Source of the DNA: an uncultured Gammaproteobacteria bacterium
GTDB taxonomy: Bacteria; Pseudomonadota; Gammaproteobacteria; Nitrosococcales; Methylophagaceae
Reading direction: 5' to 3'
Assembly (NCBI GenBank): GCA_905479985.1
Contig: CAJQOM010000040.1
Span: forward strand, 1 to 36,121
DNA length: 36,121 bases
A program made the position numbers and the translations under genes. This document shows positions 1 to 36,121 of the stretch, piece by piece. The notes beneath the pieces are model-generated. The model was not told the origin of the DNA. It saw nothing but the letters and a program-made list of their open reading frames with translations, and did not search any database. How positions within the stretch are numbered: the stretch's first letter is position 1; each line of letters begins with the position of its first letter.

Positions 1-80
1 AAAGATTCACCTTTTTGCCAACGATCCCACATCAGGGATTTCTGATTTTCCGTGTAATAGATCCGTGGTCTTTGTTTCAT
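1..80 (-). CDS. IS30-family transposase, N-terminal fragment (partial at window edge)
   Basis: The ATG is the complement of 78-80, preceded by a strong ribosome site (AAAGGAG, 8 bases upstream). The 26 visible codons read MKQRPRIYYTENQKSLMWDR and onward, clearly homologous to the start of the transposase at 21961 (MKYRARTYYTEKQKSLMWDR). There are about a dozen base differences in the 80 shared coding bases, although the upstream leaders are identical. The catalytic core lies outside the window, so its integrity cannot be judged. Confidence 0.8.
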   Translation of the reverse strand, partial: MKQRPRIYYTENQKSLMWDRWQKGES

Positions 81-141
81 TTGCAACACTCCTTTTACTT
101 ACGTAAAGTTTAGCGTGTTGCGTCGACCGGTTGAAATCACA
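1..141 (-). mobile_element. IS30-family insertion sequence, 5' end, cut by window edge
   Basis: Read on the minus strand, this begins with a terminal inverted repeat (about 115-141) resembling IS30 ends and the ends of the second copy at 21900-23127. A 50-base leader follows that is identical to the leader of the second copy, and then a transposase start. Only the first 141 bases lie in the window. The outer boundary is set by analogy with IS30 ends. The adjoining bases 142-155 are the same half-repeat that follows the second copy, so the exact IS end is inferred. Confidence 0.85.
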
Positions 142-155
142 ACCCAAAGCGGACA
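142..155. repeat. Half of a palindromic intergenic repeat abutting the IS30 end
   Basis: The 14 bases ACCCAAAGCGGACA lie directly outside the inferred IS end. The identical 14 bases follow the right end of the second IS30 copy (23128-23141). A degenerate inverse half precedes that copy's left end, and the window's last bases (GACCCAAA) look like the start of another copy. IS30 elements are known to favour symmetric targets, so this is probably a broken palindromic target repeat. Confidence 0.55.
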
Positions 156-403
156 TTGATTAATTCGTAAAAAGTTGGGAATATAGCCTTTCCAATACCA
201 ATGAATGGTTCCTTCTAAATATTCTGTTAGCACGCATCAAAGAGTTGGATCTTTGGACCGTGTTTAAAAGATCCTTTGATAACGGATTAACAGGAGAAAT
301 TGAATGATACAACTACAGAACCTCGCAATTTTTTGTATGTTCGTTTATAGCGAAAATCAGTTATGCTCAAGATAACGACCACAATAGAGTCTTAGAACGG
401 TAC
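156..403. other. Leader region upstream of the sensor kinase
   Basis: No full gene lies in these 248 bases. An 8-bp inverted repeat, GGATCTTT (247-254) and AAAGATCC (267-274), could be an operator or a weak terminator. An AGGAG ribosome site (292-296) precedes a 23-codon reading frame at 304-375. The kinase reading frame is open back to 308. Confidence 0.5.
304..375 (+). CDS. Short leader ORF, possible frameshifted signal-peptide remnant
   Basis: A 23-codon frame with a good ribosome site (AGGAG, 7 bases upstream) encodes MIQLQNLAIFCMFVYSENQL and three more residues. Removing one T from the T6 run at 329-334 would join this start to the downstream kinase frame. That would give a convincing signal peptide (hydrophobic LAIFVCSFIA, cleavage-like SYA-QD). 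The frame may be a leader peptide, or the broken start of an exported protein whose tail is now the kinase N terminus. Translation is unproven. Confidence 0.3.
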   Translation: MIQLQNLAIFCMFVYSENQLCSR

Positions 404-415
404 TTGGAGTTGTCA

Positions 416-2377
416 ATGACGGATGATGACATAGAAGTTACTTATAGTCCTAGTGATATAAGCGATCAAAAAAGCTTGCAAGAACGCCATGCAAAAGATG
501 AGAATTTTATAACAGGAATTCTGGGTTTTCTGCCGCAGGGTATCGTAATAATTGACGAGACAGGCAATATCCTTGCAGTAAACAAAGCTTGGCGTCAATT
601 TGTTAACGAGAATAATTATCCTGAGCCAGATTTTACTGTTGGCAGCAATTACCTAGAAGCATGTGATGTTGCCTATAAAGAGTGTGTAGCTGGAGAACAT
701 AATATCGCTGACTATATTCGCGATGTACTTTCAGGGAAAGTAAAACAGGTAAAATTTGAATATGACAGCCATAGTACGAGTGGCCAGCGATGGTTCCTGT
801 TTCGCATCAACCTGTTTTTGTACGATAGCCAGAACCACGTTGTCATTTCATATGAAAATATCACAGAGGCTAAAAAGGGTCATGGCGCTCTGCTGAATAG
901 CGAAGCAAAATTTCGTGTAATTGCTGAGAGTACCTCCGATCTTATTTGGGAGGCAGATGTAAACAATGGGACATTGGAATGGTACGGCGAAATAGATGAA
1001 ATCCTAAAATATGATCCTGGTGAGTTTCCTAGAACTATTTCAGCGAATATTGAAAACATTCATCTAGATGATCGCGAGCGAGTTAGAAAACTAATTCAAC
1101 ACAGTATTGATACAGGCGAAAACTTCCAATCTGATTATCGTATGTTGTGTAAGGATGGCAGTCATCGCTATTGGGAAGACCAAGGATCTTGGATTGACTA
1201 TGAACAGGGAAAAGCGGTAGGTGGTGTTAAGGATATCACTGAGCGTAAGCTAGCTGAGGATGTGTTACAAACCAGTGAACAACGTTTCAAGCGATACTTT
1301 GAGTTAGGTTTGGTAGGAATGGCGATCACGTCGCTTGAAAAAAACTGGGTTGAGTTCAACGATACACTTTGCGATATGCTTGGCTATTCACGGGATGAAT
1401 TTTCGAGCAAGACATGGACGGATTTGACTCATCCTGATGATTTGGATGCAGATCTGACGGAGTTTAATCGAGTCTTGTCGGGTGAAATAGACGGTTATAC
1501 TTTGGAAAAACGGTTCATCCAAAAAAATGGTGGCATCGTATATGCCGAAATTTCAGCTAAGACTGTGTACAAGTCAGATGGTTCAATTGATTATTTTGTG
1601 GCTTTGGTACATGACCTTACAGCAAAGAAAGAAGCTGAGAAAGAAGCCGCACAACAACGAGAGCGTTTGGCTCACCTCGTTCGAGTGCAGACGCTTGGTG
1701 AAATGTCTACTGGGATTGCCCACGAGGTTAACCAGCCTTTGGCAGCGATACAAAGCTATACACAAGCTTGTCAGCAATATGTAAAAAGAGGGCTGTCTAA
1801 TCCAGACAAAATTGAAGATCTACTTGAAAAGGTTAGAGGGCAAGCTAAGCGTGCTGGTGATGTTATTAGCAGGTTACGTGCGATGATGGAGCACCGAACT
1901 GTAGAACCCATAAGCATAAATATCAATACACTATTGAGACAGATAGTAGATATTGCAGAGATAGAGACGAAACAGAATGATTGTCGATTAATACTTAATT
2001 TAGCCCCCGTTATACCTAACGTTATTGGCGATGAAATTCAAATTCAGCAAGTAGTCCTAAACCTGGTTCACAATGGGATAGATGCAATGGTAGGCATAGA
2101 AAATGGAACAGATAAAACCATCGCCGTTGAAACAACAATAATCGAGAGTAATAACGTACTGGTATCTATCTCGGATAAAGGGAAGGGCATTGAAGAGCAA
2201 GATTTAAATAGTATTTTTGAAGCGTTTTATACCACTAAAGATCATGGAATAGGTATGGGGTTAGCCATCTGTAAAAATATTATTGATGGCCATGGTGGTG
2301 AAATAGGCTGCTCAAAAAAATCCAGTGAAGGAACAACTATGTATTTTTCATTACCCATAGAGACAAAAAATGATTGA
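416..2377 (+). CDS. PAS-domain sensor histidine kinase, FixL/TodS-like
   Basis: A 653-residue protein with three consecutive PAS domains (roughly residues 35-150, 160-280, 288-410) and a HisKA dimerisation domain with phospho-accepting His436 in IAHEVNQPLAAI. A HATPase_c domain follows, with N box (VLNLVHNGIDAM), G1 (DKGKGI) and G2 (GIGMGLAI). No membrane segment is visible, so it is probably cytoplasmic and senses a diffusible ligand, redox state or oxygen through a PAS domain. No heme ligand can be assigned by eye. ATG 416 is preferred because GGAG lies just upstream; TTG 404 would add four residues. The 3' end overlaps the response-regulator gene by 8 bases, which indicates a coupled pair. 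The first residues (LELSMTDDDIEVTYS) resemble the mature N terminus of TonB-dependent receptors, so the gene may have a chimeric 5' end. Confidence 0.9.
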   Translation: MTDDDIEVTYSPSDISDQKSLQERHAKDENFITGILGFLPQGIVIIDETGNILAVNKAWRQFVNENNYPEPDFTVGSNYLEACDVAYKECVAGEHNIADYIRDVLSGKVKQVKFEYDSHSTSGQRWFLFRINLFLYDSQNHVVISYENITEAKKGHGALLNSEAKFRVIAESTSDLIWEADVNNGTLEWYGEIDEILKYDPGEFPRTISANIENIHLDDRERVRKLIQHSIDTGENFQSDYRMLCKDGSHRYWEDQGSWIDYEQGKAVGGVKDITERKLAEDVLQTSEQRFKRYFELGLVGMAITSLEKNWVEFNDTLCDMLGYSRDEFSSKTWTDLTHPDDLDADLTEFNRVLSGEIDGYTLEKRFIQKNGGIVYAEISAKTVYKSDGSIDYFVALVHDLTAKKEAEKEAAQQRERLAHLVRVQTLGEMSTGIAHEVNQPLAAIQSYTQACQQYVKRGLSNPDKIEDLLEKVRGQAKRAGDVISRLRAMMEHRTVEPISININTLLRQIVDIAEIETKQNDCRLILNLAPVIPNVIGDEIQIQQVVLNLVHNGIDAMVGIENGTDKTIAVETTIIESNNVLVSISDKGKGIEEQDLNSIFEAFYTTKDHGIGMGLAICKNIIDGHGGEIGCSKKSSEGTTMYFSLPIETKND

Positions 2378-2987
2378 ACCTTTAAAGGAACCAACGGTTT
2401 ATATTATTGATGACGATGATGCCGTCCGCGACTCAATCATGGAGCTGGTTAAATCCGTTAACTTAAACGCAGAGGCTTTTGCATCTGCTTTAGACTTTTT
2501 AGAGATATTTACAACCGATCTACCTGGTTGCCTGGTATTGGATGTACGAATGGCTAGAATGAGCGGACTTATTCTACAAGATAAACTTAACATTATGGGT
2601 GCAACGTTGCCCATTATCTTTATTACGGGTCATGGTGATGTTGAGATGGCCGTGAGTGTGCTCAAAGCAGGAGCCGTTGATTTCATTCAGAAGCCTTACC
2701 ATGAACAGAATTTGCTAGACAGTATTGCTAATGCGCTTGAATTGGATGCTCGAAACAGAAATATTTCACTACACGAAGACGCCATAAAGCAACATTATGA
2801 AGAGCTTACTCCCCGTGAGCATGAAGTGATGGATTCTTTATTACAAGGTCTATCAAATAAACTAATCGCTAGAAATCTTGAGATTAGTTCACGTACGGTA
2901 GAAGTTCACCGCCAGCATATATTACAAAAGTATCGGGTTAAGTCACTGACTCAACTCATACACCTGCTAAACCGCCCAGAAGCATAG
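2370..2987 (+). CDS. FixJ/TodR-family response regulator (receiver + LuxR-type HTH)
   Basis: A 205-residue regulator. Its receiver domain (about 7-120) has an acidic cluster IIDDDDAV, phospho-acceptor Asp58 in CLVLDVRM, the Thr of FITGHGD and the Lys of IQKPY. A LuxR/FixJ helix-turn-helix (about 138-203) contains LTPREHEVMDSLLQGLSNK and SSRTVEVHRQHI. It is the evident partner of the upstream kinase: its ATG lies inside the kinase stop region with an 8-base overlap. All key receiver residues are present, so it should be phosphorylation-competent. Likely targets are the downstream genes, and a tandem CTACGTAAG repeat at 3060-3081 is a candidate binding site. The ligand and regulon are not recognisable from sequence. 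Confidence 0.92.
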   Translation: MIEPLKEPTVYIIDDDDAVRDSIMELVKSVNLNAEAFASALDFLEIFTTDLPGCLVLDVRMARMSGLILQDKLNIMGATLPIIFITGHGDVEMAVSVLKAGAVDFIQKPYHEQNLLDSIANALELDARNRNISLHEDAIKQHYEELTPREHEVMDSLLQGLSNKLIARNLEISSRTVEVHRQHILQKYRVKSLTQLIHLLNRPEA

Positions 2988-3059
2988 TCATCAGATAGAA
3001 ATACATTTGTCTTGAGCTGTTTGCGATGCAGGTATTTTGTTAATCATAATACTTGTCCT

Positions 3060-3081
3060 CTACGTAAGTAATCTACGTAAG
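3060..3081. promoter_or_regulatory. Tandem CTACGTAAG direct repeat, candidate operator
   Basis: Two exact 9-base copies of CTACGTAAG (3060-3068 and 3073-3081), each containing the palindrome TACGTA, are separated by four bases. Their centres are 13 bases apart. They lie in the 244-base gap between the response regulator and the pseudo-receiver, about 150 bases before the next start. The position suggests a binding site for the adjacent LuxR-type regulator, but nothing in the sequence proves it. The 11-mer TACGTAAGTAA at 3061-3071 has a close match in the leaders of both IS30 copies. Confidence 0.4.
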
Positions 3082-3231
3082 CGAACGGATAGTGTTTCTA
3101 TTCTATTTAAAACATACTCGTTAACAGTAGTGAAAAAGTTTGATGGCGCAGTTTGAGCCTTGGGTAAAGATATTCAATTTTTTAAACCTGATTAATTTAT
3201 TTAAACGATGATTAAGTGAAATTAATATCGA

Positions 3232-3606
3232 ATGAAAAAAATGACTTATATGGTAGATCCAGATATAGCATTTTGCGAACGTATTAGTTCGCTATTATCT
3301 TCTTCGTCTTTAGCAACCAAAACATTTGGTCGAGCTAAAGATTTCTTGGAGCAATCTGATTCAATGGAGCCGGATAGTCTTTTAATACTGAGTAGCAATA
3401 TTCCAGATATGGATACTGTTGAAGTGATGCAAGAACTTAAAAAAAGGGGCAACGATATTCCAGTCATCGTAGTGGGAGAAGATGATGACGTTCCACAAGC
3501 AGTAAAATTTATGCGTGCTGGGGCTGTTGACTTTATCTGGAAGCCTTTGGCTAATCAGAAATTAAAAGCATTAATTGAAAAGTTGGGTGTAAGCATAAAT
3601 AAATAG
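3232..3606 (+). CDS. Atypical stand-alone receiver (pseudo-receiver) protein
   Basis: A 124-residue protein made only of a receiver-like fold. The FMRAGAVDFIWKPLANQKL region matches FixJ-type receivers, including the one at 2370 (VLKAGAVDFIQKPYHEQNL), so common origin is clear. The phospho-acceptor position is occupied by Ser54 (LLILSSNIPDMD aligned with CLVLDVRMARMS). The acidic pocket is reduced to VDPD, while the conserved Lys (WKP) remains. It should therefore not be phosphorylated in the usual way and may act as a dominant partner or as a sensor of something else. Its stop is 14 bases before the DUF3604 start, so it probably heads that operon. Start ATG 3232 has a weak ribosome site; ATG 3241 is an alternative. 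Confidence 0.85.
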   Translation: MKKMTYMVDPDIAFCERISSLLSSSSLATKTFGRAKDFLEQSDSMEPDSLLILSSNIPDMDTVEVMQELKKRGNDIPVIVVGEDDDVPQAVKFMRAGAVDFIWKPLANQKLKALIEKLGVSINK

Positions 3607-3620
3607 GTTTGGAGGGTGAA

Positions 3621-5519
3621 ATGAAAAAAATAACAATAAATTCAGCTTTGGTTTTGAGTTTAATTGCGATCCCATGTTTTGCTCAAGATGCACCGCCGCC
3701 ATCGGACAAGAAGGTTAAATATTCTCCTTACCCAGAGAAGAACTTTCCGAATCAAGTCTATTTTGGTGATACACATTTACATACCTCATATTCTACTGAT
3801 GCAGGAATGATTGGTAATATTCGCGGCCCTGAAGATGCGTATCGTGTATCAAGAGGCGAAGTGATTACATCCAGTCATGGATTAAAGGTTAAATTGAAAC
3901 GTCCATTAGATTTTGTTGTGGTTTCGGATCATGCGGAGAACCTAGGCTTGGCACCTGCCATCGCAGAATCTAATGAAGAGCTTTTGGCGAATGAGTGGGG
4001 TAAGGCAATTTATGAAGCCGCTAATAGTGGGAAGGTGACTGATGCTTTTGACATGTGGATTAAGCAAGTTAATCTTAGTGAAGATAAGCTTAAAGATACA
4101 GGCTTTGCTAAAACATTTTGGTCGCGTGAAATAGCTGCGGCCGAAAAATATAATGAGCCTGGTCTTTTTACCGCATTTATTGGTTTTGAATGGACATCGA
4201 TGCCAGGCGGCAGAAATTTACATAGAAATGTAATCTTCCGTGACAATGGAGAAAGGGCAAGTCAAGTCGTTCCTATATCTTCTTATGACTCATTAGACCC
4301 CGAAGATTTGTGGGAATATTTAGCCGCTTACGAAAAGAAAACAGGCGGTCAAGTTATGGCTATTGCACATAATGGTAACGTCTCAAATGGGACTATGTTT
4401 GACGACATAACGTTGACGACTAAAGAACCGATTGATCGTGATTATGCTGAGCGCCGCATGATGTGGGAGCCTATTTATGAAGTGACTCAAATTAAGGGCG
4501 ATGGTGAAGCGCATCCCGCCTTATCTCCAAATGATGAATTCGCAGATTTTTACACTTGGGATACAGCGACATTAGGAGCCGATACAACCACGCCTGAAAT
4601 GTGGCCTCGTGATTACGCTAGACCCGCTTTAAAGCGAGGGTTAGTGTATGAAGAAAAATTAGGCGTCAATCCTTTTAAATTCGGAATGATTGGATCAACT
4701 GATTCACATACCTCAATACCCTCGACAGAAGAAGATAGTTTTTTTGGCAAAGTTAGCTTAGCTGAGCCTAGTGCTGATCCACATCACCGTTTTAATGAAA
4801 CAGTTCTTGGTCGAACCAATCCTGATGAAAGTAAAAAGATTTATCATTGGCAGGCAGCTGCTAGTGGCTTAGCCGCTGTGTGGTCACGTGAAAATACCCG
4901 AGAGGCGCTTTGGGATGCCATGAAGCGTAAAGAAGTTTATGCAACAACGGGAACAAGAATGAAAGTTCGTGTATTTGCCGGTTGGGATTATACGAAAGAT
5001 GATTTGGCTCGTTCTGATTTTGCTGAATATGGTTATGACCATGGTGTGCCCATGGGTGGTGATTTGAGTTCTGCTCCTAAAGACAAGGCTCCAACACTGT
5101 TGATCAGGGCGGTTAGAGATGCAGATGGGGCTAACCTTGATCGTGTTCAGGTGATAAAGGGCTGGGTCGATACAGACGGTGAGACACAAGAAAAAGTTTA
5201 CGATGTCGCCGTTTCAGATCAACGCAAGCCACTAAAAAATGGTAAGTATCCTCCTGTAGGCAATACAGTTAATTTGAAAGAAGTGACTTACACCAATGCA
5301 ATTGGGGCGCCCTTCCTTGAAGCTTTTTGGAAAGACCCGGATTTTGATCCGAAGCAGCGCGCTTTCTACTATGTGCGCGCGATTGAAATCCCAACGCCGT
5401 CATGGGTTGCATATGACTTGAAAGTGTTTGGAGGTGAAATGCCAAAGGGTGCGACAAATGAGACGCTAGTTCTTCAAGAACGCGCTTATACATCTCCTAT
5501 TTGGTATACGCCTAAATGA
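3621..5519 (+). CDS. DUF3604 PHP-like secreted protein
   Basis: A 632-residue protein with a clear Sec signal peptide (MKKITINSALVLSLIAIPCFA, cleaved before QD). It belongs to the DUF3604 family, which resembles PHP metal-dependent phosphoesterases. Visible motifs are FGDTHLHTSYSTDAG (HxH metal ligands), VVVSDHAEN, RNLHRNVIF, IAHNGN and GMIGSTDSHT. These suggest a periplasmic metal-dependent hydrolase, though no substrate is established for the family. ATG 3621 is chosen because GGAGGG sits 5 bases upstream and it starts the signal peptide. The end overlaps the PpiC gene by 4 bases (ATGA), and that gene overlaps the next in the same way, so the three are probably made in fixed proportion. DUF3604 genes are often found near sulfatases and similar catabolic genes, as here. 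Confidence 0.88.
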   Translation: MKKITINSALVLSLIAIPCFAQDAPPPSDKKVKYSPYPEKNFPNQVYFGDTHLHTSYSTDAGMIGNIRGPEDAYRVSRGEVITSSHGLKVKLKRPLDFVVVSDHAENLGLAPAIAESNEELLANEWGKAIYEAANSGKVTDAFDMWIKQVNLSEDKLKDTGFAKTFWSREIAAAEKYNEPGLFTAFIGFEWTSMPGGRNLHRNVIFRDNGERASQVVPISSYDSLDPEDLWEYLAAYEKKTGGQVMAIAHNGNVSNGTMFDDITLTTKEPIDRDYAERRMMWEPIYEVTQIKGDGEAHPALSPNDEFADFYTWDTATLGADTTTPEMWPRDYARPALKRGLVYEEKLGVNPFKFGMIGSTDSHTSIPSTEEDSFFGKVSLAEPSADPHHRFNETVLGRTNPDESKKIYHWQAAASGLAAVWSRENTREALWDAMKRKEVYATTGTRMKVRVFAGWDYTKDDLARSDFAEYGYDHGVPMGGDLSSAPKDKAPTLLIRAVRDADGANLDRVQVIKGWVDTDGETQEKVYDVAVSDQRKPLKNGKYPPVGNTVNLKEVTYTNAIGAPFLEAFWKDPDFDPKQRAFYYVRAIEIPTPSWVAYDLKVFGGEMPKGATNETLVLQERAYTSPIWYTPK

Positions 5520-6418
5520 AAAAATTATTTAAAGAACCTTTATTGGTTTTCCTGTTGCTGGGAGGCGCGATTTTCGCGCTCTACCAGCAAATACCAAACG
5601 ATTATCAGCCAGACAATGCTGAGATTATGGTAACGGAAGGCCAGATAAAAGGACTATTGGAAAGGTTTGAAAAAGTAAGGCAACGTTTGCCCTCTGAGGA
5701 AGAGGAGGATGGACTCATTCAAAACTATGTTCGTGAAGAGATTTTATACCGCGAAGCACTCGCATTAGGCTTAGATAAGGATGATGGTATTGTGCGTCGT
5801 AGACTCAATCAAAAAATGGATTTCCTATCGGAAGATCTTGCCAGTCTTGTCGAGCCGAGTGAGCAGGAATTGCAGGTTTATCTTGCAAAGCATCAAGATG
5901 ACTATCTAAAGCCTTCACGTTTTAGTTTTCGACAAATCTACTTTAATACCAGTAAACGTGGTGAGTCTGCACAATCTGCTGCGCTGTCTCTATTAGCTAA
6001 GCTCAAAGCAGAAGACACTAGTGATAATACGAGTACTGACGCAATGGGCGACCCCTTGATGGTAGCGCATCAGTTTGAGCATGAGACGGAACGGGGGATA
6101 CAGCGAGCTTTAGGTGCAGATTTTCTAAAAGCACTGGGTGAGATTGACACTAGAGGTTGGCATGGCCCCATATCTTCTGGCTTTGGATTACATTTAGTGC
6201 ATATTGATGAGCATACAGCAGGTAAAGTGTTCGAGCTTAATGAAGTGCGAGAACAAGTTATTCGTGATTGGAGTGCACAAAAGCGAGAGCAGACCAATAA
6301 AATCTTTTATCAGAACTTACGGAAGCGTTATACCGTTAAAGTAGAGAATCTTCCCAAGAAAAACTCAGCAAGTGAGAATATAACAACAAGCCTATCAATG
6401 AATGAGGCTGTAGAGTGA
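5516..6418 (+). CDS. Membrane-anchored PpiC/parvulin-type peptidyl-prolyl isomerase
   Basis: A 300-residue protein with one N-terminal membrane segment (about 8-25, LLVFLLLGGAIFALY). A charged SurA-like helical region follows (QNYVREEILYREALALGL), then a parvulin-type domain (about 125-235; FSFRQIYFNTS and GWHGPISSGFGLHLVHIDEH). It should be anchored in the inner membrane facing the periplasm, assisting folding of exported proteins. Translational coupling to DUF3604 (ATGA overlap) and to the HupE/UreJ-type gene (GTGA overlap) suggests a dedicated chaperone for one of those products. The isomerase domain is shorter and less typical than in SurA, so a purely chaperone role is possible. Confidence 0.85.
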   Translation: MKKLFKEPLLVFLLLGGAIFALYQQIPNDYQPDNAEIMVTEGQIKGLLERFEKVRQRLPSEEEEDGLIQNYVREEILYREALALGLDKDDGIVRRRLNQKMDFLSEDLASLVEPSEQELQVYLAKHQDDYLKPSRFSFRQIYFNTSKRGESAQSAALSLLAKLKAEDTSDNTSTDAMGDPLMVAHQFEHETERGIQRALGADFLKALGEIDTRGWHGPISSGFGLHLVHIDEHTAGKVFELNEVREQVIRDWSAQKREQTNKIFYQNLRKRYTVKVENLPKKNSASENITTSLSMNEAVE

Positions 6419-7422
6419 TACGCTTTTTTCCCCTTATCGTTTTGTTGTTATGTTCGGTTACGTTTGCTCATGCCGATGAGTATCGCCCAGCGTATCTTGA
6501 ATTAAAACAAACAAGTGTCGATGACTTCGATATGCTCTGGAAGGTTCCAGCTAAAGGGCAAACAAAACGTTTGAGCCTTTATGTCACTTTGCCAAATGAT
6601 GTAGTCACTACATCAGAGATGCGGGGCAATTTTGTTGGTGGTGCCTATATCGAACGATCGACTATTAAGCGGCAAGGTGGCCTTGCGGGCGCCCAAATCA
6701 GTATTAAAGGCCTTGAACGGGTATCAACAGATGTACTAGTGCGCATTCAACGACTCGATGGGACATCTGAAACGGCTCGGTTGAATTCATCATCAACGTC
6801 GTTCGTTATTAAAGGTGCGGCCCAGTTTTGGGATGTCGTAAATACCTATTTAGTCTTTGGTATTGAGCATATTCTTAATGGCTTTGATCACCTGCTGTTT
6901 GTGGCTTGTTTAATCTTCATTGCGGGCACGTGGCGACGCATTCTCATTACTGTTACAGGCTTCACTCTTGCACATTCAATCACCCTAACATTGGCAGGAT
7001 TGGAATTGATAAGGTTACCCATTCCACCAATTGAAGCAACAATAGCCTTGTCGATCGTTTTTCTTGCTAGAGAAATTGCATTAAACAGGCGCGATACGCT
7101 GACCTGGCGTTATCCGATTGCTGTTTCTGCAACTTTTGGTTTGTTGCACGGTTTTGGTTTTGCGTCAGCGCTTAGTGATATTAGCTTGCCACAAACTGAA
7201 ATACCTGCTGCCTTATTAGCATTTAATATTGGTGTGGAGCTAGGACAAGTTGCTTTTGTTGCCAGTGTGCTTTTGCTTTTCTGGTTAATAACACAAAGCT
7301 TTAAAATATTAAAAATTGAATCGGTTAATTGGCTGCAAAAAATAGAAAAACCCATGGCTTATAGCGTGGGGAGTGTGGCCATGTTATGGACGATGGAACG
7401 AGTATTTGTATTTTGGATCTAA
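6415..7422 (+). CDS. HupE/UreJ-family membrane protein
   Basis: A 335-residue protein with a signal peptide (about 1-20, ending AHA). It has a periplasmic beta-rich domain of roughly 120 residues and then about six membrane helices from residue 145 on. The motifs GIEHILNGFDHLLFV, GFTLAHSITLTLA and LLHGFGFASAL are the His-rich signatures of the HupE/UreJ_2 family, whose members are linked to nickel or cobalt transport. A metal role is therefore plausible but unproven. The GTG start is set by the 4-base overlap with the PpiC gene and by the signal peptide. Fused periplasmic domains of this sort are typical of the DUF3604-linked branch. It could supply metal to the PHP-like partner; this is inference. 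Confidence 0.82.
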   Translation: MIRFFPLIVLLLCSVTFAHADEYRPAYLELKQTSVDDFDMLWKVPAKGQTKRLSLYVTLPNDVVTTSEMRGNFVGGAYIERSTIKRQGGLAGAQISIKGLERVSTDVLVRIQRLDGTSETARLNSSSTSFVIKGAAQFWDVVNTYLVFGIEHILNGFDHLLFVACLIFIAGTWRRILITVTGFTLAHSITLTLAGLELIRLPIPPIEATIALSIVFLAREIALNRRDTLTWRYPIAVSATFGLLHGFGFASALSDISLPQTEIPAALLAFNIGVELGQVAFVASVLLLFWLITQSFKILKIESVNWLQKIEKPMAYSVGSVAMLWTMERVFVFWI

Positions 7423-7469
7423 GTAAAAAATTAGTGGTTAAGAAAAGTAACAGTTGGAGAATAATTAAA

Positions 7470-8285
7470 ATGAAAGATTCAAACATAACATCACTTATTT
7501 TAATTTCATTTCTGGCAACAGTCACGCTACCTTGCGTTACTTATGCGGAGGGTGACAAGCAGAAACAGGATAAGACTGGAACAAACCCCATTAACTTCAC
7601 AAAAGATTTTCGTATCTATAACGAATATTCATGGCTAAATACCGATGGTGATGGCAACCAGAACTTGACGACTGCAGAGTTTAGAACCCCATTTCTTGGT
7701 GGCAAATGGCAGTGGCGAATACGTGCTCGGTACAACGCAATAAATGCTGACTTGAATAATGATGGAAGTGATGACATAGACAAATCAGGTTTTGGTGATA
7801 TTGACATGAGATTTATCACAGTTCCTTATGTAAATATGGCTAAGAAACAGGCCGTTGCATTTGGGCTGGAACTGTTCCTGGATACTGCTTCAGATGATGC
7901 TTTAGGATCTGGAGCAAATTCGTTAGGCCCTCAGATATTTTATGTGAAATTTTTGCCTAATGGCCTTTTTGCTCCAGGATTACAGTACAAATTCAGTGTG
8001 GATAAAGATAAAGGACGTAGTGACGTCGACCAAGTTTTGATTGATCTCAACTATCTTCTTATGGCAGAGGATAAGAAGTCATGGTTCTTCACCGATCCAC
8101 AAATTGTCATCGATAATGAAACTGATACTGAATTTGCTGTCGTAGATTTTGAGTTTGGCTGGATGATGACTAATTGGACTGATTTGAAGGGCCATAGTTT
8201 TTACATCAGGCCAAGTGTTGGGATTGGTGTAGATCGGCCAGTCGATGGCTCCGTAGAATTTGGTTATAAAATTGTCGGTTGGTAG
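7470..8285 (+). CDS. Predicted outer-membrane beta-barrel protein (phenol_MetA_deg-like)
   Basis: A 271-residue protein with a signal peptide (MKDSNITSLILISFLATVTL...YA, cleaved near EG). Alternating hydrophobic strands follow, typical of an outer-membrane barrel (FRIYNEYSW, WQWRIRARYNA, QAVAFGLELFLD, PGLQYKFSVD, YIRPSVGIGV). The layout resembles the putative MetA-pathway family, but the match is by pattern only. Two acidic loops look calcium-binding: an EF-hand-like DGDGNQNLTTAE near residue 56 and DLNNDGSDDIDK near residue 92. ATG 7470 is chosen because it starts the signal peptide and has GGAG upstream; the frame is open further 5' into the preceding gene. The gaps to its neighbours are 47 and 34 bases, so it belongs to the same operon. 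Confidence 0.72.
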   Translation: MKDSNITSLILISFLATVTLPCVTYAEGDKQKQDKTGTNPINFTKDFRIYNEYSWLNTDGDGNQNLTTAEFRTPFLGGKWQWRIRARYNAINADLNNDGSDDIDKSGFGDIDMRFITVPYVNMAKKQAVAFGLELFLDTASDDALGSGANSLGPQIFYVKFLPNGLFAPGLQYKFSVDKDKGRSDVDQVLIDLNYLLMAEDKKSWFFTDPQIVIDNETDTEFAVVDFEFGWMMTNWTDLKGHSFYIRPSVGIGVDRPVDGSVEFGYKIVGW

Positions 8286-8319
8286 GTTGAAAAGTATTTT
8301 TTATTTTCGAGGTGAATAG

Positions 8320-9633
8320 ATGAAACGAGTAATAACACTATTTTGCACATTGGTTTTATTGATCTTAAACACAGTGTCGGCTAATGATGGTTCGACTCAA
8401 ATAGGTGTTTATGACTATCCGATTGATAATCCTTTAGCTGCAACCGTTATCGGTACGCCAAAGGAGCAAGTCGCTTCACTTCCCAAAGATATTCCACGAC
8501 AGGCTATGAAATTAGTTGTATTTCCTGATCGAGAAATAAAGAAGTTTATTCCTAATAAGGCATTGAACTACACTTTAGTCGGGCAAAAAAAAGCAGCACC
8601 TTTAATTTTTTCGATAGCAGGGACTGGAGCTAGTCACAAAAGTGCCAAGATGAGATTGTTGGAGAAAGCCTTTTTTCAAGCAGGGTTTCATGTAGTCTCG
8701 TTACCTTCGCCAACTTATGCTAATTTCATTGTGACAGCGTCAACAACACAGGTACCAGGCCATATTGTTCAAGATAGCGCAGACATATATCGTGTTATGG
8801 CGCTGATTAAAGAACAGATTAAGGATAGGGTGCAAATAACGGATTATAATCTTGTAGGGTACAGTTTAGGCGGTGCTCAAGCAGCCTTTGTGGCTAAACT
8901 TGATGAAGAACAAGGAGCGTTTGATTTTAAAAAAGCATTGATGATTAATCCCCCTGTGAATTTATTTAATTCTGTTTCCATTTTGGATCGAATGTTGGAA
9001 GAAAATATTCCGGGAGGGTTGAATAATTTCAATGCTTTTTTTGACGAGATGATGGTTGAGTTTAGTCATCATTATAGCGAATCTGAAAACGTTGATTTCA
9101 ATGATGATTTTCTTTATAGAATCTATGAAAATAAACAACAAGAGGTTGATTTATCTAGGGTAGCAGCTACCGTTGGCATGTCATTTCGAATTTCATCATC
9201 CAACATGATATTTACCTCTGATGTCATGACAAATGGTGGTTATATACTGCCCAAAAATCATGAGTTAGGGAAGATAGAGTCGACGACTAATTACTTCAAA
9301 GTGTCGAGTCGAGTTAGCTTTACTGACTATTATAATGAGCGCTTTTTGCCATTCTTTATGGCCCGAAATCAGGGTATGACAAGTGACAAACTGCTCGATG
9401 ATCTAAGTTTGAAGAGTATTGCTGGTTATCTACGGACTAGCGATAAAATTGCGGTCGTCCACAATGAGGACGATGTTATTTTAGCCCCAGGAGAAATCGA
9501 CTTTTTCCGCGAGGTATTCCAGTCGCGAGCACATATCTATCCTAAGGGTGGGCACTGCGGCAATATGGCGTATAAAGACAATATCACCTATATGGTTAAT
9601 CACTTTGAAAAACAAGGAGTTAATCATGAGTAA
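8320..9633 (+). CDS. Exported alpha/beta-hydrolase family serine hydrolase
   Basis: A 437-residue protein with a signal peptide (about 1-21, NTVSA before ND). It has an alpha/beta-hydrolase fold: the nucleophile elbow GYSLGG with Ser182, a probable catalytic Asp384 or Asp385 in HNEDDVI, and His412 in KGGHCGN. An oxyanion-type segment, FSIAGTG, precedes them. It should act in the periplasm or at the cell surface as an esterase or lipase; the substrate is unknown. The MlaA gene overlaps its 3' end by 8 bases, a pairing that points to lipid work. The mature N terminus (NDGSTQIGVY) resembles that of the barrel protein at 10471 (EDSSTQVGAY). Confidence 0.85.
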   Translation: MKRVITLFCTLVLLILNTVSANDGSTQIGVYDYPIDNPLAATVIGTPKEQVASLPKDIPRQAMKLVVFPDREIKKFIPNKALNYTLVGQKKAAPLIFSIAGTGASHKSAKMRLLEKAFFQAGFHVVSLPSPTYANFIVTASTTQVPGHIVQDSADIYRVMALIKEQIKDRVQITDYNLVGYSLGGAQAAFVAKLDEEQGAFDFKKALMINPPVNLFNSVSILDRMLEENIPGGLNNFNAFFDEMMVEFSHHYSESENVDFNDDFLYRIYENKQQEVDLSRVAATVGMSFRISSSNMIFTSDVMTNGGYILPKNHELGKIESTTNYFKVSSRVSFTDYYNERFLPFFMARNQGMTSDKLLDDLSLKSIAGYLRTSDKIAVVHNEDDVILAPGEIDFFREVFQSRAHIYPKGGHCGNMAYKDNITYMVNHFEKQGVNHE

Positions 9634-10396
9634 GAATCGTTATTTTATACGTAAGATGGTGTTGGCAGCTGCTATGGTAAGCGTACTTCAACTAACAGCT
9701 TGTAGCGCTATACCAGAGAAACAAGTTGGGGAGCTGCCAGCTCTACACTCGGTTGAATCCGTTGTAAGTGAAGATGTCACTTATGCGATTGATGTCTACG
9801 ATCCCTTTGAAGGGTTTAATCGAGGTATGTACAGGTTCAATGCTGGGTTTGACCATTATATATTCCTCCCAGTTGTTGGTGCTTATGAGTCGGTGATGCC
9901 TGGTTTTGCTGAAAAAGGAGTGTCGAACTTTTTTAACAATCTGTTTGAGATTACTAATCTGACTAATTCGATTCTTCAGTTAAAACCCAAAGCGACGATA
10001 GCTACAACAGAACGTATTATTGTTAATACAACAATAGGTGTAGTGGGCCTATTTGATGTGGCAACGACGATGGGCATCTATGAACACGAAGAAGATTTTG
10101 GCCAGACTCTAGGCCATTATGGTGTGGGAAGTGGACCTTTTATTGTACTTCCGATACTCGGCCCTTCAAATCTACGGGATACTACCGGAACTATTGTTGA
10201 CTCCGTCACCATGGCATCAATTGACCCTCTCAACTTGGACGAGCATAGTGAACGAGAGTTGGTTTTTTATCTCTTGAATGCCATTGATGATCGCCATACT
10301 ACCGCTTTTCGTTATTATGATTCGGGCTCGCCATTTGAATACGAACTTATACGTAAGCTATACACAGAGAAGCGAAAACTAGATATAAAAAGGTGA
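9626..10396 (+). CDS. mlaA: MlaA (VacJ) family outer-membrane lipoprotein
   Basis: A 256-residue lipoprotein with an N-terminal signal ending in the lipobox LTAC (Cys26). The MlaA/VacJ domain includes DPFEGFNRGMYRFN, FGQTLGHYGVGSGPFIVLPILGP and SNLRD. MlaA proteins sit in the outer membrane and remove mislocalised phospholipid from the outer leaflet, working with MlaC and the MlaFEDB complex. None of those partners is present in the window. ATG 9626 is chosen because AAGGAG lies 6-7 bases upstream and the lipoprotein signal starts there; it overlaps the hydrolase gene by 8 bases. An orphan mlaA coupled to a hydrolase suggests a specialised paralogue that feeds or clears lipid for this pathway. 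Confidence 0.93.
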   Translation: MSKNRYFIRKMVLAAAMVSVLQLTACSAIPEKQVGELPALHSVESVVSEDVTYAIDVYDPFEGFNRGMYRFNAGFDHYIFLPVVGAYESVMPGFAEKGVSNFFNNLFEITNLTNSILQLKPKATIATTERIIVNTTIGVVGLFDVATTMGIYEHEEDFGQTLGHYGVGSGPFIVLPILGPSNLRDTTGTIVDSVTMASIDPLNLDEHSERELVFYLLNAIDDRHTTAFRYYDSGSPFEYELIRKLYTEKRKLDIKR

Positions 10397-10470
10397 TGTT
10401 TCTGGTCAAGAAACAGTGACGGAATATTAAAGATAAGCCCGAAGAAAAATAGGTTATAGGAGAGTTATAG

Positions 10471-11223
10471 ATGACACGTTTAGTTGATGTACTACTAATA
10501 AGCCTTCTGGTGCCCACATCAGTATTTGCTGAAGATAGTTCAACGCAAGTTGGTGCTTATGTTTTTGCTAGTGATATTAGTGGTGAAACAAAAATAGGTA
10601 ATATCGAATCAGATGTCGATGTGCCTTTCGATGATGTTCTCGAAAACCTAGATATGGGTTTGATGGCTTTTATAGATCATCGACGAGGTAAATGGTCTTT
10701 TATAGCAGATGTGTTTTATTCCGATATTTCTGCAGGTAATACCAAAACGGTAGCGCCTAGTGTAGCGGTGAAAGTGGATGTTGGCGTTAAACAATTATTA
10801 GCCGAGGGATTTATTGGTTATAGGGTATTTGAGCAAGATTATCGAAATGCACAGTTCGGTATAGATTTTTTAGTTGGAGCACGCTACAACAAGGTAGAGC
10901 TTGACTTTGAAGCAAAAGCAACACTGTTGGGGTTAACCTTTTCTGGGTCCAGAACGCCAGATGAAGATTGGGTCGACGGTGTTATTGCTCTTAGGGCGCA
11001 ATATGGACAGGATAGTGGTTGGGGCGCGAGCGCTTGGGCTGACATAGGCGAAGGTTCAGACAGTGACTCTTATCAATTGATAGGTAAAGTGAATTATAAG
11101 TTCGACAATAAAGTGAATCTTTTTGGTGGCTATCGACACTATAGTTTTGAGCATGATTATTCAGGTGTTGAGCTTGATCTTGAGTACTCGGGACCGGTAA
11201 TAGGTGTCTCTTACGGGTTTTAA
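10471..11223 (+). CDS. OmpW-like outer-membrane beta-barrel protein
   Basis: A 250-residue protein with a signal peptide (MTRLVDVLLISLLVPTSVFA, cleaved before ED). About eight amphipathic strands follow (LMAFIDHRRGKWSFIADVFY, LLAEGFIGYRVFE, QFGIDFLVGARY, VNLFGGYRHYSF). It ends in GVSYGF with a C-terminal Phe, as expected for a Bam-assembled outer-membrane protein. It belongs to the small OmpW/OmpA-type barrel class; the transported solute is unknown. An AGGAG ribosome site lies about 10 bases before the ATG. It probably ends the run that starts at 3232, with a 74-base gap before it. Confidence 0.8.
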   Translation: MTRLVDVLLISLLVPTSVFAEDSSTQVGAYVFASDISGETKIGNIESDVDVPFDDVLENLDMGLMAFIDHRRGKWSFIADVFYSDISAGNTKTVAPSVAVKVDVGVKQLLAEGFIGYRVFEQDYRNAQFGIDFLVGARYNKVELDFEAKATLLGLTFSGSRTPDEDWVDGVIALRAQYGQDSGWGASAWADIGEGSDSDSYQLIGKVNYKFDNKVNLFGGYRHYSFEHDYSGVELDLEYSGPVIGVSYGF

Positions 11224-11365
11224 TTCTAGAAAGATAACGCTACATCCCTATATGGGAGAGAAGGGCCGGAAATGCAAATAAAAATAAAAACGAACACTGA
11301 TTAAAACGAAAATATAACTTCGGGAAAGAGACTGAATTTTATAGAATTTACATGAGGAGATTACA

Positions 11366-13756
11366 ATGAAGTACATACCAATTTTTGTTTTGCCATCATT
11401 ATTGCTTTCATTTAATAATGTGTCGGCCTCACATGGTGAACTTGCTACTCCCCCGGCGGGCGCTGAGTTTGCTATTTCCAGTTCTGGTGTCAAGACTAAA
11501 GCTGTAGAAGGCTTTGGCGGCGTTATCGCGAAAAAATATAGCGATTCCAAGGAGTGGTGGGCTGATGAAAATCGACCTAAAGAAGATTCGCCCAATGTGA
11601 TCATCTTTTTATTAGATGATGTTGGTTTTGCTCAGGTGGGTAGCTTTGGCGGACTGATTAAAACGCCCAATATCGATAAGTTGGCGGCCAATGGCTTGCG
11701 CTTTAACAACTTTCATACTACGGCATTGTGCTCACCTTCTCGTGCAAGTCTGATGGCTGGGCGAAATCCCCATGCGATTGGCTTGGGTAGCCATGCTCTG
11801 ACGGCAATGGGTTTTCCTGGTTATAACGCTGTTATGCCGGAATCGGCTAAATCAGTAGCTAATTACCTTCAAGAAGCAGGCTATATTAATTATGCCTTGG
11901 GTAAGTGGGATCACACACCACTTTATGAGGTGTCACAAGTGGGACCATTTGATAGGTGGCCGAGTGGTGAGGGATTTCAACATGCATATACTTTTATGGC
12001 AGCAGACGTACACCAATTTGTACCTGTGATGTGGAATGATCATAGTCCTGAGGAGTATCGTAAATCAGAACATTTGGATAAAGATCTTGCTGATCGGGCC
12101 ATTAATTGGATTACTGGCCATAAATCGATTAAGCCTGATTTACCCTTTATGATGCTATGGGCCTCAGGTTCTATGCACTCACCACATCATGCGCCTGATA
12201 GCCATATAGATAGGTATAAAGGTCAATTTGATATGGGGTGGGATAAGGCGCGTGAAATTATTTTGCAACAGCAGATAGCCAAAGGCGTCGTCCCAGCGGG
12301 AACAAAATTAACAGAACGTATTGACCAGATACCAGCATGGGATTCGCTATCAGATCAGGAGAAAGGGCTTTATGCTCGTCAGATGGAAGTCTTTGCAGCA
12401 CAAATGGAATGGGTTGATTTGCAAATTGGTCGCGTAGTCGATGAATTGACGCGTATTGGTGAGTTAGATAATACCCTTATTTTTGTAACCGCAGATAATG
12501 GGGCAAGTGGTGAAGGTGGCCTCGCAGGGACCTTTAATGAAACTTATGTTCTAAATGGTTTGCAGACATCGCTTGAGGCGAATTTGAAGCATCAAGAGGA
12601 TTGGGGCCGCGAAAATACCTATCCGCATTATCATGCCGGTTGGGCGATGGCAGGTAACACACCATTCCGTTATTTCAAACAAAGTGAGCATCGTGGTGGG
12701 CAGGCTGATCACTTAGTTGTACATTGGCCTGATGGTATTCAAACTAAAGGAGAAGTTCGAAGTCAATATCATCATATCTCCGACGTTGCACCTACGATTA
12801 TGGAAGCTGCAGGGATTACAGTGCCCGCGGAATATAACGGTGTGGAGCAGCAGCCGATGGATGGTACTTCAATGATATATGCATTCAACCAGGCCGATGC
12901 GCCTAACCAGAAAGAACGCCAATATTATGAAATGTTTGGTAATCGTGCAATATGGGTTGATGGCTGGAAAGCAGTGTCATTACATGCTAATCGCATGCCG
13001 TGGGATGTGAATGTTGTTTTGCCCTTTGATCAAGATAAATGGGAGTTGTATCACGTTGCGGAAGATTTTTCTGAGAGTAATGACCTTGCTGAAAAATATC
13101 CAGAGAAGTTAAAAGAGTTGGTTGCGATATTTGATGAAGAAGCTTGGAAATATAATGTTTATCCGCTTTACGATGACATGATAAAACGACTTGGTGCTCA
13201 ACAAGACCGCCTCTTTGGTGACCAAAAAGAGTTTATTTATTATGCACCGGGTGCAGTTCGAATTGCAGAAAAATCATCAGCACCGGTCAAAAATCGTGCA
13301 CATACTATCGAAACCCAAATCGACCTCAACGGTGAAGAGGAAGGTGTTATTGTTGCTGTGGGAGGTATGACAGGCGGCTATACCATGTTTATCAAGGATA
13401 ACCACTTGTATTATGACTATAACTTCCTTGATGGTGTTCATTATATTTTGAAATCATCACCGTTACCTAAGGGTAAGACTGATTTGAAGTTTAGTTTTAC
13501 TAGAACCAAAGCTTTCGGTGGCGAAGGTGAACTTTATATCAACGGTCAAAAACAAGATGAAGTTGAGATGCCGCAAATGCATGTCAGTACTTATTCATTG
13601 GCAGAAACATTTGATGTTGGTATGGATACGGGGACTCAGGTTTCTGATGTCTATACGGGTGTAAATAAATTTACTGGCACGTTAGATCGGATTATCTTTA
13701 CAGTGTCCGATACCAACACCGTACCTCCACGTGCTTTACCAGCAATGTATCACTAA
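11366..13756 (+). CDS. Type I arylsulfatase, exported
   Basis: A 796-residue sulfatase with a signal peptide (about 1-22, ending VSA). The formylglycine signature CSPSR has Cys122, inside TALCSPSRASLMAGR. Metal ligands are Asp84 and Asp85 (LLDDVGF), Asp377 and Asn378 (TADNGASGEGG), with Lys438 in FRYFKQSEHRGG. In GKWDH (Lys180 to His183) the position usually held by catalytic His (GKWH) is Asp182, an unusual feature. The protein has a C-terminal beta-sandwich, and its length fits large bacterial arylsulfatases. It cleaves sulfate esters after maturation by a formylglycine-generating enzyme, which the next gene encodes. GAGGAG lies 8 bases before the ATG. Confidence 0.93.
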   Translation: MKYIPIFVLPSLLLSFNNVSASHGELATPPAGAEFAISSSGVKTKAVEGFGGVIAKKYSDSKEWWADENRPKEDSPNVIIFLLDDVGFAQVGSFGGLIKTPNIDKLAANGLRFNNFHTTALCSPSRASLMAGRNPHAIGLGSHALTAMGFPGYNAVMPESAKSVANYLQEAGYINYALGKWDHTPLYEVSQVGPFDRWPSGEGFQHAYTFMAADVHQFVPVMWNDHSPEEYRKSEHLDKDLADRAINWITGHKSIKPDLPFMMLWASGSMHSPHHAPDSHIDRYKGQFDMGWDKAREIILQQQIAKGVVPAGTKLTERIDQIPAWDSLSDQEKGLYARQMEVFAAQMEWVDLQIGRVVDELTRIGELDNTLIFVTADNGASGEGGLAGTFNETYVLNGLQTSLEANLKHQEDWGRENTYPHYHAGWAMAGNTPFRYFKQSEHRGGQADHLVVHWPDGIQTKGEVRSQYHHISDVAPTIMEAAGITVPAEYNGVEQQPMDGTSMIYAFNQADAPNQKERQYYEMFGNRAIWVDGWKAVSLHANRMPWDVNVVLPFDQDKWELYHVAEDFSESNDLAEKYPEKLKELVAIFDEEAWKYNVYPLYDDMIKRLGAQQDRLFGDQKEFIYYAPGAVRIAEKSSAPVKNRAHTIETQIDLNGEEEGVIVAVGGMTGGYTMFIKDNHLYYDYNFLDGVHYILKSSPLPKGKTDLKFSFTRTKAFGGEGELYINGQKQDEVEMPQMHVSTYSLAETFDVGMDTGTQVSDVYTGVNKFTGTLDRIIFTVSDTNTVPPRALPAMYH

Positions 13757-13775
13757 GGATAGAATGAGTGAATGG

Positions 13776-13803
13776 GAATGGCTTACTTCTTTGTAAGCCA
13801 TTC
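13776..13803 (+). terminator. Hairpin between sulfatase and its maturase
   Basis: A perfect 11-bp stem (GAATGGCTTAC and GTAAGCCATTC) with a six-base loop lies 20 bases after the sulfatase stop. The T-tract after it is poor (TCAGCTC), so it may act as a partial attenuator or mRNA-stabilising stem that sets the sulfatase/FGE ratio rather than a full terminator. Confidence 0.6.
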
Positions 13804-13820
13804 TCAGCTCTAGATAAAGA

Positions 13821-14870
13821 ATGATAATGAAAAATCATATTTTGTTAATACTTGCAGTGGTACTTATTGCTTTAGCTATGTTGGTTATGATGGATCGAAC
13901 AACACGGACTATCACGAGTACTTCAAAAACTAGTTTTCAATGTACAACACCAGAAGAAAGTGAAGTTTGGATTGAGGGTGGAATATTTACCATGGGTAGC
14001 GATGATAGTTATCGTGAAGAAATGCCTGCGCATAGTGTGAAACTCGATGGCTATTGGATGGATACGCATGAGGTTTCTAATGTTCAATTTGCTCAATTTG
14101 TGAAAGAAACAGGGTATATCACTGTGGCTGAAAGGATGCCAGATCCTAAGGAGTTTGTAGGTGTACCACCAGAGATGATGAAGCCAGGTTCAGTTTTATT
14201 CACGCCACCAGGTAAAGGTGAGCGAATGACTAGTTGGTGGACATATGTGCCTGGTGTTAATTGGAAGCATCCGGAAGGCCTTACTAGTTCGATTGAAAAC
14301 AAACCCGACTTTCCTGTCGTTCACATTGCTTTTGAGGATGCTCAGGCCTACGCCGATTGGGCAGGGCGTTCATTGCCTACGGAAGCGCAGTACGAGTTCG
14401 CTGCAAGAAGTAAAAAAGAAAAAGAGCGCTATGCTTGGGGGGGGGCAGAACTAGCTCCTAATAATCAATACAAAGCTAATACCTGGCAAGGCTTATTCCC
14501 GATACAAAACACCAAAGAAGATGGCTATGAAGGTATAGCACCTGTTGCGTGTTATGAAGCTAATGACTATGGCGTTTATGATTTAATTGGAAATGTTTGG
14601 GAGTGGACAGGAGACTGGTATGCGCCTCGACATGATCCAAAGGACAATGTTAATCCTCAAGGCGTATCGCAAGACAAAAGTTATGATAAAAATAATGTGG
14701 GTTATCCAGTGAGAACGATTAAAGGGGGGTCCTATTTATGTGCACCAAATTATTGTAAGCGTTATCGTCCGGCGGCTCGCCATGCTCAGGACACGGGATT
14801 AGGAACAGGCCATATTGGGTTCAGGACGGTTTTAAACACAAAGAAAGCGATACCGGTTTTCAGCAGATAA
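13821..14870 (+). CDS. Formylglycine-generating enzyme (SUMF1 family), membrane-anchored
   Basis: A 349-residue FGE-sulfatase family protein. After one N-terminal membrane segment (about 5-24) the domain begins at VWIEGGIFTMGSD. It ends with the active-site block GGSYLCAPNYCKRYRPAAR and GHIGFRTV. Cys307 and Cys312 match the two catalytic cysteines of true FGEs, which SUMF1-like proteins of other functions lack. It oxidises the CxPxR cysteine of a sulfatase to formylglycine; the obvious client is the upstream gene. Other motifs seen are YWMDTHEVSNVQFAQFV, WAGRSLPTEAQYEFAAR and DLIGNVWEWTGDWY. A membrane-anchored, probably periplasmic FGE implies that maturation may happen during or after export. 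Two start codons, 13821 and 13827, are equally possible. Confidence 0.92.
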   Translation: MIMKNHILLILAVVLIALAMLVMMDRTTRTITSTSKTSFQCTTPEESEVWIEGGIFTMGSDDSYREEMPAHSVKLDGYWMDTHEVSNVQFAQFVKETGYITVAERMPDPKEFVGVPPEMMKPGSVLFTPPGKGERMTSWWTYVPGVNWKHPEGLTSSIENKPDFPVVHIAFEDAQAYADWAGRSLPTEAQYEFAARSKKEKERYAWGGAELAPNNQYKANTWQGLFPIQNTKEDGYEGIAPVACYEANDYGVYDLIGNVWEWTGDWYAPRHDPKDNVNPQGVSQDKSYDKNNVGYPVRTIKGGSYLCAPNYCKRYRPAARHAQDTGLGTGHIGFRTVLNTKKAIPVFSR

Positions 14871-15017
14871 CTTACCGGTGATGCTCAATATTAACCCAAG
14901 TGATTTTAGTATTGATGACCTGAAGTAGGAGTTGGATGTTGGAAATAAGTTATTGCTATTTTTTGTAAAGGAAACACTATGAATTTACCGAAATCTACCA
15001 AATTTGAGGATTCGAAA

Positions 15018-15236
15018 ATGAAGATGAAACTGTGTCTCTGTGTCGTTGCCATAACAATTCTGATCACCGGCTGCGGAAGCGGCGAACGCAAGGCCAACAA
15101 ATCTATCGCTAAGGTCAACAACGAGCGGCTCTCATTGATTGAGGACTACCAGAAGTGTGTCAAGAAAGCTGGTGATGACGAGGTGAAGGCAGAGGCCTGT
15201 GAGACGTACCGAAAGTCAGCGGAAGCACTGCAGTGA
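15018..15236 (+). CDS. Small lipoprotein of unknown function, GC-rich
   Basis: A 72-residue protein: lipoprotein signal MKMKLCLCVVAITILITGC with lipobox ITGC (Cys19), then a short charged helical region (KSIAKVNNERLSLIEDYQKC) containing two further cysteines (YQKC and EACETY). ATG 15018 gives a compact lipoprotein signal and has GAGG upstream. ATG 14979, with AAAGGA, would add 13 residues including acidic ones and is less signal-like. The body is visibly richer in G+C than its neighbours, which hints at separate acquisition. No family is recognised. Confidence 0.6.
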   Translation: MKMKLCLCVVAITILITGCGSGERKANKSIAKVNNERLSLIEDYQKCVKKAGDDEVKAEACETYRKSAEALQ

Positions 15237-15380
15237 TTGGAGACCGTCGACTGTAAATGCCTGGTGGTTTCTTTGCTGAACTAGGGCAGCAATGTTCCTG
15301 TAGTTGCAATTTGGAATAAGGCTGTTATTCGACCAGGTTATTAAGGGAAACAAAGATTATCTATAATCTACATAGTATCA

Positions 15381-15420
15381 GAGAGGCTAGGTTTGGTTTT
15401 TAACTGAGCCTTTCTTTTTC
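15381..15420 (+). terminator. Probable intrinsic terminator
   Basis: GAGAGGCT (15381-15388) pairs with AGCCTTTC (15407-15414), with one G-U pair and a T-rich loop, followed by TTTTTC. It is the most terminator-like hairpin in the 214-base gap between the small lipoprotein and the PLD gene and probably ends the sulfatase/FGE unit. The rest of the gap shows no gene. Confidence 0.55.
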
Positions 15421-15450
15421 AGAGTATTTCATGAACTGGAAAGTATTTGG

Positions 15451-17013
15451 ATGAGCATGTTGTATCGACTTTTTATGTGCATATTGTTGGGGCCTACTGT
15501 CCTGTTTATACAAGGATGCTCTACGCTTCAAGTAGAAAAAGAGCGTGAAATTTCTTTGGCATTTTCGGACTCTATACAAACGTCTCTTGGAAAAGTATTT
15601 GAGACTGCGGATTCAGTAGAGTCAGGGTTTATAGTTTTAAATACGGGTCATGATGCCTTTCTAAAACGCACAGCATTAATTGATGCCGCAGAACAAGCTA
15701 TTGATTTGCAATATTACATTTGGAATAGTGATAAGTCGGGACGATTACTAGCCCAACGAGTCATGATCGCTGCTGACCGAGGTGTACATGTTCGGCTCTT
15801 ACTAGATGACTTTAATATTGGCGGTCGTGATGACTTATTACTTGTTATGGATGCCCATCCCAATATAGAAATCCGTGTTTACAACCCAAATGCAGCTAGA
15901 AGTGGCATGGTGCGAAAAATGTTGGGTGGGCTCGGTGATTTTGGACGGATTAATCAACGAATGCATAATAAGTCATTTATAGTTGATGGCAGTGTTGCTA
16001 TTGTCGGAGGACGAAATATTGGTGATGAATACTTTGACTTGAATCATGAGTTGAATTTCCGCGATAGAGATTTGCTAACCGCTGGTCCCATTGTTGCTGA
16101 TATTGCTGAAAGCTTTGATGTTTATTGGAACCATGAACGTGCTTTTTCGATAGCTACTCTAGTTGGCGTTACTGCGGAAAGTGCTGAAGTTAAGAGTTTT
16201 AGAAAAGAGATTGATAGGAAAGTACAACAGGATAAGCTCCATTTTATGGACAAGACAGCGGCTTTTTCATCTGGGGCTGCTTTTAATACTTGGTTGAGTA
16301 GTATGATTTGGGCACCGGCAGAGCTGGTTTATGATCAGGCCTTGGCGATTGATGACACTAGCCACAATAAGAGAAAAAGAGTTGCCAACACATTACGAGA
16401 TATAGCAAAAGAGACAACCGCTGAAGTTCTTATTGAGTCAGCATACCTAGTACCTGGAGATGAGGGTGTCGCTTTACTAAAAGAACTCACAAATAGAGGG
16501 GTAAGTGTAAAGGCGTTGACAAATTCACTGGCTTCGAACGACTTAACAACCAACCATGCTGGTTATGCGCGTCGACGTATAGCGTTGCTTGAAAATGGTG
16601 CTGAATTGTTTGAGCTTAGACCAGATGCAAAATCTTGTCAGTCTTTGGTTGTGGGCAATGCCCGTTGTAGTGAAAGTATATTGTTTGGCTTGCATGCCAA
16701 ATCAATAGTATTCGATCGAAAGGCGGTATTTGTAGGATCGTTTAACCTTAATCAGCGTTCTATCTATCTCAATAGTGAATTGGCATTGATAGTTTACAGT
16801 CCTGAATTAGCAGCAATAATTGCAGGCGATATTGAACAAAACTTATTATCAGAAAATAGTTGGCAGGTACGGCTTGATGATAGCCATTCCTTAGAATGGA
16901 AGGGGAGTGTTGATGGCAAAGCAGTGCATTATGATCATGAGCCTGAAACAGGGTTCTGGCGTCGCTTTAATGCGAGTTTTTTTTCCATATTTCCAATTGA
17001 GAAGTATTTGTAA
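15451..17013 (+). CDS. Phospholipase D-like lipoprotein (two HKD motifs)
   Basis: A 520-residue lipoprotein (lipobox IQGC, Cys23) of the PLD superfamily. The first HKD motif is HNKSFIVDGSVAIVGGRN (His172, Lys174, Asp179). The second is HAKSIVFDRKAVFVGSFNLN (His415, Lys417, Asp422). The architecture is that of cardiolipin-synthase/ClsC-like or phosphodiesterase-type PLD proteins found as envelope lipoproteins in gammaproteobacteria. It may hydrolyse or transfer phosphatidyl groups at the periplasmic face; the exact reaction cannot be told. Start ATG 15451 has little ribosome site, while ATG 15457 is placed after GGATGAG and is an alternative. The next gene is 151 bases away. Confidence 0.88.
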   Translation: MSMLYRLFMCILLGPTVLFIQGCSTLQVEKEREISLAFSDSIQTSLGKVFETADSVESGFIVLNTGHDAFLKRTALIDAAEQAIDLQYYIWNSDKSGRLLAQRVMIAADRGVHVRLLLDDFNIGGRDDLLLVMDAHPNIEIRVYNPNAARSGMVRKMLGGLGDFGRINQRMHNKSFIVDGSVAIVGGRNIGDEYFDLNHELNFRDRDLLTAGPIVADIAESFDVYWNHERAFSIATLVGVTAESAEVKSFRKEIDRKVQQDKLHFMDKTAAFSSGAAFNTWLSSMIWAPAELVYDQALAIDDTSHNKRKRVANTLRDIAKETTAEVLIESAYLVPGDEGVALLKELTNRGVSVKALTNSLASNDLTTNHAGYARRRIALLENGAELFELRPDAKSCQSLVVGNARCSESILFGLHAKSIVFDRKAVFVGSFNLNQRSIYLNSELALIVYSPELAAIIAGDIEQNLLSENSWQVRLDDSHSLEWKGSVDGKAVHYDHEPETGFWRRFNASFFSIFPIEKYL

Positions 17014-17121
17014 TGCTGAGACGTGAAGTGTTGATGTTTACACTATACTTAACGTATGAAATAAGAGGGTGTTTCAGGTGCAGATAATCTAGTACATTAA
17101 ATTAAAGCTAAGATTTTTAAG

Positions 17122-17135
17122 AGGCTAGAAAGCCT
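17122..17135 (+). terminator. Weak hairpin after the PLD gene
   Basis: AGGCT-AGAA-AGCCT is a 5-bp stem with a four-base loop, followed by GAATTTTATTATTT. It may terminate or pause transcription upstream of the DUF3313 gene. The stem is short, so support is weak. Confidence 0.3.
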
Positions 17136-17164
17136 GAATTTTATTATTTAAAAGGAATGAGTAT

Positions 17165-17833
17165 ATGAAGCTATGTAAACTGAGAAACGTTATTTTAATA
17201 GTCGGCCTATCTTTTTTAGGTATTCAATCTACTTGGGCTGACAGCAAAGTACCGCAAAGTGGTTTTATTGATGCTGAAGTAGCGTTGACACCTATTCCTG
17301 ATAAAGCTGGCGCCTATCGTTATTTGAAGCCAGAATTAGGTTTAAAAAAATATAATTATATTATGATTGAGCCGATTGAGGTTTGGCTTCACCCTGACTC
17401 TGAATATAAGGGGATTCAACCAGATACCTTAAAAGCGCTGGCTGATGGTTTTACTCAAGCGCTGGTCGATGAATTAGAACCAGACTACACAGTAGTAGGA
17501 AATGCCGGTCCTGAGACATTGGTTATTAGGCTGGCTATTACGGGTTTGAAAACGAAAAAGGAAAGGCGCAGGTTGATAGGGTATTTACCTGTAGTCTTTG
17601 TTTTGAGCGCCCTTAATACTGATGCCTTGAAACGGGTATCGCTTATTGATGCGGGTATTGAAGCAGAGGTGGTGGATTCAGTTTCTGGAGAGACCTTAGC
17701 GGTACTTGTCGATTCCGGAGTCATAGCGCCGGGTTCAGAGAGTGAAAACGGTCAGTTATCTTGGAAAGATATTGAAATGAGTTTACGGTTCTATGCCAAA
17801 CGATTTAAAGCTCAGCTCGATGCGAGCAAATAA
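17165..17833 (+). CDS. DUF3313-like exported protein
   Basis: A 222-residue protein with a signal peptide (about 1-25, STWA before DS). The body has the look of the DUF3313 family of periplasmic or lipoprotein-type envelope proteins: YNYIMIEPIEVWLHPDS, LADGFTQALVDEL, then SLIDAGIEAEVVDSVSGETLAVLVDS. That family has no assigned function. AAAAGGA lies about 8 bases before the ATG. It is followed after 48 bases by the patatin gene and may be cotranscribed. No lipobox cysteine is present, so the protein is probably soluble and periplasmic. Confidence 0.75.
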   Translation: MKLCKLRNVILIVGLSFLGIQSTWADSKVPQSGFIDAEVALTPIPDKAGAYRYLKPELGLKKYNYIMIEPIEVWLHPDSEYKGIQPDTLKALADGFTQALVDELEPDYTVVGNAGPETLVIRLAITGLKTKKERRRLIGYLPVVFVLSALNTDALKRVSLIDAGIEAEVVDSVSGETLAVLVDSGVIAPGSESENGQLSWKDIEMSLRFYAKRFKAQLDASK

Positions 17834-17881
17834 AATTTGCTTCTTTCAAGATATGCTTGCTAGTAGCAACAGAGTTATTTC

Positions 17882-20089
17882 ATGATAAAGCTGGTTTTAT
17901 TGTTGTTTGTTGTTACTTCAGCAGCCATTACTTCTTTGGAGGTAATGGCTGCTGAAGTAAAAAAACAACGGCCTAAGATTGGTTTAGCACTCAGTGGTGG
18001 TGGTGCACGTGGCGCGGCACACATCGGTGTAATCAAGGTGCTGGAAGAACATGGTATTCCTATTGATTATATTGCCGGAACGAGTATGGGGGCAGTCATC
18101 GGTGGGCTCTATGCTTCTGGTATGTCTAGCGATGAAGTTGAAAAGCAGTTAGCCACAATAGACTGGAATGACGTTTTTAGTGATAAGCCATTAAGACCTG
18201 ATCGATCACAGCGGCGTAAAGATGACGATATCCTTTATTTAGTCAAAGGTAAAGTCGGCATTACGGACTCTGCTGTAACGCTACCGACAGCAGTGGTGCA
18301 AGGCCAGAAATTTGATCTGATTCTAAAAGCATTGACTTTACCAGTATCAAATATTAACGATTTTGACTTATTACCGACGCCATATCGTGCTGTGGCGATG
18401 GATATCACAACAGGTGAAGAAGTCGTGCTTAATAGCGGTGACCTATCGATTGCGATGCATGCCAGTATGGCTATTCCAGGTGCGTTTGCCCCAGTAAAGC
18501 TGGGCGGTAAATTATTAGTAGACGGCGGTGCAGCAAATAATCTACCTATTTCTGTTGTGAGAGAAATGGGTGCAGATATTGTTATTGCCATAGACATCAG
18601 TACACCGTTACTGAAACAGGAGGAGCTTGGAGGCGCTCTAGCCGTCATTGATCAATTAACGGGAATATTAACTCGCCGTAATACTGAAGCACAGATCAAG
18701 ACCCTTTTGGAGAGTGATATTTTAATCATCCCTAACTTGGGTAATATTGCGACAATGGATTTTGGGAAAGTAGAGGAAGCTGTTGAGGTAGGCCGTTTAT
18801 CCGGGAAAGAGAGGGCGCAGCAGCTTACATCGTTATCACTCAATGAACGGGCCTATCAAGCGTATCGAACTACAAGGGCAAGAAGTGAAAGTCATTCAAA
18901 TATTATTGAGTTTGTACATTTCGAAAATGACTCATCATTAAGTGAGCAGGTATTAAAAGAACATTTGGCTATAGAGCCTGGGCAAGCGTTTGACTTAGAT
19001 AAGGTCGAAAAGGGTGTCGCTAATATCTATGGGCTAGATATTTTCGAATCTGTTCGTTACGACATTGCTGAAAAAGACGGTATGACAGGACTTGCTGTCT
19101 ATGCGAAACAAAAATCGTGGGGAACCAGTTCATTACAAACTGGACTAGAATTGAGCAGTGACTTTACGGGTCAATCTTCATTTAATCTTGGGTTTGCCGT
19201 CACAAAGCAACCTTTTAATGACCTTAATGGTGAGTGGAGAACAGCCATACAAATAGGTGAAGAACCGGCAATAGTTACAGAGGTATACCAACCATTAGAT
19301 CCAGCAGCAAAATATTTCGCTGCTGCCGGACTGTCTTGGGATAACAGAGATATAAGGTTGTTTAGTGATTCGAGTGGCCGTGCGGATACAGAATATGAAG
19401 TTGCTCGTTGGGGACTACGTTTTGCAGTAGGCCGAAATATTGGTAAGTGGGGTGAAGTTCGGATTGGACTTCGCCGATTTACTGGCAATGCAAATTTATC
19501 AGTAGGTGACCCCTCATTTAGGAGTTTTGACTTTGATGACGGACATGTTTTTGCCAGAGCAAAAGTAGATACACTGGATAATTTGAATTTTCCAAGGCAT
19601 GGGAATTTGAGTAGTGTTGAGTGGACGGCAGGCCTTGAAGACATAGGAGCAGAGAATGACTATGACCAAATATTATTGCGGTTGGCAGGTGCAAGAAGTT
19701 GGGCGGAAGGGACATTAATTACAAGTTTAAAATTTGGTAGTACAGTCGGCGGAGATGCCTCGATTAATAACCGTTACCGCTTAGGTGGCTTCATGAACCT
19801 TTCAGGGTTGGAACAAAATCAGTTGTCGGGTCAGCACACAGGTTTAATGACTATTGCGTATCAATATCGTGTTTATCGCAGTCAACTTTTCCCTTTCTAT
19901 GCGGGCAGCGCCTTGCAGCTAGGTAATACATGGGAAGAACGCAGTGATATTAGCTTGGAGAATACACTTGCCAGCGCCACTTTGTTTTTAGGCGCTGATA
20001 CACCGATAGGGCCATTTTATCTGGGTTATGGTTATACAGAAGGTGGCAATGATGCCGTTTATTTGTTTTTGGGTCAGCCATTCTTTTAA
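17882..20089 (+). CDS. Patatin-like phospholipase, PlpD-type (type Vd) autotransporter
   Basis: A 735-residue protein in the type Vd order. First comes a signal peptide (about 1-23, VMA-AE). A patatin domain (about 32-230) has oxyanion motif SGGGARGAA, nucleophile Ser68 in GTSMG and Asp214 in VDGGAANN. One POTRA domain (about 335-395) follows, then a C-terminal 16-strand-type barrel ending in GQPFF. It should insert in the outer membrane and present a phospholipase A1-like domain outside or at the surface. Catalytic residues are intact. A perfect 19-bp inverted repeat lies within the signal-peptide codons (17913-17960). It is a third lipid-active enzyme in this module, besides the hydrolase and PLD. 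Confidence 0.93.
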   Translation: MIKLVLLLFVVTSAAITSLEVMAAEVKKQRPKIGLALSGGGARGAAHIGVIKVLEEHGIPIDYIAGTSMGAVIGGLYASGMSSDEVEKQLATIDWNDVFSDKPLRPDRSQRRKDDDILYLVKGKVGITDSAVTLPTAVVQGQKFDLILKALTLPVSNINDFDLLPTPYRAVAMDITTGEEVVLNSGDLSIAMHASMAIPGAFAPVKLGGKLLVDGGAANNLPISVVREMGADIVIAIDISTPLLKQEELGGALAVIDQLTGILTRRNTEAQIKTLLESDILIIPNLGNIATMDFGKVEEAVEVGRLSGKERAQQLTSLSLNERAYQAYRTTRARSESHSNIIEFVHFENDSSLSEQVLKEHLAIEPGQAFDLDKVEKGVANIYGLDIFESVRYDIAEKDGMTGLAVYAKQKSWGTSSLQTGLELSSDFTGQSSFNLGFAVTKQPFNDLNGEWRTAIQIGEEPAIVTEVYQPLDPAAKYFAAAGLSWDNRDIRLFSDSSGRADTEYEVARWGLRFAVGRNIGKWGEVRIGLRRFTGNANLSVGDPSFRSFDFDDGHVFARAKVDTLDNLNFPRHGNLSSVEWTAGLEDIGAENDYDQILLRLAGARSWAEGTLITSLKFGSTVGGDASINNRYRLGGFMNLSGLEQNQLSGQHTGLMTIAYQYRVYRSQLFPFYAGSALQLGNTWEERSDISLENTLASATLFLGADTPIGPFYLGYGYTEGGNDAVYLFLGQPFF
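17913..17960 (+). promoter_or_regulatory. Perfect 19-bp inverted repeat inside the patatin signal-peptide codons
   Basis: Bases 17913-17931 pair perfectly with 17942-17960 around a 10-base loop (TTCTTTGGAG). The stem starts 32 bases after the start codon and encodes VTSAAI and VMAAEV. A hairpin this long should form in the mRNA and could slow or time translation at the secretion signal. The loop side carries GGAGG followed closely by an in-frame ATG (17945), a possible but poorly spaced internal start. Confidence 0.7.
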
Positions 20090-20149
20090 ACGATCAATCA
20101 CCGGTCTTAAATTAATAATAGTTATTACGGTTTTTACTTTGGAGGAGAT

Positions 20150-20503
20150 ATGACAACGACATGGTCTCGGGAAGACAAAACAATTGTGGTTCAAGTGTCA
20201 GGTGTTCTGACTAAAGCTGAATTTGATATCTGCCAATCAGAAATCGAACCCATTATTCAGGAAGGGCAGATAGCGATATTAGTATTAGTGACTGATTTTC
20301 AAGGATGGGGTGGTGATGCTGATGAATGGGCAGATCTGTCTTTTCAAGAACGGAACGACCCTTATATTCGAAAAATAGCTATTGTGGGCGATGAGAAGTG
20401 GCATGATTTAGCGATCATGTTTGCTGGACAAGGTTTAAGAAGATTCCCGATAGAGTATTTCAAATCTGGTCGAGAAGAGTTTGCAAGGGCGTGGCTTGAA
20501 TAA
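20150..20503 (+). CDS. SpoIIAA-like (STAS-type) protein
   Basis: A 117-residue soluble protein of the SpoIIAA-like family (STAS fold). The motifs are IVVQVSGVLTKAEFD, ILVLVTDFQGWGG and IRKIAIVGDEKWHDLAIMF, followed by IEYFKSGREEFARAWL. Members are small cytoplasmic proteins thought to bind hydrophobic ligands or act in stress responses; function here is unknown. A strong GGAGGAG site precedes the ATG. No signal peptide is seen, which makes it one of few cytoplasmic products in the module. It lies 60 bases after the patatin gene. Confidence 0.85.
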   Translation: MTTTWSREDKTIVVQVSGVLTKAEFDICQSEIEPIIQEGQIAILVLVTDFQGWGGDADEWADLSFQERNDPYIRKIAIVGDEKWHDLAIMFAGQGLRRFPIEYFKSGREEFARAWLE

Positions 20504-20541
20504 TTTAACAGTATTGATTACTTATTTAGAAAGTGGCGTCC

Positions 20542-20943
20542 ATGATGGCAAGAGATAGGCTTTCGGTTTTGTTTTTATTTATAGCCATGATTGTTATGGC
20601 AGGATGCAGCTCTAAACCGATTAAAAAAGAACTAAGTTTTAATGCTTTGGTTCTGGAAAATAAATCGGGATCAGAATTAGAAAATGTAAGAATCGAAGCA
20701 AGACAAACGGGCGTGTTTGCATCTTGTGGCTCCATATTGAGAGGAACAAGCTGTTCGACTACATTTCTAACAAAAGTTTATCAAGGGAACGCTGTTTATA
20801 TTTCATGGCAAGTGCATGGGCAAAAACGAGTTATTGGTCCTTTGTATATAGAGCTTCCCCAAGTGATACAGGATGATTCCGTTGCGAGAATTATGATCAG
20901 TTTCATTTCTGAAAATGATGTCACGGCCAAATTTCGCTATTAA
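20542..20943 (+). CDS. Small lipoprotein of unknown family
   Basis: A 133-residue protein with a lipoprotein signal (MMARDRLSVLFLFIAMIVMAGC, lipobox MAGC, Cys22). A beta-rich domain follows (ALVLENKSGSELENVRIEA, AVYISWQVHGQKRVIGPLYI) with two cysteines (ASCGSILRGTSCS) that could form a disulfide. The fold looks immunoglobulin-like, but no family is recognised. Start choice is uncertain (GTG 20533, ATG 20542 or 20545), with only a weak ribosome site. It is followed by a hairpin shared with the opposing gene. Confidence 0.65.
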   Translation: MMARDRLSVLFLFIAMIVMAGCSSKPIKKELSFNALVLENKSGSELENVRIEARQTGVFASCGSILRGTSCSTTFLTKVYQGNAVYISWQVHGQKRVIGPLYIELPQVIQDDSVARIMISFISENDVTAKFRY

Positions 20944-20958
20944 GACAATTTAACTAGG

Positions 20959-20985
20959 GACTGCTATAAGCGAAGCAGAGCAGTC
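20959..20985. terminator. Bidirectional hairpin between converging genes
   Basis: GACTGCT (20959-20965) pairs with AGCAGTC (20979-20985), with an alternative inner CTGCT/AGCAG pairing. It lies exactly between the stop of the plus-strand lipoprotein and the stop of the minus-strand surface-antigen-like gene, and is T/A-rich on both sides. It probably terminates both. Confidence 0.5.
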
Positions 20986-21572
20986 TAATTTAGACATTCT
21001 GCTTTATGCAATTCGATAGCAGCCGAGCGTCGTAATGGTTTACCTTTGAGCTTCTCAATATTCTGGGATAACTGACGGCAACGCTCTGATGTTTGTGAAA
21101 GTACTTTTTTACTGATCGTAGGGCTTTGTGGTTGAGAACTATTGTATAAGATAGATTGTGGCTGCTCATTTGTACCGCCATGTTTAACGGTTGCAGTTGT
21201 ACGAGCCGTCTCTTCAAACCATTTATCGCCTTGCTTACATAAATTAACTAGTGTCGTACTAGTCGAATCACCAGCAATATTGATAAATTGGGTATTTCGG
21301 CAAAGCATGCCATTTTTTGTGTTTGTTGATAAAGCCGTGATATTGCCTGAATGGCCTGTTTCATTATTTTGCCATTGCTGAGTATCGCCATCAGAGTCTT
21401 CGTTGAGTACTTTCTTAGCATGGGTTTTCATGGTGTCCCAATCACTATCTGTGAACAGTGTTAATGCTGATTCTTCAGGTATTTTCAGGTTTAACTCCAT
21501 AGCTTTTGATTGTATGGAAGTTAACATTAGGAGGGGTGTTAGGAAAGCTATACTTACAGCATTTAGACTCAT
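20985..21572 (-). CDS. Surface-antigen-like exported protein (17-kDa antigen type domain)
   Basis: A 195-residue protein with a signal peptide (MSLNAVSIAFLTPLLMLTSI...KA, about 23 residues). The middle section reads WQNNETGHSGNITALSTNT and NGMLCRNTQFINIAGDS, then LVNLCKQGDKWFEET. This follows the pattern of the C-terminal domain of 17-kDa/RT0821-type surface antigens, with two cysteines. A C-terminal helical tail (SERCRQLSQNIEKLKGK) contains two more cysteines. It is transcribed against the rest of the module, and its cellular role is unknown. The ribosome site is modest (AGAGAAG). Confidence 0.65.
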   Translation of the reverse strand: MSLNAVSIAFLTPLLMLTSIQSKAMELNLKIPEESALTLFTDSDWDTMKTHAKKVLNEDSDGDTQQWQNNETGHSGNITALSTNTKNGMLCRNTQFINIAGDSTSTTLVNLCKQGDKWFEETARTTATVKHGGTNEQPQSILYNSSQPQSPTISKKVLSQTSERCRQLSQNIEKLKGKPLRRSAAIELHKAECLN

Positions 21573-21660
21573 AATCTTCTCTTTAAAGTGAACTATTTAG
21601 CTTTATAGGATCATTTTTATTAAATACAGCATAACTCATTATGCAAACTTATTCTTGAGA

Positions 21661-21681
21661 CTCAATATTGTTAATATTGAG
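21661..21681. promoter_or_regulatory. Perfect inverted repeat CTCAATATT-GTT-AATATTGAG
   Basis: Nine bases on each side of a three-base centre are perfectly symmetric, about 90 bases upstream of the minus-strand gene start at 21572. Its size and position fit a dimeric repressor or activator site for that gene. It is AT-rich with no T-run, so a terminator is unlikely. Confidence 0.4.
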
Positions 21682-21699
21682 AAATAAAGATTATCCTAA

Positions 21700-21849
21700 A
21701 TGACGCTAACTGACATTTGTCTGAATGAGCAAATTGGACATTCATCAGATATAAAAAGACCAGTTGATGACTGGCTTTGTATAGATGATGTTAATCAGGT
21801 CTTATCTCTGCGAAACGGTATAAGAGTTTTTCTTAAGAGATCAGGGTAA
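21700..21849 (+). CDS. Possible small ORF, unknown
   Basis: A 49-residue frame beginning MTLTDICLNEQIGHSSDIKR and ending NGIRVFLKRSG before TAA. The composition looks protein-like (RPVDDWLCIDDVNQVLSL), but there is no clear ribosome site and no recognised family. It may be a remnant of a gene destroyed by the IS insertion 50 bases downstream. Confidence 0.25.
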   Translation: MTLTDICLNEQIGHSSDIKRPVDDWLCIDDVNQVLSLRNGIRVFLKRSG

Positions 21850-21899
21850 AACTGTTGGTTCCATAACTCACATTTATAAGTTCAATGACTGCTATTGGC

Positions 21900-23127
21900 T
21901 GTGGATTCATCCGGTCGACGCAACACGCTAAACTTTACGTAAGTAAAAGGAGTGTTGCAAATGAAATACAGAGCTCGGACTTATTACACAGAAAAACAGA
22001 AGTCCCTGATGTGGGATCGTTGGCAGAAAGGTGATTCGCTGCACCAAATTGCAAGTCTATTTGATCGACATCATTCCTCAGTACAACGTATCTTTGCAGA
22101 GACCGGTGGAATACGGCCAGCTCAACGAAGTCGATCAAGATTAGCTCTGTCACAGGCAGAACGTGAAGAAATATCAAGGGAAATCGCGGCTCAATCATCC
22201 ATGCGAACAATTGCAGGCCTGCTCGGCCGCTCTCCTTCAACCATCAGTCGTGAAATAAAACGTAACGGAGGTTATGAGCATTATCGAGCCGTACAAGCTG
22301 AGCAATATGCATGGAAAAGAGCTAAACGCCCCAAACGCTGTAAACTCGTTAATAACAAACAACTCAGCCAAATCGTAGCTAAAAAACTTCGACGGCAATG
22401 GTCTCCTCAGCAAATAGCTGGGTGGTTAAAGACAGCCTATCCGGATGATGAGGGTTATCAAGTGTCACATGAAACCATCTATAGAACGCTGTTTATTCAG
22501 GCTCGCGGCGCTTTAAAAAAAGAGCTACAACAATGTCTTAGAAGCAAGCGTGTTATGCGTCGCTCAAAACACGCAAGCCTGAAAAATAAAGGCCTTGGTA
22601 AAATCGTCAATGCCGTATCGATTAGTAAAAGACCTCCGTCAATAGAAGATCGTGCCATTCCAGGCCACTGGGAAGGTGACTTAATCCAAGGGACTTACAA
22701 TACGTTTATTGTCACCTTAGTGGAAAGACACTCTCGTTATGTGATGTTGGCTAAAGTTACAAATAAAAATACTGCCACAGTGATCGCTGCATTAATAAAG
22801 CAATCTAAAAAGCTACCTAAAGAATTATACAAATCCTTGACCTGGGATCGAGGGTCTGAATTATCAGCTCATCAAGACTTTACGGTGGAACAAACATTCA
22901 GGTTTACTTTTGTGCTCCAAGTAGCCCTTGGCAACGCGGTTCAAATGAAAATACAAATCGTTTATTAAGGCAGTACTTTCCTAAAGGAACTGATTTATCG
23001 ATTCATAGCCAAAGTAAACTGAGTGCCGTTGCTCGCCAACTCAATGAAAGACCCAGAAAGACGTTAGAATATGAAACACCGGTACAAAGATTTAATGCTT
23101 GTGTTGCATCGACCACATGAATCCACA
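21900..23127 (+). mobile_element. IS30-family insertion sequence, complete length, frameshifted
   Basis: About 1.23 kb, the usual IS30 size. The ends are imperfect inverted repeats: TGTGGATTCATCCGGTCGAC on the left, and the right end ending GGTCGATGCAACAC-type sequence in reverse followed by GAATCCACA. Both resemble the E. coli IS30 ends. The 50-base leader before the transposase is identical to that of the element at the window's left edge, while the first 80 coding bases differ at about a dozen positions. No clear short target duplication was found. Orientation is opposite to the left copy, so the transposase 5' ends of both face the 21.8-kb interval. Confidence 0.88.
21961..23120 (+). pseudogene. 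IS30-family transposase, frameshifted
   Basis: The start at ATG 21961 is fixed by AAAGGAG 8 bases upstream and by the match to the left-edge copy. The reading frame holds the N-terminal HTH region (LLGRSPSTISREIKRNGGYE) and part of the DDE core ([19 protein letters not shown]). At the A3 run 22892-22894 one base is missing. The expected continuation ([20 protein letters not shown] and on to NACVASTT) lies in another frame to 23120. The uninterrupted product stops at 22968 and lacks the catalytic Glu of the NEN motif, so this copy should be inactive unless frameshifting restores it. Confidence 0.85.
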
Positions 23128-23141
23128 ACCCAAAGCGGACA
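23128..23141. repeat. Half of the palindromic repeat abutting the second IS30
   Basis: ACCCAAAGCGGACA is identical to 142-155 next to the left IS30 copy. See that entry for its interpretation as a broken symmetric target. Confidence 0.55.
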
Positions 23142-23597
23142 GTTAGGTTATTTAACTTCAGGAAGAAAGTACCTCAATAATTGGACGCCTCCATACATTG
23201 TGCCTAGGGCCAGAATCGAACCGACACAGCCGAGAAATCGAGGGGTTTTAAGTTGCTAGAGTAATCTTACGATCTTTGATAGTTAATTTCTTACAACGTT
23301 TGTCAATGTTATAAGCTGTTTCAAACAACCATAAATAATGGTGTAGGCAGTACAAATACGGAACAGGTTTTATATGGAGATTCATAGGGTCTGATTCTCG
23401 GACAAAGAGAGCATGAGTTCATTCGACATAATCTACCCTATTGTTTTCACGACGATGCATAACAGATCTACTTAAACTCACGCACATCACTTCCTAGTCA
23501 CTACGAATTAAACGTTACTACTTTCCGAATCTCATATTGAAAGGTAGAAATGCCATGACCTTGAGCTTCATTACAGTCCACATTAGAAGTTATATAC
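23142..23597. other. Gene-free junction between IS30 and the cobalamin operon
   Basis: These 456 bases contain no credible coding sequence. The tRNA-Leu-like fragment at 23199-23254 is the only recognisable element. The remainder, downstream of cobO on the minus strand, has no clear intrinsic terminator and may be decayed remains of an integrated element. Confidence 0.5.
23199..23254 (-). pseudogene. tRNA-Leu-like 3' fragment (anticodon loop to acceptor)
   Basis: Read on the minus strand, this runs from an anticodon loop CTTAAAA (UAA anticodon). A class-II variable arm (CTCGATTTCTCGG) follows, then a T arm GTCGG-TTCGATT-CTGGC that pairs with G-U wobbles, and an acceptor 3' strand ending GGCACA. 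The 5' half (acceptor and D arm) is absent, as in a remnant or attachment site left by an element that integrated into a tRNA-Leu gene. It is not a functional tRNA. Confidence 0.55.
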
Positions 23598-24206
23598 TTA
23601 TAATTCGATTCCTTTTTGAGCTTTAATTCCTGCTCGAAAAGCATGCTTAACATCATCAATTCGACTGACTGTATCCGCTTCTTCAATAATGGCATCGGGA
23701 GCACCACGGCCCGTGATAATGACATGCTGCATGTCAGGTCGTGCAGCAAGGTCGGTAATGACGGTATTAATATCAAGGTACTTCATTTTAAGCACTATAT
23801 TGAGTTCATCAAATAGCACCACATCAATAGTAGGATCGGATAATAGTTTCTTACAGACTTCCCAGCCTTCTTTTGCTGATGCTATATCTTGTTCTAAATT
23901 CTGAGTATCCCAAGTAAAACCATCGCCCATCACATGATAGTCCACTTCATTTGGAAAGCGACGGTAAAAGGTTTCTTCGCCAGTACTATATGCACCTTTA
24001 ATAAATTGTACAATACCTACTCGCATATTATGGCCTAAGGCGCGAGCAATCATGCCAAAACCTGAGGAACTTTTACCCTTACCATTACCGGTAATGACGA
24101 GGAGCAAACCCTTATCGATATTTGCTTGCTTTATTTTGTCGTCAACGACTGTCTTGTGGCGTTTCATACGCTTTTCATGACGTTGTGCTTTGTCTAAATC
24201 GGCCAT
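23598..24206 (-). CDS. cobO: Cob(I)yrinic acid a,c-diamide adenosyltransferase
   Basis: A 202-residue CobO/BtuR-family (CobA-type) ATP:corrinoid adenosyltransferase. The N-terminal basic helix is AQRHEKRMKRHKTVVDDK, and the modified P-loop is ITGNGKGKSSSGFG (about 38-51). VGIVQFIKGAY, VVLFDELNIVLKM and HVIITGRGAPD follow. It adds the 5'-deoxyadenosyl group to reduced cobalt in the cytoplasm. It is the last gene of the minus-strand operon, 18 bases after cobS. All motifs are intact and the length is typical. Confidence 0.97.
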   Translation of the reverse strand: MADLDKAQRHEKRMKRHKTVVDDKIKQANIDKGLLLVITGNGKGKSSSGFGMIARALGHNMRVGIVQFIKGAYSTGEETFYRRFPNEVDYHVMGDGFTWDTQNLEQDIASAKEGWEVCKKLLSDPTIDVVLFDELNIVLKMKYLDINTVITDLAARPDMQHVIITGRGAPDAIIEEADTVSRIDDVKHAFRAGIKAQKGIEL

Positions 24207-24224
24207 AATTCAAAAAACCTTTAT

Positions 24225-24959
24225 TTAAATAATAACAAAGCTTATTAAGCTTATTGTTTCGAGTATCTCAAGCATTGCTCCTGCTGTGTCACCTGTAGTG
24301 CCATCTAAGCGTTTTATCATGTAATAACGTAACACGAGCAAGGCCATGAGAAACACTGCTAACGCTATAAAATTAATGAGAATTAAGGCAAGAAAACTAG
24401 TAAGAGAAAGCATAATACGTAAAGGTTGGTGGGGAAGGTTGCCCACTAATGTTGAGCCTAGTCCTCCATGACGAACATAGGGTGTGCTGAGTAATAACAT
24501 GGGTAATGCCATTCGGGCTAAAACAACAGTGGCTACAATACTTAACCATTGTTGCTGTTGAATAAGTTCGGCCAACATAACAAACTTAATCAATAGAACC
24601 ATTAACAAGATAACAACGGCTATCGGACCACTAGCAGGATCTTTCATGATTCGTAGTGTTTTTTCTTTATCGCCTAAACCTCCTAACCACGCATCGGCAC
24701 TATCGGCTAGTCCATCTAGGTGTAGGCCGCCTGTTAAGGCAATCCATATACTTAGGGTTAAAACTGCACTGACCAACGGAGACTGTGAATTTAATAGGTA
24801 AATACACAACAGCATTATTCCACCAATGATAATGCCGACAAGTGGGTAGTAAACTATAGAGTAGCCTATATTCTTGGGCTTAACAGGTTCCAGAAGACGT
24901 ACCGGAATAGTAGTAAGAAATTGTAAGGCGATAAGAAAAGATTGCCATTGATTAGTCAT
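24225..24959 (-). CDS. cobS: Adenosylcobinamide-GDP ribazoletransferase (cobalamin synthase)
   Basis: A 244-residue integral membrane protein of the CobS family, with six or so hydrophobic helices. The signatures are LQFLTTIPV, GGLHLDGLADSADAWLGG with the acidic metal and substrate residues, and DPASGPIAV. It joins adenosylcobinamide-GDP to alpha-ribazole(-phosphate) in the inner membrane. Its start overlaps the cobT stop by 4 bases, so translation is coupled. The length is close to the family norm. Confidence 0.97.
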   Translation of the reverse strand: MTNQWQSFLIALQFLTTIPVRLLEPVKPKNIGYSIVYYPLVGIIIGGIMLLCIYLLNSQSPLVSAVLTLSIWIALTGGLHLDGLADSADAWLGGLGDKEKTLRIMKDPASGPIAVVILLMVLLIKFVMLAELIQQQQWLSIVATVVLARMALPMLLLSTPYVRHGGLGSTLVGNLPHQPLRIMLSLTSFLALILINFIALAVFLMALLVLRYYMIKRLDGTTGDTAGAMLEILETISLISFVII

Positions 24960-26014
24960 TGTTCTGAAACCGAGGCTTGGGCAAAGGTTGCCATATTATT
25001 ATGTAGGGAACAGCTTAAGCGAATTAAAGGTAAGGCAATAGCTGCACCGCTAGCTTCACCCAATCTCATGCCAAGATCTAATAATGCAGAGGCATCTAAT
25101 TCAGCCAATATTTTTTGGTGACCCGGTTCGGCAGAGCAGTGACTGAATAAAAACCATTGTTGGGCATCAGGGCAGAGTCGTTGTGCTAATAAGGCGGCAA
25201 CGGAACAGATAAACCCATCGATTAACACCGGTAAGCCGACTTTGGCACAGTGAAGATAAGCGCCTGTAAGCGCGGCTATTTCAAAGCCACCTAGGTGGTG
25301 CAATATGCTTAGAGGAGAGCTCAATTGATCTTGGTGGGTATTTAAGGCTTGTTGGATAATATCTGCTTTTCGTTTAACACTGTGGGGCTCAAGCCCTGTT
25401 CCCGGCCCAACAAAGTGTTGAGCATCACGATTGAGGAGGGCGCAGGCAATAGCGGTGGCAGAACTAGTATTGCCTATGCCCATTTCTCCACCAATAAATA
25501 ATTGTGTTCCTGATTTGAATATACGGTTGATATGTTCTCGGCCAACTAGCATGGCTTGTTGGCATTGCTGTTCACTCATGGCCACTAATTTACTGAAATT
25601 GCTAGTGCCTGATGCGATACGTGAATCTTCTACATTATCAAGGGCTTCAAGTTGGCTTACGGTTCCCATATTAATAACTGATAATTGGGCGTTATTCTCT
25701 TTAGCTAATACACTAATAGCGGCACCACCGCGTGAGAAGTTACGAATCATTTCTGCTGTCACTGCTTGAGGGAAGGCTGAAACACCTTCTTCTACTATGC
25801 CATGATCTGCAGCAAATACGGTGATGTGAACCTTATCTATATTGGGTCGAACACTTGATTGTAAGCCGGCTAATTGAATGGCAATGGTTTCAAGTTGGCC
25901 TAATGAACCGGTAGGTTTGGTTAGTTGCTGCTGGCGTTCAAGGGCTGCTTGCTGAGTAAGTTGATTAACTTCCTTAACGGGTGATTCAAGCCATAGATTA
26001 AAATCAGGCATCAA
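24956..26014 (-). CDS. cobT: Nicotinate-nucleotide:DMB phosphoribosyltransferase
   Basis: A 352-residue CobT. It activates 5,6-dimethylbenzimidazole to alpha-ribazole phosphate. Seen are RQQQLTKPTGSLGQLE near the start, VFAADHGIVEEGVS, FSRGGAAISVL, the nucleotide site GGEMGIGNTSSATA, and the catalytic Glu320 in MRLGEASGAA. Its start overlaps the cobU stop by 11 bases, and its end overlaps cobS by 4. With bluB in the same operon, DMB is the expected lower ligand. Confidence 0.97.
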   Translation of the reverse strand: MMPDFNLWLESPVKEVNQLTQQAALERQQQLTKPTGSLGQLETIAIQLAGLQSSVRPNIDKVHITVFAADHGIVEEGVSAFPQAVTAEMIRNFSRGGAAISVLAKENNAQLSVINMGTVSQLEALDNVEDSRIASGTSNFSKLVAMSEQQCQQAMLVGREHINRIFKSGTQLFIGGEMGIGNTSSATAIACALLNRDAQHFVGPGTGLEPHSVKRKADIIQQALNTHQDQLSSPLSILHHLGGFEIAALTGAYLHCAKVGLPVLIDGFICSVAALLAQRLCPDAQQWFLFSHCSAEPGHQKILAELDASALLDLGMRLGEASGAAIALPLIRLSCSLHNNMATFAQASVSEQ

Positions 26015-26531
26015 TGTGTCCTTTTAAAATATGCGGTAGCCCAGCAACGGTAAGCCCAACATTATTGCACTGTTGGGCGATACGTTGATGCAATACACCG
26101 ACTTCATCACAGTAACGTCGCGTCAACTCGCCTAAAGGTGTGATGCCCATATTGGTTTCATTACTGACCATAATCAGATTGCCAGCTAAGTCTTTTATGC
26201 TTGTTATGAGCGCATCAATCTCGGCATTCAATAGGACATCATCATCTTTCATCAATAAGTTGGTTAACCAAAGTGTTAAACAGTCAACAAGAACACACTG
26301 GTCAGCACTGCAATACTGTTGTATTGCTGCTGCTAAATGGATTGGCGTTTCAATAGTCTGCCAGTCTGATGGTCGGCGCTGTTGATGGTGATCGATACGC
26401 CGTTGCATTTCATCGTCATCGGCTGAGGCAGTAGCAATGTAAATAACATTAAGTTTTGTATTTGAGGCTAACTGCTCAGCCAAAACACTTTTACCTGACT
26501 TTATACCACCTAAAATTAGTGTTGAGCTCAT
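26004..26531 (-). CDS. cobU: Adenosylcobinamide kinase / guanylyltransferase
   Basis: A 175-residue bifunctional CobU that phosphorylates adenosylcobinamide and then transfers GMP. The P-loop is GGIKSGKS (about 8-15). [14 protein letters not shown] carries the guanylylated-His region, with [12 protein letters not shown] and [19 protein letters not shown] downstream. Its length and motifs are typical. It overlaps cobQ by 4 bases and cobT by 11, indicating coupled translation. Confidence 0.96.
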
Positions 26532-27994
26532 AATGTTTTTTCCGATAAATTCAATAATTTGGCTAAATAGTCAGTGTCTATATGTTGATCAATCATATCT
26601 GCTAAACGGTCTATATCAGCTTCGCGTAGGGCATGATAGTCAATGGGGATGAACTCTTTTAATCCTGCCCATATGAGTAGGGCTGTACATGCTTCACTAT
26701 GTTCAAATAACCCGTGGATATATGTACCCAAGATTTGATTATCATCACTAATTGCACCTTCATTACGATTGTCAAATTGGCAGACGGGGCTTTTAAGTGC
26801 TTCGCCTTTGGTAATGCCCGCATGAATCTCATAACCTTCGACACAGGCATTATCTATATGTAAATGGCCCTTAACATTACGTAATTGCTTCGCTGGTTTT
26901 AAGGTGGTGATAAGGTCTAATAATTTTAGCCCTTCAATCTGACTTGCTGGACCTTCAATGGCATCAGGGTCATGAATTTTTTGGCCTAACATTTGATAGC
27001 CACCGCAGAGGCCTATTACTTTTCCGCCATAACGCAGGTGTTTATTGATTGCCTGTTGCCAACCGTTATCGAGCAACATTTGTAAATCATCCCTGACATT
27101 TTTAGATCCGGGTAATATGATTAAATCTGCATCAGGAATATCGTCTTGCAGGCTAATAAACTGTAAATCAATGTCTGGATGTAGACGTAGAGGATCAAAG
27201 TCGGTGTGATTACTGATGCGAGGATAAACCGGTACTATGACTTTAAAACTAGCCTGTTGGTTAACTTGCTGGGTATTGATGGCATCTTCGGCTTCAAGAT
27301 GAAAATCTTGTAAGTAAGGCAGGACCCCCAATACGGGCTTGCCAGTTTTATTCTCCAACCATTCTAAACCTGACTCTAATAAGGCAATATCACCACGAAA
27401 ACGGTTAATGATAAAGCCTTTAACACGCTCTTGTTCACTGGCTGATAAAAGTTCTAGTGTGCCAACGAGTTGAGCAAAAACACCACCACGTTCAATATCA
27501 GCTACCAAGATAACAGGACAGTCAACTACTTCGGCAAAGCCCATATTGGCAATATCATTTTCACGAAGATTGATTTCAGCCGGAGAACCTGCACCTTCTA
27601 CCATGACAAATTGATATTGTTGACTCAGTCGTTGGTGTGATTCTAATACGGCAGCCATCGCTGTCTTTTTATAGTGATGGTAGTCTTGGGCTTCCATATT
27701 GCTAAGTGCGTGACCATGAATAATCACTTGGGCACCAGTATTGCTATTAGGTTTTAGTAATACCGGATTCATATCAGTGTGAGGAGTGAGCATACAGGCT
27801 TGTGCTTGCACTGCTTGGGCACGACCAATTTCACCGCCATCAACCGTTACCGCACTATTTAAGGCCATATTTTGTGGTTTAAAAGGCGCTACAGAGTGAT
27901 TTTTCTGTTGTAGCCAACGACATAGCGCAGTAACGACGGTGCTTTTGCCCGCATCAGAACTAGTGCCTTGAATCATTAAGCTTACTGCGGTCAT
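26528..27994 (-). CDS. cobQ: Cobyric acid synthase
   Basis: A 488-residue glutamine amidotransferase that amidates four side chains of adenosylcobyrinic acid diamide. The N-terminal dethiobiotin-synthetase-like ATPase domain has [25 protein letters not shown] and [14 protein letters not shown]. The C-terminal GATase domain has nucleophile Cys in [12 protein letters not shown] and His in [10 protein letters not shown]. The start at 27994 is chosen because it gives a 4-base ATGA overlap with the cobD stop; the frame is open 14 codons further upstream. Confidence 0.97.
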
Positions 27995-28980
27995 ATTACT
28001 GTTAATCCTTGTATGGCGGTACTCAGTCGTTGCCAATCATCTTCTGTTTTAGCTAAGCCGAAGCGTAGGCTTTGTGGTTGGTCAAATAAGCGAGTATAAA
28101 TGCCTTGTTGTGCTAGTTGATGGTGTATCTGTTCAGCCTGTGATGTCTTTGCCCATTGAAATAAAGCACAGCCACCGAGTTCGGTTAATTCATTATCTCG
28201 CAGTAAGCTAATAAGCCGTTGGCCATCGTTTTGTAAAGAGTGGCGGCACTGTTGTTGCCAAGCTGTATCCGCTAGGGCTAATTGGGTAATATATCTTGAT
28301 GCACTGGCAATTGGCCATGGGCCTAAACGTTCAGCAAGTATGTTTAATAAGCTTTCTTGTGCTAATACGAAACCTGTACGTAAGCCTGCCAAGCCAAAAA
28401 ACTTGCCAATAGAACGCAGTACGATTAACCCCGTTAGAGGACAATATGGGCTTAAGCTGTTTTCTGGCGTCACATCAATAAAGGCTTCATCAATTATCAA
28501 CCAGCCACCATGTTGTGCTAGTTGTTGATGCCACTCGCGCAGTTGTTTTGTGTTGAAATAACGTCCTGTTGGATTGTTCGGGTTGATAATGATGAGTACA
28601 TCAAGTGTGGCTAATTGATTATCAATGTCAGCAACATTGAGGCTGATAATCTCGTGTCCGGCTTGCTTCCATGCGTGTTGGTGTTCTGAGTAAGCAGGAG
28701 ATAATACGCCAACACGGCTATGCTCTCGACAATAGGGTAAGGTTTGAATCGCTGCCTGAGAACCTGAAACGGCTAACAATGAGTCACATTGATAATAGTG
28801 TTGGGCAGTGTGGCGTAGGCTGTCATCATTTTGTGGTAAATCTGACCAAAGCGAAGCTGGTAAGTTGTCAGGAACTGGCCAGCCATTAGGATTAATACCG
28901 GTAGAGAGATCTAACCAGTTCTCAAGAGGAATGTCATAACGTCGTGCCGCTGAATTCAACTTGCCACCATGTTCAAGCAT
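27991..28980 (-). CDS. cobD: Threonine-phosphate decarboxylase (CobD/CobC-type)
   Basis: A 329-residue PLP-dependent aminotransferase-fold enzyme. It supplies (R)-1-amino-2-propanol O-phosphate for the nucleotide loop. The N-terminal hallmark is [15 protein letters not shown], followed by [35 protein letters not shown] and PLP Lys193 in [13 protein letters not shown]. It is also called cobC in the Pseudomonas denitrificans nomenclature. It overlaps cbiB by 8 bases upstream and cobQ by 4 downstream. Confidence 0.95.
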
Positions 28981-29887
28981 AACTAAGCCCAGTGAGTAGC
29001 ACTAAAATCACTAACCAAAGCCAGACACTATGGCGCACTAAGCGTAATGCCCGTGTTATATCAGCTGCTTTTGGCTCTTGACCGGATCCTAAGGTAATGC
29101 GTTGCTGCCAGTGACCATCATATTGAGCTGGACCACCGAGGGTAATGTTTAATGCACCAGCACCGGATGCCATAACAGGGCCTGCATTGGGACTATCCCA
29201 CTGTTTAGCTTGCTGTTGCCATGCGTGCAAAGCGGTATTTGTCTTTCCTATTAAGGCATAAGTCAGAGCGGTAAGTCGCGCGGGGATATAATTTAATACA
29301 TCATCTAGTCTTGCTGCAAAACGCCCGAAATAAAGGTATTGTTGATTACGATAACCCCACATGGCATCTAGCGTATTAGATAAACGATAAAAAATGACCG
29401 CAGGGACGCCGCCGATTAAGAACCAGAATAGGGCAGAAAAAACACTGTCAGCACCATTTTCTAATACTGATTCTATGGCAGCACGAGGAATATGTAAGGT
29501 AGCAGGATCACGGCTAACAATTCGACTTGTATGATAACGTGCTTGTTGAATATCGCCAGATTCTAGAGATGAAGCAATAGGCTGTGCATGGTCGTGTAGG
29601 CTTTTGTGACCGATACATAGGGTTAACATGACCACTGCGAAAATGTTATTAATAATATCAATTTCAGCAATGTAATAGCAGACAGTGCTAATGGGTAGTA
29701 ATAATGCCATGACAGCTATAAAACCAGAGATTATTTGTTGTTTAGGTGATGATTTTTGCTGGTGAAACAACTGTTCTGTACGATTGGCCAAGTGACCAAA
29801 ACCAACCAAAGGATGCCAACGTTTTGGTTCACCGACAAGCCAATCGATAACTAAGGCTATAAAAATTATCAAGGTGCTTATAAGCAT
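28973..29887 (-). CDS. cbiB: Adenosylcobinamide-phosphate synthase
   Basis: A 304-residue membrane protein of the CbiB/CobD family, which attaches aminopropanol phosphate to adenosylcobyric acid. Motifs are DWLVGEPKRWHPLVGFG near the N terminus, IVSRDPATLHIPRAAIESVLEN, YRLSNTLDAMWGYR, and GPVMASGAGALNITLGGPA. Several hydrophobic helices place it in the inner membrane. Its ATG shares one base with the bluB stop (TGATG). Length and motifs are normal. Confidence 0.96.
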   Translation of the reverse strand: MLISTLIIFIALVIDWLVGEPKRWHPLVGFGHLANRTEQLFHQQKSSPKQQIISGFIAVMALLLPISTVCYYIAEIDIINNIFAVVMLTLCIGHKSLHDHAQPIASSLESGDIQQARYHTSRIVSRDPATLHIPRAAIESVLENGADSVFSALFWFLIGGVPAVIFYRLSNTLDAMWGYRNQQYLYFGRFAARLDDVLNYIPARLTALTYALIGKTNTALHAWQQQAKQWDSPNAGPVMASGAGALNITLGGPAQYDGHWQQRITLGSGQEPKAADITRALRLVRHSVWLWLVILVLLTGLSYA

Positions 29888-30546
29888 CAGGCTTTATCAC
29901 TTGGCCAGCTATTTTCAAATAACACGTCGCTGATTGGACAGCCATGACGCCAATTTTCCAGCTCTAACATCGGTGCAGAATAAAATTCATCCACATGACC
30001 TAAGCATAAGATAGCAACGGCTTGTGCACCTACTGGGATATTTAATATTTCGGCAAGATCACTTGGTTCAAATAAGGATACCCAGCCCATACCTATTCCC
30101 TCAGATCGAGCTGCTAACCACATATTTTGAATCGCACAGGAGACAGAAGCTAGATCCATTTCTGGCATGGTACGGCGACCGAATACATGCTGTTCACGTT
30201 GGTCCATTAGGGCCATTATCAATAACTCACCACATTGACTAATGCCTTCAACTTTTAACTTCATAAACTTTTGTTGGCGATCAGCTAAGGCTTCAGCCGT
30301 TATGAGACGCTCTTTATTGACGACGTTTTTGATTGCCATTCTTACCGATTGATCAGTAATGCGAATAATCCGCCAAGGTTGTATCAAACCTACGCTCGGA
30401 GCCTGATGAGCTGCAATTAAAATGCGGTTGAAGATGTCTTTATCGATTGGTTCTGAGGTGAAATGACGCATATCGCGTCGTTCCTTTATCGCTCGATAAA
30501 CGGCATTTCGTTCCGCTTCACTAAAGGCATGTTTATTATTTTTCAT
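29887..30546 (-). CDS. bluB: 5,6-dimethylbenzimidazole synthase
   Basis: A 219-residue flavin-destructase of the nitroreductase fold that makes DMB from reduced FMN and oxygen. Seen are IKERRDMRHF with the key Asp25, APSVGLIQPWR, and GIGMGWVSLFEP with the Ser that distinguishes BluB, then AVAILCLGHV. Its presence implies aerobic production of true B12 rather than pseudocobalamin. It overlaps cobB by 4 bases and cbiB by 1. Confidence 0.95.
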   Translation of the reverse strand: MKNNKHAFSEAERNAVYRAIKERRDMRHFTSEPIDKDIFNRILIAAHQAPSVGLIQPWRIIRITDQSVRMAIKNVVNKERLITAEALADRQQKFMKLKVEGISQCGELLIMALMDQREQHVFGRRTMPEMDLASVSCAIQNMWLAARSEGIGMGWVSLFEPSDLAEILNIPVGAQAVAILCLGHVDEFYSAPMLELENWRHGCPISDVLFENSWPSDKA

Positions 30547-31835
30547 GGTAAAAACAATTCTGCAACGGCAGTAGGGTTAGATGGAAAATAAAAATGAATA
30601 TATGACGCAGTTAAACGTCGTTGTTGATAGACCGCTTCATTACACTGCTTGCCATTTGGATCGGTGGCATGTGCAATAGGATTCATGTCGGTGGTAAATA
30701 GTGAGTGGTGATAAGTATGGCCGCGCAAGGACTGACCGTTTAAGCTGACTTGTTGCAATGACATCGCAGTGAAACGTGATTGTAATACCGCATGACCCTT
30801 TAATAACGACACCATTGGGGCATGATTATTTTCTTTATCAGTTAATGATTCAGTTAAATAAAGCATGCCTCCACACTCAGCCACAATGGGTTTATCAGCG
30901 TAATAATGTGAACTGATGGCAGCAGACATCGCTGTGTTGTTAGCTAAAGTTTGAAGGTGTAATTCAGGATAGCCACCCGGCAAGTAAATGCAATTGCACT
31001 CAGGAAGCTCCTGGGAATGTAGTGGTGAAAAGAACGCTAGCTCTGCCCCCATAGTTGTCAATAGATCAAGATTAGCTTGATAGATAAAAGAGAAAGCGGC
31101 ATCACGTGCAACAGCAACACGAACCCCTGTTAATGATCGCTCAGGAGATATTATTGGTTCAACTGGAAAGTGAGTTGATGGTAATACAACATCATTGTTT
31201 ATATTTAATTGCTCAGCGAGGTGCATCAGCCGTTGCTCTAAATCAGCTATTTCTTCTGCTTGCACCAAACCAAGGTGACGACTAGGTAGGCTGCCTTTTC
31301 TTTGGCGGGTTAAGGCTGCATAACAGGGTAAATCTTCTGGCAATGAATCAATCAACATATCATGATGACGCTCACTGCCAATTCTGTTGGCAATAACTGC
31401 GGCCACTTTAATATCTTGTCGATAATGAGCAAGACCGTAGGCCAAAGCGCCAAAGGTTTGTGCCATTGCTGAACCATCGATAACAGCAAGTATTGGAATA
31501 CCTAAACGAGCCGCTAAGTCAGCGGTTGAAGGCTCACCATCGAATAAGCCCATAACACCTTCAATCAGAATAATATCGGCGCAAGCTGCGGCCTCTGCTA
31601 ATAGTTGGCGACACGACTGTTCTCCGCCCATCCACAAATCGAGTTGATAAACAACATTGCCTGAGGCTTGCTGCAAAATCATTGGATCAAGAAAATCAGG
31701 CCCTGCTTTAAAGACGCGAACCTGTTTTCCCTGTTGCTTATAGTAGCAAGCTAATGCAGCGGTTATCGTTGTTTTACCTTGTCCCGAAGCGGGTGCCGCA
31801 ATAACCAGTGCGTTGCACTGATGAACTTGGTTCAA
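30543..31835 (-). CDS. cobB: Cobyrinate / hydrogenobyrinate a,c-diamide synthase
   Basis: A 430-residue two-domain enzyme (CbiA/CobB). The N-terminal ATPase has APASGQGKTTITAAL, VFKAGPDFLDPMI and LIEGVMGLFDG. The C-terminal type I-like GATase has IYLPGGYPELH, Cys in VAECGGMLYL, and ASYIHFYFPSNP. It makes the a- and c-amides of the corrin. The name cobB or cbiA depends on whether the pathway is aerobic or anaerobic, which cannot be decided because ring-assembly genes are outside the window. It overlaps the ECF-S-like gene by 4 bases. Confidence 0.94.
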   Translation of the reverse strand: MNQVHQCNALVIAAPASGQGKTTITAALACYYKQQGKQVRVFKAGPDFLDPMILQQASGNVVYQLDLWMGGEQSCRQLLAEAAACADIILIEGVMGLFDGEPSTADLAARLGIPILAVIDGSAMAQTFGALAYGLAHYRQDIKVAAVIANRIGSERHHDMLIDSLPEDLPCYAALTRQRKGSLPSRHLGLVQAEEIADLEQRLMHLAEQLNINNDVVLPSTHFPVEPIISPERSLTGVRVAVARDAAFSFIYQANLDLLTTMGAELAFFSPLHSQELPECNCIYLPGGYPELHLQTLANNTAMSAAISSHYYADKPIVAECGGMLYLTESLTDKENNHAPMVSLLKGHAVLQSRFTAMSLQQVSLNGQSLRGHTYHHSLFTTDMNPIAHATDPNGKQCNEAVYQQRRLTASYIHFYFPSNPTAVAELFLP

Positions 31836-32410
31836 GAGTTATGTTCTTCTTGTTGTGATGTTGAATCAGCAATTAATATGAAACATATATGGCAGAAAGC
31901 AGTAATAGAAAGGTAGAAAACCAGACTACTTATTTGAGATGGGTAATAAGTGATAAGACGTTGGCTTAACTCGACAAAAGTAGTGTCGGCAAAACGACCA
32001 GAAAAGAAATAAAATCCGCCGCTTGAAATAATTTGGCTTACAACGCTAGCTACAAAAACACTTAAACTTAAAGGTAATAATGTAGACCATGAAAATTGAT
32101 ACTGTTTTGCATACCAATGACCCGCTAACCAAAGTGTGCCATAGGCTGGAATGAGTAATGCGTAAGCAGGTGAGATACAAAAACTGCTTACGCCGCCCGA
32201 TGTAATTGCAACATAATCTAATATGCCGGCTACGGCTAATAGGCCAGGAAAAAACCATTTACTGGAAATATATAAACCCGCTAAAAAGAAAACAGCCCAA
32301 GAAGCACTAGGAAGGTGGCTAATGGATGCAAAGTGATGACCACGAGTGATAACCATTAGAACAATTAAAAGTAAGCCAATAATGACTTGCTGAAGACGTG
32401 ACAAAGACAT
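31832..32410 (-). CDS. Membrane protein, ECF S-component-like, B12-linked
   Basis: A 192-residue protein with about five or six hydrophobic helices (VIIGLLLIVLMVITRGHHF, WAVFFLAGLYI, WFFPGLLAVAGILDYVAI, LLPLSLSVFVASVVSQII, LVFYLSITAFCHICFILI). It is the first gene after the B12 riboswitch and overlaps cobB by 4 bases, so it is under B12 control. The size and layout resemble substrate-binding S components of ECF transporters, or the optional BtuN-type protein sometimes listed in B12 loci. No ECF ATPase is nearby. ATG 32410 is chosen because GGAGAG lies 6-7 bases upstream; the frame extends further into the riboswitch. Transport of B12, cobalt or a precursor is only inferred. Confidence 0.7.
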   Translation of the reverse strand: MSLSRLQQVIIGLLLIVLMVITRGHHFASISHLPSASWAVFFLAGLYISSKWFFPGLLAVAGILDYVAITSGGVSSFCISPAYALLIPAYGTLWLAGHWYAKQYQFSWSTLLPLSLSVFVASVVSQIISSGGFYFFSGRFADTTFVELSQRLITYYPSQISSLVFYLSITAFCHICFILIADSTSQQEEHNS

Positions 32411-32420
32411 AAAGCTCTCC

Positions 32421-32440
32421 AGTGTGCCGACCCGCACACG
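32421..32440 (-). promoter_or_regulatory. Hairpin between riboswitch and first operon start
   Basis: On the minus strand GTGTGC and GCACAC form a 6-bp stem around GGGTCG, immediately before the GGAGAG ribosome site of the gene starting at 32410. It has no T-run, so it is more likely part of a translational expression platform for the upstream B12 riboswitch than a terminator. Confidence 0.45.
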
Positions 32441-32483
32441 ATATTTGAGTGAAAAAGTACGATATAAGCTATACCGTAAGTAC

Positions 32484-32617
32484 TTCAGGGAGGTATTCGG
32501 ACTTTTGAACAAAGCTAATGTTCATTTACCGTTGCGGGGGCAGTGTTGGGATTGTATTTAATAACGCACCAACTTCCCGTTTACTCATCAGCATGACACT
32601 GACGACACCTAAAGAAC
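32484..32617 (-). ncRNA. Cobalamin riboswitch controlling the cob operon
   Basis: The minus strand contains the B12 box variant AAGTCCGAATACCTCCCTGA (about 32486-32505). Upstream is the conserved core GGGAAGTTGGTG followed by ACTGCCCCCGCAACGGTA, the hallmark of cobalamin aptamers. It lies about 75 bases before the start of the first operon gene. Adenosylcobalamin or B12 binding should reduce expression of the operon. Confidence 0.93.
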
Positions 32618-32821
32618 CCGCAAGCTTAATTATTTCCTAGCTTCGTTGTCAATTACCGCCTACTTTGTTGTAGGCGTTTATCAGAATATTATTAACAAAC
32701 GCTAAACCTAGCCTTATTGGCAAGCTATCACGAATCTAACGTGAGCAATGAGGCTGTAAAGTGGTGCGTAAAAAGTTAATTATGACCTTGACTAAAACGA
32801 TCAAGGCATCTACGATTTGCG
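32618..32821. promoter_or_regulatory. Divergent promoter region between two riboswitches
   Basis: These 204 bases separate the two B12 riboswitches and must contain both start sites. A 7-bp hairpin CGCCTAC-TTTGTT-GTAGGCG lies at 32657-32676; a similar CCTAC/GTAGG hairpin occurs upstream of cobC (35637-35657). No gene is seen. Confidence 0.5.
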
Positions 32822-32995
32822 CAATCTTTGAGGTGCTCTGTCATTGCTGACAGCGTTAAAAGGGAAGTTGGTGTAAGACCAACACTGCCCCCGCAACGGT
32901 AAGCGTTGAACACAAATCAGAAAAAACTATTGAGAAATATAGAACAAGATTTGTTAGGTGAAAACTGCAACGTAAGTCCGGAAACCTGCCCAAAG
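32822..32995 (+). ncRNA. Cobalamin riboswitch controlling btuB
   Basis: The plus strand has GGGAAGTTGGTG and ACTGCCCCCGCAACGGTA (about 32862-32900) and a canonical B12 box AAGTCCGGAAACCTGCC (about 32974-32990). The aptamer ends about 75 bases before the btuB ATG. It shares the core with the opposite riboswitch but has a longer variable segment. Confidence 0.95.
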
Positions 32996-33001
32996 TATCA
33001 T

Positions 33002-33023
33002 CACAACCTTGCTGGTTGTGTTT
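33002..33023 (+). terminator. Hairpin after the btuB riboswitch, likely expression platform
   Basis: CACAACC-TTGCT-GGTTGTG is a perfect 7-bp stem followed by TTTA, just after the B12 box. It may be the ligand-controlled terminator or anti-antiterminator of the btuB riboswitch. The short T-run makes a translational mechanism equally possible. Confidence 0.5.
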
Positions 33024-33068
33024 ACCCTTGAATTTGGATCGCGGGTGAGCGAATCCTTCGGAGCAACA

Positions 33069-34892
33069 ATGAAACAATCTTACGGGCTTAACGCCCTACG
33101 TACTTCTGTACGTCTTACTTTAGCTGCAATTGCGGTTTCAACCTTTTCTCTCTCAGCTACAGCAAATGAGCAGTTAAAAACAATGACGGTAACTGCTAAC
33201 CGCATGCCATCAGTCAATGTCTTAGTCCCAACAACGGTGATTACACGTGAAGATATTGAGCGGCTACAAATTAATGATTTATCAACACTATTATCGCGAC
33301 AAGTTGGAATTGATCTGGCGGTAAATGGGGGGATTGGTAAATCAAGTAGTATTTTTATACGAGGCACCAATTCTGATCATGTTTTAGTGCTGATAGATGG
33401 CGTTAAATGGCATTCTGCAACATTAGGTACAGCTTCATTTCAACACTTTCCTGTTGAGCAGATTGAGCGAGTTGAAATCGTACGTGGCCCACGTTCTGGT
33501 TTGTATGGCGCCGAAGCGATTGGTGGTGTCATTCAAATATTTACGCGCCGAGGTCAGCAAGGTGTTAACCCTTATGCCAAAATTTCTTACGGTACTCATG
33601 ATGCCAAACAGGCAACTGTTGGGCTGAGCGGCGGTAATGAACAGACAACATATAGTCTGAACTTTAATCATCAATCAACAGAGGGTATTGATGCACGGGT
33701 AACCAATGCTCCAGATGATGATGGTTATCGAAATAACAGTGTCTCGGCTAATTTACAGCATCAAATCAATGATAATTTAAACGTGGGACTTAACTTCCTT
33801 AGAGCAGAGGCAAGCAATCAATTTGATGCCTTTTCTGGTGACGATCGTGTTTCTGATGAAACAGTACAACAAGTTATTGGCACCGAAATCGCTTGGCAAA
33901 TTAGTGATAGATGGTTAGCGTCCTTTGCGTTTAGTGAATCACGAGATCAAGCAGATAATTTCAACAATAGTGCAGCTGATGGCACCTTTAATACGCGGCA
34001 TCGTTTTTTCAATATCACCAATACGTTTGATTTAGCGCCTAACCATACCTTGAACCTAGGGCTGGATTATGAAAATGATTATGTTGATGGCTCAACCGAT
34101 TATCAGGAAACATCTCGGGATAACAGGGCGGTTTTTATGAGTTGGCAGAGCAATGTAAATAAACATAGTTGGTTTATCAGTGGCCGACATGACAATAATG
34201 AAGCCTTTGGCAGTCATAATACAGGCACAGCAGAGTGGGGGTATTGGCTACAAGATAATTTACAATTTAGTTTAAATTATGGCACCGCCTTTAAAGAGCC
34301 AACATTTAACGATTTATATTTTCCTGATGTTGGCTTCTTTATAGGCAATTCTCAATTGCAGCCAGAAAAATCAAATAGCTTTGCTATGAATATTAACGGT
34401 TATCAGAGTTGGGGTAATTGGGGCATTAATATCTACAATACACATATTCGTGATCTCATAGTCTATCAATTCCCACAAAATGAAAATGTAGATCGCGCTT
34501 CAATTTCAGGTATCGAATTTGAAGCAGAAACACAGATAGCAGGATTGGATATTGCATTTAATGCAACAATTTTAGACCCGACAGACAATGTAACTGGAAA
34601 TATTTTACCGCGTCGAGCAAAACGATTAGCTAATCTCCACATGGATAAACAATGGGGAGCGTGGTCAGTAGGTGCTAGTTGGAAAGTGAGTTCTTATCGT
34701 TATGATAATGCTGCTAACACAACTCGACTCAGTGGTTATGGTATTGTTGATGTGCGCGCGGCTTATCAATTAGATCAAGACTGGTCTATTCAGGCTAGTG
34801 TAAGCAATCTATTTGATAAGGAATATCAAACGATTAATAATTACAATAGCTTAGATACTATTGGAATGGTTAGCCTATCTTATACGCCATAA
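33069..34892 (+). CDS. btuB: TonB-dependent vitamin B12 receptor
   Basis: A 607-residue outer-membrane receptor, close to the E. coli BtuB length. The signal peptide is about 1-32, and the TonB box is TMTVTAN (about 38-44). The plug domain has IFIRGTNSDHVLVLIDGVKW, IERVEIVRGPRSGLYGAEAI and GGVIQIFTRRG. A 22-strand-type barrel includes YGTAFKEPTFNDLYFPD and LQPEKSN. ATG 33069 is chosen because it starts the signal peptide and has CGGAG upstream; a TTG at 33009 sits in the loop of the riboswitch hairpin and is unlikely. The C terminus ends SYTP rather than in Phe, slightly unusual for a barrel. Confidence 0.95.
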   Translation: MKQSYGLNALRTSVRLTLAAIAVSTFSLSATANEQLKTMTVTANRMPSVNVLVPTTVITREDIERLQINDLSTLLSRQVGIDLAVNGGIGKSSSIFIRGTNSDHVLVLIDGVKWHSATLGTASFQHFPVEQIERVEIVRGPRSGLYGAEAIGGVIQIFTRRGQQGVNPYAKISYGTHDAKQATVGLSGGNEQTTYSLNFNHQSTEGIDARVTNAPDDDGYRNNSVSANLQHQINDNLNVGLNFLRAEASNQFDAFSGDDRVSDETVQQVIGTEIAWQISDRWLASFAFSESRDQADNFNNSAADGTFNTRHRFFNITNTFDLAPNHTLNLGLDYENDYVDGSTDYQETSRDNRAVFMSWQSNVNKHSWFISGRHDNNEAFGSHNTGTAEWGYWLQDNLQFSLNYGTAFKEPTFNDLYFPDVGFFIGNSQLQPEKSNSFAMNINGYQSWGNWGINIYNTHIRDLIVYQFPQNENVDRASISGIEFEAETQIAGLDIAFNATILDPTDNVTGNILPRRAKRLANLHMDKQWGAWSVGASWKVSSYRYDNAANTTRLSGYGIVDVRAAYQLDQDWSIQASVSNLFDKEYQTINNYNSLDTIGMVSLSYTP

Positions 34893-34903
34893 TTTAGATT
34901 TAA

Positions 34904-34937
34904 TTTCAGGCTCACAGATTATTCTGTGAGCCTGAAA
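34904..34937. terminator. Strong bidirectional terminator between btuB and cobC
   Basis: A perfect 15-bp stem (TTTCAGGCTCACAGA and TCTGTGAGCCTGAAA) closes a four-base loop TTAT, exactly between the converging btuB and cobC stops. The A/T-rich ends give T-runs on both strands, so it should terminate both transcripts. Confidence 0.85.
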
Positions 34938-34943
34938 TAATGT

Positions 34944-35552
34944 TTATAAATTACCGCCATGAAAGCTCAAAGTAGCCGGGTATCCATCATATTGTTTGAT
35001 TCTACTAAGACAAGCATAAGGCACTTCTAACTGAAACATATTAGTTGCAGGGAAGCCTAATACTTGACTGATAATAGTTCTAATTACACCACCATGAGTC
35101 ACGAGTAAACAATGTTCTATCTGTTCCTTGTATAGTGAGTGTAATAATTCTTGCCAAGCTGTCATTACACGTAATTCAAAATCTTTATAAGCTTCCCCAC
35201 CGGGTGGTAATACTGAGGTAGGATCCTGTCTAAACTGGTTAAGATGCTCAGATTCTTCACTTTTATAAATATCAGTTAATAACTGACCGTCCCATCGGCC
35301 AAAATTTATTTCTTGGAATCTATTATCTATAGAGAATGGTAAGGATAATCGTTGAGACAGTTCTTCTGAAAAGGCGCTGCACCTTTGAAGTGGTGAACTT
35401 ACCACCTTATTCCAAGATATATTTTTGCTGGAGAAGATAGAGCGCATTTGTTGCCAGCCTAATGTTGTTAATGGCTCATCTGTCATTCCTAACAGTTTTT
35501 TACCCCCAGCAGCATCGCCATGCCTTAATAAATCAATTGTTATGTTTTTCAT
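34944..35552 (-). CDS. cobC: Alpha-ribazole phosphatase-like histidine phosphatase
   Basis: A 202-residue histidine phosphatase of the CobC type. The motifs are LLRHGDAAG with nucleophile His11, MTDEPLTTLGWQQM, VVSSPLQRC, FQEINFGRWDGQ, and LLVTHGGVIRTI with the second His. CobC removes the phosphate from alpha-ribazole phosphate or adenosylcobalamin phosphate at the end of the pathway. General histidine phosphatases look similar, but the position beside btuB and the cob operon supports CobC. The ribosome site is weak, and it is transcribed apart from the main operon with no riboswitch seen upstream. Confidence 0.88.
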   Translation of the reverse strand: MKNITIDLLRHGDAAGGKKLLGMTDEPLTTLGWQQMRSIFSSKNISWNKVVSSPLQRCSAFSEELSQRLSLPFSIDNRFQEINFGRWDGQLLTDIYKSEESEHLNQFRQDPTSVLPPGGEAYKDFELRVMTAWQELLHSLYKEQIEHCLLVTHGGVIRTIISQVLGFPATNMFQLEVPYACLSRIKQYDGYPATLSFHGGNL

Positions 35553-35636
35553 TAATAAATAATGACATGATTAGAAAGGCTCCGCTATTAATCGAAGTGA
35601 AATTACTTACGTTTAATAATGATTTTATCACCACCG

Positions 35637-35657
35637 CCTACAATTTTTCATTGTAGG
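35637..35657. repeat. Small hairpin upstream of cobC
   Basis: CCTACAA and TTGTAGG form a 7-bp stem around TTTTTCA, about 85 bases before the cobC start on the minus strand. The ACCGCCTAC left edge is shared with the hairpin at 32657-32676, which suggests a dispersed small palindrome or a common regulatory element. Confidence 0.35.
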
Positions 35658-35949
35658 ATTCTACTAGTTTGCTGTTGCTACGAGTTGACGAATTCGCTTA
35701 ATGAGTTGGTTAATAATTGTGCTGGACTCATTCGTTAGTCCTTTATTATTTTGTAGCAGGCTCTTCCGCAGGTATAGCTGGGTATCTGTAGCGTGAGAGC
35801 CTCTGGAAGGTGTAATGGTTTAATAATTCGGCACATCTCTACTAGAGACAATATAATAAAACATCGAAGTAACCTTGACATGAGGTCAGTCTATATTAAG
35901 ACAGAAGGCCTAGCCTGAAATAAGCTAAACATTCGTTATATTATAGTAC

Positions 35950-36002
35950 ACAGGGAGGGAATCGAACCAGCTCGCCGTTTAAGGCGAAGGATTTTAATAC
36001 CT
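35950..36002 (-). pseudogene. Second tRNA-Leu-like 3' fragment, degenerate
   Basis: On the minus strand it reads an anticodon-loop-like TTAAAATCC. A class-II variable arm TCGCC-TTAAAC-GGCGA follows, then GCTGG-TTCGATT-CCCTC, where the T stem does not pair properly. The 5' half is missing and the 3' end is degenerate. It parallels the fragment at 23199-23254, so the two may be old attachment-site remnants bracketing the B12 locus. Confidence 0.45.
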
Positions 36003-36121
36003 TTTGTCTAAAGCCAAAACACTTATGTATTCTACAGCCTCAGATGAGCTCAGTAGTTAAATAAATGACTGCTTTTGGCACGCAAGCGACAATTAGCTTC
36101 ATGGGCAGCACCCGACCCAAA

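What the first reader, a model, noticed from the sequence alone, without database searches (positions are those of the whole stretch)
3232..20089. Exported ester-hydrolysis system: sulfatase + maturase, serine hydrolase, PLD, patatin autotransporter, MlaA and barrels
Almost every product has a signal peptide, lipobox or membrane anchor. Three different lipid/ester hydrolases, an arylsulfatase with an adjacent FGE, an orphan MlaA, outer-membrane barrels and a PHP-like DUF3604 protein sit together behind a sensor kinase. No cytoplasmic catabolic genes are present. The set reads like a surface or periplasmic system for a sulfated or amphipathic ester, or for outer-membrane lipid remodelling. I know of no described pathway with this set.
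Basis: partly seen in the sequence, partly recalled or inferred. Interest (0 to 1): 0.75.

Follow-up and report, generated by a model that had tools for sequence, protein, structure and literature searches.

The report
Outer-membrane lipid clean-up gene cluster
The stretch is a mosaic of separate gene sets whose core is a known kind of lipid-removal pair (a MlaA-like protein that lifts stray phospholipids out of the outer membrane and an enzyme that cuts them), here next to two further phospholipase-type genes; the sulfatase and the other neighbours look like unrelated additions.

Summary
The genes are as described, but they are not one pathway. Comparison shows four modules. (A) The serine hydrolase and the "orphan MlaA" (8320-10396) are homologues of Pseudomonas aeruginosa MlaY-MlaZ, which is proposed to extract and degrade mislocalised phospholipids: 41% and 54% identity, an MlaA gene directly downstream in 55 of 55 loci from several phyla, and a MlaZ clade separate from canonical MlaA with 100/98 support. 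(B) PLD lipoprotein, DUF3313, PlpD-type patatin-barrel, SpoIIAA-like and a small lipoprotein form an operon-like set conserved, in whole or part, in six relatives. (C) DUF3604-PPIC-HupE is an independent set found in other Gammaproteobacteria. (D) Sulfatase plus FGE: the sulfatase occurs in the genus only here. A and B genes are linked in several other genomes; C and D are not. Best reading: an outer-membrane phospholipid turnover locus (MlaYZ plus PlpD-like and PLD enzymes) with sulfatase and DUF3604 cargo alongside. The sulfated-substrate idea is not supported; the outer-membrane lipid alternative is, for the core. MlaYZ itself is known; new here are its wide range and its linkage to PLD/PlpD genes.

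The parts
8320..9633 (+). MlaY homologue: exported alpha/beta-hydrolase, predicted periplasmic lipase; triad S182, D385, H412
   Evidence: S182 and H412 invariant, D385 at least 90% conserved in 49 sequences; AF2 model pLDDT 90 with alpha/beta-hydrolase fold; 41% identity to P. aeruginosa MlaY over 404 aa
9626..10396 (+). MlaZ homologue: MlaA-family lipoprotein paired with MlaY (listed ORF starts at 9548; 9626 ATG preferred)
   Evidence: Pfam MlaA E 1e-67; 54% to P. aeruginosa MlaZ; in the MlaZ clade, 100/98 support, with PFEYE motif
10471..11223 (+). outer-membrane barrel (BAR2), possibly associated with MlaYZ
   Evidence: weak OMP_b-brl match, TIGR04219 below cut-off; also beside MlaYZ in L038 at about 50%
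15451..17013 (+). PLD-superfamily lipoprotein with two HKD motifs (module B)
   Evidence: Pfam PLDc_2 E 2e-35; next to DUF3313/patatin in relatives
17165..17833 (+). DUF3313 exported protein (module B)
   Evidence: Pfam E 3e-32; same place in L105, L107, L108, L110, L111, L112
17882..20089 (+). PlpD-type patatin + POTRA + barrel, type Vd secretion architecture (module B)
   Evidence: Pfam Patatin and POTRA, BamA-like barrel; best solved relative PlpD, E 2.8e-83; conserved in module B
20150..20503 (+). SpoIIAA-like protein (module B)
   Evidence: Pfam E 7e-18; follows the patatin in L105, L107, L110, L111
20533..20943 (+). small lipoprotein (LP136, module B)
   Evidence: conserved position in L105, L106, L107, L108, L110
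20985..21572 (-). 17 kDa-antigen-like protein closing module B
   Evidence: Pfam E 8e-9; similar minus-strand gene in L105, L107, L110
3609..7422 (+). module C: DUF3604 - PPIC - HupE/UreJ, separate from MlaYZ
7467..8285 (+). probable outer-membrane barrel (BAR1), no known family
   Evidence: signal peptide and barrel-like sequence by eye; no Pfam hit up to E 5
11366..14870 (+). module D: arylsulfatase (CSPSR motif) and anchored formylglycine-generating enzyme
   Evidence: Pfam; closest solved arylsulfatase 1hdh; FGE keeps both catalytic Cys of 1y1e; sulfatase absent from other same-genus genomes searched
14979..15236 (+). 85-aa lipoprotein ORF, function unknown
   Evidence: ORF with lipobox LITGC
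404..3606 (+). PAS histidine kinase, LuxR-type response regulator, second response regulator; link to the cluster not shown
   Evidence: Pfam; weak, non-specific HK/RR matches only near MlaYZ elsewhere

Best explanation
The functional core is an outer-membrane phospholipid surveillance and turnover locus. MlaZ (9626-10396), an MlaA-family lipoprotein, takes glycerophospholipids that have strayed into the outer leaflet and hands them to the exported lipase MlaY (8320-9633), which deacylates them in the periplasm (inferred from the P. aeruginosa pair; not shown here). The neighbouring module B adds a PlpD-type patatin phospholipase A and a periplasm-facing PLD lipoprotein that could act on the same lipids or their head groups (inferred). 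The sulfatase+FGE and DUF3604-PPIC-HupE sets are independent cargo that came to lie in the same run of genes.
For: MlaA directly downstream of the hydrolase in 55/55 loci from Gamma-, Alphaproteobacteria, Desulfobacterota, Nitrospirota and Fusobacteriota. Homology to the P. aeruginosa pair: 41% and 54% in a record with acetate symporter, DUF485 and glycine-betaine-binding genes upstream, which from my own knowledge is the PA3234-PA3239 order. MlaZ clade 100/98, PFEYE motif 24/26 against 0/19 canonical. Function of MlaYZ from papers. Triad and fold. Canonical MlaA separately present and no PldA found in the genome. Module B conserved in G011, G015, G027, G028, G032, G033. A-B links: window, L034 (PLD-DUF3313-MlaYZ), L038 (patatin fragment-barrel-MlaYZ-SpoIIAA-LP136), L044, and patatin near MlaYZ in L055 and L079.
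Against: No assay. In an even sample of 369 Gammaproteobacteria only 4 genomes hold both MlaY and a PlpD-like protein, and only this one has them linked, so the A-B link is uncommon; co-occurrence beyond this genome is not significant (p 0.09). In G015 A and B are on different contigs. PLD substrate is unknown. Presence of MlaBCDEF in this genome was not tested.
Confidence: 0.72

Rival explanations
1. One dedicated system that cleans or feeds on a sulfated amphiphile: sulfatase removes sulfate, hydrolases cut esters, MlaA and barrels move the product.
For: The run 3232-14870 is co-directional with short gaps or overlaps, so co-transcription of sulfatase with MlaYZ is plausible; FGE and sulfatase look catalytically intact.
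Against: Sulfatase absent from the same-genus genomes searched, including those with MlaYZ or module B; not linked to MlaYZ in 55 loci except one partial distant match on the other strand in L073; Nitrosococcus-like G062 has both MlaYZ and four sulfatases but hundreds of kb apart.
Confidence: 0.1
2. Only the gene pairs/modules are functional units and their closeness is accidental: MlaYZ, module B, module C and module D are four independent sets, with no cooperation between MlaYZ and module B.
For: Module B occurs without MlaYZ (G011, G027, G033) and MlaYZ without B (Nitrosococcus-like genomes, Stutzerimonas); linkage is rare in the class sample.
Against: A-B links recur in different gene orders (L034, L038, L044, L055, L079). 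Expected number of PlpD-like genes in the 823 kb of MlaYZ loci at the class background density is about 0.03, observed 3 (the density in other phyla is unknown).
Confidence: 0.35
3. MlaYZ-patatin-PLD scavenges phospholipids from outside (prey, oil-associated vesicles) as nutrient rather than policing its own membrane.
For: PlpD-type proteins are described as type Vd secreted patatins (own knowledge); nearest MlaYZ relatives include MAGs from diesel or hydrocarbon settings (Porticoccus, Cycloclasticus).
Against: No uptake or fatty-acid catabolic genes in the cluster; MlaYZ in P. aeruginosa is described for own-membrane lipid.
Confidence: 0.12

Closest known systems
MlaY-MlaZ (PA3238-PA3239) of Pseudomonas aeruginosa
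   Same: Adjacent lipase and MlaA-family genes, same order, 41% and 54% identity, same catalytic residues, MlaZ clade in the tree
   Different: Window MlaZ has a lipobox cysteine (LTAC), P. aeruginosa MlaZ has none by sequence; here the pair is in a run with PLD, patatin, barrels, sulfatase
Canonical MlaA of the Mla pathway
   Same: MlaA Pfam family; 43% to the copy at C29 of this genome
   Different: Separate clade, lacks the PFEYE C-terminal motif, not paired with a hydrolase
PlpD (type Vd patatin) of Pseudomonas aeruginosa
   Same: Patatin domain E 2.8e-83 to PlpD structure 5fqu, POTRA and C-terminal barrel
   Different: Lies in a PLD-DUF3313-SpoIIAA-lipoprotein set
Pseudomonas arylsulfatase PAS and formylglycine-generating enzyme
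   Same: Sulfatase E 2e-63 to 1hdh, CSPSR motif; FGE with both catalytic cysteines
   Different: Sulfatase has about 200 extra C-terminal residues, FGE has an N-terminal membrane anchor

Membership tests
MlaY-MlaZ | alpha/beta-hydrolase gene directly followed by an MlaA-family gene | tested here: met
   window, and 55/55 homologous loci
MlaY-MlaZ | sequence homology of both partners to the P. aeruginosa pair | tested here: met
   41% over 404 aa, 54% over 201 aa; identification of the P. aeruginosa pair as PA3238-PA3239 rests on neighbour genes and own knowledge
MlaY-MlaZ | MlaZ distinct from the canonical MlaA present in the same genome | tested here: met
MlaY-MlaZ | serine-hydrolase triad in an exported protein | tested here: met
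   S182, D385, H412, signal peptide by eye
MlaY-MlaZ | phospholipid extraction and degradation in cells | not testable with these tools
   needs biochemistry or genetics
PlpD / type Vd patatin | signal peptide, patatin with GxSxG and catalytic Asp, POTRA, C-terminal barrel | tested here: met
   Patatin and POTRA, BamA-like barrel match, PlpD best structure, GTSMG motif in the sequence
Formylglycine-generating enzyme | two catalytic cysteines in the GGSY.C....C motif | tested here: met
   alignment to 1y1e
FGly sulfatase | C-x-P-x-R maturation motif and Sulfatase domain | tested here: met
   CSPSR, PF00884 E 2e-52
Sulfated-ester utilisation locus | sulfatase co-conserved with the other genes in relatives | tested here: not met
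Complete Mla pathway | MlaBCDEF in the genome | not tested

The most novel reading that the evidence does not exclude
MlaYZ, a PlpD-type patatin and a PLD lipoprotein form one multi-enzyme phospholipid-disposal pathway of the outer membrane, in which MlaZ extracts lipid, MlaY and the patatin deacylate, and PLD removes the head group; the pathway is widespread beyond Pseudomonas and exchanged between lineages.
Probability: 0.3. Interest if true: 0.65.

Novelty: new variant of a known kind. Interest (0 to 1): 0.42.

Why it matters
MlaYZ is so far described, in the papers found, in Pseudomonas. Here it is a constant gene pair across several phyla with a diagnostic MlaZ motif, so it can be annotated on sight instead of as 'orphan MlaA plus hydrolase'. 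Its recurrent linkage to PlpD-like and PLD genes gives a concrete, testable hypothesis for the unknown role of type Vd patatins and periplasmic PLD lipoproteins in outer-membrane lipid homeostasis.

Tried and rejected
Sequence search of the PDB with MlaY found nothing; a first AF2 model on 7 sequences was poor (pLDDT 53) and was replaced by one on 49 sequences. Fold comparison gives only generic alpha/beta hydrolases (Z about 20); PlaF, a membrane phospholipase A, is among Foldseek's top matches, which is suggestive only. Literature searches with 'MlaA' plus orphan/paralog/patatin terms gave nothing useful; 'MlaA hydrolase' led to MlaYZ. DUF3604 occurs in one paper of the library. Promoter and terminator scans gave no more sites than shuffled sequence, so operon borders could not be set. 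I considered that the whole run is one sulfated-ester system and dropped it because the sulfatase and DUF3604 sets are not co-conserved. I considered lateral transfer of MlaYZ: window MlaY is 72% to a Porticoccus MAG but only 53% to same-genus G015, which favours transfer, but MAG binning errors cannot be excluded.

Full report
What is there. The window is one whole contig (C40) of a 2.2 Mb, 99.85% complete genome. Loci found with the same MlaYZ genes from close relatives carry the labels Piscirickettsiaceae / Methylophagaceae and Cycloclasticus, so the organism is probably a gammaproteobacterium of that circle (inference).

Module A, MlaYZ. The hydrolase at 8320-9633 is found in 7 of 114 relatives searched, and an MlaA-family gene lies beside it in every one. 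A scan of one genome per species found 55 loci from Gamma- and Alphaproteobacteria, Desulfobacterota, Nitrospirota and the fusobacterium Propionigenium; in all 55 an MlaA gene follows directly on the same strand. Ser182 and His412 are invariant and Asp385 is at least 90% conserved in 49 sequences. A model at pLDDT 90 shows an alpha/beta hydrolase with a large helical insert at about 215-361.

Identity of module A. Papers describe in P. aeruginosa PA3239 (MlaZ, an MlaA homologue) passing mislocalised phospholipids to PA3238 (MlaY, a lipase), in a species said to lack PldA. A P. aeruginosa record holds the pair beside a glycine-betaine-binding protein, DUF485 and an acetate symporter. Window MlaY is 41% and window MlaZ 54% identical to it; window MlaZ is only 43% identical to the canonical MlaA of its own genome. 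A tree of 45 sequences puts all MlaZ, with P. aeruginosa MlaZ and the window copy, on one side of a branch with 100/98 support; the C-terminal PFEYE motif is in 24 of 26 MlaZ and 0 of 19 canonical MlaA. The genome shows no PldA match, as expected if MlaYZ stands in for it.

Module B. PLD lipoprotein, often a glycine-zipper protein, DUF3313, PlpD-type patatin-POTRA-barrel, SpoIIAA-like protein and a small lipoprotein form a set seen complete in G011 and G027 and in part in G015, G028, G032 and G033. The patatin's best solved relative is PlpD. A and B genes are linked in the window; in L034 (PLD-glycine zipper-DUF3313-MlaY-MlaZ); in L038 (patatin fragment, barrel, MlaY-MlaZ, SpoIIAA, LP136); more loosely in L044 (DUF3313, SpoIIAA); and a PlpD-like patatin lies near MlaYZ in a Nitrospirae MAG (L055) and a Desulfobacula MAG (L079). 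At the density of PlpD-like genes seen in 369 Gammaproteobacteria, 0.03 would be expected in the 823 kb of MlaYZ loci and 3 were seen; with a fivefold density and only two hits p is 0.012. Against this, in the class sample itself only this genome has the two linked, and co-occurrence without it is not significant. One paper names PlpD as another possible degrader of mislocalised phospholipid.

Modules C and D. DUF3604-PPIC-HupE is found in the same set in other Gammaproteobacteria: 9 of 19 other genomes with DUF3604 have PPIC beside it, most of those with HupE as far as the short loci reach. It is absent from the other same-genus genomes searched. The sulfatase is the only one of its kind among same-genus genomes searched; G062 of the same order has four relatives far from its MlaYZ. 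FGE and sulfatase look active.

Mechanism. Shown: gene content, pairing, homology, catalytic residues, module conservation. Inferred: phospholipid substrate, direction of transfer, location, cooperation of A and B, independence of C and D. I hold the MlaYZ assignment at about 0.9 and the wider statement (an outer-membrane phospholipid turnover locus plus unrelated cargo) at 0.72; cooperation of A with B is about even.

Verdict. The interest lies in the breadth of MlaYZ and its link with PLD and PlpD-type genes.

Noticed in passing
window 3609-7422; L116, L117, L125, L126, L134, L136, L093: DUF3604, a PPIC prolyl isomerase and a HupE/UreJ protein form a recurrent uncharacterised trio in Gammaproteobacteria; DUF3604 has no solved relative and appears in one paper of the library.
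   Followed up: partly
window 14979-15236: An 85-aa lipoprotein ORF lies in the 580-base gap between FGE and PLD.
   Followed up: no
window 21952-22968: IS30-type transposase whose C-terminus appears out of frame (by eye), a likely broken insertion sequence between module B and the cobalamin genes.
   Followed up: no
window 23598-35552: CobA-type adenosyltransferase and other genes on the minus strand, a TonB-dependent receptor on the plus strand, and two cobalamin riboswitches: an ordinary B12 locus.
   Followed up: partly
L021, L037, L042, L064, L071, L072, L085, L141: RND efflux adaptor and pump genes lie within 10 kb of MlaYZ in about ten loci, and near module B in L105, L108 and L111.
   Followed up: no
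window 9626-10396; L074, L140: MlaZ of Pseudomonas and Moraxellaceae lacks the lipobox cysteine that most other MlaZ proteins have, so lipidation is not constant in the family.
   Followed up: partly
L035, L036, L037, L038 against G015: Window MlaY is closer to Porticoccus, Nitrincolaceae and Cycloclasticus MAGs (62-72%) than to same-genus G015 (53%), which suggests transfer between marine lineages.
   Followed up: partly

Follow-up and report, generated by a model that had tools for sequence, protein, structure and literature searches.

A parvulin-family protein and a HupE/UreJ_2 membrane protein that co-occur with putative secreted hydrolases of the DUF3604 family

Genes for DUF3604 proteins are functionally linked to a gene pair encoding a parvulin-family (PpiC) protein and a HupE/UreJ_2 membrane protein. 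The evidence is strong and comes mainly from co-occurrence in the same genomes, which persists where the genes are not neighbors. The three genes were analyzed in a contig of an uncultured Gammaproteobacteria bacterium (the window; 36,121 nucleotides in its whole length) and in related loci of other genomes.

Results

Organization of the three-gene unit

The genes of the unit and the neighbors considered here are as follows.

404..2377, + strand: PAS histidine kinase (ORF calls and Pfam)
2370..2987, + strand: FixJ/NarL-type response regulator (ORF calls and Pfam)
3232..3606, + strand: receiver-only response-regulator domain, 14 nt 5′ of the DUF3604 gene (ORF calls and Pfam)
3621..5519, + strand: DUF3604 gene, ATG start at 3621, stop at 5519 (ORF call and Pfam)
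5516..6418, + strand: PpiC/parvulin-family gene, ATG start, ATGA overlap with the DUF3604 gene
6415..7422, + strand: HupE/UreJ_2 gene, GTG start, GTGA overlap with the PpiC gene
11366..13756, + strand: Sulfatase (ORF calls and comparison of relative loci)
13821..14870, + strand: FGE-type sulfatase-modifying factor (ORF calls and comparison of relative loci)

Pfam assigned the three proteins to DUF3604 (PF12228, E 3.2e-237), Rotamase_2 (PF13145, E 3.8e-11) and HupE_UreJ_2 (PF13795, E 9.2e-45, 152.6 bits, the cut-off being 24.5), the last also matching HupE_UreJ (PF04955, E 1.9e-10). An SD-like GGAGG is located just 5′ of the DUF3604 start codon. The 4-nt overlaps noticed in the sequence-only reading were seen in the ORF calls; however, because overlaps of this type are frequent in bacterial operons, they are in themselves no evidence that the three products form one machine. 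The actual evidence for linkage is recurrence of the trio at other loci, in several phyla. The trio does not stand out as foreign by its GC content.

The receiver-only gene is probably part of the same transcript as DUF3604, and the histidine kinase and response regulator are candidate regulators of the trio; such a pair was also present upstream of the trio in one other locus (L038). A sulfatase of the window type was close to DUF3604 in 8 of 80 relative loci. Among 123 neighboring ORFs scanned (picked from 350 candidates via 150), the families Sulfatase (6), DUF1254 (5), DUF6515 (4) and Phenol_MetA_deg (4) were found; flanking genes were called by a greedy longest-ORF rule, which included spurious ORFs in high-GC loci. 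In a marine family (that of genome G509), TonB receptors accounted for 7/112 neighbors and for 2/113 in a control of arbitrary regions of the same genomes. A guess at the substrate from neighboring genes was dropped, as counts were small and the neighbors in this family barely differed from the control regions. Elsewhere, HupE_UreJ_2 adjoins metal-RND efflux genes in some loci.

Co-occurrence of DUF3604 with the PpiC-HupE pair

Searched against 299 genomes of the window's phylum, the PpiC profile had 20 hits scoring 183 bits or more, distributed among 17 genomes, and the next hit scored 72 bits. DUF3604 was over the cut-off in 20 of these genomes (~7%); the set regarded as genuine comprised 19 genomes, in which remnants (G031 and G162) were kept and from which weak partial matches (G130 and G243) were dropped. 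All 17 genomes with the PpiC subfamily were among these 19, and none of the other 280 had it (Fisher p 8e-26, to be read as a guide only, the genomes being related). The two genuine DUF3604 genomes without PpiC were that with the G031 remnant and G122, which lacked HupE too. Of 198 Bacteroidota genomes, three had DUF3604 and these three also had PpiC, one of them being the chosen center; PpiC was absent from the other 195. The sequence-only reading had proposed co-occurrence statistics as a check, and in these samples, as in the separated loci described below, the association was strong.

That reading had also suggested that the three proteins form one machine. The functional link stands; by the criterion of that reading itself, the idea of a single machine is weakened, since DUF3604 and the pair frequently lie apart: among 80 DUF3604 loci flanked by 3 kb or more on each side, 23 lacked the pair. 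What persists is co-residence in a genome, as all 22 genomes behind these 23 loci had a PpiC match elsewhere. More generally, such a match (E≤1e-20) was detected in 36 of 39 searchable genomes without a close PpiC at the DUF3604 locus, 28 at 183 bits or more and 8 weaker at 96–158 bits, with three genomes having none. In G262, the PpiC-HupE pair was ~40 kb from the nearest DUF3604, and in G241 (L142) a distant pair was found in the absence of DUF3604.

Within the marine G509 family, DUF3604 occurred in 116 of 120 genomes and PpiC in 97, all of them among these 116 (Fisher p 0.001); the four genomes without DUF3604 had no PpiC either. The remaining 19 DUF3604 genomes of this family, some of which have many DUF3604 copies, gave no PpiC match at E≤1e-20. 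Many DUF3604 paralogs with usually one PpiC-HupE pair, mostly distant, is the common arrangement in this family. PpiC and HupE were adjacent and on the same strand in 39/39 relative loci having both, 23 of which carried 2–4 DUF3604 genes and always a single PpiC. In two genomes (G521 and G534; loci L191 and L195), DUF3604 was followed by PpiC with no HupE detected.

Predicted features of the DUF3604 enzyme

The DUF3604 protein has a signal-like N-terminus, a PHP-fold domain (model residues ~45–445) and a C-terminal Ig-like β-sandwich (~445–632). Neither single-sequence nor profile searches matched it to a solved structure; its AlphaFold2 model (pLDDT 90.1, pTM 0.90) has a predicted PHP-superfamily fold. 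Foldseek matched the model to 2anu (E 7.7e-4), and VIA-align matched it to BVU_3505 (3e38, Z 15.1), TM0559 (2anu, 15.0), PsfC (7rty, 12.5), Endonuclease Q (7k30, 12.5) and RNase AM (9etk, 8.9), absence of a family from the VIA-align lists not being counted as evidence. The match to BVU_3505, a two-domain protein, covers model residues 41–585. Nine residues (H52, H54, D60, H104, E190, H201, H250, D361 and H363) were invariant in 177/177 distinct full-length homologs; this H/D/E set fits what we take to be the PHP ligand pattern, and these residues may form a multinuclear metal site. DUF3604 resembles PHP-family phosphoesterases (3e38, 2anu, 7rty, 7k30 and 9etk) in predicted fold and ligand-type residues, and differs from them by large insertions, the signal-like N-terminus and the Ig-like C-domain. 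A signal-like N-terminus was present in 131 of 134 DUF3604 proteins, and a simple pattern found no Tat-like motif in the 134. Predicted fold and sequence both support the initial description of DUF3604 as a secreted PHP-like putative metallohydrolase. A link to carbaryl hydrolase CehA was unsupported, as searching DUF3604 against NCBIfam returned nothing, even with the threshold at E 10.

Predicted features of the PpiC protein

PpiC consists of an N-terminal hydrophobic helix (model residues 8–25), which we read as a putative membrane anchor, a helical chaperone-like part and a parvulin-fold domain. The parvulin fold is predicted from both the Pfam match and the model (pLDDT 88), in which this domain gave matches with Z 10–12.5 over 88–104 residues. 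The model matched SurA (1m5y, Z 11.6), PEB4 (3rfw, Z 11.5; profile match E 9.2e-10) and PrsA (6vj4, Z 11.2), which likewise combine a parvulin-fold domain with a helical chaperone part. Active parvulins have a catalytic His pair, one residue being the first His in an HILV-type strand and the other the His within GxHxV. At the first position, presumably that of Q140 in the window protein (read off the PEB4 alignment), Gln was present in 22 and His in 2 of 27 PpiC sequences; the second His (H226) was present in all 27. The full pair is thus missing from most of these relatives, and therefore "chaperone" suits PpiC better than "isomerase". Besides this Gln and the putative anchor, PpiC differs from SurA, PEB4 and PrsA in that its occurrence is bound to one enzyme family. 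The view of PpiC as a membrane-tethered parvulin-family chaperone gains support from these predictions.

Predicted features of the HupE protein

HupE has a signal-like N-terminus, a periplasmic N-domain (~20–140) and a C-terminal membrane permease domain with H152-x5-D158-H159. It had been called His-rich, wrongly: by eye, the translation contains five His in 335 residues. The conserved set is small (H152, D158, H159, H187 and H245); H152, D158 and H159 were nearly invariant (at least 90%) in 26 sequences, with one outlier (L065) that seems mis-framed over the membrane domain. These three residues form what we take to be the HX5DH motif, a term of which a literature search found no mention. 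No solved structure matched the HupE profile at E<0.1.

Passages of two papers describe members of this family as metal importers or accumulators (PMC5557971, PMC12537917), and the second reports Cu and Ni binding by HupE/UreJ-2 relatives whose N-domains are of other types. HupE shares the PF13795/PF04955 permease domain with the copper/nickel-binding "anglerases" Ang-1 and Ang-2 and with HupE/UreJ nickel permeases; the layout described for anglerases, a signal-like N-terminus followed by a periplasmic N-domain, is also similar (PMC12537917). The N-domain is ~110–120 aa here versus ~175 in the anglerase paper, and homology to Ang-1 (9GCE) is unproven. The residue after the predicted cleavage site (the position of the proposed anglerase His1) was His in 48, Asp in 20 and another residue in 1 of 69 linked HupE proteins; in the window protein this site is ambiguous (TFA|HAD or AHA|DEY). 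A term search of the main text of PMC12537917 found neither DUF3604 nor PpiC.

Discussion

We give an even chance to the explanation that PpiC and HupE are dedicated to exported DUF3604 hydrolases, which they would help to fold and possibly to provide with metal. DUF3604 would be secreted, probably via Sec, and would adopt the fold of a PHP-type metallohydrolase, carrying a candidate multinuclear metal site and followed by an Ig-like C-domain; its probable reaction is hydrolysis of an ester, phosphoester or related bond in a compound from the environment. From its anchor in the inner membrane, PpiC would aid folding in the manner of SurA, PEB4 and PrsA, as a chaperone and not as a standard isomerase, and HupE, co-translated with PpiC, would handle metal via its periplasmic N-domain and permease. 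The metal-RND efflux genes next to HupE_UreJ_2 in some loci elsewhere, and the Cu and Ni binding of relatives, speak for this role of HupE. A single pair could serve several DUF3604 paralogs in trans. The analysis shows the gene order, its recurrence, genome-level co-occurrence, predicted folds and conserved candidate ligands; folding assistance and metal delivery, together with its direction, the metal's identity and the substrate, are inferred. Against a supply of metal by HupE, known HupE proteins import to the cytoplasm and so would draw metal from the periplasm, where DUF3604, with its Sec-like signals, would gain it. Further points against the explanation are the DUF3604 genomes that gave no PpiC match (19 of 116, 3 of 39 and 2 of 19), the distant pair in G241, the Asp at the proposed His1 position in 20 of 69 HupE proteins and the weak neighbor enrichment in the G509 family.

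A somewhat unlikely alternative is an uptake unit, in which DUF3604 frees a small product or metal that HupE imports to the cytoplasm, while PpiC helps to fold HupE or an outer-membrane partner and DUF3604 needs no maturation. Metal import or accumulation is what passages of PMC5557971 and PMC12537917 describe for the HupE family; TonB receptors, sulfatases and oxidoreductases can be near DUF3604 loci, and PpiC and HupE are linked to each other more tightly than either is to DUF3604. However, PpiC is kept with DUF3604 at the two loci where HupE was undetected, and one pair usually accompanies many DUF3604 paralogs, which presumably differ in substrate, so that a general service fits better than a transporter of one product.

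It is less probable still that the trio merely travels together by horizontal transfer, co-expressed and with no mutual action. The trio does occur on plasmids, one of them typed as conjugative, and DUF3604 was not found in any of the 28 same-genus and 7 same-family relatives searched, making it an accessory element in the window's genome; but retention of a non-adjacent pair in DUF3604 genomes (G262, the 36 of 39 and the G509 family) is not predicted by such movement. Least probable, and in our view quite improbable, is that both proteins have general roles, PpiC as a chaperone of outer-membrane proteins and HupE as a metal importer, and share only an ecology with DUF3604. The likeness of the PpiC model to the general chaperones SurA, PEB4 and PrsA agrees with this, but a general chaperone should be more widespread than a subfamily found in 0/280 phylum genomes without genuine DUF3604 and 0/195 Bacteroidota without DUF3604.

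DUF3604 is a large, little-studied family of exported enzymes: its name is almost absent, and PF12228 absent, from the full text of 5.39 million open papers, and next to nothing was found on HupE/UreJ with a sulfatase or peptidyl-prolyl isomerase, or on Halieaceae with a metallohydrolase. The co-occurring pair suggests that this family has a maturation service of its own. Should DUF3604 activity depend on the pair, the enzyme expressed alone could be inactive, and co-expression of ppiC and hupE with DUF3604 is thus a practical lead. If true, dedicated maturation would also provide a test case for metal acquisition by exported multinuclear metalloenzymes.

Helper factors for exported hydrolases have precedents in sulfatases with FGE and lipases with steric foldases. 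By analogy with FGE and sulfatases, we tentatively suggest that PpiC-HupE, as an inner-membrane chaperone with a permease whose periplasmic domain would catch metal, could be a periplasmic folding-plus-metallation station, which would load the multinuclear sites of newly exported PHP hydrolases in trans, serving at least 10 paralogs per genome in some marine bacteria. As in both precedents, the helper is encoded and co-occurs with an exported hydrolase family and, in the reading of PpiC-HupE as a dedicated service, one helper can serve several enzymes. The trio differs from them in having two helpers, one of them permease-like.

Gene organization in the window

The window carries a trio of overlapping genes, encoding a predicted exported hydrolase with a PHP fold (DUF3604), a parvulin-family protein (PpiC) and a HupE/UreJ_2 membrane protein (HupE). 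All three were clearly assigned by Pfam.

Features of the trio and the adjacent open reading frame (Pfam scan)
3621-5519, + strand: DUF3604 gene
5516-6418, + strand: PpiC-type gene, overlapping the DUF3604 gene at ATGA
6415-7422, + strand: HupE/UreJ_2 gene, overlapping the PpiC gene at GTGA
7470-8285, 3′ of the trio: open reading frame without a Pfam match

Coordinates and both overlaps were checked and agree with the overlapping arrangement proposed in the sequence-only reading, which had also called HupE His-rich; the translation contains 5 His among 335 residues (counted by eye) and does not bear this out. Upstream of the trio are genes for a PAS histidine kinase, a FixJ/NarL-type regulator and a receiver-only protein, with a gap of 14 nt between the last of these and the start codon of DUF3604. 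Further downstream are an alpha/beta hydrolase, MlaA, an outer-membrane-type protein, a sulfatase and an FGE-type maturase. The sulfatase and maturase (11366-14870) are in the vicinity of the trio, and similar sets were observed in two loci from relatives, L034 (sulfatase and the same outer membrane protein family) and L058 (sulfatase, outer membrane protein and FGE family). A transposase-like open reading frame with HTH_38 and rve domains (21952-22968) divides the + strand block from a - strand block that, judged by reading the sequence, resembles cobalamin synthesis. GC skew drops near 21-23 kb, from approximately 0.12-0.20 (1-21000) to approximately 0 (23000-36121), and gene orientation switches at the same place.

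Recurrence and co-occurrence

Short gene overlaps are common in bacteria, and therefore recurrence elsewhere is the real test of the trio. Relatives were sought in 84,980 species genomes; 140 were found, and the 80 best of them serve as the loci compared here. PpiC and HupE homologs were both present in 39 of these 80 loci and adjoined on one strand in every case, with an exact 4-nt overlap in 17. The order DUF3604-PpiC-HupE within 1 kb was observed in 31 of the 80 loci, and in 8 the pair was located at a greater distance or in another order; in 18 it was absent where the flank was cut by a contig end. Two to four DUF3604 genes accompanied a single PpiC in 23 of the 39 loci holding the pair. 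All three genes were annotated together on plasmid records of rhizobia and a Rhodobacter. On a Salipiger plasmid with DUF3604, the 12 kb of annotation to each side of the gene contain no such pair.

The co-occurrence statistics that had been proposed as a check were obtained for a sample of 299 genomes from the phylum to which the window belongs. DUF3604 matched in 21 genomes and exceeded the cut-off in 20; after removal of G130, which fell below it, and G243, whose matches were weak and partial, 19 were considered genuine, including the remnants in G031 and G162. With the profile of the PpiC subfamily, 17 genomes yielded 20 matches scoring 183 bits or higher, and below these the top score was 72 bits. 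All 17 genomes fell within the 19 with DUF3604 (the other two being G031 and G122), compared to 0 of 280 without it (Fisher p 8e-26, a guide only because the genomes are related). With G130 and G243 retained, the contrast was 17/21 versus 0/278. In Bacteroidota, DUF3604 and the PpiC subfamily occurred in the same 3 of 198 genomes, one of which was the sample's center. HupE_UreJ_2 was more widespread (above cut-off in 65 of the 299 phylum genomes). In 17 of the 19 genomes it lay no more than about 5 kb from a DUF3604 match (compared by eye); the exceptions were G122 and G262, the latter with PpiC-HupE approximately 40 kb from the closest DUF3604.

DUF3604 was detected in 116 of 120 genomes of a marine family, which we take to be Halieaceae, that includes G509 (HTCC2080, locus L048). 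The family shows strong DUF3604 expansion, with at least 10 scored candidates in many genomes and up to 60 first-look candidates in G553. PpiC was present in 97 of the 120, every one DUF3604-positive (Fisher p 0.001, again a guide given relatedness), and was absent from the four DUF3604-negative genomes (E<=1e-20). At the same threshold 19 of the 116 DUF3604-positive genomes had no PpiC match, so the association is not an absolute rule. Most PpiC proteins of this family are diverged. Six loci with PpiC of this diverged kind were examined (L186-L190 and L196; five from this family, and L189, genome G524, from outside its list), and in each PpiC adjoined HupE with no DUF3604 nearby. In several of these, open reading frames resembling enoyl-CoA hydratase and nitroreductase, judged by reading the sequences, lay alongside the pair.

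Separation and exceptions

Frequent separation of the genes had been named as evidence against one machine. The genes are indeed apart in places, the pair being absent from 23 of the 80 loci despite at least 3 kb of flank on both sides, but PpiC mostly persists. The 41 loci without a nearby pair were traced to 39 genomes (L056 was left out and two loci share a genome), and PpiC was detected at E<=1e-20 in 36 of them. The score reached at least 183 bits in 28 and was lower, at 96-158 bits, in the other 8, where one of the matches is a fragment. G522, G528 and G529 had none at this threshold. Thus, the PpiC-DUF3604 link mostly outlasts separation of the genes. PpiC follows a DUF3604 gene in G521 and G534 (L191, L195), where no HupE was detected, suggesting that PpiC is tied to DUF3604 more directly than HupE is. 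Conversely, G241 has a distant PpiC-HupE pair by a TonB receptor, with DUF3604 absent (L142, 7426-9752), so the pair can be used apart from DUF3604. In G031, the DUF3604 start and HupE end are fused in one reading frame (L149, 8037-9023), likely what is left of a decayed trio after a deletion. A search of 28 relatives from the same genus as the window's genome and 7 from the same family detected no DUF3604; the trio is therefore an accessory element in this genome.

The three proteins and their proposed function

The predicted DUF3604 structure (pLDDT 90.1, pTM 0.90) comprises a PHP domain and an Ig-like C-domain; its best second-look matches were 3e38 (Z 15.1, rmsd 3.5, 231 aligned) and 2anu (Z 15.0, rmsd 3.2, 203 aligned). 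Nine candidate metal-ligand residues fit the PHP ligand pattern and do not vary among the 177 distinct full-length homologs compared. By crude rules, 131 of 134 sequences have a hydrophobic N-terminal segment and 37 a lipobox-like motif; a simple pattern found no Tat-like motif in any. The PpiC model (pLDDT 88.2, pTM 0.70) resembles parvulin domains and SurA/PEB4/PrsA chaperones, and a profile search matched PEB4 at E 9.2e-10. Gln stands in place of the usual first His of the active site in 22 of 27 sequences, and H226 is retained in all 27. HupE is predicted to have a signal-like N-terminus, a periplasmic N-domain and a permease domain with a conserved H-x5-D-H.

A functional link of the PpiC-HupE pair to DUF3604 is well supported. 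Since chaperone-fold and metal-permease-type proteins accompany an exported metalloenzyme family, the simplest reading is that the pair would aid folding and metal loading of DUF3604. Metal supply by HupE is the weakest step: HupE proteins are known as importers, and the pair may instead draw metal inward; alternatively, metal may be passed on by the periplasmic domain.

Comparison with known systems

No description of the trio was found in the literature covered, which is mostly open-access. The anglerases described in PMC12537917 are HupE/UreJ-2 proteins that carry a His domain at the N terminus and bind Cu and Ni (Ang-1 Cu Kd ~74 nM), with a proposed role in metal capture for uptake. The DUF3604-linked HupE proteins have a similar layout; a profile search of solved structures gave no match below E 0.1 that would establish homology of the N-domains. 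Directly after the predicted cleavage site, 48 of 69 DUF3604-linked HupE proteins have His and 20 have Asp. Metal-RND genes adjoin some HupE_UreJ_2 loci (ACR_tran 3, HlyD_D23 2 and DUF3240 3 of 79 neighbors scanned, of 83). A HupE/UreJ-like gene beside RND and NreB efflux genes is likewise reported in PMC5557971.
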